Assembly (NCBI GenBank): GCA_021234155.1
Contig: JAJEKV010000096.1
Span: 1,002,010-1,066,009 of the forward strand
Origin: Isoetes taiwanensis
Taxonomy: Eukaryota; Streptophyta; Lycopodiopsida; Isoetales; Isoetaceae
DNA length: 64,000 bases
Reading direction: 5' to 3'
Made by a program: the position numbers and the translations under genes. How positions within the stretch are numbered: the first letter of the stretch is position 1; every line of letters starts with the position of its first letter. Shown piece after piece: positions 1 to 64,000 of this stretch. The notes under the pieces were generated by a model. That model did no database searches. It was not told the origin of the DNA and was given only the letters and a program-made list of their open reading frames with translations.

Positions 1-30
1 CATTCTAAGAAGCCTTCGCATTTTAATTTG

Positions 31-128
31 AAATCGCGCCAGGCGCGATTTGCCTATTTGAAGAGATACGGCTAGCATTCAATGCAACCGTTTCTTAACA
101 GAGTAGACAAATCGCGCCTGACGCGATT
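31..128. repeat. Pair of GC-rich palindromes, left side
   Basis: A perfect palindrome at 31-51 has arms AAATCGCGCC and GGCGCGATTT around a central A. A slightly degraded copy lies at 110-128 (AATCGCG, 5-base centre, CGCGATT). The same motif recurs at 2154-2174, 2228-2247, 25571-25585 and as a half-site at 26426-26436. It was not noticed inside 2325-24477, so it belongs to the older locus that the large element split. Function unknown; terminal or subterminal repeats of an older element are one possibility. Confidence 0.8.
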
Positions 129-256
129 CCAAACTGGAAGGATTGTTTGAATCCACGATTAGGTGTTAAACTGGAGCTAACAAAGTTATTCTTTGCAGTC
201 CCTATATAGAGCGACTGCGGCATGCACGAAACCAGTGGATTGAATATGGGAAGCCA

Positions 257-2176
257 ATGCCGACCAGACAAGGCCAGTCCAAAAGCGCTGAATTCAAGTT
301 GCTGGAAAGGACACTTTGTCAGACAATAATACAGGACAAAACTAAGAGCACCAGATCAAAGATAAAAAAAGGAGATGAAAAGGGAGATGCTTCCGAAGTC
401 CAAACTGTACCCAAGAATGCCTGCAAAATAATTTTTTCTTCAGATCAGATATGGGAGAAATGGAACGAATTTTGGGATGCCTACGTGGAGAAGAAGTTGC
501 CAGATTCACAAGGTAGATTTCCTCCTGTTGACACATCAATTTTTGATCTCCATACAACAGAGATGCAGAAGGCCCAGGGATTGGACGATGAAGAACTGAT
601 CTCAGTTCTGGACAGGTGCATCAGAAAGGAAAGCCTTTATAAGAAAACCTCAGCAACAAAGGACAGGGAATCATTTGAAGAGGCATGCGACCAACTGAAA
701 AATATTAGAGTGCTCAAGAAGGCAGTTGGGAAGGAATTACAAAGGCTTACAGGGGACTGGTCGTTGTCGGAGCTAGGACTCATGCAAAAATACAACGTCT
801 CCAATGACGACCTGAAGAAGTATGTCTTTTGGTCCAAAGACTTTGTCAGGCAGCAGAAGTTGAAGAACGTTGCAAACCTTAAAGGGATTCACACGAAAGT
901 TGCATCCGACTTGAAAAAAAAAGTCGCATTGGTGAAGCAGACCCCGAAGACGGAATCCACATTCTTTTATCAAGTATCCACTGGTTTCAAGTGTGCATTG
1001 CCAGAAGTGGGTGCAGGTCCCCATGATATCACACTATTCGTGCTTGATAGCCGAGACACCAGATGGTCACTTGAAGACTATAATACGTTCTTCAACATAT
1101 GCAGTGGTTGCACGACGGAAATGAATTACACAATTGTCACTATATGCCCCTCCGACATGTCCTACGCATATGTTCTAACTGCTGCAAATGACTTAGAATG
1201 CGTCAAAGTCATACGACAGGCGATTCTCATAGATGAAAATAGGAACAATAAATTTAGCACAACAAGTAAAATTTCTCATGTGCTTATCATTATGATAGCC
1301 ATGATGGATGATAAGGAATATGAAAGGCTTAAGGAAAAACCAGATGGAGACAAACTTGCATGGCAGTGCTATGTGGAACAGCTAGAGGAAGAAGATGAAG
1401 AAAACCAGGCCGACCCCGTTCTTGTGGAGCACATTAAGTATGAGCTCCTAATGTCACATAGGGGGAAGCTAAACAAGAACGGATTCTCTATGGAGCTTTC
1501 TCATTATCTCATTGAAGCATTTTGCCCATTGGGGACAACTTGCTGGGAGCTTCACGTTGGAGGTTACATAAGTAAGGAAGCTTTGAAGTTAGCAAGGAAA
1601 TACCAGAGCGTCGTCTCCGATGATCGAGCCAAAAATTTCTTGGATCTCTTCTTTGAGAAAGTACTAGAGTAAGCACCTAGGGGACCAATCGGCAGTGCAA
1701 AAAGCAAAGCTTCTACCTCTAAGGCCGAAATACCTGCACATTTGGCTAAAGAACGGGAGGCTATGAGACAACTCATGGTTGGCATCAACATGGATATCAA
1801 CGAAGAGCAGACAGTGGTCCCGGTACCTGTCGACATGCCTGTGAACATCCTTGACGGTGAAAATATAGAACATGATGAAAATAACAAGGATGATGATAAT
1901 AACAAGGATGATGAAGGAGAGTCCAAATCTGAAAGCTCTAGCCAGGTTAGCGTAAAGAGTAATGAACTATCAAGCATAGTTCAAACTGTACAGATCTCAA
2001 CTGATGTGGTTGGTGGTTCTAGCAGATCGGAGACAACTCAGAATAAGGATGCAACGGAAGAAGACACAACGGGGATTGATGAAGAAGAAAGGTATTGTGA
2101 CAATGCTCGTTTTCTTATGATATCCATGCATTTTACAAACGACAAGCATATAGAAATCGCGTCTGGCGCGATTTAG
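257..2176 (+). pseudogene. Long hypothetical protein broken by one in-frame stop
   Basis: A frame of 471 codons from the ATG at 257 ends at a TAA (1670-1672) and then stays open in the same frame to a TAG at 2174-2176, so one 639-codon frame is interrupted once. The frame is also open upstream of 257, and TTTGCAG just before 199 could be a splice acceptor, so the true gene may begin further left, even outside the window. The N-terminal third is lysine-rich and probably helical; the tail is acidic and low complexity (runs of Asp, Asn, Glu and Ser). Around residues 400-440 a stretch reading LIEAFCPLGTTCWELHVGG weakly recalls the C-terminal motif of amino-DNA methyltransferases, but no DPPW/NPPY motif is seen. 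That resemblance is a guess. The last codons are contributed by the palindrome at 2154-2174. I do not recognise the family. Confidence 0.5.
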
Positions 2177-2247
2177 AGTTTCCTTGACTTTCATATTTTC
2201 AGATTTTGTTGACATGCATCATTAATGAAATCGCGTCTGGCACGTTT
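2154..2247. repeat. Pair of GC-rich palindromes after the hypothetical gene
   Basis: 2154-2174 (arms AAATCGCG and CGCGATTT with a TCTGG centre) and 2228-2247 (degenerate) are further copies of the palindrome seen at 31-51. The first supplies the terminal codons and stop of the upstream reading frame. Confidence 0.75.
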
Positions 2248-2324
2248 GCTTGTTCCATTTCTTTCATCTCATACGTCATTGTTTGCGTTACAGACGGTGT
2301 GCTATGTAGAACGTTACCTAAAGC
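2248..2324 (+). pseudogene. FCP1/NIF-like phosphatase domain, first part (split gene)
   Basis: The frame just before the large element reads FISYVIVCVTDGVLCRTLPK. It resembles HAD motif I of FCP1/NIF-type phosphatases (hydrophobic strand, DxDGhh), with the first, nucleophilic Asp replaced and the second Asp kept. Joined to 24482 after removal of 2325-24477 and one AAGC copy, the frame continues without a break into the rest of the domain. The stretch before TTACAG at 2289-2294 might instead be intron, which would start the exon inside motif I. This 5' portion is short and its upstream boundary is uncertain. Confidence 0.55.
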
Positions 2325-2627
2325 GGGTAAAAGCATGAAAGGGTGTACGTACATCGTACTGAATTGAAGGACGAATTTGTGCTTTTTTGGGGTACATTTT
2401 AGATGTACATCAAGATACTATGGTTTGTCGTTTTGTGTCAGATATGTAATGATTGCAAGATCATCCCTGACAGTGCCCCCGAAATTCTTGGTTAACCACC
2501 AAACCACCGAACCAATTCGAATGGATCCGTCCCTCCCTTTCCGAAATTCCCCCCCTTTCATAGAACGAACACCGAACGAATTCCAGAAGCAAACACATGC
2601 CAATTGAATCTACAAGAAATACAAATC

Positions 2628-2765
2628 GCCCATCGCGGTGGTGGTCTAGTGGTAAGGCCTTGGATTGGGGTAATCCCCACTAGGGTTCAAAACCCACTGG
2701 CTACCATCGGGTGGGAGACGTGGGTGGGTGCAAGTCCCACCAACCATGCCTTCAATAAAAAAAAA
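2628..2765 (+). mobile_element. tRNA-derived SINE with perfect target duplication
   Basis: A 138-bp unit begins with GGTGGTCTAGTGGTAAGG, matching a pol III A box, followed by GGGTTCAAAACCC, a B-box-like element, and ends in an A-rich tail. It is flanked by the perfect 14-bp direct repeat AAGAAATACAAATC at 2614-2627 and 2766-2779. Boundaries are therefore exact. It lies just upstream of the transposase-like gene inside the large element. Confidence 0.88.
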
Positions 2766-2794
2766 AAGAAATACAAATCAATTTCAATCTGTTC

Positions 2795-3118
2795 ATGGAG
2801 GGTGAGAATTCCAATGGAAGTGATGGTTCTAAGCGCAAGTATGCCGACATTGACCAGTGTTATGCCACAAAACAAATAAAGCAGCGTGTTGACAGGTCGG
2901 TGGATTGCATCCTCAGTTGCTGGCAAACGCTTCGTCCAGATCAAAGATTAGTTTTTTGTGCTCGTTTGTTGCAAGATGACAGGCTTTTTTCTTTTTTCGA
3001 ACCTGTAATTGGAAATCCTTCCGAAGTTATTGTTATGAAATCAATGATCAGAAACTTGAAAGATGGGCTTCAAGAAGTAAAGTCTGCTAATAGCAAAGAT
3101 AAATTGGCTGCAAAACAT
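2795..3118 (+). pseudogene. Transposase-like gene, first exon (interrupted)
   Basis: The frame starts at an ATG 15 bases after the SINE target duplication (MEGENSNGSDGSKRKYADID) and runs 108 codons with a short basic, nuclear-localisation-like patch. It stops making sense exactly at 3118/3119, where the retroelement begins. Joining 3118 to 9930 restores the frame (…AAKH then SLLSMIVGKKGD…). The N-terminal part matches no domain I know; assignment as the N-terminus of the transposase-like protein rests on co-linearity with 9930-12777. Confidence 0.6.
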
Positions 3119-3300
3119 GTGACATTTACCTTCATTTTCAAGGAATTGAAGGTAAATGAAGTTCTTGAACTACTAGGTAGTTGCTTGACGGTTATTTTGT
3201 CCTTTGTGAAGTCCTCCTATTTAGTTTCCTTGTCTCGCAGGTTTTCCTCCATCAGCTTCCTCAACGAGCATCTCTTTCTTCTTGGAGTGTCTAGCACCAC
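3119..3300 (+). repeat. Repeat A1 of the YR retroelement
   Basis: Left terminal copy of the 182-bp A repeat; the second copy is 9181-9362. Just inside the terminus is a perfect 11-bp inverted repeat, ATTTACCTTCA ... TGAAGGTAAAT (3123-3156), able to form a hairpin; it may be the recombinase core site. Confidence 0.9.
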
Positions 3301-3631
3301 GGCTACACAGCCTCCCTCTTTCGTCCATTTTATTTGTATACGTTTTCCATTGTGGGTTTTTGGCTTTCTCCTTTGCATGTTCGACGTCTTCCAAGCTTTG
3401 TTTTATTTCGGCAAACGGTGCTTCATATTTGTTTCTTTGGTGCTTCATATTTGTTTCTTTGCCTTCAGAATATCTTCACGTCCGATTTAGATCTGGGCAA
3501 GGGATCTAGGCTACCAATTTCCCGTAGTTCTTCCTTTCGTGGAATTTTATCCAGCCTTACTTATTCCCTTTCTACCATTTCGTTTTGTTTGCCCATTTCT
3601 TCAAACTGTTTCTTGCTCCTCTGTATCATCA

Positions 3632-4336
3632 ATGGCCCCAAAAATGAATCCTCTCAAGCTGGGAAAGAGGCCTATCACAGAAGCTTCTGGTTCTTTGAAT
3701 GATCCAAAATCAAGAGTGCCTACTGATGAGGAGTCTCCGGCATGGTTACAGGCTATGGAAAGCCTTCTAGAATCCAAAATTGCTGGTCTGGGCGGTGCTA
3801 TGGAGTCCAAGATTGCAGCCTTAGGTGGTGCTAAAGCAGAGGATGTGGTAGCTCTGGAATCCAAGGTTGCTTCTCTTCAGGAAGAAATCCAGCGGAAGAG
3901 CAAGAAAGCTAGGGCTCCTGCCCTCAAATTTGATGGGAATATGAAGCAATGGGATTTTTTGAACGAGGTTGAGGAGTCATTTGCGGAGCTGGAAAGTCAT
4001 ATGCGGCTCCAGAAGACGTTAGATCCAGCAAGCAAAGCGATTATTGACAAAGGTACAAATTTGGTTTCAAATAGGAAGAATTATGTCTGGATAAGGGACA
4101 GGGAAGGACCAACAGTGGCTGAATGCTACGAAATGGGAGAATTTAATTGGTGTGATAGTGATAAACGGTTAAGGGATGCCAGGAAACTAGCTTCTGAGCT
4201 AAGTAGGACCTCCAAGAAGCGGTTTGGTTTCCAGTTTGGGCTTAAAGGTTCTAATCTTTGCTATATTTGTCAGCAACCAGGCCATTTAGCAGCGTCATGT
4301 CCATCTAAATCTCTTCTGGCTCCAGCTCCTCAATAG
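3632..4336 (+). CDS. Gag-like protein of the YR retroelement
   Basis: Structural (nucleocapsid-type) protein thought to package the element's RNA. I chose the ATG at 3632 (MAPKMNPLKLGKR), giving 234 residues; the frame is open further upstream to 3539. A short segment with repeated ESKIAxLGGA units (about residues 45-85) probably forms a coiled coil. A CCHC zinc knuckle (CYICQQPGHLAASC) lies near the C-terminus. Downstream is 1.5 kb of noncoding T-rich DNA before RT, so RT may be expressed from a spliced or separate message. Confidence 0.8.
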   Translation: MAPKMNPLKLGKRPITEASGSLNDPKSRVPTDEESPAWLQAMESLLESKIAGLGGAMESKIAALGGAKAEDVVALESKVASLQEEIQRKSKKARAPALKFDGNMKQWDFLNEVEESFAELESHMRLQKTLDPASKAIIDKGTNLVSNRKNYVWIRDREGPTVAECYEMGEFNWCDSDKRLRDARKLASELSRTSKKRFGFQFGLKGSNLCYICQQPGHLAASCPSKSLLAPAPQ

Positions 4337-5843
4337 CTTCGGCTCCCGGCACCAGCAAACACTAATAATCTGTTTTATAAACCTGCTTGAATGTTTAAAT
4401 TGTATGTGTTTTTGTCTCTCTGTTTTGAGGGAGTGATCTTGATAATAAAGAGTTGTGCTTTCAGTTTTCTTGGCTTTGAAATCTTGTGAATTTAGCAAAT
4501 ACGAGCTCTTCAATTTGGTAGTTTTTTGCTGGCAAAGAAGCTGCTCAATGTTCTCAGATAATGCGGTGTATAGTAAGCATCCTTAGTTTAATATCAAATA
4601 GTGTTCGTCGTTTAAACAGCCTGCATGCCTTTTTCCCTTTTGTTTCTACAGGTTGATCTCATTTAACCAGTCTACAACTCATTTAATCAGCCGTTGATCT
4701 GTTTTCCATGTCCTTTAAGGTTACCATGCGTATAAAGACTGTTTTCTATTTTATGAGAGTGTCCAGCTAGCATGTTGAATTTCATATTTCTCTGAGTTCT
4801 ACTAAATGTTCAAGCGAAGCTGTTCTTTCTACCTTTGTATGTTAATTCCGCGCTTGGTAGCTTCTGTAGTTTAAACTTTTATGGTAGCTTCCAGGCTTGG
4901 TAGCTTCCACACTTCTTTTCCGTGTTCAGCACTATTCAACAAATGTTTCTTCTGATTTCCCATTCCTTAGTTGTTTGGCATTCTTAAATTTGTCTCAACC
5001 CGATCCTTTACTTTAACTCATAGTTCTGTGTGTTGCTGTTACATGACTTATATTCAATCAGAGCTGGGTAGTATGGATAACTAAATTTACTGCCAAGTTC
5101 TTAAATCTACAGCTTTCAATTTTCAGCAGTATTCTGCGTCTGCATGTTGCATTTTTCCTAATCTACATCCCAATTTACAACAGTATTTTGTGTCTCCATT
5201 TCGGGATTGAACTGTAGGTTCATTCTGTGCAAACTGTTTTGTGCACAACCAGTGTCTGTTTTTAGCAATTGTGGCTCTGTTGGGACTCTTGTCGGCCTGT
5301 AGAACTTGAAATATTGCTGTTAGTTGTGATGATCAGATATGGTCTCTTGATTTTTAGAAAACGGGTTGATCTGTGCTACTTCAGAGGAGATCAGAACTTC
5401 CTGTGCAAACGCATTCATGCCTTGACAAAGATGCTTAAATCGGCCTAGTTCTTTATGCTTGTCGGACCGTTTTGGATCAGCCTTGTCCTCAATACCTAGC
5501 TATAGTATGAGTTACCTGATTTTGATAACACAGGAGTGCGTTTTTTCCGGAGAACATCCAATTTCGGCGCCCCTTATGCCTGATCCGACCGCTCCATTCT
5601 TTCCTTCTTGTTGCCCTAATTCAAATCGCTCCAATAATGGCTTTGTGTTTTCCGTTATCTGATCTAAGGCTAACTAATGTTAACCAAATAATCTTTGTAG
5701 CCTAACTATGTATCTTTGTAACTGATGTAGCCGAACTATTTTTATCTTTGTTTAATATTTCATATAAGTGCTTTTTCGCTGACATGGTTATGTTGGTATT
5801 GTGACCAAGGAGGATTCTGTTTTTAATAGTTTATGAGTTTCTA
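4337..5843. other. Noncoding spacer between gag and RT
   Basis: About 1.5 kb of T-rich DNA inside the retroelement with stops in all frames and no recognisable domain. Short phrases such as 'cttggtagcttc' and 'cagtattctgcgtctgcat / cagtattttgtgtctccat' recur, suggesting minor local duplication. Nothing else seen. Confidence 0.6.
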
Positions 5844-7844
5844 ATGAGTGGTTGCCGCATTGTTACAGATATAAGCACTTCACCTTCTCAAAGTTTGCAC
5901 CCACCAGTGACTTATTTGCGCAATAGATTGAAAGACCGTTTGGTTTTTTGGAAATCCTTTTGTTCTTCTGCAATGGTGCTTGATTGGGTCAGTAATGGTT
6001 ATACTCTTCCTTGGCTCCATGGCCCCCCTAGTCAACCTTGGTCTAAGCCAAACCATAAGCCTGTGCAGCAACATGCAGAGTTTGTTAGGGGTGCTATCAA
6101 GGACTTGCTTGCCTCCGGTGCTGCTACAGTCTCAAAAACAATTCCCTTCATATGCTCACCTTTGAGCGTAGTCCCTAAAGCTGGAAATAAATTGCGTCTT
6201 ATTTTGGACCTTCGCTATGTTAATAGTTGCTTAGCTCATATTCCCTTTAAATATGAGACTATAAAGGAAATCCGTGATGTTGTCAAGCCTAATGATGCCT
6301 TGTTTACGTTTGATCTCCATTCTGGATACCATCATGTAGACATCAATCCTGTCTGTTGGACATATCTTGGTTTCGAGTTTGAGGGTGCTCACTACGTGTT
6401 TACATCCTTGCCTTTTGGGCTTTCTTCTGCATGCTACGTATTTACCAAGCTAATGCGACAGATGGTTCGTTTATGGCGTTCTAGAGGATGTCGTTGCATT
6501 CCCTATATAGATGACTTCTTATTTGTTACTTCTGTTTCTAATTTTACAAACGTTAAGGCTTTGGTGATGCAGGATTTTGAGGCAGCCGGCTTTGTTTTAG
6601 CCCTACATAAGTGCCAACTAGAATGCTCTCATGTGGCCAAATTCTTGGGATTTGTGGTTGACTCTTCCTCAGGCTCCTTGTCCATTGCCCCTGCAAAACG
6701 CCAAAAATTTTTCAACTTAGCCTCCAAGCTCCTGACCATCGACTGCATTCCAGCGCGAACTTTAGCCTCTTTTATGGGTATGATTGAGTCTTTCCGTATG
6801 GTTTTTGGCCCTTTTTCCAAACTCTTATCATTTAATCTTGCTAGGCTATATGCTTCCATTACATCTTGGTCCCAACATTTACAGTTATCCCCATCTGAGC
6901 ATGCGGAAAGTTACCTTTGGTCCTCCTCCTTTGATCTCCTTAATAATGCTTACATTTGGGAACCCCTTAACCCTTCCATTTCTTTATGCTATGATGCTAG
7001 TAACTCGGGATGGGGAGTTTGGCTTCATGGTTCTTTTCCGAGTACAGATTTTGCCGGCACTTTCTCTGATGCTGAGAAATCTTCATCCTCAACTGCCCGT
7101 GAGCTTTCTGCCCTATTCCATTTCCTTGAGAACCAGGCTCTGTCCTTGCAAAACTCCCAGGTTACAGCTTTTGGCGATTCCTTAAATGCATACTTTATCC
7201 TTTCAAAGGGTGGATCTCGTATTAGTCACCTACATTCCTTGTGTATCAGGATCTTTATATTGTGCTCCAAGCATAGGATTACCCTTAAACCAGCCTGGAT
7301 TCCTCGGAACCTAAACCAGTGGGCTGACTATCTATCAAAGCTTATTGATTTTGATGACTATATGTTATCTGATGCAGCTTTTTCCTTGTTAGATATGAGA
7401 TGGGGTCCGCATGATTGGGATCGTTTTGCCAATGCTCATAATGCTCATACTTCTAAGTTTAACTGTTGGCACCCACATCCTAGTTTTTTATCACCACCCG
7501 ATGCTTTCTCTCAATCATGGTCCAACACTAACAGCTATTGCTTTCCTCCTCCGAGCCTTGTAGCTAAGACTGTCGCCTTTGCCCTTGCATGTAAGTGTGA
7601 TATCACGTTAGTCATTTTCCATTGGGAGTCTGCTCCTTGGTGGCCAGTGCTTCATGATGAGTTTGGGAATTGGATTGCTTGCTTTGTAGACCATTTATAT
7701 TTTCCAGCCGGTGGATATGCTTTGTGTGGCGCTTCTAGATCTTCTTTACCTTGTGGAAAACCTACTAGTCCGATGATTGCGCTTCGACTTCGTGCTTCTG
7801 ACATGGTGAGTTTTGTGTTTTGTTTCAGATGTTTTCAGTTCTGA
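5844..7844 (+). CDS. Reverse transcriptase / RNase H of the YR retroelement
   Basis: A 666-residue open frame. RT motifs in order: VPKAGNKLRLILDLRYVN (palm), FDLHSGYHHVDIN, LPFGLSSACYVFTKLMR, and the catalytic box YIDDF, followed by a LGF motif. RNase H follows with YDASNSGWGVWL, ARELSAL, GDSLNAY and NQWADYLSK. The region after RNase H (WGPHDWDRFANAHN ... DAFSQSW) is the segment of DIRS/PAT-type elements often described as methyltransferase-like. It overlaps the start of the recombinase region by a few codons. The frame has no stops, so the domain may still be translated. The exact start is uncertain. Confidence 0.88.
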   Translation: MSGCRIVTDISTSPSQSLHPPVTYLRNRLKDRLVFWKSFCSSAMVLDWVSNGYTLPWLHGPPSQPWSKPNHKPVQQHAEFVRGAIKDLLASGAATVSKTIPFICSPLSVVPKAGNKLRLILDLRYVNSCLAHIPFKYETIKEIRDVVKPNDALFTFDLHSGYHHVDINPVCWTYLGFEFEGAHYVFTSLPFGLSSACYVFTKLMRQMVRLWRSRGCRCIPYIDDFLFVTSVSNFTNVKALVMQDFEAAGFVLALHKCQLECSHVAKFLGFVVDSSSGSLSIAPAKRQKFFNLASKLLTIDCIPARTLASFMGMIESFRMVFGPFSKLLSFNLARLYASITSWSQHLQLSPSEHAESYLWSSSFDLLNNAYIWEPLNPSISLCYDASNSGWGVWLHGSFPSTDFAGTFSDAEKSSSSTARELSALFHFLENQALSLQNSQVTAFGDSLNAYFILSKGGSRISHLHSLCIRIFILCSKHRITLKPAWIPRNLNQWADYLSKLIDFDDYMLSDAAFSLLDMRWGPHDWDRFANAHNAHTSKFNCWHPHPSFLSPPDAFSQSWSNTNSYCFPPPSLVAKTVAFALACKCDITLVIFHWESAPWWPVLHDEFGNWIACFVDHLYFPAGGYALCGASRSSLPCGKPTSPMIALRLRASDMVSFVFCFRCFQF

Positions 7845-8471
7845 GTTTTGGATGTCTATGGATAATGCGGATTCAGAGATATGTCACTTATTGTCCCCGC
7901 TGAAGGGTTATACACTGAGTGCGAGGGCTCCTAACACCTTGAAAGCTTATCGTCAACCTTGGTTTGAATTTAAGTTAAGATCTTGTCATCTTCACCTTCT
8001 CTTTCACGAGTCAATAACATCTTGGCATCCATTGCTTTCCATCACCAGGTTGCAGGCCTTGGTAAACCTACTGAACACCCGCTGGTTTCCCTTGTTCGTG
8101 ATCTAGCCAAACGAAATATTCTCTCTAGTATCAACAAGAAGCAACCTTTGTTACCCCACATGGTTAGGAGAATTATTGATACCTTTGCGGGTCCTTTAGC
8201 GACGTTGTTAGATGTCATCTTGCCGCACGCGACTCTTGTCTTAGCTTTCTCGCCTTTTTTGCGTGAGCTCGAACTCGCTTTTTACATTGGCATGAAATAA
8301 TTTTCCTTTCCTCGCATGCTAGTCTCTACATCCGATCCTCTAAAACTGATCAAAATGTTGTAGGTTCTTGGGTTTCTATTGCCCGTTTGGGTGGTTCATA
8401 TTGCCCAGTCCAATTGCTTGAGCGTCTTATCTATATGGGAAAATTTAGAGCTGTGGATGGTCCATCAGGTG

Positions 8472-8800
8472 GTTTTCTTTTCTGTGGTGTTCATTGCTCT
8501 GCATCTGGCCCTGGGTAAATTTTTTATTGACCTACTCAGTTTTTTGACCATCACAGCACATATAAGCACCTTCACCAAATAATTTATGTCATCATCATTT
8601 GCATCACTAATATGCTCATTATATCCTTTATATAATAGAAAACACTCATGATTTTTTGAAGGGCAATGAAGGGCTATGGAAGGGCAATGAAGGGCAGTTT
8701 GAAGGGCAATGAAGGGCAGTCAGCACCTGTGCAGCACATGTGTCGCCCACATGCTTTTTTGAGTATGTGAATTAAAAAACCACCCCCCTTCACTCCGTAA
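8472..8800. repeat. Insert within the recombinase gene with short tandem repeats
   Basis: This stretch interrupts recombinase similarity. It contains three to four copies of a unit close to GAAGGGCAATGAAGGGCAG (about 8657-8722) and AT-rich DNA. Its ends are approximate and no target duplication is evident. It could be an intron-like or MITE-like insertion. Confidence 0.45.
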
Positions 8801-9095
8801 GAATGTGATCTCTTACTCCACCCTTCGTTCATGGTTTCGATATTGCTTGCAATCTATTGGAGAGGATCCTGATGCTTTTGGTACTCATTCTGGTAGACGG
8901 GGTGGAGTTCCAGATCGTTTATTTAAAGCCCATGGTCGGTGGTCCTCGGAGTCTGCTAAAGATGGTTATGTGATTCCAGCCTTGCGTGAACAGCTTCTAG
9001 TTTCTCGTTCTTTAGGTCTTGCTTCAACCGACATCTCAGAAGCTTTATTAGAGTTCGGCATTTCTAGTGGTACACACTTTTCCTGCCTCTTTTTC

Positions 9096-9180
9096 AGCAT
9101 GTATTCTGTTTTGTGTTGTTTAAGAGATGCCCATGGAGGTGGTTCTTTCCATATGTTTTCAACACCTAGTAGTTCTAGAA
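9096..9180 (+). repeat. Repeat B1 of the YR retroelement
   Basis: 85-bp internal copy of the right terminal repeat (AGCATGTATTCTGTTTTGTG ... TTCTAGAA), also at 9845-9929. It abuts A2 directly. Confidence 0.88.
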
Positions 9181-9362
9181 GTGACATTTACCTTCATTTT
9201 CAAGGAATTGAAGGTAAATGAAGTTCTTGAACTACTAGGTAGTTGCTTGACAGTTATTTTGTCCTTTGTGAAGTCCTCCTATTTAGTTTCCTTGTCTCGC
9301 AGGTTTTCCTCCATCAGCTTCCTCAACGAGCATCTCTTTCTTCTTGGAGTGTCTAGCCCCAC
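9181..9362 (+). repeat. Repeat A2 of the YR retroelement
   Basis: Internal copy of the left terminal repeat at 3119-3300, with two differences noticed over 182 bp. B1-A2 together mimic the joined ends of a circular intermediate. Confidence 0.88.
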
Positions 9363-9844
9363 CCACCCGCCCATTTCGCCTAGTGACAATTGGAGGCTTT
9401 CATGCATAGTTGGTGGCCTTAGTGCCTGGATGGAGGCCCCGTGCCTGGTTGGTGACCCTAGAGTCATGGTGGGCCTTGTGCCATGGAAGGCCCTAGAGCC
9501 TGGATCAGCCCGAAGGGCTTTTTACCTCATTTTCATGTTGTTTTGCAGATATCAAGCTGAACGGACGTGATAGTTGAGCTACCAAGTTGGGAAGGGAGCC
9601 TACACTCTTGTTACAAGATTGTTGCGGTTGAACTTGGCTCGAGCATTATTCTCTTCTTTTTGCCATCTTGCATGTGCTATACCTGTGTACCCATCCCAAC
9701 AAGGCTGGTAGGCCTGAGGGTATTTTGTTTTCATCTTTGGAAACCTAGCCTGGTTAGTGATTCTATTATGGTCAGGGTTTTTCCTCGAAAACCCGAAAGG
9801 GCGAGGTTTTTTAATCCCGATTATAATGGTTTCACTAATCGGCA
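9363..9844. other. Spacer between A2 and B2
   Basis: Noncoding. A short run repeats the words 'gtgcctgg / ggtgaccct / ggccc' (9400-9500). At 9777-9825 there is a GGTTTTTCC...CGAAAACCC...GGTTTTTTAATCC module closely matching one in the 3' regions of the LINE copies in this window. Confidence 0.6.
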
Positions 9845-9929
9845 AGCATGTATTCTGTTTTGTGTTGTTTAAGAGATGCCCATGGAGGTGGTTCTTTCCA
9901 TATGTTTTCCACATCTAGTAGTTCTAGAA
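9845..9929 (+). repeat. Repeat B2, right end of the YR retroelement
   Basis: Right terminal copy of the 85-bp B repeat. Host coding sequence resumes at 9930 (TCACTGTTATCA) in frame with 3118. Confidence 0.88.
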
Positions 9930-10226
9930 TCACTGTTATCAATGATTGTTGGAAAAAAAGGAGATATAAACAAGAATGTTTCTTCAAAATTGCTAAAGAT
10001 ACAGCCAAGAAATTTATCCAAAGCTGCAGCAAGAAGGAAGATAATGTCATTAAGTGGAGCAAATGTATGGGCTTTGGCAGGAAGGATGCCAAGATCAAAT
10101 AGAATCGATGATTCAATCAAATGTCAGGTTCGTGAATTTTGGCTTGACAATACCAAAGTTTCACCAAAGGTTAGAGATGTCATGAAGAGGAGAACACAAG
10201 CAATACAATACCTTGATATCTCACAG
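9930..10226 (+). pseudogene. Transposase-like gene, continuation exon
   Basis: The frame continues from 3118 across the retroelement: SLLSMIVGKKGDINKN ... ANVWALAGRMPRSNRIDD ... VREFWLDNTKVSPKVRDVMK. It ends at TCACAG/GTTTGC (10226/10227), a good splice donor. The segment is rich in Lys/Arg and resembles the region that precedes the Cys-rich part in this kind of protein. No stop in the exon. Confidence 0.65.
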
Positions 10227-10379
10227 GTTTGCTCTTGTAATTGAATCAATTCAGTTTTGGAGATTATGTTTTCTTTCAAAATTCTTTCATGACTTTCTTC
10301 TGTACATTCTAGTTCTGTTCGAAAGTGACCGTTAATGAATACACATGGTTTTCATGAAATGTATTGCATTTTACATTGT

Positions 10380-10800
10380 TTACATTTTTACATTGTTTAC
10401 ATAGTAGCAGAAATCTTGCGGTGATGTGCTATTAGGTACTTTTTAGATGTACATCCATTAACACTTACATGTCCATGCAAAATGCATTTTACATGTACTT
10501 GAATATCAAAATTACATCATTTTACATTTTAGTGTACTTTCGTGTAATGAAGCCAAACAAATCATACATATGTACATTAGTTGTACTAATATTGTAACAT
10601 TAATGTGATGTACTAATATTGGAACATTAATTAGATGTACATTAGATGTACACTGGATGTACATTGGATGTACATTGGATGTACAATAATGCATCGCTGG
10701 AACTGTTGGTCGTACATTAGATGTACTTGATGTAATGTTAGATGTACATTAGATGTACAATAATGCATCGCTGAACTGTTGGATGGACATTTTATGTACA
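10380..10800. repeat. TGTACAT minisatellite in a putative intron
   Basis: Many copies of TTAGATGTACATT / TTGGATGTACATT are packed between about 10600 and 10770, and a unit 'acaataatgcatcgctg' occurs twice. Similar GTACAT words occur at 2390-2410, 12835-12900 and near 24440, close to both ends of the large element, so these could be subterminal-type motifs. Confidence 0.65.
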
Positions 10801-10903
10801 TAGAACACACATTAATTGTACAATAGTATAGTTCAATACTCTTTTGGCATCCGTTGCCGACATCATTTTGCTAACATGGTCTTTAATGCTTTTGTTATTG
10901 TAG

Positions 10904-11379
10904 TCCCGAGCTTTATCAACAGTTTGTATATCGTAATCCCGATACCAAAATTCGCCGACGCGGTTCGGTATCCAAACCTGATTGCATAAGGAAATTGAAG
11001 GAGAGAAACACATGTTGTTGTGTCAAACATGAGCAAGCGTCTCTGTATGAAAAGGCCTTCAATGATATGAGGAGATCCCTACATGTTAATTGCACTTGTC
11101 TTTGCTGCGGTTCTGCAGGCATCCCAACAAAACAATGGAGTATGTCAAGCAAACAAGAAGACTTTTGATAATGTTAGTATCTTGTGGAGGTCAACAGCTT
11201 ATGAGAAATATGTGACGGATGAATGGCATAAACTAAAATGCATCAAAGGTGATGAATGTGGAGTGAAGAAATTAGACATCCGTCCAAACGAGGAAGATGG
11301 AATTCGAGAATGGGACCGGCAAGTATATGCATATGTCAATGAGCCATCCAAAAAGGTACATCCGAAGGCTTTAGATTAG
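10904..11379 (+). pseudogene. Transposase-like gene, Cys-rich exon(s)
   Basis: After an acceptor (TTATTGTAG at 10895-10903) the frame reads PELYQQFVYRNPDTKIRRRG ... NTCCCVKHEQASLYEKAFND ... HVNCTCLCCGS: a cluster of Cys/His (CCC-x2-H, then CxCxxC) likely to bind zinc. A shift to another frame gives YEKYVTDEWHKLKCIKGDEC and EEDGIREWDRQVYAYV. The order (Cys-rich C..H..N, then C-x-x-x-C, then acidic segment) resembles transposon-associated proteins I recall from animals and plants. The frame change may be an unrecognised intron or a frameshift. Confidence 0.6.
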
Positions 11380-11393
11380 TTGATCGGAATGAC

Positions 11394-12777
11394 AAAGCAT
11401 CCGCTTTGTTAAAGAACATGAAAAATCAGCTTGCTAAGTTTACGATCATAACTTTACGGCCTAATCGGGCAGAGCAAAAAAAGTTTTAAAAGATGTGTTG
11501 AGAAAATCCCTGATAATAGTGTGTTGTCTGTTGTTGACTTTGCGAGAGAACTACACATTGAAACCGGGGGACGTAAGTGCAATCCGAGCATTGGAATCCT
11601 GATCAAATTAGTAATTTGGCCCATATTTCAATGATGAAAATAGAAGGTAAGCTTAAAAAAAAAAGTGCATTTCTATGTTTCAGATGACAGGAAGCATGAC
11701 ACTCATTTTGTGCAACATGGTTTTAAATTACATTTGGGGTGGCTTAAGAATAGTGGAGGTGGACACATAAACCTTCATTATGTGTGGTCGGATGGTTGTG
11801 CATCTCAATTCAAATCTGCACGGGCATGGTATGGAATCTATAGATACCATGTTGAAAATAAAATTCGCGTGATATGGAATTTCTTTGGATCTGGCCATGG
11901 GAAAGGCACACATGATGGCGAGGCTGGTATAGCAAAGTTGTGGCTTGAGAGCGAAAGCAGAGAAAACAAAATGGCATGCCAAAGTGGCAGTCTGTAAAAC
12001 TTGTTTGTGCGCTTTTAGGGCCAAGGAATCGGATTGTGAAAGGGTGTTTTGGGAGGTTGGAAAAATAGATGTGAACAGGCAGCAAGCATTCAATTGCAAG
12101 ACTTTACCTGGTACTCAGCAGATACATTCTATGTCAACTATAAACCCAGCAGTTCCAACAAAGTTGCTATGCAGACCACTCTCGTGCTTTTGTGATGCTT
12201 GCATGAACTTCAATTGGTTGAATTGTGAGAACATTAAACATTGTGGAGAATGGTCTCTAAAAAGTTTGGAGCCCACAGATCATATTGCCTCTCGTGTTGA
12301 AGCTGAAAATGATGTGGATGTTTTGTATGCAGAGGACGGGCGAGGCTGGTTTAGATGACACCGTAGTCATGTTTTCGGATGTATTTGTGTCTTTTGCAGC
12401 ACCTGCACAATGTGGAAGGTGTTTCATACTATGTTCTCATGTGCACCGTGGAAAAACATGCATTGGAAGAAGATTCAATTGATGACTATGGAAATGAATA
12501 CTCTGGGCACTAGTGCCATTGAAGGACAATATTATGAACTAATCCCGGTACTGCCACAATAAGTATAAACCGCTTCCTACTAAGAATGTTTTGGTACCTA
12601 CTGAATCTGTGATTGGGGTTCGAATCCCATTCAAGAAAAGTAAAACACAAGTGAAGGGGCAAGCACAAAGATTTCACTTGCCGATGAAGTCCATGAGACA
12701 TTATTATCACAACTTCCAAAGAATTGTAGATGACATGGACTAAGTCGATCCAGAGTACTTTCCAGAAATATTGTAAT
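11394..12777 (+). pseudogene. Transposase-like gene, putative DDE catalytic region
   Basis: Read across three frames, the region shows VDFARELHIE and an EIQSEHWNPDQISNLAHI segment, then SDDRKHDTHFVQHG (about 11680-11720), WSDGCASQFKSARAWYGIYR (about 11785-11845) and WNFFGSGHGKGTHDGEAG (about 11875-11930). Asp and Gly-His-Gly-Lys motifs with this spacing are shared by a family of transposon-linked proteins that I recall as DDE/RNase H-fold-like; the family name is not certain. Downstream are YYVLMCTVEKHALEED and KPLPTKNVLVPTESVIGVRI, then a conserved-looking tail ending near DPEYFPEIL at 12777. Several frameshifts and stops make it nonfunctional. Confidence 0.6.
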
Positions 12778-12829
12778 ACTTTGTTCATATAAAAGATAAG
12801 AACTGAAGAACTGGACTACTTCAGAAGTG

Positions 12830-12900
12830 CATTATGTACATCAATGTACATAAGATGTACAACACATGTACATCTTATGTACATCTGTTGTACATTCCAG
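12830..12900. repeat. Short GTACAT repeats after the transposase-like gene
   Basis: Alternating TGTACATAAGATGTACA and TGTACATCTTATGTACAT units form a near-palindrome. Same motif family as 10600-10770. Confidence 0.6.
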
Positions 12901-13084
12901 AAATATTATAAAAATTTGTTAAGTGTAAGTTGATTAGAATTGAATATAAGAAAGTTGAATTGCATAAACATTAAAAATAGTTTCAGTCATGGCACAGATA
13001 AGAAATGGATAGGTTTTCATGTACAAATGGTTGATATATTTATATTGTGGACATAAATACAACACACCCGAAAATGAGCATGGC

Positions 13085-13512
13085 TCATAATTCATGACCA
13101 AGCTTCAAAATGTCAGTAGGAGCCTGATATCTTATGACTATTGCATCATGTCTTCCAGCCCGCCGAGAGGCTGAAGAGATATCCTCTAAAGCAGTAGTCC
13201 ATGCGGTTTCTATAGCATGTGCCACTGGCAAACCTTTCCATCCTACATGGCCTGCATCTTCCAGGACACGTGCCTTCCCCCAAGGGTTGTGCAACAAGTG
13301 ATTTGCTGCCAATATGCATTTCATGGTTGCTCGTTCCTCATAATTTTCAATTTGCTCAACCTTTTCCCAAAGTTCAGGAACAGCAGTATAGAGGCGATAA
13401 TCGGTCCCCAACCCTATGTACTTGCAGCTTGTGTTGGTTTGTATTACCTCTGGGTGTAGCAGAACTCTATCTCTTAGTTTCTTAATAGTCTTTTGTGTTT
13501 CAGTCCATTCAT
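13085..13512 (-). pseudogene. Ulp1/FCP1-like composite gene, last exon
   Basis: Reading down from a good acceptor (GCTTTGTAG/ATGAATGG at 13513/13512), the frame is open for about 142 codons to a TGA at 13085-13087. It reads DEWTETQKTIKKLRDRVLLH ... LYTAVPELWEKVEQIENYEE ... MKCILAANHLLHNPWGKARV ... VGWKGLPVAHAIETAWTTAL, a mixed helical domain I do not recognise. By position it is the C-terminal domain of the composite gene whose FCP1-like part lies just upstream on the same strand. Confidence 0.55.
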
Positions 13513-13557
13513 CTACAAAGCAAATGAAGATCACTTAATTATGTATACACACTCATA

Positions 13558-13848
13558 ATTGTACCAATAAGAAAGACAGTAAAAACAAAGTCGAGAGGCC
13601 AATAATATGATGGCAGTTTCTCCATTCCTTGCTCTGTATATTGACTAAATTTAGGCAGCAGAGCACCCAAGTTGCTGCCATAGTTTGCCAGCAAAATCTG
13701 TTCCACCTGCTCTGATATGCTATCTGCTGCATTAGTCATTGGATGCTCTTTCACATAAACTATACCATCTTCGGCCATTTTGAATCCATTAAGCCATAGA
13801 ATGAGCTCCATGACAAGCAATCTGTCACCAGCTAATATCGGTGTCCAA
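13558..13848 (-). pseudogene. Composite gene, C-terminal part of the FCP1-like domain
   Basis: Immediately after the LINE fragment the frame reads WTPILAGDRLLVMELILWLN, then FKMAEDGIVYVKEHPMTNAA. The pattern WL-x-x-(F/L)-x-x-A-x-D-x-x-x-YVK-x-(H/N)P is shared with the second composite gene at about 33285-33340. Joined to 14568 it follows the NPVGSYICP end of the FCP1-like core. The 3' boundary near 13558 is approximate; a GT donor at 13575-13580 is possible. Confidence 0.55.
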
Positions 13849-14567
13849 GAGAATGAGAATGAGAATGAGAATGATTTTTTATCGTCCACTGAGGCCAATC
13901 GGCCTATGGGACCCATAAGGAGCGCAACAAACTTATTACTGTCCGGGTTAAAAAAACCCCCGCCCCGAAGGGTTTTCGAGGGAAAAACCGTGGCAGTAAT
14001 AAGAATGTTGTCAAACTGTACAAGTATACATCAATGTTTATATACATGTCAAGTGTGTGCCCGAGGACATAGCTGATCTCGCATGTCCATAACCTCCTGA
14101 AGATATGATCCCAGCACCCGTACGGATGCTGTGCTCAATGTCACATGTAACGGCTGGCCAGGCCTGACCAACTCAGCATATCGTGTCCGAATTTGATCAT
14201 ATGCTGGGCAACTTTGAAGGGTATGAGATTCAGCCTCAAGGACTCCCATTTGGCAGCATTGACAGAGCCTGTCCTGGCGTGGCTCACCAATCCATCTGCC
14301 GTCTCAATTCGAAGATGATGTGCCCCTGTGCGAATGGAGGCAATGAGTCTGTGCCTTTTCATGGGCAAGTGGGTACGCAGGTAGCATTGCGGGCCTCGTT
14401 CCAATGTGGGATTTATGTGGCGCTGGTAGTGTGCTGTCTTGACCTGTTCAAGGGCATTAGCATCCCAAAGCTTGCTGAGGAAGCAATCGTCAAGATGTTG
14501 CCTCAAGCTATGGCGATCTGCCTCTGTTTGCACATGTATGCACCTGTGCTCCTGCACATTCCATCTA
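13849..14567 (-). mobile_element. LINE 3' fragment inserted in the composite gene
   Basis: On the - strand this is a 5'-truncated LINE: C-terminal ORF2 sequence (PMKRHRLIASIRTGAHHLRI, a CxxC-type remnant, GSYLQEVMDMRDQLCPRAHT), a 3' untranslated region with the GGTTTTTCCCTCGAAAACCC ... GGGGGTTTTTTTAACCC module, the conserved phrase CATAGGCCGATTGGCCTCAG near the end, and a (ATTCTC)n tail at 13849-13875. The same LINE family occurs at 36785-37222 and as a longer copy at 48592-52900. It splits the FCP1-like frame. Confidence 0.85.
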
Positions 14568-15040
14568 AGGACATATGTAGCTTCCTACAGGATTCAAAGT
14601 GGATTTGTATCTTTCGTCGTCGATCAGAACTGTATGTCCATAGTACTCTGGGTACTCTTTCCATACCACAGCTAATGGTTTCATAAACAACCCCTTTTGA
14701 GGTTCAGTAGGGTGTTTGTGTGGCAGAGTCCAACACTGCTCCTGGCTGTAAACAAACTTCAGCTTTATGGAAAAAGCATCACAAATATGTTCCACAATTG
14801 GGTGAATATTTTTAGAAGTGAGTGAAGACCAGATGGCAACATCAAACCCTTCTCTTACAAATGCTAACAGTGATGTTAACCCTGGCCCGCAGTAAAAAAA
14901 AACCTGTTTCCTATATTAAATTGAAGCTCATCTTTCTGGATCTGTTGGTATCTTGAGTTAATATTTTCATTCTTCAACACAGAATTTAAGTCAAAGATAA
15001 TGAGCTTTCTCCCTGAATTAGATGATTCACCTGTCAGCAA
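14568..15040 (-). pseudogene. Composite gene, FCP1/NIF-like phosphatase core
   Basis: Descending from 15040 the frame gives motif I as RKLIIFDLNSVLKN: the nucleophilic Asp is kept, the second Asp is Asn. After a one-base shift in a run of T (about 14898) come GPGLTSLLAFVREGFDVAIW SS..., the motif II region typical of FCP1/NIF proteins (usually VGIWSSA), then FVYSQEQCW and KPLAVVWKEYPEYYGHTVLI DDERYKS, which is HAD motif III with its paired acidic residues, and NPVGSYICP. Members of this family dephosphorylate Ser/Thr, for example of the RNA polymerase II tail; this copy lacks a complete DxDxT and probably was catalytically altered before decay. Confidence 0.7.
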
Positions 15041-15299
15041 GAAAACACTTGAGATTCACAATTTATAATTACATTTCAGATCACACAATTGAGAAAACAC
15101 ATTGATAATTACACGATTGTTATTTGCACAGGTGTAAGTGAGACAAATAAATTAATTTTTTCATTACTTATTGAGTACAAAGAAGCTCGGAGCATGGCTC
15201 AGGCTCATACAAAACTGTCAAAGGGACTATCTACCCTGTGTAGGAACAACTGCTTGTATATTCATCTCGCCTTCTACAATTAATGCCTCCATTAGATGA

Positions 15300-16030
15300 T
15301 CCCTCCGTGGCTTGGCATAGGCATCAGTGAACCAACTGGGTGTCATCTGCATGGTGCACAAGTATTAGAGGACTATACCAACAAATAACTAATAGGAAAA
15401 TAACATGTTCTACTTACAAGAATGGAGCTTGGCTGTGCATCAACCATGGCATCTATGAATTTGTGCATGTAAGCCACAATGTACATGCAAGGGTTGCTGG
15501 TACTAGTTTCTGGCATTTTAGGACAGAACACAGGAGCATGAAAGTTCTTCCTACCGTGGTTTAAGTTGTTGGATCCGAGCATCATGTTATTGATCACAAG
15601 CTTATGAAACCTGCAAAATTGCAATGTGAGAATAAATCAAGCATAAGAAATTGCAATATGAGAATAATCAAATCATAAAAACAAAACAAAAACTCATACT
15701 TACTTCGACCACTTTAGCATCGGGTACATAGCCTTTGACAGAGAGAGGATCAGATACTTGGGCTAGCTATAGATGGAAAAGAGTTTTTCATCGACCAACA
15801 AGCACAAGTATTGCCAATGCCACATTTGGGCCTTGCGTAATTGGAACAAATATGTATTGGCATCTTGCAATCAAAATGCCATCCAGCCCTTCCTTTATGT
15901 TAGTGTTCTCGTGCATCCGCCCTCCCTATTCTTGAGGGAATTCACAAAATTCGAAGGTGTCCAAATGAACCGTAAAAAACTTGTGTTTCCAATCGATGGA
16001 AGACCGCTACAAAGGTACCTCGCACACAAA
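15300..16030 (-). pseudogene. Composite gene, Ulp1-like (C48) protease domain
   Basis: Descending from about 16020: LPSIGNTSFLRFIWTPSNFV, then RCQYIFVPITQGPNVALAIL, then (15570-15400) FHAPVFCPKMPETSTSNPCM YIVAYMHKFIDAM. The order matches Ulp1-type SUMO proteases: Trp-rich start, the strand that normally carries the catalytic His, and the segment with the catalytic Cys before an amphipathic YVxxYM helix. The His position is occupied by another residue here and CG has become CM, so activity is unlikely. Exons are separated by AT-rich introns with plausible splice sites. Compare the better preserved version at 31856-32450. Confidence 0.6.
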
Positions 16031-16339
16031 TCCGTAATACATATTAATACATAAGATGAGTGACTTAGGGAATGAAATAACATAAATATGTTGAAATGCT
16101 AGCCTACCTCCCATAGACATCTACCATCTTAGAGGTCAAGTCCACTTCCAGCCAGAACTCACAACATCACTTTGAAAGATAGAGGGTGCGGGCTTAGGAG
16201 GACAAATCCCTATAAGGAGTGAATGGAACCAACCTTTTCACCGGTTCACTAAACTGCATAAGGAAACAACAAAGATTAGCAAAAGAATATATCTATTGTA
16301 ATCAATTGTATATTACTCACCTTGTAAATTCATCAACCT

Positions 16340-17501
16340 GCTTCAAAGATCTTCTCGTGGACTTTCCGCACCTTATTTGTTATCACATCAATATTTGCTT
16401 GTAGCTCCTCTTCCTCTTCCGGTTCCGACTCAGCAGGATCAGGATCAGCTTCCTTCACGGCCTGTGATCGTGTCCTATGTACAAAAAAAATGTGATTAAT
16501 TATCATAAATCTGAGATGTTTAACAAAATTAGTTCATGTTGGACATACCTCTTTCTTAGTGGAGGACATTTTTTTGTTGCTGGAGATTTTGCCTGCTTTT
16601 TTCCTCTTGGAGTTACATCATCAGCATTCTTTTGCCTCCTCTTTGGAGTGGACTCAACTACCAACTCAACTTCCTCTTCCCTGGTATCTCCTGGGATAAA
16701 ATCTGGATCTGTGTCCTTTGTAGCTTCTCGTAACAGTCCAGGCCGCACCCGCAGATGATGCCGGTGACGTGTTTAATCTTTCTTAGGAGCTCTCCCCATG
16801 AAATCCAAAATCTGTAATGCCTTTGCTGAACCAATTCAATGCAATTAAGTTTATCCTTTGCTTTTTCAATTGAGATTTCATGCCTTTCAATTTCTTTAGT
16901 TGCTTCCTGCAAACCAATTTCTAGCTTAGAAGAGTGCTGCTCTTTCTCATGTCTACTCATAACCAAGTCTTCCAACTTGTACTTCAACACTCCGAAGATA
17001 ACTTGATTTCCAGCAGGATCCTGGGACAATTTGTCAAATTCCTGTTTTGTCTCGTCTATTTTCTGGCAGATCTGCTGCAGATCTTCGGATAGCATATCCT
17101 TTCTACCCTCAATCTGGCTGATGACCTTCAATGCATCCCTCCTTTTTTCTTCCAGTGCTTCTACTTCATTCCTCCAACCCATGCTTAAGTAACTGCTTTA
17201 TTGTGTCAACATCTGATCTAGAATAACCCAGGGCTCTAATATTCTGCTGCAATACGATGTCCTGTTTGATATTTGAGGATTTACCTGTTGTAGGGTCCTC
17301 TGTAACGTCTGAAATGGGGGTTTTGGCAAGATCTTTGGCGGTCCTAGCCACGTCCATCCAATCAACAAGCCGTCCCTTCAAGTGAAGAGCAAATGCTCTG
17401 GCAAAATAGGTAGAAATATAATGGTTTGTAACCTGTTTCTTGCCATAAACCAATTCATAATATTTAAAAAAATCATCTTTCCATGCGTTCTGGATTCTCC
17501 C
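16340..17501 (-). pseudogene. Composite gene, coiled-coil region
   Basis: Reading down from the copia element: RIQNAWKDDFFKYYELVYGK ... ARAFALHLKGRLVDWMDVAR ... LGYSRSDVDTIKQLLKHGLE, then a long Glu/Lys/Leu-rich coiled coil (NEVEALEEKRRDALKVISQI ... EATKEIERHEISIEKAKDKL), an acidic/basic linker and KVRKVHEKIFEAG near 16340. At least two frame changes occur, some possibly introns. The copia insertion at 17501/17502 separates it from its N-terminus at 22741-22970. Confidence 0.6.
17497..17501. repeat. Target duplication CTCCC, left
   Basis: CTCCC precedes the left LTR and recurs at 22736-22740 after the right LTR: the 5-bp duplication expected of copia integrase. Confidence 0.93.
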
Positions 17502-17957
17502 TGTTGAAAATATAATGTTCATATTCATAAGAAGTTTGATATTTGATTTAATGGTTAAAGGTTAGGGTCATGTTAAATGTTATGACCTTATCCTTACTAT
17601 ATAGATTCAAAAAAATAGCTGGCGGCATACTTGAGCAACAGGCTAAGAAATAATTTTGGAAACTTGTATTGGCTTTCCAATCTGATAGCAGAACCGCCGG
17701 ATGCACCTGGATAAAAGGAAGATGATCAATGAAATCAAGATCGGGGTTTTTTGAGCCAGTCGGAAGTGGTCAGGTACAGGTCGGGCCGGATGCATGTTGT
17801 GATCGTAACTTATATATATATGATATAAGGTTGAGTTAAGTTGTTTGAACATAGATTTGGTTTTAATGATTCACATTGCATTTGGTTTTAATGATCCACA
17901 TTGAATCCAATTGAGAAGTCTAAATAATAGTCTTGGTCAATTCGTAAAAGTTTATCA
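17502..17957 (+). repeat. Left LTR of the copia element
   Basis: 456 bp, TG...CA termini, containing TATATATATGATATAAGG (about 17812-17830), a likely TATA region, upstream of two near-identical 'tttggttttaatgat(t/c)cacattg' units. Confidence 0.95.
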
Positions 17958-17972
17958 TTGGTATCAGAGCTA

Positions 17973-20900
17973 ATGGCATCAAGATTGGGTGCATCTTTGT
18001 TGAGTGGTATTGAAGTGTTTCAGGGAGAAGCTGGATTCCAAGCTTGGAAGGGAAGAATGAGAGATGTTCTTGAGGCAGAAGGACTTTGGGAATGTATTGC
18101 TGAAGACAGCAATAGCGAAGGAGAGAGTAGTATGCATTCTGCTCAAGGCACTGGAAGTACTGTAGAAGGTTCTGCTACAGGAGGAAATTCTGGAAGTAGT
18201 TCAAGGAGTAAACTGCATGAAGCCAAGGTAATCCTTGTTAGCAAGTTGAGTTCAAGCATTATGCTGAAAGTAAGAAATAAATCTGCACGAGAAATATGGG
18301 AGTATCTCATTAAGAATTATGAGGTTAGGAATACCTCTCAGCTGGATTTGTTAGACAGAGAACTGAGGAAGTTGAGATATCATGAAAATGACAGTCTGAC
18401 ACAATTTTTTCAGAAATTTGACAACATAATTGCAGATATGGAGGCTGCAGGTGTGCCAATCACCAAAGAATATCAAGTTTTGTCTCTCGCTAGAGCTTTT
18501 AACAAGTATGGTCAGCTTGGGAGCTTGATAAGGACTGTAGGAAGAAACAGGGAAAGAGCTGAAGCATTGATAAGAACTGAAATGGAGCAGATGAAGATAA
18601 CTCAGGAAGATGATAAGGAGAAAATTGAAGTGCTGTTTGCAGGTAAAGGAAATCAACGGATCTTCAAAGCTGGTAAAATAGGTCCTTGTTTCGTATGTAA
18701 TACTTACGGTCATTTGAAAGCAAATTGTCCGAAAATTAAAGAGACTAGATGTTATAATTGTAATGGTTTTGGGCACGTAGCTGCTAAATGTTCGAGTCCC
18801 AAAGACCTGAGACGTGGCAAAGGTAGAGGTAATGCTGGAAATAACGAGGCTGAGTATAGAGAAATGACAAATTCCTTCAAAGGAAAAGAAGGAGCTGGAA
18901 GAGGAAGACAAAGATCGGTTAATTTTGCAAAACATGTTGAGGAGGAGGAAGCCACAGATGATGATGCAGAGGTAAAAATTTTCTCCTCTTTGTCTGTGAC
19001 TAAAGAAGGACATGGTGATAACAATGACGATTTTTATGTTCTAGATAGTGGAGCTGAACGATCAGTGATCAAGTCAGCTAAATGTCTCAAGGATAGAAGT
19101 AACAGGAATGAAAGTTACGTGCAAATGGGGAATGGTGTGCTGCAGAAGGTTGAAGAATGTGGATTTTTAGAGTTGTTTGATCTTGCTAGAAAACCTGTTT
19201 GTTTGAGAGAAGTTTTGTGTGTTCCAAATTTGATAAGGAACTTAATTTCCATTGCTCAGCTTGTTGATATGGGCTATAAAGTTACCTTTGAAAAGAACCT
19301 GCTCAATAATAAAATTAAGTTTCTGGCACCTCGTGTTGGTAATCTGTTCGGTTTTCAGAATGCAAATGTATCAAATAGTTTGAATGCAGTAGTCGCTTGC
19401 TCTTCCAGGACTTGGCATGAGCGATTGGGACATACTAATATTGGAAATATAAGGTACGTGCTCAAACAAGGGATGATTGTTGGTGAAAGTAACGAGAAGA
19501 ATCCGTTCATATGCACAGGATGTCTTCTAGGAAAGCATACTCGACTGCCGTTCCCAAAAAAGGCAAAAAGAGCAACGGAAATACTTGCCCTGATCCATAC
19601 CGATCTGTGTGGACCCCTGAATATTACCAGTTACTCTGGAAAGAGGTATTTTATTACGTTTATAGATGATTTCTCCAGGCTGACAAAATGTTACTGCTTA
19701 AGAACAAAAGATCAGGCATTTGCTGCTTTCAAATGTTTTGCTGCTGAGGTTGAATGTGAAACTGGGAAAAAAATTAAATGTGTTAGATCTGATCGCGGAG
19801 GAGAGTATCTTTCAGGAAACTTTAAAGCTTATTGCAGGCAAAGAGGCATAAGAAGACAACTAACTTGCAGCCATTCGCCTCAGCAAAACGGTGTTGCTGA
19901 AAGGAAGAACAGAACAATTCTCGATGCCGTCCGAGCTATGCTAAAACATTCAGGTCTGCCAAACTTTTTGTGGGAAGAGGCCGTTATGACAGCCGTCAAA
20001 ATTCAAAACAAGCTTCCTTTGTCAAGCACAAAAGGCAAAATACCAGAAGAGTTGTGGAGTGGTGTAAAGCCTGATTATAACTTGTTTAAGGTGTACGGCT
20101 GTCTTGCATTTGCACATGTTCCAGATGAATTGAGAAAGCTAGATGACAGATCGTATAAAACCTTCCTAGTTGGATATGATGACTTGAGCAAAGGATTTAG
20201 GCTCTATGATCCGGATAGAAGGAAAATAATAGTAAATCGTGATGTTGTTTTTGATGAACTGACCGTGTATAAAGATCGTGCAAGTAAATCACTGAAACAA
20301 GTCTCACTTGATGGTGAAAATAGTGTAGTTAAAGAGGTTGAAGAGGAGATTAAGCATGATGCAACCGGTCAGCAAAGGTTTGATGTTCAAGACTTTGACG
20401 ACGATGATGAAAACTCAAGGCATGACACTGTATTTGAAGACATGACAGAAAATCAAAACTGTTCTAGGGATATAACAGAAAATCAGCAAGAAAAGGAGAC
20501 ATATGTAGAACAAAATATTGCAAAAAAGGGAAGGAGACTAACTGAAGTTGAGAAACTTAGAGAAGGAATGGCCTTTGATGATTTGAATTACGGAAGAAAA
20601 GATACAGGGAAAAGCAAAAGACACGATAAGGGAAATGAGCAAGAACTCATTATGGATTTAAGCTTTGTAATGGCAATACTAAATCCAAATGTGCCAAGAA
20701 GTTATGAAGAGGCATTGAATGCTCCTGATTGTGATAAATGGAAGGAGGCTATGTGTGCAGAAATGAAATCGTTTGAAAGAACAAAAACTTATGATGTTGT
20801 TAGCATGCCTGAAGGGAAGAATATAGTGGGCAATAAGTGGGTTTTTAAACTGAAAACAGGTCCAGATGGAGTCACTCAAAAATACAAAGCAAGGCTCGTG

Positions 20901-21053
20901 GCACAAAAATACGGTATTGACTTTGAGGAAACTTTCTCTCCGCTGGTTAAATTGACTAGTATAAGAACATTGCTTGCTTATGCAAATGCTTATAATCTGG
21001 AATTAGAACATATGGATGTACATACTGCGTTTTTGAATGCAGTTTTTCAATGA
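17973..21053 (+). pseudogene. Copia polyprotein: gag, protease, integrase, RT start
   Basis: About 1026 residues from the first ATG after the primer site. Two CCHC knuckles (CFVCNTYGHLKANC and CYNCNGFGHVAAKC) mark nucleocapsid; DSGAERSV is the protease active site; HERLGH ... CTGCLLGKH is the integrase zinc finger; HTDLCGPL, RSDRGGEY and QQNGVAERKN carry the D,D35E triad. RT begins at NKWVFKLKTGPDG. The RT stretch KARLVAQKYGIDFEETFSPL lacks a few residues usually found after LVA. The frame ends early because of an extra T in a T-run at about 21043-21047. Confidence 0.93.
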
Positions 21054-21945
21054 AGAAATTTACATGCATGCTGCACCAGGCTTTGAACAAGGGAAAAACA
21101 CAGTCTGGAAACTGAATAGAGCCGTATACGGATTGAAACAGTCCCCAAGAGAATGGTACAAATGTATTGATTCATTCTTGAAAAGTAAGCATTTTATTAA
21201 ACTTGAAAGTGATGGCAATTTGTACATGTTCCGTGAAGGCGGTAATCTCTGTATAGTGGCTTTGTATGTAGATGATTGTCTTATGGCAGCAAATAGTGCA
21301 TGTTGTATGAAATATTGCAAGCAGATAATGATGAGCAGATTTGAAATGTCAGAGCTGGGCAAACTAACAAAGTTTCTTGGAATGGAGATCACCAGGGATA
21401 GACAGAATAAGATTCTGAAATTAACACAGGGTGGATATATTAAAAGCATGCTAGATAAGTTTGGAATGAAAGATTGTAAACCAATTGGCTGTCCGATGCT
21501 TCCAGGCACCAAACTATCTAGTTCTATGAGTCCACAGACTGATGACGATAAATTAGAAATGGCAGCAGTCCCGTATCAAGAATTAATAGGAAGCTTGTTG
21601 TATTTAGACAATTGTTGCAGACCAGATATCGCTTATTCAGTGGGATTGCTCAGTAGATTCTGCAGCAATCCAGGCAGACAACATTGGGTTGCTGCCAAAA
21701 GAATATTAAGGTATCTCAAGGGAACTGTTGAATATGGAATAACGTATTGTAATGAAGACTTGACTTTAAAATGTTATTCGGATGCTGATTGGGGAGGAGA
21801 TATAGACTCTAGAAAATCTACCTCGGGTTATGTACTCATGCTTGGTGGAGGTGCAATTTCATGGAGGAGTAAAAAACAGTCTAGTATTGCTATGTCTACT
21901 GCCGAAGCTGAGTATTATGCCACAACTCTTGCAGCTAAGGAGTAG
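21037..21945 (+). pseudogene. Copia RT and RNase H, second frame
   Basis: Continues RT after the frameshift: EEIYMHAAPGFEQG, VYGLKQSPREWYKC, the catalytic YVDDCLMA, LGMEITRD, then the RNase H start CYSDADWGGD and STSGYVLMLGGGAISW. It ends at a TAG (21943-21945) where a deletion between LAAKE and RRLLNE shifts frame. Confidence 0.92.
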
Positions 21946-22273
21946 ACGTTTGTTGAATGAACTTGGCATAGTACAAAATACTGCAACAGTCCTGCTGACA
22001 GATAGTATAAGCTGTATTGCCATTTGCAAAAATCATGTGCTACATGAGCGAACGAAACATATTGAGATGAACATGCATTTCATTAGAAGCATGGTAGAAA
22101 AAGGACATGTTTCACTTGAATATATTCCTACAGAACAGCAAGTTGCAGATGTGTTAACTAAACCTGTTTCACAGATAAAATTCCATAGATTTCTTGGGAT
22201 GATGGGATTACAGGATTTGAAGCTGAAGGAGGTACGTTCTGGAAATGAAAGCACAGATGAATATGACATTAAG
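21946..22273 (+). pseudogene. Copia RNase H C-terminus, third frame
   Basis: RRLLNELGIVQN ... LLTDSISCIAICKN ... RTKHIEMNMHFIRSMVEKGH ... EQQVADVLTKPV, the canonical copia RNase H end. The frame runs to a stop at 22285, inside the right LTR. Confidence 0.9.
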
Positions 22274-22279
22274 GAGGAG

Positions 22280-22735
22280 TGTTGAAAATATAATGTTCAT
22301 ATTCATAAGAAGTTTGATATTTGATTTAATGGTTAAAGGTTAGGGTCATGTTAAATGTTATGACCTTATCCTTACTATATAGATTCAAAAAAATAGCTGG
22401 CGGCATACTTGAGCAACAGGCTAAGAAATAATTTTGGAAACTTGTATTGGCTTTCCAATCTGATAGCAGAACCGCCGGATGCACCTGGATAAAAGGAAGA
22501 TGATCAATGAAATCAAGATCAGGGTTTTTTGAGCCAGTCGGAAGTGGTCAGGTACAGGTCGGGCCGGATGCATGTTGTGATCGTAACTTATATATATATG
22601 ATATAAGGTTGAGTTAAGTTGTTTGAACATAGATTTGGTTTTAATGATTCACATTGCATTTGGTTTTAATGATCCACATTGAATCCAATTGAGAAGTCTA
22701 AATAATAGTCTTGGTCAATTCGTAAAAGTTTATCA
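22280..22735 (+). repeat. Right LTR of the copia element
   Basis: 456 bp, nearly identical to the left LTR; followed by the CTCCC duplication at 22736-22740. Confidence 0.95.
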
Positions 22736-22740
22736 CTCCC

Positions 22741-22970
22741 TTCCTTGAATCCTCGTCTATTTTTTGAGCTTCACCCCATACCTCGTTCATAACCATCTCT
22801 AGGTTGGGTATGTGGGCCTCTGCATGTTTATCACGGAGGTCTTTGGCTTGGATCACATCAGAACCCAAACATAAACTCCTTGGAGGTAAAATTCCACTGC
22901 CGGAAGCACTGGCTTCTTGCTTGGGCTGTGGTGATGAGCAAGCACTCATCTGGGGGCGTTTTGGGGCCAT
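22741..22970 (-). pseudogene. Composite gene, N-terminus
   Basis: Starts at the ATG 22970-22968 (MAPKRPQMSACSSPQPKQ), a Pro/Ser-rich, probably disordered leader, followed by HAEAHIPNLEMVMNEVWGEA. The PNL-x3-M-x-E-x-WG motif recurs at the N-terminus of the second composite gene (29510), tying the two together. The copia insertion follows; a frame change occurs across the site, so the gene was either already damaged or has an unseen short intron there. Confidence 0.6.
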
Positions 22971-23105
22971 AGCTAGATGAAGAATTCGTGATCGGAATTC
23001 AAGCAGAGAAGGCAGGGGCGGGATAGTGAACGAGAGGCAAACCAAGAAAGAATTTGGGAAAGAATTTCAAAATTCGAAAATTGTGTGGTTTCAGAGTGGT
23101 GGATA

Positions 23106-23708
23106 GCAACACAAACCATTAACATCCAACATATAAAAATTAAATCCCCCAACACATAACAACCATTGACATTAACAACCAACACATAACTACCAACTAC
23201 CATTGACATTAATTAACACAACCATTGGGTCTAACACATTTAAATTAAAATCCCTCTTAAACCCCCTTTGGTTTGGGTGCATATTCACACGGGAGGTGAC
23301 GTAGGGCACCGAGAGCCCTCATAATTGTATTTTGCACGTACGAAATCAATACCATATAGTATTCCGCTTGAAATCTTATAGTATTTTGCGAATCTTGTTA
23401 TACAGTATAGCAAATTTTGTACTTGCATACCCCACAAACGAGGAACTTTACGTACGGTGTAGATTAAGGAATAAGGGGTGAATATGCCTATCCAACAGCT
23501 CTCGTTGCCCAGAGTCACCCCCCGTGTGAATATGCACCCAAACCAAAGGGGGTTTAAGAGGGATTTTAATTTAAATGTGTTAGACCCAATGGTTGTGTTA
23601 ATTAATGTCAATGGTAGTTGGTAGTTATGTGTTGGTTGTTAATGTCAATGGTTGTTATGTGTTGGGGGATTTAATTTTTATATGTTGGATGTTAATGGTT
23701 TGTGTTGC
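23106..23708. mobile_element. Foldback element with 195-bp inverted arms
   Basis: 23106-23300 and 23514-23708 are near-perfect inverted repeats (ends GCAACACAAACCATT / AATGGTTTGTGTTGC) around a 213-bp centre. No clear target duplication is seen; the right flank is a run of A. Noncoding; a MITE-like or Mutator-like foldback element is likely. Confidence 0.8.
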
Positions 23709-23991
23709 AAAAAAAAATTTTTGGCCCCGAAGACGTCCCCCCCCCCCCAGAATTCAAACCAGAAAAAAAACTAGAATTCATTTGAGGCTTTCATCACCTG
23801 TAGCTTTTGAATTTGATCACAATAAAACAAATAGAACATAAGTAAAAGTTACCATAAAAATAGAGCAGATTGATCCCATTATTCTGAAAGTCATAAAGTT
23901 TGCAACACCCATACATAAACATTTTTCAACTGGGATTTAACAGCAGCCTTTGGCCTCCATGGATTCTTGTGGTGAGAAACCAAAGTGGGAA

Positions 23992-24238
23992 TGAGCCATT
24001 GGTTGTTGACCATTGAAAAAAAAGGCTAAAATCAATGGCCCTTCATGTGCCATTATGCACCACACACACAAAAAGAGGGCTTTTGTTGTGAGCCATTGGT
24101 TGTTGACCATTGAAAAAAAAGGCTAAAATCAATGGCCCTTCATGTGCCCATTATGTACCACACGCACAAAAAAAGGGCTTTTGTTGTGAGCCATTGGTTG
24201 TTGACCATTGAAAAAAAAAAGGCTAAAATCAATGGCTC
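23992..24238 (+). repeat. Tandem repeat, unit about 98 bp, 2.5 copies
   Basis: Units begin TGAGCCATTGGTTGTTGACC at 23992, 24089 and 24187; each contains the internal inverted pair CCATTGA...TCAATGG. Lies in the subterminal part of the large element. Confidence 0.85.
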
Positions 24239-24481
24239 AGAAATGGTGCACTCTAGATGTAAGCATTAGTACATCCATTTGAATACATCACGAAATCATA
24301 GGAAAACCTTAGTAAAAAGCGTACAAAAACACAAAGAAAACCCCCTGTTATTATGCTACATATTCATGGCAGTTACTAGCGGGTCACGATGACAGTTATT
24401 CCAAAAATGTGCATTCGGTACATGTGTATATGTACAAAAAGGGCTACATTTATAGACACCCTTTCATGCTTTTACCCAAGC

Positions 24482-25043
24482 AACGTTTGATAAGTCATGG
24501 TATGCGCAACAACCATTTGAGACACGTACCAAATATGTTTACCCACGCCCTTATCTGAAGGAGATGTTGGACCAGGCCTTCAGTCCGTTTCGTTGTGCAA
24601 TTTGGTCATCTATGGAGCATAGAAATATACAGGAAGTTTTGAAAGTAGTGCCTGAGCTAAATAGAGATTGGGCATCCATCTGGGATCAAAGCAAATGTGC
24701 TTCATTCACAAACCCTAAAGAACCGACAGGTAAAAAGATATTAGTGAAATGCTTGCGCAACATGATGGATGCCCTAGGTGTTGAAGAAAAGGAAGGCATG
24801 ATCATGGTGGATGATGACGTCCTAAAGTGTTGCTTCCATCAGTCACAGTCATTAAATCCGCCATCCTATCATCCTGATATGTTTGACAAAGATGACTTCC
24901 TGCTTCGTTTTGTTAGTGTCTTGCACGAAATAGCTTCAGGAAAAATGGACGAAGAGATACAAACACTATATCCGCAACTTGATCGGACAGGGAAAATTGA
25001 CAGGGACCTTGAGAAAATCGTTCTAGAAAGAGAACTCTTTTGA
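24482..25043 (+). pseudogene. FCP1/NIF-like phosphatase domain, main part (split gene)
   Basis: Continues 2248-2324 after the large element. Reads TFDKSWYAQQPFETRTKYVY, YLKEMLDQAFSPFRCAIWSS (motif II region, WSS conserved), IWDQSKCASFTNPKEPTGKK ILVKCL, then MIMVDDDVLKCC, equivalent to HAD motif III (usually LIDDSPYK), and DDFLLRFVSVLHEIASGKMD. Stop at 25041-25043. There is no stop in this part, so the domain was intact until the element landed. Motif I has lost its first Asp, suggesting a pseudophosphatase or a diverged role. Its 5' neighbour is the hypothetical frame at 257-2176. Confidence 0.7.
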
Positions 25044-25302
25044 TATATATGTATACAGGAAATACACTTTCCAAAAAAGTTTTGAATATAAAATATACTT
25101 TACACCAAAGTTTTTGAATATATATTGTGTTCTTGTAGCAGCATTATTGGTTCTGTGTACGTATTGTATTATTATATTATGTGTATGGTTTGCTATACTT
25201 GCAATAATTTGTATGTATATACCGTCAATAATTTAGGTGTGTATAAATAGATATGCATGAAATAGCCAAACCATCGGCTTTGGACTCCTGCTTCTTCTTC
25301 TT

Positions 25303-25524
25303 ATGGCACATTCTATTACCTGCAAGATGAACCATGAGGACCTCTGCAGCTGCCGCCAGCTAGAAATAGAACTTGAGGACTGGCTGACTGTCGTTGCTAT
25401 GAATCTCGTCCGCTTCTATCCTGATCCCTTTGATGTTGTAATCCATCTTCTATGGAATCCAGAGCATGGTTTGTTCATGATCGAGAGGATCTCAGGAGCA
25501 CCTGTCGACGATGAATCGGAATAG
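25303..25524 (+). CDS. Small hypothetical protein (73 aa)
   Basis: ATG-initiated frame, MAHSITCKMNHEDLCSCRQL ... LVRFYPDPFDVVIHLLWNPE, acidic end. Codon-like composition and even amino-acid mix suggest it could be real or an exon of the preceding locus, but no family is recognised. Confidence 0.3.
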   Translation: MAHSITCKMNHEDLCSCRQLEIELEDWLTVVAMNLVRFYPDPFDVVIHLLWNPEHGLFMIERISGAPVDDESE

Positions 25525-25570
25525 TTTTTGAAGTTTATGTTGATTGATCATGCTATATTTATGCCAACAA

Positions 25571-25585
25571 AATCGCGGCGCGATT
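25571..25585. repeat. GC-rich palindrome, right side
   Basis: AATCGCG / GCGCGATT, the same motif as at 31-51; a half-site GGCGCGATTTT follows at 26428. Both lie outside the large element. Confidence 0.65.
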
Positions 25586-26153
25586 TTTTTTTTTTGAAGA
25601 ACTGTGTCATCAATATATTAAAAGACTGGTAATGTTACAAAGCAAGTAAGGAGGAAGGAGAACTGCCCCAAAGAGACAGTGATACCTCGACACTCCACAA
25701 CAAACTCACAGAAAAACTGCAACTCTACTGCTGTACAAACTGACCATCACCGTTTACAACACCCAAGAAGTCCCGCCAAATGGCAAACTTCCGCTCTACT
25801 AATCCCGGAAACACCAGAAAGCTTTGAAATAGCTTGTACCTGAGTCGAGAAATCAGAGAGGCTGCAGGCTGCTGAATCCCCTGAAAGATCCACAACCGCC
25901 GCCGCTTCCAAATCAGCCACACCAACCAAGCCACGCACAGATGCAAGGCTTGCTGCCGCAAGAGCGGCCAAGCACCAGGATACACATGAAGCAGCAACTG
26001 CTGACTAGTCAATCTCACCTGAAACAGAGCCCTAACCCAATCCCAGGCAGCCTGCAAATGAGGGCATAAAACCAGACAATGCTCTATAGTCTCAGGATGA
26101 AGGCCACAACAAGGGCAGAGAGGGCTCACACACCACGGTGCAATTTGAACCAC
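25586..26153 (-). mobile_element. L1-type LINE 3' fragment
   Basis: On the - strand, a frame reading CPCCGLHPETIEHCLVLCPH LQAAWDWV is the zinc-binding C-terminal domain of plant L1 ORF2 (zf-RVT type: CxxC-x-H-x-C). It is followed by about 180 bp of untranslated DNA and a poly-A (T-run at 25586-25596 on +). Truncated at its 5' end near 26153. No convincing target duplication found. Confidence 0.82.
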
Positions 26154-26815
26154 GAAAATCTCTGTTTTGTAGCAACTTGCTTGCCGTTATTTATTCGTAA
26201 AGTACTAAAATTTCAATCTATAGATTTCGTTGTCGTCTGTGATTGCACAAATAATAAGCAATTTCCTACTTTTTATATTGCCAACATTCTGTCATAATAT
26301 GGGTGATTTGCATCGAATATTTTAATGCCTTTCCATTTCAATACAAAATGCATATTCCTAGGCCGAAAATGAACTCAGTGCAAAAGTGTGGTTAATTCAA
26401 TATAATGGTCAATAAAAGGCTTATACGGCGCGATTTTGGAATAGACATAATCCCAATTTAATTGAATGATGGTTAAAAGAACATAGATGTTGCTTTGTCA
26501 GCTCAAATTTCAGGTGAATCTCTAACTGGATTGCTCACCTTTTTTACAATGCTTGCAGTAGAGATGATCTTGCAACAAAACATCTTGATGAAACATTCAA
26601 CTTATGCCAAATTGATGTAAGCCAATTAACAAGATCTGTAAAGGCATCAAGCTTGACCAAATAGGATAGAAGCTTTATCTCCCAATCAAAACCCTAATGG
26701 AGCCCTGCCTAAAGAATCGGATCGGATTTTGCAGCAGCCATCAACTTTTTCCTGCATGGCGCAGATAACAAAAAGCCAGTGAATCCATACTTGCAGGCAG
26801 CCTAATCTGAAGATG
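26154..26815. other. AT-rich intergenic DNA
   Basis: No gene seen. Contains the palindrome half-site near 26428. Confidence 0.5.
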
Positions 26816-26888
26816 CAGCAGATTTGGAAAAAGGAAATTCAATCCAAGAAAACACTTGTGAATTCATTGAATAAAATTTGAAAAAAAA
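26816..26888 (+). repeat. Direct repeat left of the tufA pseudogene
   Basis: Begins GATTTGGAAAAAGGAAATTC and recurs, about 85 percent alike by eye, at 27957-28030. The two copies bracket the tufA pseudogene. Confidence 0.75.
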
Positions 26889-26948
26889 ATAGAACCCAAA
26901 TGCCTTTGTGCTTATTAAGAGTCAGAATTTGCAGGAAGAAGACAGATT

Positions 26949-27809
26949 AACCGAGACGCACGCAATGGATTTTTCCTCTCTCAATATGTCCAGTGACAAC
27001 TGTACCACGACCAGTGATTGAAAACACAGCTTCAACTGCCAAGATAAAAGGAACATCCACCTGCCGGGGTGGAATTTGAATGTAGCTGTCCACTTCATCC
27101 ATCAACTCATAGATTTGTCAACCCACTTATTCTCACCCATCTTAATGTTAGATTTTTCTGTAAGTGCCTGGAGTGCAATCAAAGCTGGAACAGAAATAAT
27201 TGGTACATCACCACCAGGAAACTCATACGAAGACAACAATTCTCTCACTTCCATGTCAACCAGCTGGAGCAGCTCCACATCATCAACTTGGTCTTCTTTA
27301 TTCAAAAACACTACCATACTTGGCACACCTATTTGTTTTTCCAAAAGCACATGTTATTTGGTTTGAGGCATTGGTCCGTCTGTGCTTGACACAACTAAAA
27401 TAGCTCCATCCATTTCTGCTGCACCAATAACCATGTTCTTCGCATAATCAGCATGTCCAAGACAATCCACATGAGCATAATGCCTCTCCGTAGTCTTGCA
27501 CTCCATACAAGCAATGTTAATAGTAATACCCCTAGCCTTCTTCTCAGGTGCCGCATCAATTTCATCGTACTTTTTTGGCTTACTTCCTTCAAATAATGTC
27601 ATAACCATTGTTAAAGCAGTAGTAAGTGTAGTTTTTTCATGGTCAACATGACCAATGCTTGCAACATTAACATGAGGCTTCTTCCTCTCAAATTTCTCCC
27701 TTGCTGCACGGACTACAAAAAAACCAAAATTTCTTCTACCATTTCTCGCTCTATGAGATTCTATAAGATTTGAAAAGCCATGCAGGAAGCTAGAACTTCC
27801 TATGACCAC
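26949..27809 (-). pseudogene. tufA: Plastid elongation factor Tu pseudogene (nuclear copy)
   Basis: Intronless EF-Tu sequence. A leader ([18 protein letters not shown]) resembling a chloroplast transit peptide is followed by [24 protein letters not shown] (the P-loop GHVDHGKT has lost a Gly), [17 protein letters not shown] (switch I), [10 protein letters not shown] (DCPGH altered), and NKEDQVDD (NKxD intact). An in-frame stop replaces the codon after PMPQTK (27354-27356), and a frame change follows [11 protein letters not shown]. It ends within domain 2 ([35 protein letters not shown]), so the C-terminal half is missing. In land plants plastid EF-Tu is nuclear encoded, so this is a decayed duplicate. 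Confidence 0.92.
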
Positions 27810-27956
27810 TTTAGAAGGCCAATAAGACTCACATTAAGGTGAAGCCCGCTAAAGCAATACAACACGCCATCGCCTACCTTCTTAGAACCCTAAAGGCTCA
27901 AATAAACCACAGAACAAAACATTTGAATTATAAGATAGACCAAACAAATGCAACAG

Positions 27957-28030
27957 ATTTGGAAAAGAAAATTCAACCCAAAAAAACACTCATGAATTCA
28001 TTGAACAAAATTTGAAGGAAAAAGTCATAG
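27957..28030 (+). repeat. Direct repeat right of the tufA pseudogene
   Basis: Second copy of the 26816-26888 sequence (GATTTGGAAAAGAAAATTCA...), same orientation. Confidence 0.75.
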
Positions 28031-29509
28031 AAGCGTAAAATAGGAAACATGGCCAGTGATCAGATAAGAGAAAAAAGTGTAACCGTGCTAAGGATATGAG
28101 GAAAAAGCACCTTTCTCTCAAGTTGTAGATGTCATCCAGTTTCCCTGCTCTGGATCAAATGGTTGCAGACATATAATGACGACAAAGCACAATGCCTTCA
28201 CATTATGAGATGTTGCATATGTACAGGCCTTGGAATCGTTGAAATGAGTCCCAGTGCTAAGCCGAACATGCAAAATAGGGAATAAGGTTAACAGATTAAA
28301 ATGTTGGGCGTAAAATACGATATGGTTAATCAAAAAAAGCTTATCTGGCCGAAATTGCTTGGTAGCTTGATAATCTGCTCAACGAGTTCGTCTGTATCTG
28401 AAGCTCCTTTCGTTTTTCACAATAGCGAGGATTTCCCTGCATGTCAAAATAGTAGGGAGCGATAACTTGCTGAGTTTTTTTGGCTGGAAATGTTGGGAAC
28501 CCTCGATTCTCAATGCAAAGATTGCAAATAAGCGGTCCCCAAAGAGCAAATTGGTTGATGGCATAATGTGAAGTAAGGAACCTGCACTTGAAAATTTAGG
28601 CATCAAAGGGAGAGCATCATAAACAAAGCTTAACACTAAAGCATCTTACCTGCCATCGCCTGTCAGATCATTTCACAATTGGAGTGATCGTTTTACAGCT
28701 GCAGCTTAAACCTGCTTGGAAGCTTTGATGAAATAGATTTCATGAAGAACCGCATGCGAAACGCCCAACGAAACCCATCTCTTTTCAACTGCTTCAGGAT
28801 GTGCTGCATCGAAAATGGCAATTACCTTACCTGCTATATTATTGACAAAATCGCTGTATGATCCGACCAAAGCCGACAAAATCTATATTTTTCGGATTAA
28901 AGGTAAAGGAGTCGAGATTCCCATGGCACTCGGCCATCTCTAAGAAACCCAAGAGGAAAAAATAGGTCATGATTTTCTTACTTTTTCAACAAAATAGTTC
29001 ACGGTCGTTTCTTGTACGCATTAACCTAGCAAGGGATAAAATAATAACTAATTATTAAATGGCCCAGAATAAAAGTTGTCAAACACAACAAAATGAAAGG
29101 TCAAGATCGCGCACAAACTATCCTAAAACTCCTTTAGTATTAGATATAGTCAATGTAGGGCAATGCAAGCACCCGTTATTGTTTTTATTTATTTTTTTTA
29201 TTTTTTTTCTTCCTTTTTTTTTTATTATAGTTAGTTGGGATATGCAATTATTGGGATTAGCCAGTCACCCATTCGAAATTATGGGTGGCAGTGGCAACTA
29301 GAAAGGACATTCAATGTGCTTTTTCGAAGGGAGATTGCAAAGTTGTTCCCTCTTTCAGAAAAAAATTTGGCCGCACTTCGATTTTTTGTGTTTTTGTGTG
29401 ATCAAAGAAGCAATTCCGATTGCAATTTTAATTTGTTCCTTGTAATCCTTGCCAAAACCCGAGCAATAGATGCCTTCCCCCCTGGAAGTCATCCAGATTA
29501 AACAAGAAC
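28031..29509. other. AT-rich intergenic DNA
   Basis: No convincing gene. A T-run (29183-29228) and scattered short open frames only. Confidence 0.5.
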
Positions 29510-29734
29510 ATGAAAGCTACTGATTCTAACAAGAAAGCAGAAAAAAACAGGAGGAAGGTTCAACCATTTGAAGAACCAAGACCAAAAAGAAGACTTATTT
29601 GTGAAGAATCCGCTGTTGTGGAAGCAAAGCATGTAAGATGTATCAATGCAGAAGAAATTTTTCCAAATTTACAACAGATCATGGACGAGCAGTGGGGCCT
29701 AAAGACATATGGGGGTTCAAAGAATCTAGCATGA
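29510..29734 (+). pseudogene. Second composite gene, N-terminus
   Basis: ATG at 29510; a basic leader (MKATDSNKKAEKNRRKVQPF) with likely nuclear-localisation character (RPKRR), then CINAEEIFPNLQQIMDEQWG. The PNL-x3-M-x-E-x-WG motif matches the N-terminus of the - strand composite gene (22970-22741). Coding similarity then stops; 29735-31855 seems to be inserted or intronic. Confidence 0.55.
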
Positions 29735-31855
29735 AACCTGCTGCCATGCTATGGCAGCATAGAAGAGCAAGACACATTTTGATTTACTCATGCTTATGAG
29801 CACAGATACACAAGCATCATTGATTTGAAGAGAACACATCCCTACAAATTATGAAGTGGATACTTGAAGACCAAGGTGAAGACATTCATGAAAGATCACA
29901 CAAGGATGCTAGGAAAGGTGATTCAAGCAAGACAACTATGAAGTTTGGAAGACCCTTGAGTGTTCTTGGCATGTGATATTTCCATTGAGTTCTTGACATG
30001 ACTATCTCTTATGATCCTCATTCCAAACCTTCCATTTCCTTTTTCATGAAAACATACCCACATGACATCAAATCCATGCCTAGCCTTCATTTCCTAGAGC
30101 AAATTGGCTTAGGGAATTTTTTCTAGTCAAAACTTCTCTTTCATACATCATTCACACCTCACATACCCACCACACCATCACCATTTTGAAAAAGCAAAAA
30201 ATTCACTTGATTTGGCCAAATCCATGGTCTAGGGTCAAACTCTCTCACTAGAAGTCAAAATAGAGAGAGAAAGTGCAAAACTTCCTAAGGCAAGCAACAA
30301 AAGTCAAAGATTTGCTCAAAGTATGCAATTTATATGCACTAGCATCAAATTGGCTCATGTCATTTCTTGAAAGGTATAAAGCATCAAAAAAGATTCTTTT
30401 TGCCAAAAAGGATTTGCATGGTTTAGTTGGACCTTCATTTTGGGTTTCTTGGGAAACGTGCCAGACTCCATGGGCTGCAAAATTTTTTTCCTATCTAACC
30501 CCCCAAAAAAAAAAAAAAAAAGATTCCCCATCCAATTACCCCCTTTGCCTTGTGGTACACTCATTTTTGGGTGGGGGCGAATAGACCGAATCCCACGTGG
30601 GCATAGCACGTCTGATTTAATAATGAAAGCTTTTTTAGTCCTTATATACCCTAGCTTCCTTTTTGCAAAATTCCTGTGGGATATCTCGAGCTTTTCTGCC
30701 AAGAACCCTAAAATGCCCTGTCACACCAAGATCTGGCAAATCAACCTGAACCAACTGCTTAATCATGATCTAGAGCCTTCAGATTTGCATACATTGTACC
30801 AATAACTCATTAACCCTCATTAACTGAACTAAAAGACAAAGATCCGGCTCGGATTGGCCAAGAATAGGCTGGAACAGAGGATTTGAAAAAGTGGAAGAAT
30901 GCTCAGAGTTTTTTCGAGGGCTTTTGGGTGAGATAATGATCGAAACTCCTTGAAGAAAGACCAGTTCTGATGAGTCAAGCTTGAATTTTCCTTCCAAGTG
31001 CCAGATTATCCATGAATTTCTGATATTTTCAGTGAATTACCTAACTTAATATTTGATTTGATCCTGTGCCCAAGACATAGAGCTTGGGATTCTCTTTGAT
31101 TGCTGTGTGATTCTTAAGTGAATGAAAATCCGACCCTTAGGAAAATATTTGTGAATAATTTCTTTTGACATTGTGTTTTGCATCATGAAAAATGTGACAG
31201 TTGATTTTTGCACTTAGGCACGAGAAAATTGCAATATTAGTTGCATGTAGACATATGACATAACAATTTTTCTTATAAGGACAAAGTACTTACTTACATA
31301 GTGCATAAGGTGATACACATTTGGGAGAATGATCTCCCCAGTCTTGGGACAATATTTGAAGGATCTCTTGAATTCCACTCATGGAAAAAATTAGCGACTA
31401 TTATTAGCCAAGCGACGAATTTTATGAAAAGAGATTTCTTAAGAAAAAAATTAATAAATAGCCATAGTTAAAACAAGTACTCCATTTTTATTTTTTTTTA
31501 AATTAGCCAAACTATTTTCCCCCTTTTCCATAGAGAAAAAAGGATTAGCCTTTCTTTATATTACAATATTTTGGCCACTTAAGCATTATTGTGTAGTAGC
31601 AGAAGTAGACAAATATTGTTTTAAAAGAAAAGGAATGTCAAGCATATGGTCATCTACTATATAACCAAATCATGAATTTTGAAGGATATGACATGCAATC
31701 CACTGATTGGAATAGGCAATAGTACATTTCAACCATATTATCAAATCACATCAACTAAATTTGCAACCTCTAAAGATGGAGACAATTTTAAAGGGTTAAG
31801 TCTGCTTGACATGTTAGTAATTTCATCCCTTTCAACTTGTTATAGGTACCAGTAG
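29735..31855. other. Noncoding gap inside the second composite gene
   Basis: No recognisable coding sequence. An A-run at 30503-30520 and AT-rich DNA. It probably holds an old insertion replacing the coiled-coil exons; no terminal repeats were identified. Confidence 0.45.
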
Positions 31856-32450
31856 CTCTGTATTCCTCCAAATAAGAAGACCGAGGTCTGGTTCTTCCCA
31901 CCGGACAGCTTCATGGAATTTGCAGCACACTGCAAGGCAAGCAAAAAAGATAAATCTATGGCAGCCTCCGAGCGTGGAAGAGATATTGTAAAGGGAGCTC
32001 TTACAGGGATAAATTGGCCGAAGTGCAGATGGATTATGCTTTCAATGTTATGTGCGGCTACTAAATATCACTCTTTGGCCATCTTCGACGTGACCGTTAC
32101 TAAGAGTAAGAACACCATAAATATCCAAATCAATTCTGCCGAGGCCATAGATGTTGACATGGTTACACTTAAAAAGTATTTTGTCTTGACATCTCCTTTC
32201 CTTAAAGTAGATTGAATACCATATTAGTAGCTTTCTTCATTCATTTGCTACAGAGTTGATCTACTCTTTTGCAGGCTCCACATCCTCACTATGTCATGCG
32301 GTTGTGTCGAGTGTCCCACTTTCTTGAAGCATTGACAAAACCCTTCACCATGTGTGAAGATTTATAAGTGTCCACAGCAGAAAGATGGGTAGTCATGTGG
32401 TCTCTATGTTATAGCTTACATGCAGATGTTCATAGACACAATCGTGTGTG
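31856..32450 (+). pseudogene. Second composite gene, Ulp1-like protease domain
   Basis: Frame: PPNKKTEVWFFPPDSFMEFA, WPKCRWIMLSMLCAATKYHS LAIFDV (the His of the catalytic strand, normally HW, is present as HS), then after an intron-like gap GLYVIAYMQMFIDT preceded by DG-stop-SC: the catalytic Cys context SCG is intact but a TAG at 32390-32392 sits two codons before it. A Gln-rich QQKDG lies at the position of the conserved oxyanion Gln. This is the best preserved Ulp1 (C48 SUMO protease) signature in the window and fixes the identity of the weaker copy at 15300-16030. Confidence 0.68.
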
Positions 32451-32844
32451 GTAAACTACCAATGTGAGTGCCTCATACTTTTTTGTCTTGCAAACAAATG
32501 GTTTCCAATATCTAAGTATGGTTGTCATATTTTCAGATTACCCGAAAACTGGTTCTTGCCAAAATTTGCCGTGATGTTCTCATCTGAGTGCTACTTCAGC
32601 AGCTAGACCACATTCACATTGCACCAAAACCATTAGACTAGCTAGTACTAGTAAATGTGGCTGAGAAAATCCATCCCCATTGCCACTGCTAAACACCATT
32701 CCATTTTTGCACTGAATTTTGATGAATAAATCTCTTTTCGTTCAACTTCATCACACTTTATTGATAAATTGCCTGTTCTTTCATAGCAGGTATACATAAA
32801 AGGTTCATAATGTTTGACATCAATAATGTTTTGGCAAAAACACA

Positions 32845-33350
32845 TAGGAAGCATATGATCAGCTAGTTGGAAACTATGAGATAATAGGCAAGAAAGTGTT
32901 GTTTACAAACCCCCACCTAGATGAATTCTTCAAATTTGTATTTGATCATTTTAAAGTAGGAATATGGTCATCAATAGCTCCATGGAACCTTTCAAGAATA
33001 GTGAACAAAATGTTCAAAATGACGCAGATAAGGGACTTAAGATTCACCGTTGATGGAAGCAACTATTTGGAGATGCCTTTCCGGGTTGCACCTTTTGAAG
33101 ATAAACCTTTGTATCTGAAGTCAATTGTGTTTTTCATACGAGAAGTATCTAGACAGGAATGAGATAACACACTTAACAGTAGATGACTCCGAGTACAGAA
33201 AATAGCATATGCCCAAGCTTCATGGTATGAAAAAGATGTGGAAGACACAGGTCTCTTAATAGTTTTGCAACCATGGCTAGGGGGTCTGTTGACAGCAGCA
33301 GACCTGCAACAGTACGTGAAGCAGAACCCTTTACACAATCCAACTGATAT
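32845..33350 (+). pseudogene. Second composite gene, FCP1/NIF-like domain
   Basis: Frame: ASYDQLVGNYEI-type start, then KKVLFTNPHLDEFFKFVFDH FKVGIWSS (classic FCP1/NIF RPxLxEFLxxxxxxFxVGIWSS context), FEDKPLYLKSI (usual GKPLFLKDL), LTVDDSEYRK (motif III), then in another frame VLQPWLGGLLTAADLQQYVK QNPLHNP, matching the C-terminal part of the - strand copy. Motif I was not found. At least one frameshift near 33165-33215. Order after the Ulp1 domain is the same as in the - strand gene. Confidence 0.68.
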
Positions 33351-36029
33351 ACTAGTATCTTGAGTTATAAACAGCTTAGAATGTACTAGAGTTTATTTAG
33401 AAACTACAAAAACCGAAACTATAGAAACACATCTTGTCTTTCAACACATTTTCTGCTTTCTGCCACATTGGATGTAATTGGAAGTACATCCAAGTACTTT
33501 CCTATAAATCTAACTCAGTCAACCCCTCTAAGTGTAAACATTCTTTATTAAAAAGAGATGATGTTGGTCTTTGTGCCAGAGGCTGCATGTAATGCCGCAT
33601 GCGGCGTTCCTCTCTCCCCTTGCGAGACGCTCAAAGTTTGAAATTTTTTCCCTTTTTTTCCTCTGTTTCCCTCTTTCTTTCGATGTCGGCACCCTGTACA
33701 AGAACATAGGCACGGAGAATCTTAGGCGGCCAGCTCTAGGAGAATCTAAAGTGTGCGAAAAGGCGGTATAAGAATTGGAAAAGGGAGGTTTGCATTGTGT
33801 GCTTGACCTTTGAAGTAAAAACTTTGCCACAACGATGTTTTGCCTTAAGGATAGGAGGGCGACCAAGCAAGAGGACAATTTTTACATATCGTGTACGAGT
33901 CCTAATTCCCTAAGATCTCTAGGGATGCTCCCAGTTGATGAAAATTTATTACTATCCCTTTTTCCTATATTGCCTGCAGCTGGAAGCAGCTATTAGATTT
34001 TTGCATTCAACTAAAAATACATTGCAGATAGGTTGTAATTTGTAGCTTCTGTTCTGTCCTTCAAGCTTATGGTTTATTTTTCCTGAGTATATTCTTTAGT
34101 TAAATGTGGCAGAGCTTGAGAGAGTTAGAACTGAAGCACAAGTTGCTCGTACAGATCGAGATGAAGCAAGCTAATAAAAAATTGCCTTCTTAAACAATAG
34201 TAGCATTGACAGTAGAGTTGGCAAGCCTGGAGCATAGAAATGACCCGAATGTTGTAGCTTTAAAAGAAGAGGTATGTCAGTTGTAAAGTTTTGGTCTCTA
34301 TATGTGCAAGGTGAGAATTAATCTGCAATTTGACTTAGTGTCTATTACATGTCCCGTATCTCACTGATTACAATCTACATTATGGAGATTGTTTTTTTGT
34401 CTATGTCTTAACTTGCTCTCTATTCTCAAAGCAAGGATGTGAGATGCATTTGCATGTTTTTACTGTACTAGGCAATGAGTTTTCCTCTTGGAGATCATTG
34501 AACAATGCAATACTGATTAAATGTTGGTTTTCATTTTCTCAAATACAGTGTTTATTTACAAATACAGGCTTCAGTTTGGAGATTTTGCGTCCCTTAAATC
34601 CTTTGCATGTGCTAAGTTTATGCAAGCATAGATAATAATTTGCAGGCATATATAATTTAATGTCTATTGCAGTTACTTGCTTTATGTCAATGATGTATGT
34701 TGGTTGCAACTAATTTCTATATTTGCAGCATACCATGAATTTCCACCCCATCTATGAATTTCCACCCCATACCATGATTATTCAAACATAGCGATGAAGT
34801 CAATAATCAGTCAACATCATCATCCAACAATTGGCTGCACATGATAATGTCTGCCCAATCAAGAACTGTAGTTTTATAACATAAGATTTTTAAAGATTAA
34901 AGGTGGTATTGGTATGCAAATACGTAGAAAGATGACGGTGCTCTGGGCTTTGGGAAGGAGGTTATTTTGTTTTGGAAAAGATCGAGCAGATAGGCAACGT
35001 GTGCAGATGTTATACATGGCGATGAAGCAAAGGCTTCTAATTTAGGTCACTGCAGATATCAGTAGCCTCCTGCATTTGAAATTAGGGTCGCCCCTATCCA
35101 TTTTGGTAGCAAACATCAAACAGCAACGACATACATCAAATAGGTGAGCGCCTTCCGAATTCAGGTTTGTTTTCCGAGTTGTGTCTGTGATCATGTCCAT
35201 GAGGAGAGCATCTAGAAAGGGCAAATCTCTTGCTGCCCGTGCCAATGTGAATTCAGGTTCTGTGCAGACTGATACTTCCTCTGCCATGCCTAGTTCTTCC
35301 ATGTCTAACCTTGCATTGAACTAGGAGGCAATTGATGTCTCTGTAACACTGGGATTGTCTGGACAAGATGACCTAGTTCCCAGGTTTATCCTGCAGAGGC
35401 TGAGCACGTTTTCAATGCAGAGGAGTTCATATCTAGCCTTATCCTTGTTGATACGAAGGCCTACAGAATTGCAGCTTCCCTTAGGATCTTGAGGAGGTAG
35501 TTGACAGGTTTCTATATTGCAATTGACTCGGCAATCTCTAATGTTGCTTGGGAGCAACTTGGTGCTCCAATGTCTGAGCTCCATGCACATAGATCACACA
35601 TGAGCCTTGTCGGGACTCTTATGGCCCAGGAGATCCACCAGCTTGATGCCATCATCAGGGGGCCGCATCTGGGAAGCCCATGAACTAGGCCGTTCTGTTT
35701 TTGTTGTTGTATTTGATCATGTTGTGTAATCAGGTTTTTTTGCAGCCTTTTCTTGCTGGCATTGGTGCCAGATGTACATTTTCTGAGTCCATGAACATGC
35801 AATGCTTTTTATGCTCATGCCTTGATGTTGCCATGGCCTTATTCCCACTTTTCAGATATTTCTAGTTCGCAGGGAGCAAATTGCAGCGAGTTTCTTCGCT
35901 GGATCTGTTCAAAGGACGGAAAGCTTCACAATAAATGGTAAAACATTGTGGATCTTGTAAAAATGATGTGAATCTATTGGCAAATGCCCTGTAAATCCAT
36001 TGAAAGTTGAAGAATCTAAAAAATCCCTC
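33351..36029. other. Mostly noncoding, with weak coding remnants
   Basis: 34108-34185 can be read as a short coiled coil (AELERVRTEAQVARTDRDEA), perhaps an exon relic of the composite-gene type. 35190-35690 is open in pieces (MSMRRASRKGKSLAARANVN...) but unrecognised. A 'tgaatttccaccccat' unit is duplicated at 34736-34772. No intact gene seen. Confidence 0.4.
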
Positions 36030-36178
36030 CCCTATTTTTATTTTGTAGGGGAATGGATGTTGGTCCTCCATTCTCGATTTTGCAGGTGACTCGCTCCCAG
36101 CTAATGCTGGTCGCGGGACCCCACCTGCAAAACTGGGAATGGAGTCCCAACCTCCATTCCCCTATACAATAGTGGGGA
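36030..36178. repeat. Small foldback (MITE-like) with GGGGAATGGA arms
   Basis: Left arm CCCCTATTTTTATTTTGTAG GGGAATGGA..., right arm ...TGGAGTCCC/TCCATTCCCCTATACAATAGTGGGG is its imperfect inverse, with the inner pair TTTTGCAGGTG / CACCTGCAAAA. Snap-back element of about 150 bp; no genes. Confidence 0.65.
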
Positions 36179-36784
36179 ACGGTCTGATTGATAGAATCTT
36201 CAAAGACCTTGATTTAAGAACGAAAGATCCAAATAGCATTCCGTGAAATTGCGAGAGGTGAAGTGGTTGGAGGAAAATAGGCCACCTGAAATTATAGACC
36301 CAACAATGATGCTGATTAAGGCTCTTTTTCCATGGTAGTCGTATTTCTAAAAGTCACATATTTTATCAATTAATGATGTTTAACCACCTACTATCCTAAA
36401 GGAAAATCACTTTTCCACTATAAAAATAAGACAAGTCTTATTTACATTCGGAATAAGTTTGGATTGTAAATGGAGTTTTATTTTATTCCGGGGAATTTCC
36501 CCGGCCATAAAATAAGACACCTAGTCTTATTTGAAAATATAACTAACTAGCGGCAAGGCAGGCTTGAGGCAAAGGTTCGCAGGGCTGGTATTAGGTCATG
36601 GGGTAGTTGTCTACAAGCAAGAAAAATGTTTTACACATGTTTAAAATTAAAAGAGGAAGGAAGATAAGAGGAGGATTGGTTGCATTGCGTTGGGGATACA
36701 ACCGAATTCTGCTTGGTACTATTTCCAATTTAGTTGCGCATGTGCTTCGTTTATAGTTTTTGTAAACTATTACATTGGCAACAT

Positions 36785-37222
36785 GCTTTTGGACCCACGA
36801 GAGCAAAGGCTTTGCCAGTGTTGCCACCAGGGCGCCATTGAGGATGAATGTCATGCCCTCCAGATTTGCCCAGCGTTTGCCCATATCAGAGAGCGATATG
36901 TTCGATTACTAGTGCCTGGCCAACCGTTACATGAGTTATTGAATACGGCGTCAGTGGGTTTGTTGGGATCATACCTCCAGGAGGTTATGGATGCACGGAC
37001 TCAGTTGTGTCCTCCGGGGTGGTATTGAACTGTCCTACACAATTGGACAGCATGCCATCAGACCTATTACTGCTAAGGTTTTTCCCTCGAAAACCCTCGG
37101 GGCGGGGGTTTTTTAATCCTGTCAGTAATACGCTTGCTGCTCTTCTTTTTTTTGTTTGGGTCCCATAGGCCAGTTGGTCTCCGTGGACGCTAAAAATCTA
37201 TTCTATTCTATTCTATTCTATT
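36785..37222 (+). mobile_element. LINE 3' fragment with (ATTCT)n tail
   Basis: Open frame end: LCQCCHQGAIEDECHALQIC PAFAHIRERY ... GSYLQEVMDARTQLCPP, a CxxC-x-H-x-C zinc motif. The 3' untranslated region has GGTTTTTCCCTCGAAAACCC ... GGGGGTTTTTTAATCC and GGCCAGTTGGTCTCCGTGGA, then (ATTCT)n at 37197-37221. Same family as 13849-14567 and 48592-52900; truncated at the 5' end. Confidence 0.85.
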
Positions 37223-39240
37223 TACAAGCCTACTTAGGACATACTATGTAGGGGTAATGTATATGGAGAAAATCTAATGTTTATAGAACTTGAGCATGGC
37301 AATACAAACTATAATGTATCTAGGTTGGGTTCTCTTGTGGTAGGTTAGATGCCTTTGTAGGAATTCATATTTAAGTTGGACAATACACGAGCTCAAACAA
37401 TTGAGAAACGTCAACGTAAATTATGTGGCATTCAATTTATGTATATTCTTATGAACCTATTTTTAGAAAAGAGAGAACTATCTCAAACGAGAATATAACA
37501 AAGGAATTTTATTTAAAAGTGACCTCTACCAAAAAACCTAAGAGCATACAATATGCATCATTTTAAAAATATCCTTCACTTCAAGCACACGATTTTAGGG
37601 ACTATGATTGAAGAAAATCCAAAAGTCCAATCAATGTTCACTTCATTATAATGTTGAAGAAATAATATTCGTATCATAGACTACATATCAGAAAATTAAT
37701 ATGGAAGGTGTTAGCATGATGATTGGGCCTACAGAACAACTATGCCACATTAGCTTAAGGGGTAGAACCTTACCACGCCAAAGGATGTCATGAGCTCACT
37801 TAACATGGTGTGAGCTCCAAGTCCAGAAGCCCATTAGAGGATCAAATAGAAAGGAGAGTGCACTTGATACATGAAAGGAGAGTGTACTTGTGGTATAATT
37901 GTAACTCGCTTTTATTTGCAATTTAACATGTTTTAGATAAATGTGCATTAGCTTTGTTGAGCTCTTTGGCTACTTGTGTTCTTGTTCTCATCCATCTTTA
38001 CACTTTGTCAAGTCACATTTTCAACTGGTTACAGCTATGTTGATAATTTGCATTAGAGAATTAGAATTGCACGTTAATCCTTTCATTCTTCCAATACTAT
38101 TGTAAAGCGACACATACTTTTTTATTGTATGAGATTAGAATATTCATCTCAGCCTATTGTTGGCAAAGATCTACAGAGGCAATTATGAAATGTCAAATAA
38201 AGTGTTGATAAAGTGTTTGCTTTCTCTATTCTATTCTATTCTATTCACTTTGGACTAAAATATGTTATCACATAACCATTACGTCAAAGATATTTATTCC
38301 ATATATCATGTGCCAATGAAGCATGTTATTACAACTTCCAGCAAGAAAACAATGCCTCAGTCACAACCCTTGTTGTCAGCCGTGTTGTGGATATCCCCAA
38401 GTGTCAACCACATTGGACGCATATATAAGAATATTCATTTTTTTTTTTTACTGGCCCCCTTTCATTTTGTTTTTACTGCCCTCCTAGCGAAGATGTCTGA
38501 TAATAACAGAAAAGTTGCAGCATTATTAGGATCCCATTGTACCTAATCTCCATCATGACAATGTCAACCTCAAATCTGCAAGAACCAAGCATGATAGTCC
38601 GTAATGTTCCATTATAATAGATGTCATTCTTTTCTTCTGCTGCTAGCTTGCATGTAACTATTTAGCTTATCTCCTTCACATAACAAAATTCAGGCATGTA
38701 AACCATGTCATTAACATGTAATGTGCTGCACAATAATATACGGCTCTGTATCCTCATGGACTATAGATGCATTTAAAGTTACAACCATCAAGATATTCCT
38801 TCTCAAAAAACAAGCTGGCTCTACCTTCAAACTTGCTCTCTTCTCCATTGGACTTCTTGAGTCCTTTGCATTGAGAATTTTACTGCCGCTACTTTCCAAA
38901 AACTTAGCAGTTAATTTTTTATTTATCTTCCTTGCCACATGAATTAAGCACAATTTCATTAAAATGAGAAATTTCGTGATTCCAACTAGGGACAAAATTG
39001 TTTTGAAGACATTATTTAAGGTGTTTTATACGATAATGTGGCGCTATATAGCATTTTTTCACACATATTTTGTCCAAATTTGGTGCCATTAATATCAGAG
39101 GGGGAAAAAAAGGTAGCAAAAGAAACAAAAAAACTGCAACTTAAGTTAGCAAGATTTTACCTTGACAAATTTATACACATCAAGAAAATTTGTTTATGAA
39201 GCTAAATTACGAAATTTGTTGCTGAACTCAGTCACCTGAA
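37223..39240. other. AT-rich intergenic DNA with a second (ATTCT)n tract
   Basis: (ATTCT)n recurs at 38226-38247, about 1 kb after the LINE tail, perhaps marking the end of another lost LINE. No gene recognised. Confidence 0.5.
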
Positions 39241-39634
<394 letters not shown>

Positions 39635-39756
39635 AGGCACCCAAAATTAGAACGCTATATGGTTTTTCCCATGGTTATGATCAAAAAACCGTTCTACAAA
39701 ACCAATACATGTAAGTGGGTTGATATCATTAAAAACCATATATGGCTTCAAGATGT

Positions 39757-40480
39757 GGTTTGATACTCAGATTCTCTAAAGTGGCTTTTTAATATGCTTA
39801 ATGGGTAGAGTTTAATGTAGCACTTCATATGTATGGTTTATGATTGTGGTATTTTGACATTCTAAATGTAGTGGGTTTGTATATGGTGTTCAATATGGTG
39901 GTTTTAGAACATGTTTAATAGGTATAGTTTATCATAACACTTCATGAATGTGGTTTGTAAATGCGGTTCTTAGTAATAAACCTACATGATTAAAGGATTA
40001 AATATTGTAGTAAGTTAACCTGTTTAATTCTTAAGCCACCATTGGTTGGTAGTCCACAACCTTTCATCTTTAGTGCATCAAAACCATAAATGGCTTAGTA
40101 GTAGATAGCACGAGTTTTTAACAATGTTTTGACCTGGTTAAAGTTATAAATCACTAGTGTTTTGTTGTCCAAAGCATTCCAAATTGGTTTGTTAACACCT
40201 CAATCTATTATAGCTTTACATGTAGTGCTTTATTTAATAGATCATAAATACTCTTCCATTTCTAATCACTAGTGTTTTGTCGTTCGAAGCATTACAAGTT
40301 AGGTTATGAACACCTCATTGCATTATAGCTTTACATGTAGTGAACAACTCATTGTATTAATAGCTTTACATGTAGTGGCTTTTATACATGTAGTAGTTTA
40401 ATCATTAATACTTTCCAATTCATAGCCTGAGTGGTTTTTACATGTAGTACTTTTAATCATTAATAATATTCCATTCATAA
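39757..40480. repeat. AT-rich degenerate repeats (TAGCTTTACATGTAGTG)
   Basis: The phrase TAGCTTTACATGTAGTG occurs at about 40210, 40326 and 40362, and AATCACTAGTGTTTTGT occurs twice (40148, 40263), indicating local duplication. Upstream part has 'tggttt...gtggt' words that are the complement of AACCAC words at 45340-46060. No genes. Confidence 0.6.
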
Positions 40481-41404
40481 TCTAACGTATATACAACAAA
40501 AACATACATCAGATTCTACACTTCGGGGCCAAGGAATCGAACCTCGAATCAACCATACCCCATGGTCTAGCGATATAACACAATACGAACCGTTGATGGA
40601 GATTCATAAGAAAAGAAATAGAGAACAATGCTATTATTATCTCTGCACAGCATACCATTTTTCAAAACTGGAAACGGAATAAATTTCATGCAACAATTGG
40701 GCTGTAAGAAAGTGGTAGTAGCAAGTTATTCTAGTGCCCAGAATATTATGCAAACCCAGCCAAGATCAATATTTGTCCTTGAACCATTTGTCCTCTGCGT
40801 TCCCCTCTACTTCGAGGAGCCAATCTACCTCGGGAAGCCATTGACACATTCCTGATCTGGACATAAACACCATGTATTAGAACAAACAAAAATCTATAAA
40901 ATCAGATGATACTAACATGATTATAGCCGTGATGCTTAAGAGGAAAAAGGTCAAATTCAATAAATAACTTCGAGATCGACTATTTTCCGTATCCTCTTAA
41001 CATCATTTGTTATATCTAATATAACTATGTATAAATATGCAAAGACCCAATCTAGGGTTGTACATCTAGCAGTCCTAATAGACCTAGACCTACATCAACA
41101 TAGCCAAGAAACAACACTATTACATCTTAATACAACTATAAGCATATAATACTTAAGCATAAACTCCTGCTAGCACAAATTTAAGAAAGCATGACACTAA
41201 ATCATCATATCGCACCTTACTAGGAAAACCCCCAACTATCTCAGGTGCACGCTATGCACCTAAACCCCAACCGCAGTCTAGGCTGCAAGCGTAAACACTT
41301 CAAAATTAAGATTTCGGCAGATAAGAACAAATGCACAATTTCGAAGATGGTGCCTATGTATTATATAACTCATCCTCGTAGATTCATTAGTTTCTTTGTG
41401 TTCA
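40481..41404. other. Intergenic DNA, no gene recognised
   Basis: Contains a B-box-like GGTTCGATTCC on the - strand (40535-40545) but no matching A box at the right spacing. Nothing else seen. Confidence 0.45.
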
Positions 41405-42090
41405 GCGGCAGGATCAGTCTGAAAAGTGCACCTGAAATGGCTTGTCCGCTTTCGGAGTCGGTCCCTGTTCCGAAAGGGGATGAAGAAATCGAGCTGCTTC
41501 AAAAGTCACTCATTCGCACTTTTATCCGGAGATGAGCCACCGCGATCACAATTTAGCTCGCCGCAGATTAAGATTGAGCAGCTATTCGAGGGGTCGAGGT
41601 TCGATGCATCTCTGCTTGGATACCATTTTCAATATGCTCCCCGGTTAATGCTCGCTCCGCATCCGCACGCGGGCGCCTTTGTCGCATATCTTGTATCTTT
41701 GGTAGCAATCCACAATGGGGGCAAAGAAAATTCGATGAAGTGGATGCGAAGAAGCATAGATTGCTCCAAAAAGCTTTTGCTCGGGCTTGAGGTCGTGATT
41801 CTTTAGGTGAATTTCACAGGCAACTTGGTCATTGCTCGAGGCAATCGAATTCTACAAAATGCATGTCGAATGTGCCCGCAGATACCAAGTAAGCAGCTTT
41901 TATGGGAAAGCTCTCTTTACTCTAGCCCGCTTGTTGGTTGAGTTCTACAGATATGAAGAAGCTCGAAGAGTCGCAGAGGAGCTCAAAGAAATTGGCCCCA
42001 TGCTCATGATGATCATTTCAATGAAGGGGCTTCACTTGAGACCGCAGGGCACATTAGTAATAATGTTTCGCAATTATCTGAGTCCATAGC
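41405..42090 (+). pseudogene. Decayed TPR-like coding fragment
   Basis: More GC-rich and codon-like than its surroundings. Frames in sequence: ACPLSESVPVPKGDEEIELL QKSL, then FSSPQIKIEQLFEGSRFDAS LLGYHFQYAPRLMLAPHPHA, RRSIDCSKKLLLGLE, and EAIEFYKMHVECARRYQVSS FYGKALFTLARLLVEFYRYE EARRVAEELKEI. The last part has the helix-turn-helix spacing of tetratricopeptide repeats. At least two frameshifts and no introns evident, so a processed or old duplicate is possible. The parent gene is not recognised. Confidence 0.45.
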
Positions 42091-43394
42091 TCTCAACAAG
42101 AAGGCCATAGAATGTATCGAAGGGCTTTACACCCAATATATACTACTAGAACAGGCCGGAAATAAGTACAAAATAAGTTCTGAAACAAAGATGAGTACGT
42201 ACATAAGTCTATATCAAACAAAGAATGCTAGAAATCATCACTATCGGTTGTTGCTTGTGTCATGTTCAAAGTGAGCAAAGATCCTTTTCCTTTACCAAAT
42301 GCATAAAATCTACCAGTTAAACTAAAGAGAACTAGAAAAGTGCAACTACACCGCTTTTTTCTCGCCACGGAATGGTCCCCGCTATGCCGAAATGGTCTTA
42401 CCATACAATGGCAAGAATCTACCACATTTTTGGACTAAAAGAATGCCAAAGACTACATAAAAACAAAGATCTAGCTAGCAAAGACAACTGCAAGCTAGAT
42501 GATGCTTTTAAACAATGCTAGCATCCAAAACGTCTCCAATACTTGCTGCCTCTAGTTGGATTCGCATCTAGCTCAATCGCCCTCCATAAACCTTGAAAAT
42601 CCATATCCATATATGCCATTGCCATATCTACTGATCCGAGTCTTGCAAAGAAAGATTACCAAGGCTACTCTGCTTTGCCGCTTCCCCACAATGCTTGTCC
42701 GCTTCACGAGACTTGGCTAGAGCCACTTCGTCATTGCCGCCGCCGCTCAGAACCTAACCCTAAACTCAAAATACGAGTGTCTTTATTTTCTCTCTCTTTT
42801 TTAGATCTTAAGGGGGTTCCTAGCTTGGGATAAATAGGGTTGCCTAACCCGCAATGGAAGATCTCCCTTAGTTAAGAAATTTTAAGATGTCTCTGCACGT
42901 TTCTATCTTATCTAATAAATTCTAAGGTGTTCGCCTGTCCACATTCTTAAATTACACGTAAAGCCCAGGAGGCTTAAATTACGGCATTATTCCCTTCATA
43001 TATTATAGCATGTAACTGCACTCTGGGTGTTGTGGAGCGGCGTCACTTGCCCTATTCTAGCATCCCTATTCCTTCTTGCTATGCGAGCAAGGTGATTTTT
43101 ATGTTCTAGCAATCCCCTCGCTTTTTTCTTCCGGCAAATGTAAAATTTTACGTAAAATCTAACTAGTTTTTTTCTCCTACCAATCCACTTCTTAAGCTTC
43201 TAATCTGTTCAACAGACCATTTCTCGAGCAAAATATCCGCTCAACAGAGCATTTCTCGAGCAAAAACTGGAAGAGGATTAAATAGACCAGAACAAGGGAT
43301 TCAATGTGCCAGAATATGGGATTCAACAGTGGCGATGGGCGGTCAAGAAGATATCACGGAATGGAAATTTAAGCCTCCTGGTCATTACGTCCTG
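42091..43394. other. Intergenic DNA, no gene recognised
   Basis: AT-rich DNA without supported features. A short dup 'caacaga(c/g)catttctcgagcaaaa' lies at 43211-43265. Confidence 0.5.
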
Positions 43395-43395
43395 T

Positions 43396-43485
43396 AATTC
43401 CCACCACTTGGGCATTACGCCTGTAAAGGCCTGGCGACGCCGCTAAGCCTTTACAGGCGCAATGGCCAAGTGGTGGGAATTACCT
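43396..43485. repeat. Hairpin, GTAATTCCCACCACTTGG arms
   Basis: GTAATTCCCACCACTTGGGC ATTACGCCTGTAAAGGC pairs with GCCTTTACAGGCGCAATGGC CAAGTGGTGGGAATTAC around a 14-base loop; few mismatches. Possibly a small MITE core. Confidence 0.75.
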
Positions 43486-43693
43486 AGTATGTAAAGATTG
43501 AGGGGAGGAGGTTTAAGTAAAGTTAGGGGAGAGGAAGTTAAAGTGTGTCACAGACCTAGATTAAAACCTATAATTTTTCTGTATGCAACGTTAAATGGGA
43601 TGGGCAATATTCTCTTGAATTTATAGTCAATAACAATGCCATGTGGTATGAAATTTTCTCCCCCCTGAACTTTACGTGGGAAAATGTGCCAAA

Positions 43694-43774
43694 GGAGGCA
43701 ATTTCGGCTGGTTCGGACCTGGCTCGTCTTAACAGGCTCGTCAAGCCTTTACCAGGTGAAATTGCCTCCTCTGT
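43694..43774. repeat. Hairpin, GGAGGCAATTTC arms
   Basis: AAAGGAGGCAATTTCGGCTGG pairs imperfectly with CCAGGTGAAATTGCCTCCTCT; inner words GGCTCGTC occur twice. Separate from but similar in scale to the 43396 hairpin. Confidence 0.65.
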
Positions 43775-45330
43775 CACATTATCCCTAACATTACTACCTT
43801 CTTAAGGGCCTAACTATTTGACATTAATTGATGAATCTTATGGTATGTGTCTTGGTTTGTAAAAATTTTTATGCATTAAAGAGAAGTTTTCTGCAATTTT
43901 AAAATATAATAAGAAATGACCTTAGCTTAGACTGTACATGTATATAGTTCTAGGATTCCACTCGATAATGGGCTTTTCATTTAGTAATCCCCATGGATTA
44001 GGAGTAAAATTAGTGACCTTATATTCTAGTACAAGGATAGTTCAATGGAAGTAATTGACGGTTATATTAATCAAAACCGTAATTAATGAATATAAAAGTG
44101 ATAATTAATTTGCCATATCTTTTGTTCAGGTAGAGGCCATTTCAGACGATTTCGAGCTCAAATTATTTCCTACAATCTAGCCAGTGTGTATCTCAAACTA
44201 AGAAGGAAGAAAATCATGCAATCAAGCAGGAAACCATGGCATAATCGACCTGAAATGCCCTCTATTCGAAACATTATGCTATGTAAAGAGCACACCGTGG
44301 ACGTTAAAATGAATCCATCTATCTTTTGAGCATTGAAGCAAATCATTCCTTATAAAAAGCAAGTGACCTTCCAAGTTTGCAAGGCAACATCTCGACCTAA
44401 ACTCATTCCAACAGAGCAGCGGTGGTTTGTCAATGGCGAAACTGAGTTCATTTTTATCTTTCCCGCAGACCAAGAGGTCTATGGTAATGAAAAAAAGAAG
44501 CAGATTTACCTATGGAGATGAGAAATGATAGGCCAAAAATTTAATCTAGAAAAAACCCATGCATAGTTCGCCTGCTCCATGCAACATCATATACTCCAGA
44601 TCATACTCCAATGAACGACATCATGCAGGAATAAGGTTTCAAAATTGTGAAAAGCATATGGTGTTACATAAGATTGTGAATGGTTATGGAGGTGTATTGG
44701 TAGATATTTTCGTATGTTGTTTGACCCAAAGAGATGCCTTTACGAAAGTTGCTTTTTTAGTTGTTAGAAAAATGTCACATGGAGATGCTAAAAAAGATAA
44801 CGTGGCCTATTGCTATTGACATTTTCATTTTGGTGGCAGGGTATATTTTATTTTAAGTATTTTAATTTAGGTTAAGTGTAACAGGGGCGACATGATGGCT
44901 ACAGGGTTCTGTGATTGATGCGGATGTTGTGTCTTTGCAAGATGATCCATTGGCTTTTTTTTGCAGAGACGAAGCCAATTAAAGGGAGCATTAGTGATGC
45001 ATGCGTAAAGCGAATGCCGGAAACATTGTTAAAATGGCGTCAGCAAGCACGCCATAAATATTTTAACTAAGTAGATTGTTCTTCGGGTAGAAGATGAATA
45101 TTGGATAAAAAATATGGCTAAATATTCTCTCTCCACTCAAGGAGAAATTGAAGAATTGATTTGAATTGAATTGAGGAGTTAGTAGCAAGAATGGTGCATT
45201 TGATTTGAGGTTTTTATGTCTAGAAGCTAACATACTACTTGATCTATTGTTTCTACGGTAATAGTTTTTAGTTTCTTCAAGAAAAACATATATTTTTACA
45301 AACGACATCCTTCAAAAAATAAAAATTATA
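43775..45330. other. AT-rich intergenic DNA
   Basis: No supported gene. Short open frames around 44333-44819 lack recognisable domains. Confidence 0.5.
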
Positions 45331-46177
<847 letters not shown>

Positions 46178-46624
46178 TTGGCCACATGCTGACCGAGAGA
46201 TGACGAGAGAGAATACGAGAGAATACGAGAGATGAGAGATGGGGGAGAGATGGGAGAGATGGGTGAGAGTGGGAAAACCCAACTCTCACCTCGAGAGATG
46301 ATTCGCCCCTAACAGCCGTTAGGGGCGTTTTCATTGCCCACTAACCAAACAATTAGCCTTAATTTTCGCTGCCTGAAAAAACTGCCCGAAATGTTTCCCA
46401 CACCGAATACCAGGGGTGCCATTTCCCCTGTTTCTTGATCTTCAAGGCCGCCTAATTCTTGCTCCAAGTATCCAATTCCTCGAAGCAATTAGCCGATTAC
46501 GATCCAGGTATTCATCCGATCACGCAGGCATTTTCATTATGTTTTTTGTGCATTCGTTCATTAATTTCTGATCGTCAATGTCCTTTTATGTCGTCCTTAT
46601 TCCCAATCAATTAATTGGATTCAG

Positions 46625-47338
46625 ATGTCTAAGGCCTCTCGATCTGCTTTGCCAGCAACCAGCAAGCCTTTCGTGCCTCCTCGGATTGAAAAAATGGCAC
46701 CAAGAAGGACCCAGAAAATGACAGGCCAGATCTCCATGGATGTGCAATTGGAGACTAATTCTGAGCCAATTCCCTCTTCAAGACAGTCAAAAGAAAAGAG
46801 ATCCAAGCGTGTATTCAGCGAAATTCAGGCATCCTCCAATATTGTGAGTGAATCTTTAGAAACCGATTCTGCTTTGGCTATTGTTGTGCATGAGCAGGAA
46901 AATTCGAAAGTGATAGACACAAAGAATAGGAAGTTCCCTGTGCAATGGACAGAACACGGTGTCTCCACATTCCTAAATCTCCTGAACGAGATGAAATTGG
47001 TAACCGGAGGCACCCTCAACCTCTCCAACACACAGTGGAGGGAAATTATGATGAAATTGCAGCCCTTTATTGGGGGTTTAGTGGAGCTGAGACAACTAAA
47101 GAACAAATGGGATAAGCTGCAAGCTAAATTTAAAGATGAGAAGGAGGCTTGTAGCCATACAGGTTCTGAACCATCAAGTTGGCAGTGGTATGACAGAATG
47201 GAAGAAGTTAAATATGGTGTTACCTCTGATAATCCAATACCAGGTGCTGGTGATGATGGTGAATTTGGCAATTGCTTTCCTGGGATCAACAGGGGGCCTT
47301 ACTTTAATACCGGGCCTGACAAGATAGGGCACAATTAA
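46625..47338 (+). CDS. Myb/SANT-like Harbinger accessory protein
   Basis: 237 codons. An N-terminal basic, Ser-rich leader is followed at about residues 104-200 by FPVQWTEHGVSTFLNLLNEM ... WREIMMKLQPFI ... LVELRQLKNKWDKLQAKFKD, the pattern of the Myb/SANT-like DNA-binding domain (W...FL.LL...., LKNKWD.L). In Harbinger transposons the partner protein of this kind binds the transposase and directs it to DNA. A 5' untranslated intron is likely (CCAG/GTATTC near 46508, ATTCAG just before the ATG). After about 47240 the sequence is the reverse of the transposase, so the last 30 codons are probably not original. Confidence 0.65.
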   Translation: MSKASRSALPATSKPFVPPRIEKMAPRRTQKMTGQISMDVQLETNSEPIPSSRQSKEKRSKRVFSEIQASSNIVSESLETDSALAIVVHEQENSKVIDTKNRKFPVQWTEHGVSTFLNLLNEMKLVTGGTLNLSNTQWREIMMKLQPFIGGLVELRQLKNKWDKLQAKFKDEKEACSHTGSEPSSWQWYDRMEEVKYGVTSDNPIPGAGDDGEFGNCFPGINRGPYFNTGPDKIGHN

Positions 47339-47677
47339 ACCTACCAATCTCTCAAATGTGGCTCTCTTCATCCTGTAAAATTGGTGCCACATATCATCTT
47401 CAAAGGAAGCTATACAATTCCATGCGTGGTTATCAATATTATCCCATTGTGTTCTCTGCCTTGGAGCAATCCAAAATCTTCTTGGTGGTCTTCTAACCCT
47501 GCTGGAACCCGCAACCATTAACGCTGCAGATGCGCAAAAAAACATACCATTGTTGTCTTCTAAAACATCATCATCGAATCGGGTCATTGGATCTTCGAGC
47601 TCATTGAGTTCCAATAGCTGCAAACAAGATATCTCAGAATGCAAATCGAGTGTCAAAGCATCGAAATAGCATGGCAA
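47250..47677 (-). pseudogene. PIF/Harbinger transposase, N-terminal fragment
   Basis: Reading down from 47677: RRPPRRFWIAPRQRTQWDNI, FEDDMWHQFYRMKRATFERL VGLIVPYLVRPGIKVRPPVD PRKAIAKFTI. This matches the N-terminal part of plant Harbinger transposases (FRMSRxTFxxLxxxIxPxL...RPxIPxxxRLAI). The DDE catalytic domain is absent; coding similarity stops where the Myb-like frame begins in the opposite direction. An internally deleted element. Confidence 0.75.
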
Positions 47678-48026
47678 TCATACCAAGAATGATCGGATCC
47701 ATGGTTTAGTGGCCGAATCGAAAGAATGGGGAGGGAAAAAACTAGAAATGAATTATCCCACATAGCCCGAACCAAGAAATACAGCTTGAATATCCCATAA
47801 TTTGGCCCCGAATTGAACGTTACGATCGAATTATCCCACATTTTCTAGTCGGCCGAGAATTGATGCGTGATCGAAAATCCGCAAAAACAGCAAAAAATCG
47901 CCAATAACAGAGGCTGTTGAGCCTCGAGAGACAATCGTCTCTCCTCTCCTCCCAAAAAAATATGTACATTTCGGGGAGGAGCCGTATGTGACGAGAGATG
48001 GATTTTTTTACGAGCATGTGGCCAAC

Positions 48027-48535
<509 letters not shown>

Positions 48536-49104
48536 ATATATTCAAGAAACTGGTGCTATTTGACTAGGAAAACTAAAGAATCAAGTAAAAGGAAGGAAGG
48601 AAGGAAGGAAGTTTATTTTAACGTCCACGGAGGCCAGAGGCCTATGAGACGGTACATGCAGAGAACAGGCAAAGAAGCCAAAAACCCCAACACCAAAAAC
48701 AAACAATGTAACTGTACAGTAGAACCCTACTACCGGGATGAAAAAACCCCCACTTGGGAGGAAAAACCCTAACAAAAGGGGCTCTCAAATACCATGCCCC
48801 GAAGAGCACGCCGGCTACCGAATCTGCAGGGATGTAAGCTCCCGGTCGGCTACCATAGGTGATGCGAGTAATCATGTAGCGGTGTGTGTCGAGCATCTAA
48901 GATCGGTGTGCCTTTGCTTTCGGACTGGGCATATCTTTGGCAATCGCCGAGGGCATGGTGCTCATCCTCTATCACGTGCATCTCACAACACCGACATATC
49001 CTCTCCTCCACGGGATCCCGTGCCCGCCATTCACCCCCAAACACTGTTTCAATCCTCGAGGTAATGGGAACCCGTCCTTATGGCAGCAATAGCTCTCCGC
49101 TTCT

Positions 49105-50420
49105 TCACAGAGAGATGTGTGCTTTCAAGGCACCGATGGGGTCCATGCTCAAGGCCGGGATTAATCTGAAAGCGTGATAGTGCTCTGTCTTGGGCTTTGC
49201 AAGAGTAGAGGCATCCCACGGGTGGCAAAGATAGCCCGCATCCAATTGCCCATTCTGCGCATCAGAATCTACCAGTGCCACCATCTGTTGGTAATCCATA
49301 GACCACCTCCTAAACCATCCCTTACAGTGCTCGTGCCATACCCTCTTGAGCCGCTGAGGGCCCTGCGTTAACAACATAGCCTGTGGGGGCAAGCGATGCT
49401 CATCCATCCCATCCACCTTATGGAAGCAAGTAAGATGCCTGCGCATAGCAGAATGCTGTAAAGGCCAGAACCCCGTCTCATACAACAAAATCTGATACGG
49501 TACGGTGTCCTTCACTCCCAAGCTATATGTCAAGAAAGCTTTCTGCACCCTTTCCAACCTATCCCACGTGTTTTTGCTAACTGCTGGGCCCCAAACCTCC
49601 ACCCCATATAGCAGCACCGGCTCGACCAAAGCCCTAAAGAGGTGTGCTCTCCTCGCCCAGTCACAGAGATCTATCCGGCAACACGCGTTTTGCACTGCAT
49701 ATAAAGCCTTCCAGCCTGCACTGGCTCTCCTCTCCACACACTCATCCCACAGCATGTTAGTAGTGAAATCAATTCCCAGATACTTGAAGCTCCGCACCAT
49801 CTCCACTTCCTGTCCCCTGTAATATAACTCCGGGATAGGGTGTTGCGAGGACAGGATCGTGAGAAGCTTAGTTTTGTGCAAGTTCACTGTCATTCCCGTT
49901 GCCCCACAGAACCCACTGAGGGCATCCAAATGCTTCCGGTGATATCTTGGCCTGGCCGTATGGGCTAGCAAAGCTACATCATCCGCATATAGTAACTGGC
50001 TCACGCAGGTCGCCTCGATAATTGCACCCCTGGCTCCCCATGGTGCCGCATCCACGCCTCCAAGCTATCAATGTACAACCCAAAAAGCGTTGGAGACAAC
50101 GGGCAGCCCTGCTTAACTCCCATACTAGTGCTAGCTACCCGCCGATCTTCATAAGGCAGTGCAGCATAAATCCCATCATAAAGCTCGTGCACCCCATTCT
50201 GCAACTCCTGTGGAACTCGCAATTCTTGCAACCTCTGCCACAACATGTCTCTGGGGACGGTATCATATGCAGTCTTAAAATCTACAAAGCAGCAATACAA
50301 GTCCTGTCGCGCATTCCGGCTTGCCTCCATCAATACTCTCAAAGTGAAGATATGGTGGCCGTGGAGTGAGCCGGGCGAAAAGCCCGCCTCGCCAATTGCC
50401 CAACCTCCCTCCTCGCCCAC
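49105..50420 (-). pseudogene. LINE reverse transcriptase region
   Basis: Two overlapping frames. The upstream one has the RT fingers and palm start: YCCFVDFKTAYDTVPRDMLW and STSMGVKQGCPLSPTLFGLY. The downstream one has the catalytic LLYADDVALLAHT, GMTVNLHKTKLL and VRSFKYLGIDF, then the thumb and connection (LVEPVLLYGVEVWGPAV). A frameshift near 50030 separates GCPLSPTLF from YADD. The C-terminal zinc motif (ICRCCEMHVIEDEHHALGDC) follows at about 48990 in yet another frame. Confidence 0.9.
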
Positions 50421-51156
50421 TTAGTGAGTTTCTTCTCCACCACCCCTGCCAGAGCTTTGCAAGCAAATGAAGCTTACCATAATCATCCGGTAATTCGTCG
50501 GCTCATCCGTGATTACCGCCTTTATGCACGGGAACCACCTTACTAACCATCCACTCCCGAGGGAGCCCCTCGCCGAGCTTGGTTAATGATCACCGGGTCC
50601 GGGGCCCTATCACGAGATGGGCCACCCCATTTCAACAAATTTCGACTGCCGCCCGTAGAATCCTTTGCCTTGCCATCCTCCCCGTGTGAGCTGCAAAGAC
50701 CTCTCTTACCCTCGATCCGACCGCATTAGCTCCCGGGGGTCATATAACTCCGCAAGCGGTGCATCCATTGCTCCACACTTACATTACCACCACTGGCGCT
50801 TCGGTATAACACCTTACGCCAAAAAGCTTTTGGCTCTCGCCATGAGCATGTCAAGCAGGCGCCCACGGGTTTTCGCCATGTATCTCCCCTTCTTGGCTTT
50901 TAGGAAGAGCTTATAGTCTTGGTAGGCCTGTGGCCTGGCCCGTGGATCTATGACCAAGCCGGTAGCTCTTTTAGAGCCTTGCAATCAGCATCAAACCACG
51001 GGTTCTCAGGAAAATGCGCGGTGTCCCTCCTTGGAGGGCCCTTCACTGCAAAGGAAGCCCCAGCAGCGGCAAGCAGCGCCTTCACCAGCCATGCACACCT
51101 GTCTTGCAGTGTGTAGAAGCTATCAAACCCCTCAGAACTCCCCGCACCAACACGAT

Positions 51157-52004
51157 TCATACCGTTTCACGCTTCCGATGGCGTGGGATGTATGGTAACC
51201 CTCCACGTCCTCTTTGCGGTGTCTCCACTATTGAGTGCCCCCAATTTAGCGTGACATAAAGCGGGTAGTGATCTGACAAAGCCTCCTCATCCCCTGTGCT
51301 TGTGCCAATGGAGAAGTGTGTAACCATGTCAAGTGCTGCTACTGGAGCGAGAAGGTAATCCAACACACTAGCTCCCCCATCCTGCCTATCACTCCTGCAA
51401 GTAACACCCCCTGAGTGTGGCCATCGATGCATACCATTACAAATTACCATGTCAAAAACCTGGCAGAGCTGGACCAGCTGCCTGCCAAATGGTCTATCCA
51501 CCATATCTTGGGAGTGCCGTGTATGCTGAGTAGCAGCTGTCTCAATCCAAAGCGGGTCAGCATTAGCGTCACCTTGGAAGGTCACCGACTGCAACTGCGC
51601 CGTACGAGCATTGAAATCTCCTAGTAAAAACACCTGTCCCTGCTGTGTATAGCGGTCTATGTCATCATACAGTTCCCTATACGGCATCTGGACATCTGTA
51701 TGCGTGATCATGTACCGATAGAACTTAGAGCCCGCATGAGGAATGTAGCGACTAGCAAGAAACAATGGGACATGACCGGGCTCTAATACCATTACCCACA
51801 TGTAGCGGTTAAATGCATGGACTTCGAAGTGTGATCTTGCACGCTAAAGGCGTCCCTAAAGTAGCAAGCCACTCCACCGTACATCGTCGCCATGGCGCTC
51901 ATTAGCAAGTGAGAAATGCCGATATCCTCGAATGTCCGCAATCGATGCCCTTCATACTCCCATGTCTCCTGCAGAAGGCGATGTCCATGTCTGCATGATC
52001 CCAT
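51157..52004 (-). pseudogene. LINE endonuclease region
   Basis: Apurinic-type endonuclease that nicks target DNA. LLQETWEYEGHRL is the conserved LQE block (about 51960); after a frameshift near 51800 come SKFYRYMITHTDVQMPYREL, VFLLGDFNART (GDFNA block), DMVICNGM, VLDYLLAP and SDHYPLYVTLNW (the SDH catalytic block). All catalytic blocks remain visible, but the frame is broken. Confidence 0.88.
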
Positions 52005-52900
52005 TCAAGCCAGCGCCCTTCCGCCACGGGAAGCCCCTACAATTCCGTGAAACAATGCGAAGACACTTTCCCTATGCTTGATCGCGATTTGTGGACCCAT
52101 CCCGAGTGCCCGAGGACGCTGCCGTAGTTGGACTAACTCGGGCAGCTTTGCTCCACGGGATCCCGATGGATGTCTTTGCAGCTTGTGGAAGGCCTCAATC
52201 CGCCCTCTCCACTCGCCTGCCTCGGCTTTGATGCCCCTGACCGCTTCCTGCCCTGCGCCTTGTTGTTCGTGGGAATGCCTCCCCGCGAATCACCGGACGA
52301 GGGAGGCACATATACCTTCATCTTGCCATTAACCAAACCAGCAGACCCCTCCAAAATTTTGTCGAATCTCTCTTATCTTGACCAACTCTTGGCTTCTCTC
52401 CCGTTGTTGCGGTGGCGTGAGATCCGGATCCGTATATGGACGCACCTTTCAAGCGGCTGGTGCGGTGCAACAACAAAGATTTTGCCTCCCAATCCAAGAT
52501 CGCAAACTTAACTAGCGAGGTCTCATGCTCGGTCCTCCCACCCCTGATTGGACTCTTGATAACCAAATCTTTGTAATTGGAGCTTTGCAAGTACCAGGGG
52601 TGGTAAGCTTACCCTCGCAAATCCTCACCTTGCTCCTCCCGCAATCCCGCGCACAATAAGGTTGAGCGTGCCTCGATGTCTTGCTCCTCACGGTACCCTC
52701 CCCGATTCCCCTCGAGCCACCTCGCCCTCGGTATGGGGGTGCTGGTGCAGATGATCTGTGGTGCACTCCGGACTCGTTGCACCTCCATTCGAGGTCCCGC
52801 ATCTCTTCTTTGTAAGTGGGCCATATGATTCTCTATATGTGAGCATCTTCCTCGACATGTCCTCGCCTCCGGGCCTTTGCTTCCTCAAGGAATTGGAGCC

Positions 52901-53740
52901 CTGCCCCGCACCGCTTCCACATCCTTTTCCTTAGCATCTATCCGACCAGCCATGCTTGTGACTTGTACAATCTGGCTGCAAAGAACCCCTTCATGTCAGC
53001 CGTGCTTTTGCATGTGTCTTCCATCCACTGCCGGTGGACCTTATCCAAGTGGTGCCCCATCTCCGTGACTAGACTATTGCGTTGTTGCTTGTATCTTCCC
53101 TCTTATCCGGTCATTATCCTTTTGGGCTCCCCGCAATCATAATCCCCGGTTTTAACTTCCACAAGGGAAATTTGCTCCTTCTGTTGGAGAAGCTGCTTCT
53201 TGAGCGCAGCCCCTGGCAGTTGGTCCCGTGATGCCTCCAAGCTTGATTGCCCTGATTCGCAGACAACCCCGATTGCCTCACCAGGATACCGCTCGGGATG
53301 GGGACGAGGTATCCAAATTGCGGGCTCTTTTCTTCAACGCATGCATGCTGTCAGGGGTTGCCATAGAGGGCCGGGACTGTCAGGTGGATTCCGTCGACTG
53401 AAACAGAGGAAACACCATACAAATCATACACCGACGGAAAGAAGAGCTACCTTTGCCTTGGAGACTTGCCTTCATGATTCTTGGTATCTTTAGTGTCTAG
53501 AGCGATACAAAGGCGCTAAGCGTTGGCACTAGGCTCTAGGCCATCTAGCAGCAGGCGCTGATGCTAGGTCCAATAGCCCATCTAGCAAAGCAGCGCCGCT
53601 TAGCAAATAAGCCGGTGGCCGGCACCCTGGCAAATGGAAGCGACGGGATGCAAAGCGGTCTTTGGCGGTGGGTATGGCGGAGCCCGTGGAGGCCATGGCG
53701 CATTTGGCAGACTTGTAAGGTGGGCGTAAATTAAAAAATG
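52901..53740. other. Possible LINE 5' region, unresolved
   Basis: GC-rich DNA with only short broken frames; may be the 5' part of the LINE. Near 53495-53590 short words (CTAGGCTCTAGGCCATCTAG) recur. Confidence 0.4.
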
Positions 53741-53835
53741 CATGCCCAAATTTGAAACCCCTCCGCTCGCCCAAATTTGAAACCCCGCCGCCCGCCCAAA
53801 TTTGAAATTCAAAATTTGAAATTCCAAATTTGTTG
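53741..53835. repeat. CCCAAATTTGAAA tandem repeat
   Basis: GCCCAAATTTGAAACCCC occurs three times, then degenerates into AAATTTGAAATTC AAAATTTGAAATTCC. Short direct repeats with internal palindrome AAATTT. Confidence 0.85.
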
Positions 53836-54129
53836 TTGCTACTCGACATATCATTTCTTTAGGCGCTTGTATAGATCCTTCTATAGGCGGATGCAGGGTC
53901 TTCGACGGTTCCTTACCGATGGATGCTTCTAGGCGGCTTCTTGCAGTCATTTATTTTCATGTACATTAGCTGTTTGCACAGGGTTTTTGGGTGCTTCTTT
54001 TTGACGCACTGCAACATTCTTACAAGATCCATATACTCATGTCGCTGATAGTTTTTTTCACCAAAATGGTGACCAACATACCCAGGTAAGTCTTTCTATA
54101 TGCATCGTCTTATTGTTAGAGCCCCCTAG

Positions 54130-54720
54130 CGGCAACCCCTAAGGAGCCATTTGGGTGGGGCGCCATTTGAAGCCCTCAAAGGACTTCATGGTGCCATTTA
54201 AGGGATGCCAGGGGGAAGGTATACCACCCAAATGGTGCCATGAAGCCATTTGGGGTGACATTTCGAGCCCTCAAATGGCTCTATGGCGCCATTTGGATTT
54301 GGGGAGTGCCAGAGGGGAGCAGGTATACCCCTCAAATGACGCCATTTGGGGTGTGCCGGGGGGGGTGTAAGGTCCGGGGGGTGCTAGGGGGATGCCATGG
54401 CGGGCAAGTATACCCTCAAAGGCACCTCGAGGATGTAAATGGCGTCATTTGCATCCTAAACCCTCCCTCCTCCCCCCTTTTTTTCTGGGGAGGATTCAAA
54501 TGGCGCCATGGCATCTTCAAGGTGCCAATTTGTTATTTTGACGCCATTTTGGTTGGCTCCTGGGTATACCTGCCCGATGGCACCACCAAATGGGAGTTTA
54601 CCTGCCCCTTGCTACCCCCCAAATAGCACCATTTGGGGCTGGGGGTGTACCTGCCCCCTTCCCCACCTCCCATGGTGCCATTTGGGGAGCGCCAACGAGG
54701 GCAATTATACATATCATTTG
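54130..54720. repeat. GC-rich GGCGCCATTTG repeat block
   Basis: About ten copies of (G/A)(C/T)GCCATTTGG and AAATGGC(G/A)CCAT in both orientations. Long open frames here (for example 54240-54626) are rich in Gly/Trp/Pro and consistent with repeat composition only. Same word family as at 39241 and 48143. Confidence 0.65.
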
Positions 54721-54737
54721 GGGTAAAGAGAGCCACC

Positions 54738-54926
54738 CTTCATGGCGAGGATGTTGATCCATTGAAGGTAGCAATAGAGGTCACGAAATCTGTGGTGCCA
54801 TCTATTGAACTTCCAATCATATGCTGGAGTGCAGATAACATTAGTGAAGCAGTAGGTGCGTTTATTCAGCTGCCAAAGAAGGATGTAAGACTGGTTGAGG
54901 CTTGTAAGCTACAAACATATATATGA
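54738..54926 (+). pseudogene. Unrecognised exon fragment
   Basis: After the repeat block the frame reads HGEDVDPLKVAIEVTKSVVP SIELPIICWSADNISEAVGA FIQLPKKDVRLVEACKLQ. Balanced composition suggests a true coding relic. I do not recognise the family; no neighbouring exon found. Confidence 0.35.
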
Positions 54927-55155
54927 TACATGTGTACTACTCTTGTGTATCATACACCTGCAGAAGGTCTACAAATCTATTCATGTATCTTAAAAATATA
55001 TATTTGATACATGGGTGTCATACCCGTGTACCTAACACCTGCAGAAGGTGTATGATACCGTGTAAATATGTTTTCTAAATATTTAATGGTGTACACAACA
55101 TATGTATGATACAGGGATACTGTACACGTGTATACAACCCATGCATAAGGTCTAC
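54910..55155 (+). repeat. Degenerate tandem repeat, three units of 80-90 bp
   Basis: Each unit has GATACA(T/G)G(T/G)G, GTGTA and (A)CACCTGCAGAAGGT(C/G)TA (54956, 55036; degraded at 55137). Confidence 0.7.
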
Positions 55156-55770
55156 AAAAAAAAAATTCCACTTTTCTAAAATTTTTCCCATTGTGCTTGA
55201 ATTAGCTTCTTGCTTGTCACACTGCCACTTCCAGTTTGAACTTTAGCTTTAGTCTTTGGCAGGATAATTATGCTATAGAAGATTCTTAGCCTCTCTGTTC
55301 AGACCCAACGTCCTCCTGAGATTGGCGGCTATGTATTTGTACAAAGGTTGAACACTCATGAGCTGCCAATTCAGTTCCTTAATGCCATATAACCTCCTTG
55401 AAGGCTTTTTAGCTTATTGTTAGAAGGATTAATAATGTGACAGAAAGAACTAAAGATTATGTCAAGCATCCACACAAACTGTCAAACTTTAATAAGCATT
55501 AACGCCTACAGGGCAGTTCAATATACGTCGGATTGCAGAAATCGTTTTGACTACTCCCGCACCATTGTAATTTTCCAATGCTATGACTGCCTCATCAAGA
55601 GAGATTGGCAACCTTGTCAGCAGTCCTTCGGTAAGCAAAATGCACATGACACTTTCAATGGTGCAAAACAGACCAATGGTTGGTGCCACCAAAAAAATAA
55701 AAATAAAAATAAAAATGCAAACAATGGACTGCCGGAATGAATACAGAGGTAAGGCCTGCCATCCATGCCA
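55156..55770. other. Intergenic DNA, no gene recognised
   Basis: Contains a short (AAAAAT)n run at 55692-55714. Nothing else supported. Confidence 0.5.
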
Positions 55771-55935
55771 TTGTTTCAACGCAAATCGGCTTCAGGGCTC
55801 CATGGCCACTGCTTCAGGGCAAATCGGCTTCAGTGCAAATCGGCCTTAGTGGCAAAATTGCCCCACAGGCTTCAGTGGCTTAAGGGCAAATCGGCTTCAG
55901 GACAAAGTGCCTTCAAGGCAAATCGGCTTCAATGG
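55771..55935 (+). repeat. GCAAATCGGCTTCAGGG tandem-like repeats
   Basis: GCAAATCGGC(T/C)T(C/T)A recurs five to six times at 16-50 base spacing with variable fill (CATGGCCACTGCTTCAGG and so on). Confidence 0.75.
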
Positions 55936-56509
55936 CTTCACGACATTTTTCGGGGCATTCCTCAGCTCTAAATTAAGGCATTCGAGGCAGTAACAACTCC
56001 AAATTGGCTCCATTTGTCGCACAGACCAGATTCGAAATCGATATGAGAGAACTGCAGGTCCGCTTCCAACGGCATATCCGGCATGTCCACAGCCCGCAGG
56101 TGCGCTCCTGCCCGCTACCCAGCCGCCTTCACATGATTTCCAAATTAGAACCTTTGACACATCGGAATAAATTCTCAAACGCACCCAACCAAAATTAGAA
56201 AATCCTCCCTTAAGCCAATTAAGCTCCTCAAACTTGCCTAAATATACCCTTTTCTATATAATACCATACCAGAATCTTAGTCCTCACCATTGCCAAAATA
56301 CCCTCCTCCTCACCATCGCTAAAATACCCGCCCCAACGCTAAACAAATTGGGGAAACTATATGTATATGACACCCAACTAGTGTGAAAAAAAAAGGCCTA
56401 AATCCTGGTAAGAAAGTGATTGCACGTTGTAGGGCACATTTAAAATATTTAAAATATAGCCACGTTGATTTTTTTTGAAAACAGAATAAATATAATATCG
56501 TAAATTTGA

Positions 56510-58720
56510 CTAGGTAAACGTTCTAGACCGATGGTATCGAGCTTTGGCTATGGCTGCCGGATCTGCCGAAGGCCTGTCAGGTATCCGCACTGCAACATCG
56601 ATATTCTCAGGCAGCCCGCGGTGCCGTCCCAGCACCATCACCAATATCATCACAACCTTTCCCACTACACTAAATTTTCCAGACAGGCTCCACGGCACAT
56701 CGCTACATTGATCGCTTGAATAATTCAAATCGCAGCTGTATCCCACAGATAATCCCACATTTCCATACCCGCTGCACCGTTTGATCCAAACAATTAGCCA
56801 GCTGATGAATTAGGCAATCCAAAATTTAGGATTTTCAGCGAATTTGTCCCAAATCTTACCTGATCACTTCGAAAACGATGTTGAAAATTGAGAAATTGAG
56901 CCTGTCAGATTGAATCTTTTTATTTTCGCAGAGGCTGATCAGAAAAACCGCGATGAATAGGTAGGCAGAATCGCGAGCAATTAATTTTCTACTCTGCATC
57001 AGCATCTGGCCATATTGGGTTTTGTTTTTGGGAGAAATTTGGGCCTTTTCTTTGACCCGAGTGTTCTGCCTGGATAAGAACACTGGGTACACTGCTACAT
57101 ACCTGAAAAAAAGCGGCCAGAAAGGGAAGAATCAATCAATTTTCTGATTAATCCACTGAATCAGATTGCGCCTCACATTAAACCCAAGTAGAGAATTAGC
57201 ATAGATGGCGAGAGTTTGCCCAAATCCATCACATTGGCTCCACAATTCCGAGTTGAAATTGATTGAAAAATCCCAAGAACAAGCTTCCGGTGTGCCGGTT
57301 CGCCCTCCAGAGCTACAGAATTCCAATCCAGCATGAAAAAACAAATGCATTCTACAGCGTTAAATGCCGTGACTGTGAAGACTAACCAAATCGTTTGCCC
57401 CCTCGGGAATAGATGGGCAAAGGATTTTCTGGGGTGTTGCAGTAGATACTGATAGATTAATTTCGTTTTTCCTTTTGAATAGTGGTGTAGAATCAGAATT
57501 ATGCCTCTTAAACAAGGGGCAAACAGAGTATTTCCCACCAGAATTAGGACGCATAACCACAGCAGAAGAACCCAATTCCGGCGAATTAGAACCAGATTTT
57601 CGTTTGCTAGAGAGAGACCGGAATTGGAGAACATGGATATGGCCGTAAATGATGAAAACAGAGTTTTTCCCAGATTTTTTTTTCTCAGAGCAGAAACGTT
57701 ATCCCTACTGAGCGAAATACAGATCAAAATAACTAGAAATCCGACAAATTGAACAGCTACGAAGTATAAGAGAACTACCCGGCCAAGAAGAACTGCGGCA
57801 TCGTGCTCCAGATACAATTTCTGCGCCGGATTTGATTCATCGCCCACTGTTCCTTGCCTCTGGATATAATCGCGAATTGGGTGCTTAGATTTCTTCAGCA
57901 GAATCCTCCCCCAAATCTTTCTGAGCATTTTCGTGAAGATTGTTTCTGGTTCTGCAATATATTTCACCCTAAAACGTGATTTTTTTGCTTCCCCGACCTT
58001 TTGGGGTTCGGGATTCTGGGCATCTAACAGCGTGCTGTGCTCAGAAATACTAATCATCTTAGATTTTTCGTGTTGATCGTGGAAATTGGGGGCTAAATCG
58101 AGGCGCTGTTCTGAATTGCCCTGCTCTATATTCCAATTGGGCGAAAAATCATTGCTCTGTTCTGAAATTTCGAGATGGGATGAATCAATCCCCTGTTTTG
58201 AATTTTCGTGTTGATCATCCAAATTCGGCGACAAATCAACGCCCTGTTCTGCAAGATACTGGCCATATTCTTCTTCAAGCCCCTTGACATGACGACGGAA
58301 TACATAGCGCCGGACATAAAGAGGAATCAAGGAAGTAAAAATTTGGCTACCCAAAAGCATCAAAATCATAAGAACGATGCCGTCGGAGGAGCTGAAACTC
58401 TGCGGATCTACGCTAACGAGTCCCGTAACAGTGGTAGCAGAAACGGCGTTATAGAGTGCATCGATGTAGCTGATTTTTGCAGAACTTCGTTTTGGATTGA
58501 ATCGAATAAGGATTGATCCGATCAAACAGATCAGGACGATGTACAGCAGATGGACTCTGTAGTACGTCAAATGATTTCTGATATTGAACCGCTGCTTTGA
58601 ATTCTTGGGTCGCCATGGATCCGGCGAAGCCAAAAGGGGCGACAAAATCTCTGATTCTTCGTACAAACTACTTCTTTGTGATAGATTTGGCGTTTCAACT
58701 TCTTCGTCCTGATCTGCCAT
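56510..58720 (-). CDS. HKT: HKT-type sodium/potassium transporter, three exons
   Basis: Membrane cation transporter of the TRK/HKT family, moving Na+ and/or K+ across the plasma membrane. Exons 58720-57177, 57102-56860 and 56771-56510 join in frame through GT-AG introns of 74 and 88 bases to give 682 residues and no internal stop. Four membrane-pore-membrane repeats are visible. Pore segments: SATTVTGLVSVD (Gly100), MFSNSGLSLANE (Gly368), STRNCGANVMDL (Gly494) and SGYGNVGLSVGYSCD (Gly602), a Gly-Gly-Gly-Gly filter, the type usually linked to K+ permeation, whereas many plant HKT1 proteins have Ser first. The C-terminus has GKVVMILVMVLGRHRGLPEN, a family signature. Longer than usual (about 500-550) because of an acidic, Asn/Gln/Ser-rich cytoplasmic insert at residues 155-245 with internal repeats. 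Apparently intact; the most likely functional gene here. Confidence 0.95.
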
Positions 58721-58953
58721 AGGCCGTAAATCGAACCCTTTTTTTTTTTTCTGTGTCCGCAGATCACAGGCTTTCCATATTTTTACCCATATCTATTGCA
58801 CAGGTTTTTTACACAGTTTTTATCCTCGTCTTTTAATATACGGGTTTAATATTTCTGGAAACGTAAGTTCGATTAAAATAAAGAAAAGAAATAACCACTA
58901 GTCATAGTGTTGAAACTCTAACGGTCCCTACCGTTGGTTGATCGTGTTGATAA
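58699..58953. repeat. HKT 5' end and upstream region, copy 1
   Basis: This segment, containing the first seven HKT codons and about 235 bp upstream, is repeated at 60632-60888 with roughly 93 percent identity by eye. Copy 2 keeps the ATG and MADQDEE codons, then diverges. Confidence 0.9.
58829..58845 (-). promoter_or_regulatory. Candidate TATA box of the HKT gene
   Basis: On the - strand CGTATATTAAAAG lies about 110 bases upstream of the HKT ATG. The same sequence is kept in the duplicated promoter copy near 60757-60770. Suggestive only. Confidence 0.35.
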
Positions 58954-59627
58954 TGTTTGCACGATCAAGTTTAGTATATTTATAACTTAAGATTGGTAAT
59001 GGTTTTTTACTGTATTCGTAGCTCTAGAGGTAGAAAGCTGACGTTGGCAGCTCAGTTAGGGGAAGAAGCCGTATTTTCCTGATTTTGAAGGTCGGATTGG
59101 GGATAACAGTGCGCATGCGGGCTGGATAGATGGTAGCCGGCCATGGGCTTGCCAATTCTGCTTTGTGCGGTGGCGGGTTGAGCACTATGTAGCCTTGGCC
59201 ATGAAGCTGATCCGGCAGATGCTCGAAGTGCCTTGGTTGGGTTCACCGACGGCACTAATCTTTTGTATCGTGAGAGAAGGATTTGCTAAAACAGAGTAGC
59301 TCTTGGCAATGAAGCCGGATGGGCTCTATTAATTTCCTTAAGAATTGTTATTGTGAGAGGACCGATGATGCAAGAAATGCTTTTGTTCTGATGTAGTAAT
59401 GGCTTATGTTTTTGTACTGTATTTGTATGCTGGCCACCCGTATTTTGGTTTGGACAATGGTTCGTTGGCAAATTGTGCTCCTATTTCAATGGGTCAATTT
59501 GACCCCTTGTTGACTGTACACTGGCGGCCTGGATTCTCGCAGGCAGCATATTCTCCGGAAGGTGCCATCATCGGATGGCCAAAAAATGATAATGCACCCA
59601 AAAAACGATAATGTCACTAATAGCAAG
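58954..59627. other. Intergenic DNA between HKT and the duplicated block
   Basis: No gene recognised. 59399-59611 is an open frame of 70 codons with no known domain. Confidence 0.45.
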
Positions 59628-60631
59628 CGAGCTCCAAGAATCTCTTAACCCAATCTACTTAAAATGTTTTGGGCAACTGCTATGCTAACGTTTTGTTCGC
59701 GCTCACGCCGGATTTTGCGTTTTTTCCCTTCCCTGAGTTCCCTAGCCTTTTCATGTTTTTTCGCTTTCCGAACCCTTTTTAAGGTCTTAATTAATACTTA
59801 CTTTAACATTACATAATGTGGAAGAGCAAGAAGGAGATCATCAGCCAGCTCCCCCCTGCCAAGCCAAGAATGATTGACTTCTTGATCTTCCACGATGTCA
59901 AGGAAAAAAAAATGGTGCAGCAATCACAAATAGACTAGATACATCAGGTTGAAGCATGTATTCATTCATTGTTGCTCAGAATGATCGCCACACAGTAGTC
60001 TGTGATTGGATGAAAAACAAGAACGCAGATCCGTTTTCCTTTACATTTTTCAGAGAAGGCAGCAATCAAGCAGTTTTCTCTTCCTCTCCATTGTCCATTT
60101 TTCAGCTTCGAGATGCTCTATGATACTGCATTTTGATTTTTGTTTGTCTCAAGGTTGAGATGCTCTATGATATAGCATTTCCATTCCGGTTTGTTTCAGG
60201 GTAAAAGTTCTGGGGGGTTTGAGGTTGTGATAAGCTTTTTTGAAGAAGCACCAAGGGCAATGAACAAGCACTCAGATATGAGGTTAGGGTCTCGGACTTC
60301 CTGCTTAACGAAATTTCCACCTTAAGCTTTGCTACATAACTTTGGAGCATTCAGGTTTGTTACAAGGTAAACTTTAGTTTAGAGGTAACCGTGTCATGCT
60401 TTTTCTCTTGAGCAAGCATAATCATAATGTCAAGATTTAGGATTATTTCCTAAAAGTTGTTCTTGCATGATGTAACATAGTTGATAATGGTGAAGTTGCA
60501 ATCCGTCTTTGATGCAACCGTTTCAGGCTGCATGCCAGTTCAAATTACCCTGTTTAATCTGCTCAACTTATCGATTCTAGTCAACTGGTTTCGTTGGAGT
60601 GAGCAGGTAAAGTGGGATTTATTTATCCATG
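59628..60631. repeat. Segmental duplication, copy 1
   Basis: Starts GCGAGCTCCAAGAATCTCTT. Its first 150 bp match 60889-61037 and its remainder matches 62751-64000 (with two insertions in copy 2). No gene is obvious; a short frame MVKLQSVFDATVSGCM (60487) is kept with substitutions in copy 2 (63888). It retains the empty sites of both insertions seen in copy 2. Confidence 0.9.
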
Positions 60632-60888
60632 CCTTCTTCGTCCTGATCTGCCATAGGCCTTAAATCGAACCTTTTTTTTTTTCTGTGTCGGCAGATCACA
60701 GGCTCTCCATATTTTTACCCATATCTATTGCACAGGTTTTACACGGTTTTTATCCTCGTCTTTTAATATACGGGTTTAACGTTTCTGGAAACGTAAGTTC
60801 GATTAAAATAAAGAAATAATTAGGTTCTAAACCACTAGTCATAGTGTTGAAACTCTAACGGTCCCTACCGTTGGTTGATCGTGTTGAG
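60632..60888. repeat. HKT 5' end and upstream region, copy 2
   Basis: Duplicate of 58699-58953, same orientation. On the - strand it would provide an ATG at 60653-60651 with seven HKT codons, then unrelated sequence. Confidence 0.9.
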
Positions 60889-61578
60889 ATGCGAGCTCCA
60901 AGAATCTCTTTACCCAATCTACTTAAAATGTCTTGGGCAACTGCTAACGTTTTGTTCGGTGAGCGCTCACGTTGGATTTTGCGTTTTTTCCCTTCCCTGG
61001 CCTTTTCATGTTTTTTCGCTTTTTGACCCCTTTTTAACGCTCACACTATTGCCACCCGATTCCCTAAAATCTGGAAGGGTTTCCACAAGCAATTTTTTTT
61101 TGTTTTCAAAATATCCACCGGTAATTAACGGTAATTAATGCTTAGAATTAATGTTTTACGGCTGAAGAGCGTGTGGAGGTGTGGCGATGGCGTGGCGGAT
61201 TGGAGGTGTGGCGATGGCGGATTCGGAGTGTCTGGACGGTGGAAACTATTGGGTCTGGCTTTGATTCTGGTTCTGGGTTCGGGGTGGTGGGCATTGATCG
61301 GGTTTTGATCGGGTTAATCAGATTTCTTTTCTGTGTATGATGAAGACCTATGATTGATCTGCAAGGGGCAGAAAAGGAAACGAAAATGATGGATTCTTGT
61401 CTACAATCTGGCGTTTCTTCTGTACTTCAAAACGGCGCTCTCTTCTTCGGGTTCTTCAAATCAAAACAACCTCTCTTCTTCTCCTTCTTCTCAGCAAAAC
61501 CTTAGATTCTACTTTGCATCTCTTAAGCGCACATTCTTTCCCCGAGCTCCGGCAGATCTGTCTTCTTTATCAAGAAAA

Positions 61579-61794
61579 ATGGCTTACCTTCGGTTTTTCT
61601 CGTCTGCTTTGTTTCTCGCTCTGTTTCTTGGATTCATTATGGTCGCTCATGGTGCCCAGACTTTATCCGCCTGTTTAGGCATGGAAATCGACGATTTGTC
61701 TTTCGCAGAGCAGCAGCAGGTTGTGGATTTGGGGGAATTGCTTGGTGCTCTTACCAGACAGCTTCTTACTGCCGATCCTTACAAAACTTACTGA
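61579..61794 (+). CDS. Putative small secreted peptide (71 aa)
   Basis: ATG in a clean context after a pyrimidine-rich leader. MAYLRFFSSALFLALFLGFI MVAHG is a strong signal peptide with likely cleavage after AHG. The mature part, AQTLSACLGMEIDDLSFAEQ ... LLTADPYKTY, is acidic and ends in a Tyr-rich tail. The architecture resembles plant peptide-hormone precursors, but no known hormone motif is recognised. It lies wholly inside the 1.7 kb insertion. It could also be the first exon of a larger gene (TCTTACTG... after the stop shows no clear continuation). Confidence 0.5.
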   Translation: MAYLRFFSSALFLALFLGFIMVAHGAQTLSACLGMEIDDLSFAEQQQVVDLGELLGALTRQLLTADPYKTY

Positions 61795-62539
61795 AAATTT
61801 TCTTCTTCCAGTGGAATTTGATGCACAGTTAGGAGTTTTTTTTGGAAATCTTGGGAAGATGAATTTTCTATCCATCTCTGTCTTTTTGGTATCATATGGC
61901 AATGAAATGTCTTCCATTGTGAGAATACGATTCATTCTTCATTAGAAAGCTTTTCACATTATAAAGCTTTCATTCTGTAGAAAGATTTTTGCAATACAAA
62001 GCTTTGATTTTGAAGCTAACTATATCTGCAATGTTATATGCCTCTGTTTCATTCATCTATAAATCCCAAATAAGGATGTTGATCTGAAATTTTACAAAGT
62101 GTTCACGCCTTCCACATTTGGATGACATCTGTAATTTTCTTAATCAACATTGATAGTCCCTGCTACATATTCTTCTCTTCTGGCTGAACCATTAGCTACA
62201 ATATATTTTCTTATGCAATTCAGATATTGTGACATGTCCAGAATTATCTTATTCCATTCTTTTTCTGTCCTTTTATGAGACATGTCGATGTGCATTGGGT
62301 CCCCGTACCAATTTTGCGAGGATCTTACACTGGAAAAGTTGTTAAGGGGCAATGTTGTTAAAGGTTTACTTATTTTGTAACCTTAGAAAACAATTCAATG
62401 TACAATCCTAGCTTGATATGTGCACAATGAAATAACCCATTTTCACTCGTTGGACGTGCGCCTTAATGTCGGGCGTCCGTGTCGAAAAGTGTGAGCCATA
62501 AAGGTTTATGGCTCACGTGTGTGTTTTTAAAAAAAAAAT

Positions 62540-62722
62540 TCCGTGGAAACCCTTCCTGTTTTCCACGGAAACTCTTCCGATTTTCCAATATAGAAACCCT
62601 TCCGGCTTTCCATGGAAAGCCGGAAGGGTTCCGAATTTCAGAGAATGGAAAACCGGAAGGGTTTCCATGGAAATCCGGAAGGGTTTCCATGGAAATCCGG
62701 AAGGGTTTCCATGGGAGTCCAA
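62540..62722. repeat. Palindromic tandem repeat, about 22-bp unit
   Basis: Unit close to CCGGAAGGGTTTCCATGGAA repeated on the right (62632-62722) and in inverse (TTCCATGGAAAGCCGG...; CCCTTCCGGCTTTCC) on the left, so each unit is itself near-palindromic (TTTCCATGGAAA). Near the right end of the 1.7 kb insertion. Confidence 0.88.
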
Positions 62723-63398
62723 CTCAAATCCGGCGTACTTAGAGCCATCGCCTTTTTAAGGTCTTAATTAATACTTACTTCAGCATTACGTAATGTGAAA
62801 GAGCAAGAAGGAGATCATCAGTTAGCTCCCCTGCCAGGCCAAGAATGATCGACTTCTTGATCTTCCACGACGTCAAGGAAAAAAAATGGTGCATCAATCA
62901 CAGATAGACTGGATACATCATGTTGAAGCAAGAACTGAGAGCGTGTATTCATTGTTGCTCAGAATGATTGCCACACGGTAGTCTGTGATTGGATGAAAAA
63001 CAAGAACGCTGGTCCATTTTCCTTGACGTTTTTCAGAGAGGGCAACAATCAAGTAGTTTCCTCTTCCTCTCTATTGTCCATTTTTCAGCCGAGGTTCGAG
63101 ATGCTCTATGATACTGCATTTTTATTTTGGTTTGTCTCAAGGTTGAGATGCTCTACGATATAGCATTTCCATTCCGGTTTGTTTCAGGGTAAAAGTTCTA
63201 GGGGGTTTGAGGCCGTGATAAGCTTTTCTGAAGAAGCACCAAGGGCAATGAACAAGCACTAAGATATGAGGTTAGGGTCTAGGGCTTCCTACTTAACGAA
63301 ATTTCCACCTTAAGCTTTGCTACATAAAGGTGAATTTAGGGAGCATTTGTTTCTTGCAGAACTTTGGAGCATTCAGGTTTGTTACAAGGTAGACTTTG

Positions 63399-63782
63399 GT
63401 TTAGAGCAGTGTTGTTCAAATATGCGTATTTTTTAAAAATACATACGTACCCTCCCGTACCGTATGGTACACGTATTTTTTAAAAAATACGCTTAATGCT
63501 TATTTCAAAAAAACAGACACAGTTTTCTCAAACAGACTCAATTTGCATCCACTAGGATTCGAACCTGGATCTCCCAGATAGCAAACAAACATGCTAACCA
63601 ACTTTCCAACAGTTTGTTTGTCTTTATATTGCATAATTTGTTATATTTAAGCTTTTTCTCAGTTTTTTTAAAAAACGTATTTTAAGCACTTTAAGTACGT
63701 ATTGTATAAAATACGTATTTTTTTAAAAAATACGTCCAAAACGTACGGAACGGTACGCGTACGGGACAACATTGGTTTAGAG
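63399..63782. mobile_element. hAT-type MITE with 8-bp target duplication
   Basis: The element 63407-63774 (368 bp) begins CAGTGTTGTTC and ends, in inverse, CAATGTTGTCC. The 8-bp duplication GTTTAGAG flanks it (63399-63406, 63775-63782), and copy 1 of the segmental duplication has the uninterrupted single GTTTAGAG (near 60389). The ends and 8-bp duplication identify the hAT superfamily. Subterminal ACGTATTTTTTAAAAAATAC GT-type palindromes occur on both sides. Noncoding. Confidence 0.92.
63543..63612 (-). other. tRNA-like sequence inside the hAT MITE
   Basis: On the - strand GTTGGTTAGCAT is D-arm-like (A box) and GGTTCGAATCC is a perfect B box at appropriate spacing. The 5' and 3' acceptor strands do not pair, so this is a tRNA relic or SINE piece, not a working tRNA gene. 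Confidence 0.6.
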
Positions 63783-64000
63783 GTAACCGTGTCATGCTTT
63801 TTTCTCTTGAGCAAGCATAATCATAATGTCAGGATTTAGGATTATTTCCTAAAACTTGTTCTTGCATGATGTAACATATTTGATAATGGTGAAGTTGCAA
63901 TCCATCTTTGATGCATCCATTTCAGGCTGCATGCCAGTTCAAATTACCCCGTTTAATCTGCTCAACTTATCGATTCCAGTCAACTGGTTTCGTTGGACTG

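Follow-up and report, generated by a model that had tools for sequence, protein, structure and literature searches.

Structure of the element at the locus

The window (the whole 64,000-nucleotide stretch of Isoetes taiwanensis DNA that was analysed) contains a DNA transposon bounded by identical 22-bp inverted repeats, each adjoined by AAGC. Inside it lie a transposase gene on the plus strand, an accessory Ulp1/FCP1-like gene on the minus strand and nested elements. The features, with the evidence for each, are as follows.

2321..2324, no strand: left target duplication AAGC (sequence; a single AAGC or AAGT in the fetched empty paralogues)
2325..2346, plus: left 22-bp terminal inverted repeat (sequence; genome matches of the terminus)
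2795..3118, plus: transposase exon 1, first part (frame continues at 9930; homologous stretch in 13/13 full-length copies and in family 2)
3119..9929, plus: nested retroelement, presumably DIRS-type (repeats, frame; absent from the compared copy L010)
9930..10226, plus: transposase exon 1, second part (frame continuity, copy comparison)
10301..10822, no strand: array of palindromic TGTACA motifs in the transposase intron (similar arrays in 13/13 full-length copies)
10905..12358, plus: transposase exon 2, catalytic part, with several apparent frameshifts (alignment of relatives, model of a relative)
12835..13025, no strand: second TGTACA array, between the convergent genes (spacing mostly 10-11 bp)
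13088..13808, minus: accessory gene, C-terminal exons (copy comparison; family 2 homologue of the 13088-13534 part)
13847..14285, no strand: interspersed repeat in the accessory gene region (71% similar to 36792-37222; lies in a stretch that L010 lacks)
14568..15011, minus: accessory gene, FCP1/NIF-like domain (Pfam NIF PF03031, E 1.5e-8 for 14568-14915)
15376..15636, minus: accessory gene, degenerate Ulp1-like stretch (aligns with the Ulp1-like gene at 32 kb, E 0.002)
16661..17501, minus: accessory gene, further exons including a stretch resembling a coiled coil (Pfam matches weak and below cut-off)
17502..22735, plus: nested Copia element (LTR pair, duplication CTCCC)
22736..22970, minus: accessory gene, N-terminal exon starting MAPKRP (copy comparison)
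23107..24361, no strand: 1.25-kb extra stretch (absent from L010)
24456..24477, minus: right 22-bp terminal inverted repeat (sequence, inverted-pair search)
24478..24481, no strand: right target duplication AAGC (sequence)

Perfect inverted pairs of at least 12 bp with a flanking duplication of at least 3 bp numbered three in the window: the pair of the element (22 bp) and two of 12 bp. First-order Markov sequences of equal length, 20 in all, yielded no inverted pair above 18 bp and none above 15 bp with a matching 4-mer, so the 22-bp ends and their AAGC are not a product of chance. Two terminus matches occurred in 0/100 shuffled sequences, and no third match with up to 3 mismatches was found within the window.

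The earlier note had described a reading frame restored across the insertion, and deleting the element and one AAGC in silico did rejoin DGVLCRTLPK/ATFDKSW. The empty-site check that it proposed was run on four fetched paralogues of the interrupted gene. All four were uninterrupted over 80 bases spanning the junction (76, 77, 76 and 76 of 80 bases identical; target 4-mers AAGC, AAGC, AAGT and AAGC), showing that insertion was precise. The interrupted host "gene" is itself present in many copies. With the element taken out, the host exon matched many genome places (150 scored out of 5,698 first-look candidates), and most of the top matches span the full 197 aa in one open frame. FCP1-like sequences of this kind are very numerous in the genome, and annotation could mistake them for host gene families.

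The mobile unit is shorter than the 22 kb first assigned to it. It measures about 9.2 kb, and the extra length of the window copy comes mainly from two insertions, a DIRS-type element of 6.8 kb and a Copia element of 5.2 kb, one in each of its genes. We take the former to be DIRS-type from its split direct repeats (A1 3119-3300, B1 9096-9180, A2 9181-9362, B2 9845-9929). It has an RT ORF (5844-7844) and a second ORF (8763-9218), which has no Pfam match and which we take to resemble a tyrosine recombinase, and it sits in transposase exon 1 without a target duplication, the frame picking up exactly at 9930. The Copia element lies inside the accessory gene, and its LTRs (17502-17957 and 22280-22735) are identical at 455/456 bases. 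Relative to L010, a full-length copy, the window copy carries further extra stretches of about 0.14, 0.7 and 1.25 kb and lacks about 1.17 kb; the longest of the extra stretches holds 211-bp inverted arms (23106-23316/23498-23708) and tandem repeats of about 98 bp.

Copy number and target duplications

The genome assembly (1.66 Gb, 1,110 contigs) was searched with the 22-bp terminus. At up to 2 mismatches, a limit wide enough to take in a second family with 2/22 bases different at its left terminus, there were 4,045 matches (1,998 forward and 2,047 reverse), and the reversed control gave 0. Copies were chosen among the exact matches listed (at least about 100 places). The inverted pairs picked among these listed matches comprised 13 at 9.1-9.8 kb spacing, 10 at 252-265 bp and 2 longer, giving a full-length element of about 9.2 kb (13 copies, 9.13-9.75 kb) and a miniature of about 260 bp.

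Exact 4-bp target duplications flanked 25 of the 28 copies examined. These were 12/13 full-length copies (the exception being L016), 9/11 miniature copies (exceptions L022 and L040, the latter a 220-bp element with a 2-mismatch end from a further stretch), both longer copies, a further copy (L081) and the window copy; 12 fetched places with no partner end in their 551-bp stretch were left out of this count. The 25 duplications represent 23 different 4-mers, with TTAA among none. The two observations that the earlier note named as refuting it were looked for and not made: the termini recur in numerous other copies, and the bases adjoining the 22-bp ends vary from copy to copy and carry 4-bp duplications. 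Together these data bear out the exact ends and 4-bp duplication claimed for the window copy, and confirm a real transposon of a high-copy family.

The transposase gene

Both genes reported in the earlier note, transposase-like on the plus strand and Ulp1/FCP1-like on the minus strand, are present and convergent. Pieces of both were found in the same order and convergent in 13/13 full-length copies, usually with stops and frame changes; the 9,241-bp copy L081 retains an open transposase exon of 462 aa. Searched with the transposase core, the genome yielded 7,731 candidates at first look; the 150 scored (all E <=1e-62) fell into two rough tiers of about 73-98% and 61-69% identity.

The catalytic triad of the window copy is encoded by Asp codons at 11536-11538, 11791-11793 and 11914-11916. 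Among 55 aligned relatives, these Asp residues are conserved in 55, 55 and 52. A total of 86 relatives was found, the named ones including a moss, two conifers and three animals; none carries a transposon name, though most are unnamed altogether. No Pfam or NCBIfam family matched at cut-off, and Pfam and PDB sequence searches gave only weak matches below cut-off, which were taken as chance. The predicted model of one relative (P0001) has the RNase H order and an RNase H/integrase-like core with the triad. Foldseek alone returned no match at E <=0.001, its best hit being NurA, with RAG1 chains low in the list. Among the 50 rows of the VIA structure list that were displayed, none is a hAT or RAG chain, which speaks neither for nor against a transposase. 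An Argonaute-type RNase H fold is in that list as well, and the fold by itself is therefore no proof of a transposase. A single-sequence model of the 117-aa catalytic piece from the window had a mean pLDDT of 48 and was discarded. Searches of the transposase pieces against viral contigs, GTDB contigs, phages and plasmids found no relative.

The second family is represented by two copies of the second tier, L079 and L080, with open transposase exons of 620 and 629 aa. It is known from its left side, where the terminus matches that of the first family at 20/22 bases. L079 and L080 are 97% identical for 4.1 kb and then differ. Accessory parts occur in the same place and orientation as in the first family: both copies have the C-terminal part (37-39% identity), and within the stretch fetched L079 alone shows the FCP1-like part (31%).

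The accessory Ulp1/FCP1-like gene

When a majority reading over copies was used, the FCP1-like part of the accessory gene matched NIF PF03031 at E 5.6e-12. The domain carries DLNSVL at the motif position. The usual FCP1 motif is DxDx, and the Asn in place of its second Asp makes phosphatase activity doubtful. The Ulp1-like stretch has no Pfam match of its own. A second Ulp1/FCP1-like gene lies in the window at 29.4-33.4 kb, and its Ulp1 motif matches Peptidase_C48 (E 1.1e-4, with X at a stop); no imperfect 22-bp inverted repeat with a duplication was found around it (24-44 kb).

The accessory gene occupies the same place and orientation in each of the 13 full-length copies that were searched, and parts of it do so in family 2. 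With the divergence between families (about 30-39% identity), this shows that it is old and has been retained, and it would travel with the element as a fixed component. A captured passenger without function is possible, though we hold it the less probable reading: the degenerate Ulp1 part and the altered FCP1 motif would suit a passenger, as would the divergence of L079 from L080 after 4.1 kb, and Fanzor1 passengers whose 3' parts are interchangeable are found in Sola2 elements elsewhere (PMC3627910), but the constant position and orientation in both families argue against it. Most likely, and this is a guess, the product of the retained gene binds the transposase, or SUMO or chromatin factors of the host, as a partner without catalytic activity.

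Sequence differences between copies

Differences were analyzed in 11 of the 13 full-length copies, leaving out L012 (divergent) and L018 (a 500-bp insert). Near CG and CHG, the density of substitutions and short indels was about 4-6 times that at other sites, and transitions made up about 55% of substitutions. Within 100 bp of an end the altered share of CG/CHG sites was 0.13, rising to 0.46 at distances above 2 kb, whereas control trimers away from CG/CHG had no such trend (0.004-0.063, one bin 0.135). Well away from these sites there were 4.4 to 14.6 substitutions per kb, depending on the definition.

As the differences cluster at CG/CHG and increase away from the ends, many of the frameshifts are likely to be assembly errors rather than decay. 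Most simply, bases at methylated sites were probably miscalled and the errors stayed uncorrected within repeats; alternatively, methylation may form a gradient and the changes be real mutations. Against error stands the Copia LTR pair nearby, which has 20 CG/CHG sites and a single base difference, although better correction of a lower-copy element could account for these near-identical LTRs. Deamination as the sole cause was disfavored, as transitions were 563/949 of the substitutions at CG sites and short indels were equally enriched. The subterminal regions were more alike (0.967 and 0.957) than the whole element (0.921); selection on the ends was set aside in favor of polishing, given the smooth rise of the altered CG/CHG share with distance from the ends. 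The error pattern is a warning that a frameshift in a repeat of this assembly needs checking before it is taken as decay.

Superfamily placement

The earlier note had found that the element does not fit CACTA, hAT or Mutator, and this holds. The duplication made by hAT elements is 8 bp, against 4 bp here. CACTA (EnSpm) elements have CACTA termini and a 2-3-bp duplication, whereas the termini here are GGGTAAAA and the duplication is 4 bp. The target of piggyBac and Kolobok is TTAA, found in 0/25 of the exact duplications. Plant Mutator-like elements can carry Ulp1 genes and in this resemble the present element. Mutator duplications, however, are 7-12 bp (PMC10741241), against 4 bp here. Ginger shares 4-6-bp duplications and an integrase-like transposase with it, and differs in its TG...CA ends and 40-270-bp inverted repeats (PMC10741241).

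The superfamily that the earlier note had not considered is Sola, described as having a DDD transposase, 4-bp duplications, inverted repeats of 11-1124 bp and a size of 2-9 kb, with some elements over 15 kb (PMC10741241), and known from moss (PMC9033089, PMC10741241). Compared with this published description of Sola1/2/3, the element is alike in its triad (and the RNase H order of the P0001 model), duplication length, termini and size. We therefore consider that it probably belongs to Sola. The broader statement, that it is a cut-and-paste DNA transposon of about 9.2 kb with terminal inverted repeats, most likely of Sola or a close sister, can be made with good confidence. An undescribed superfamily, one of the two possibilities in the earlier note, is not needed, since 4-bp duplications and a DDD transposase are stated features of Sola (PMC10741241). 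Sola2-Fanzor1 chimeras of amoebozoa (transposase of about 888 aa in one family) likewise have 4-bp duplications and one conserved end, the other protein-coding part differing between families; their accessory gene is Fanzor1 and their duplications are AT-rich, compared with Ulp1/FCP1-like and non-AT-rich here (PMC3627910).

Were the transposase instead from a DDD lineage that lies outside Sola, makes 4-bp duplications by coincidence and has spread through plants and animals, the lack of a Pfam or NCBIfam match at cut-off and of a transposon name on any of the mostly nameless relatives would be expected, as would the absence, from the open-licence literature searched, of any paper combining Ulp1 and FCP1 with a transposon, or Sola and Ulp1 with transposons. 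We regard this as rather unlikely, as the absence of a Pfam name is weak evidence and the triad, duplication and inverted-repeat lengths, size and plant occurrence all fit published Sola (PMC10741241). Membership of some other superfamily with a compatible duplication length is very improbable. Such a superfamily could be Academ or Chapaev, both of which can make 4-bp duplications. Chapaev has been merged into EnSpm (PMC4455052). EnSpm termini are CAC-type, however, unlike those found here, and there was no Pfam match to an EnSpm-type transposase.

Proposed mechanism and significance

From these features we infer that the transposase, with its N-terminal exon, Cys/His-rich region, RNase H-like DDD core and C-terminal domain, would bind the 22-bp ends and excise the element. 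Insertion would then proceed through staggered cuts 4 bp apart, at sites with no obvious sequence preference, and the miniature copies may be moved in trans through the same ends. The 3/28 copies with no exact duplication stand against this scheme.

It is conceivable, but unlikely, that the DDD lineage lies outside Sola in plants and animals and that its land-plant members have kept the convergent Ulp1/FCP1-like partner while it diverged to about 30-39% identity between families. If true, this would amount to a functioning transposition system of two proteins, directed at SUMO or at phosphorylation-dependent factors of the host. A high-copy, poorly catalogued lineage of plant DNA transposons is now linked to a fixed Ulp1/FCP1-like partner gene, a link that is directly testable.

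Internal features of the element and differences between its copies

Features of the element and of the gene that it interrupts (window coordinates)
257-1672, 2293-2324 and 24482-25043: interrupted FCP1-like host gene
3119-9929: nested element with split direct repeats
10301-10822 and 12835-13025: palindromic TGTACA arrays, spacing of ~11 bp

In the core of the element TGTACA occurred 2.4 times per kb, compared with 0.43 in the flanks, and the 13 full-length genomic copies of the family each contained 27-37 of these sites. It is possible that the arrays are protein-binding. The nested element, presumably of DIRS type given its split direct repeats, had inserted without a target duplication.

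Differences between the full-length copies (L009-L021) were concentrated at CG/CHG sites and became more frequent with distance from the element ends. Those clustered at CG/CHG sites are probably assembly errors at methylated positions.

Related sequences in the window and host genome

A second Ulp1/FCP1-like gene lies outside the element (29432-33390, plus strand); its domains are arranged in the same order as those of the accessory gene inside the element. No TIR pair was found around it in a search of 24-44 kb of the window, and within the window there was no transposase match beyond the element's own. The window also holds a frame-broken fragment similar to an organellar EF-Tu gene of plants (27105-27833; GTP_EFTU match at 27360-27833, E 5.5e-32), long GA microsatellites (39257-39760 and 45994-46200) and a TrkH-type cation transporter gene (57173-58720, minus strand).

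Elsewhere in the host genome, three matches to the element terminus in identical orientation, spaced ~4.6 kb apart (G000:C2:47003, 51594 and 56147), suggest a tandem array of partial copies. In L080, a copy of the second, related family, further open frames without a Pfam match were seen past the point of divergence from its fellow copy L079 (L080:7039-9897); these could be extra passengers or a nested element.

Copies similar to the interrupted FCP1-like host gene were very numerous (5,698 first-look candidates, 150 scored), and therefore this gene is itself probably carried by another repeat.
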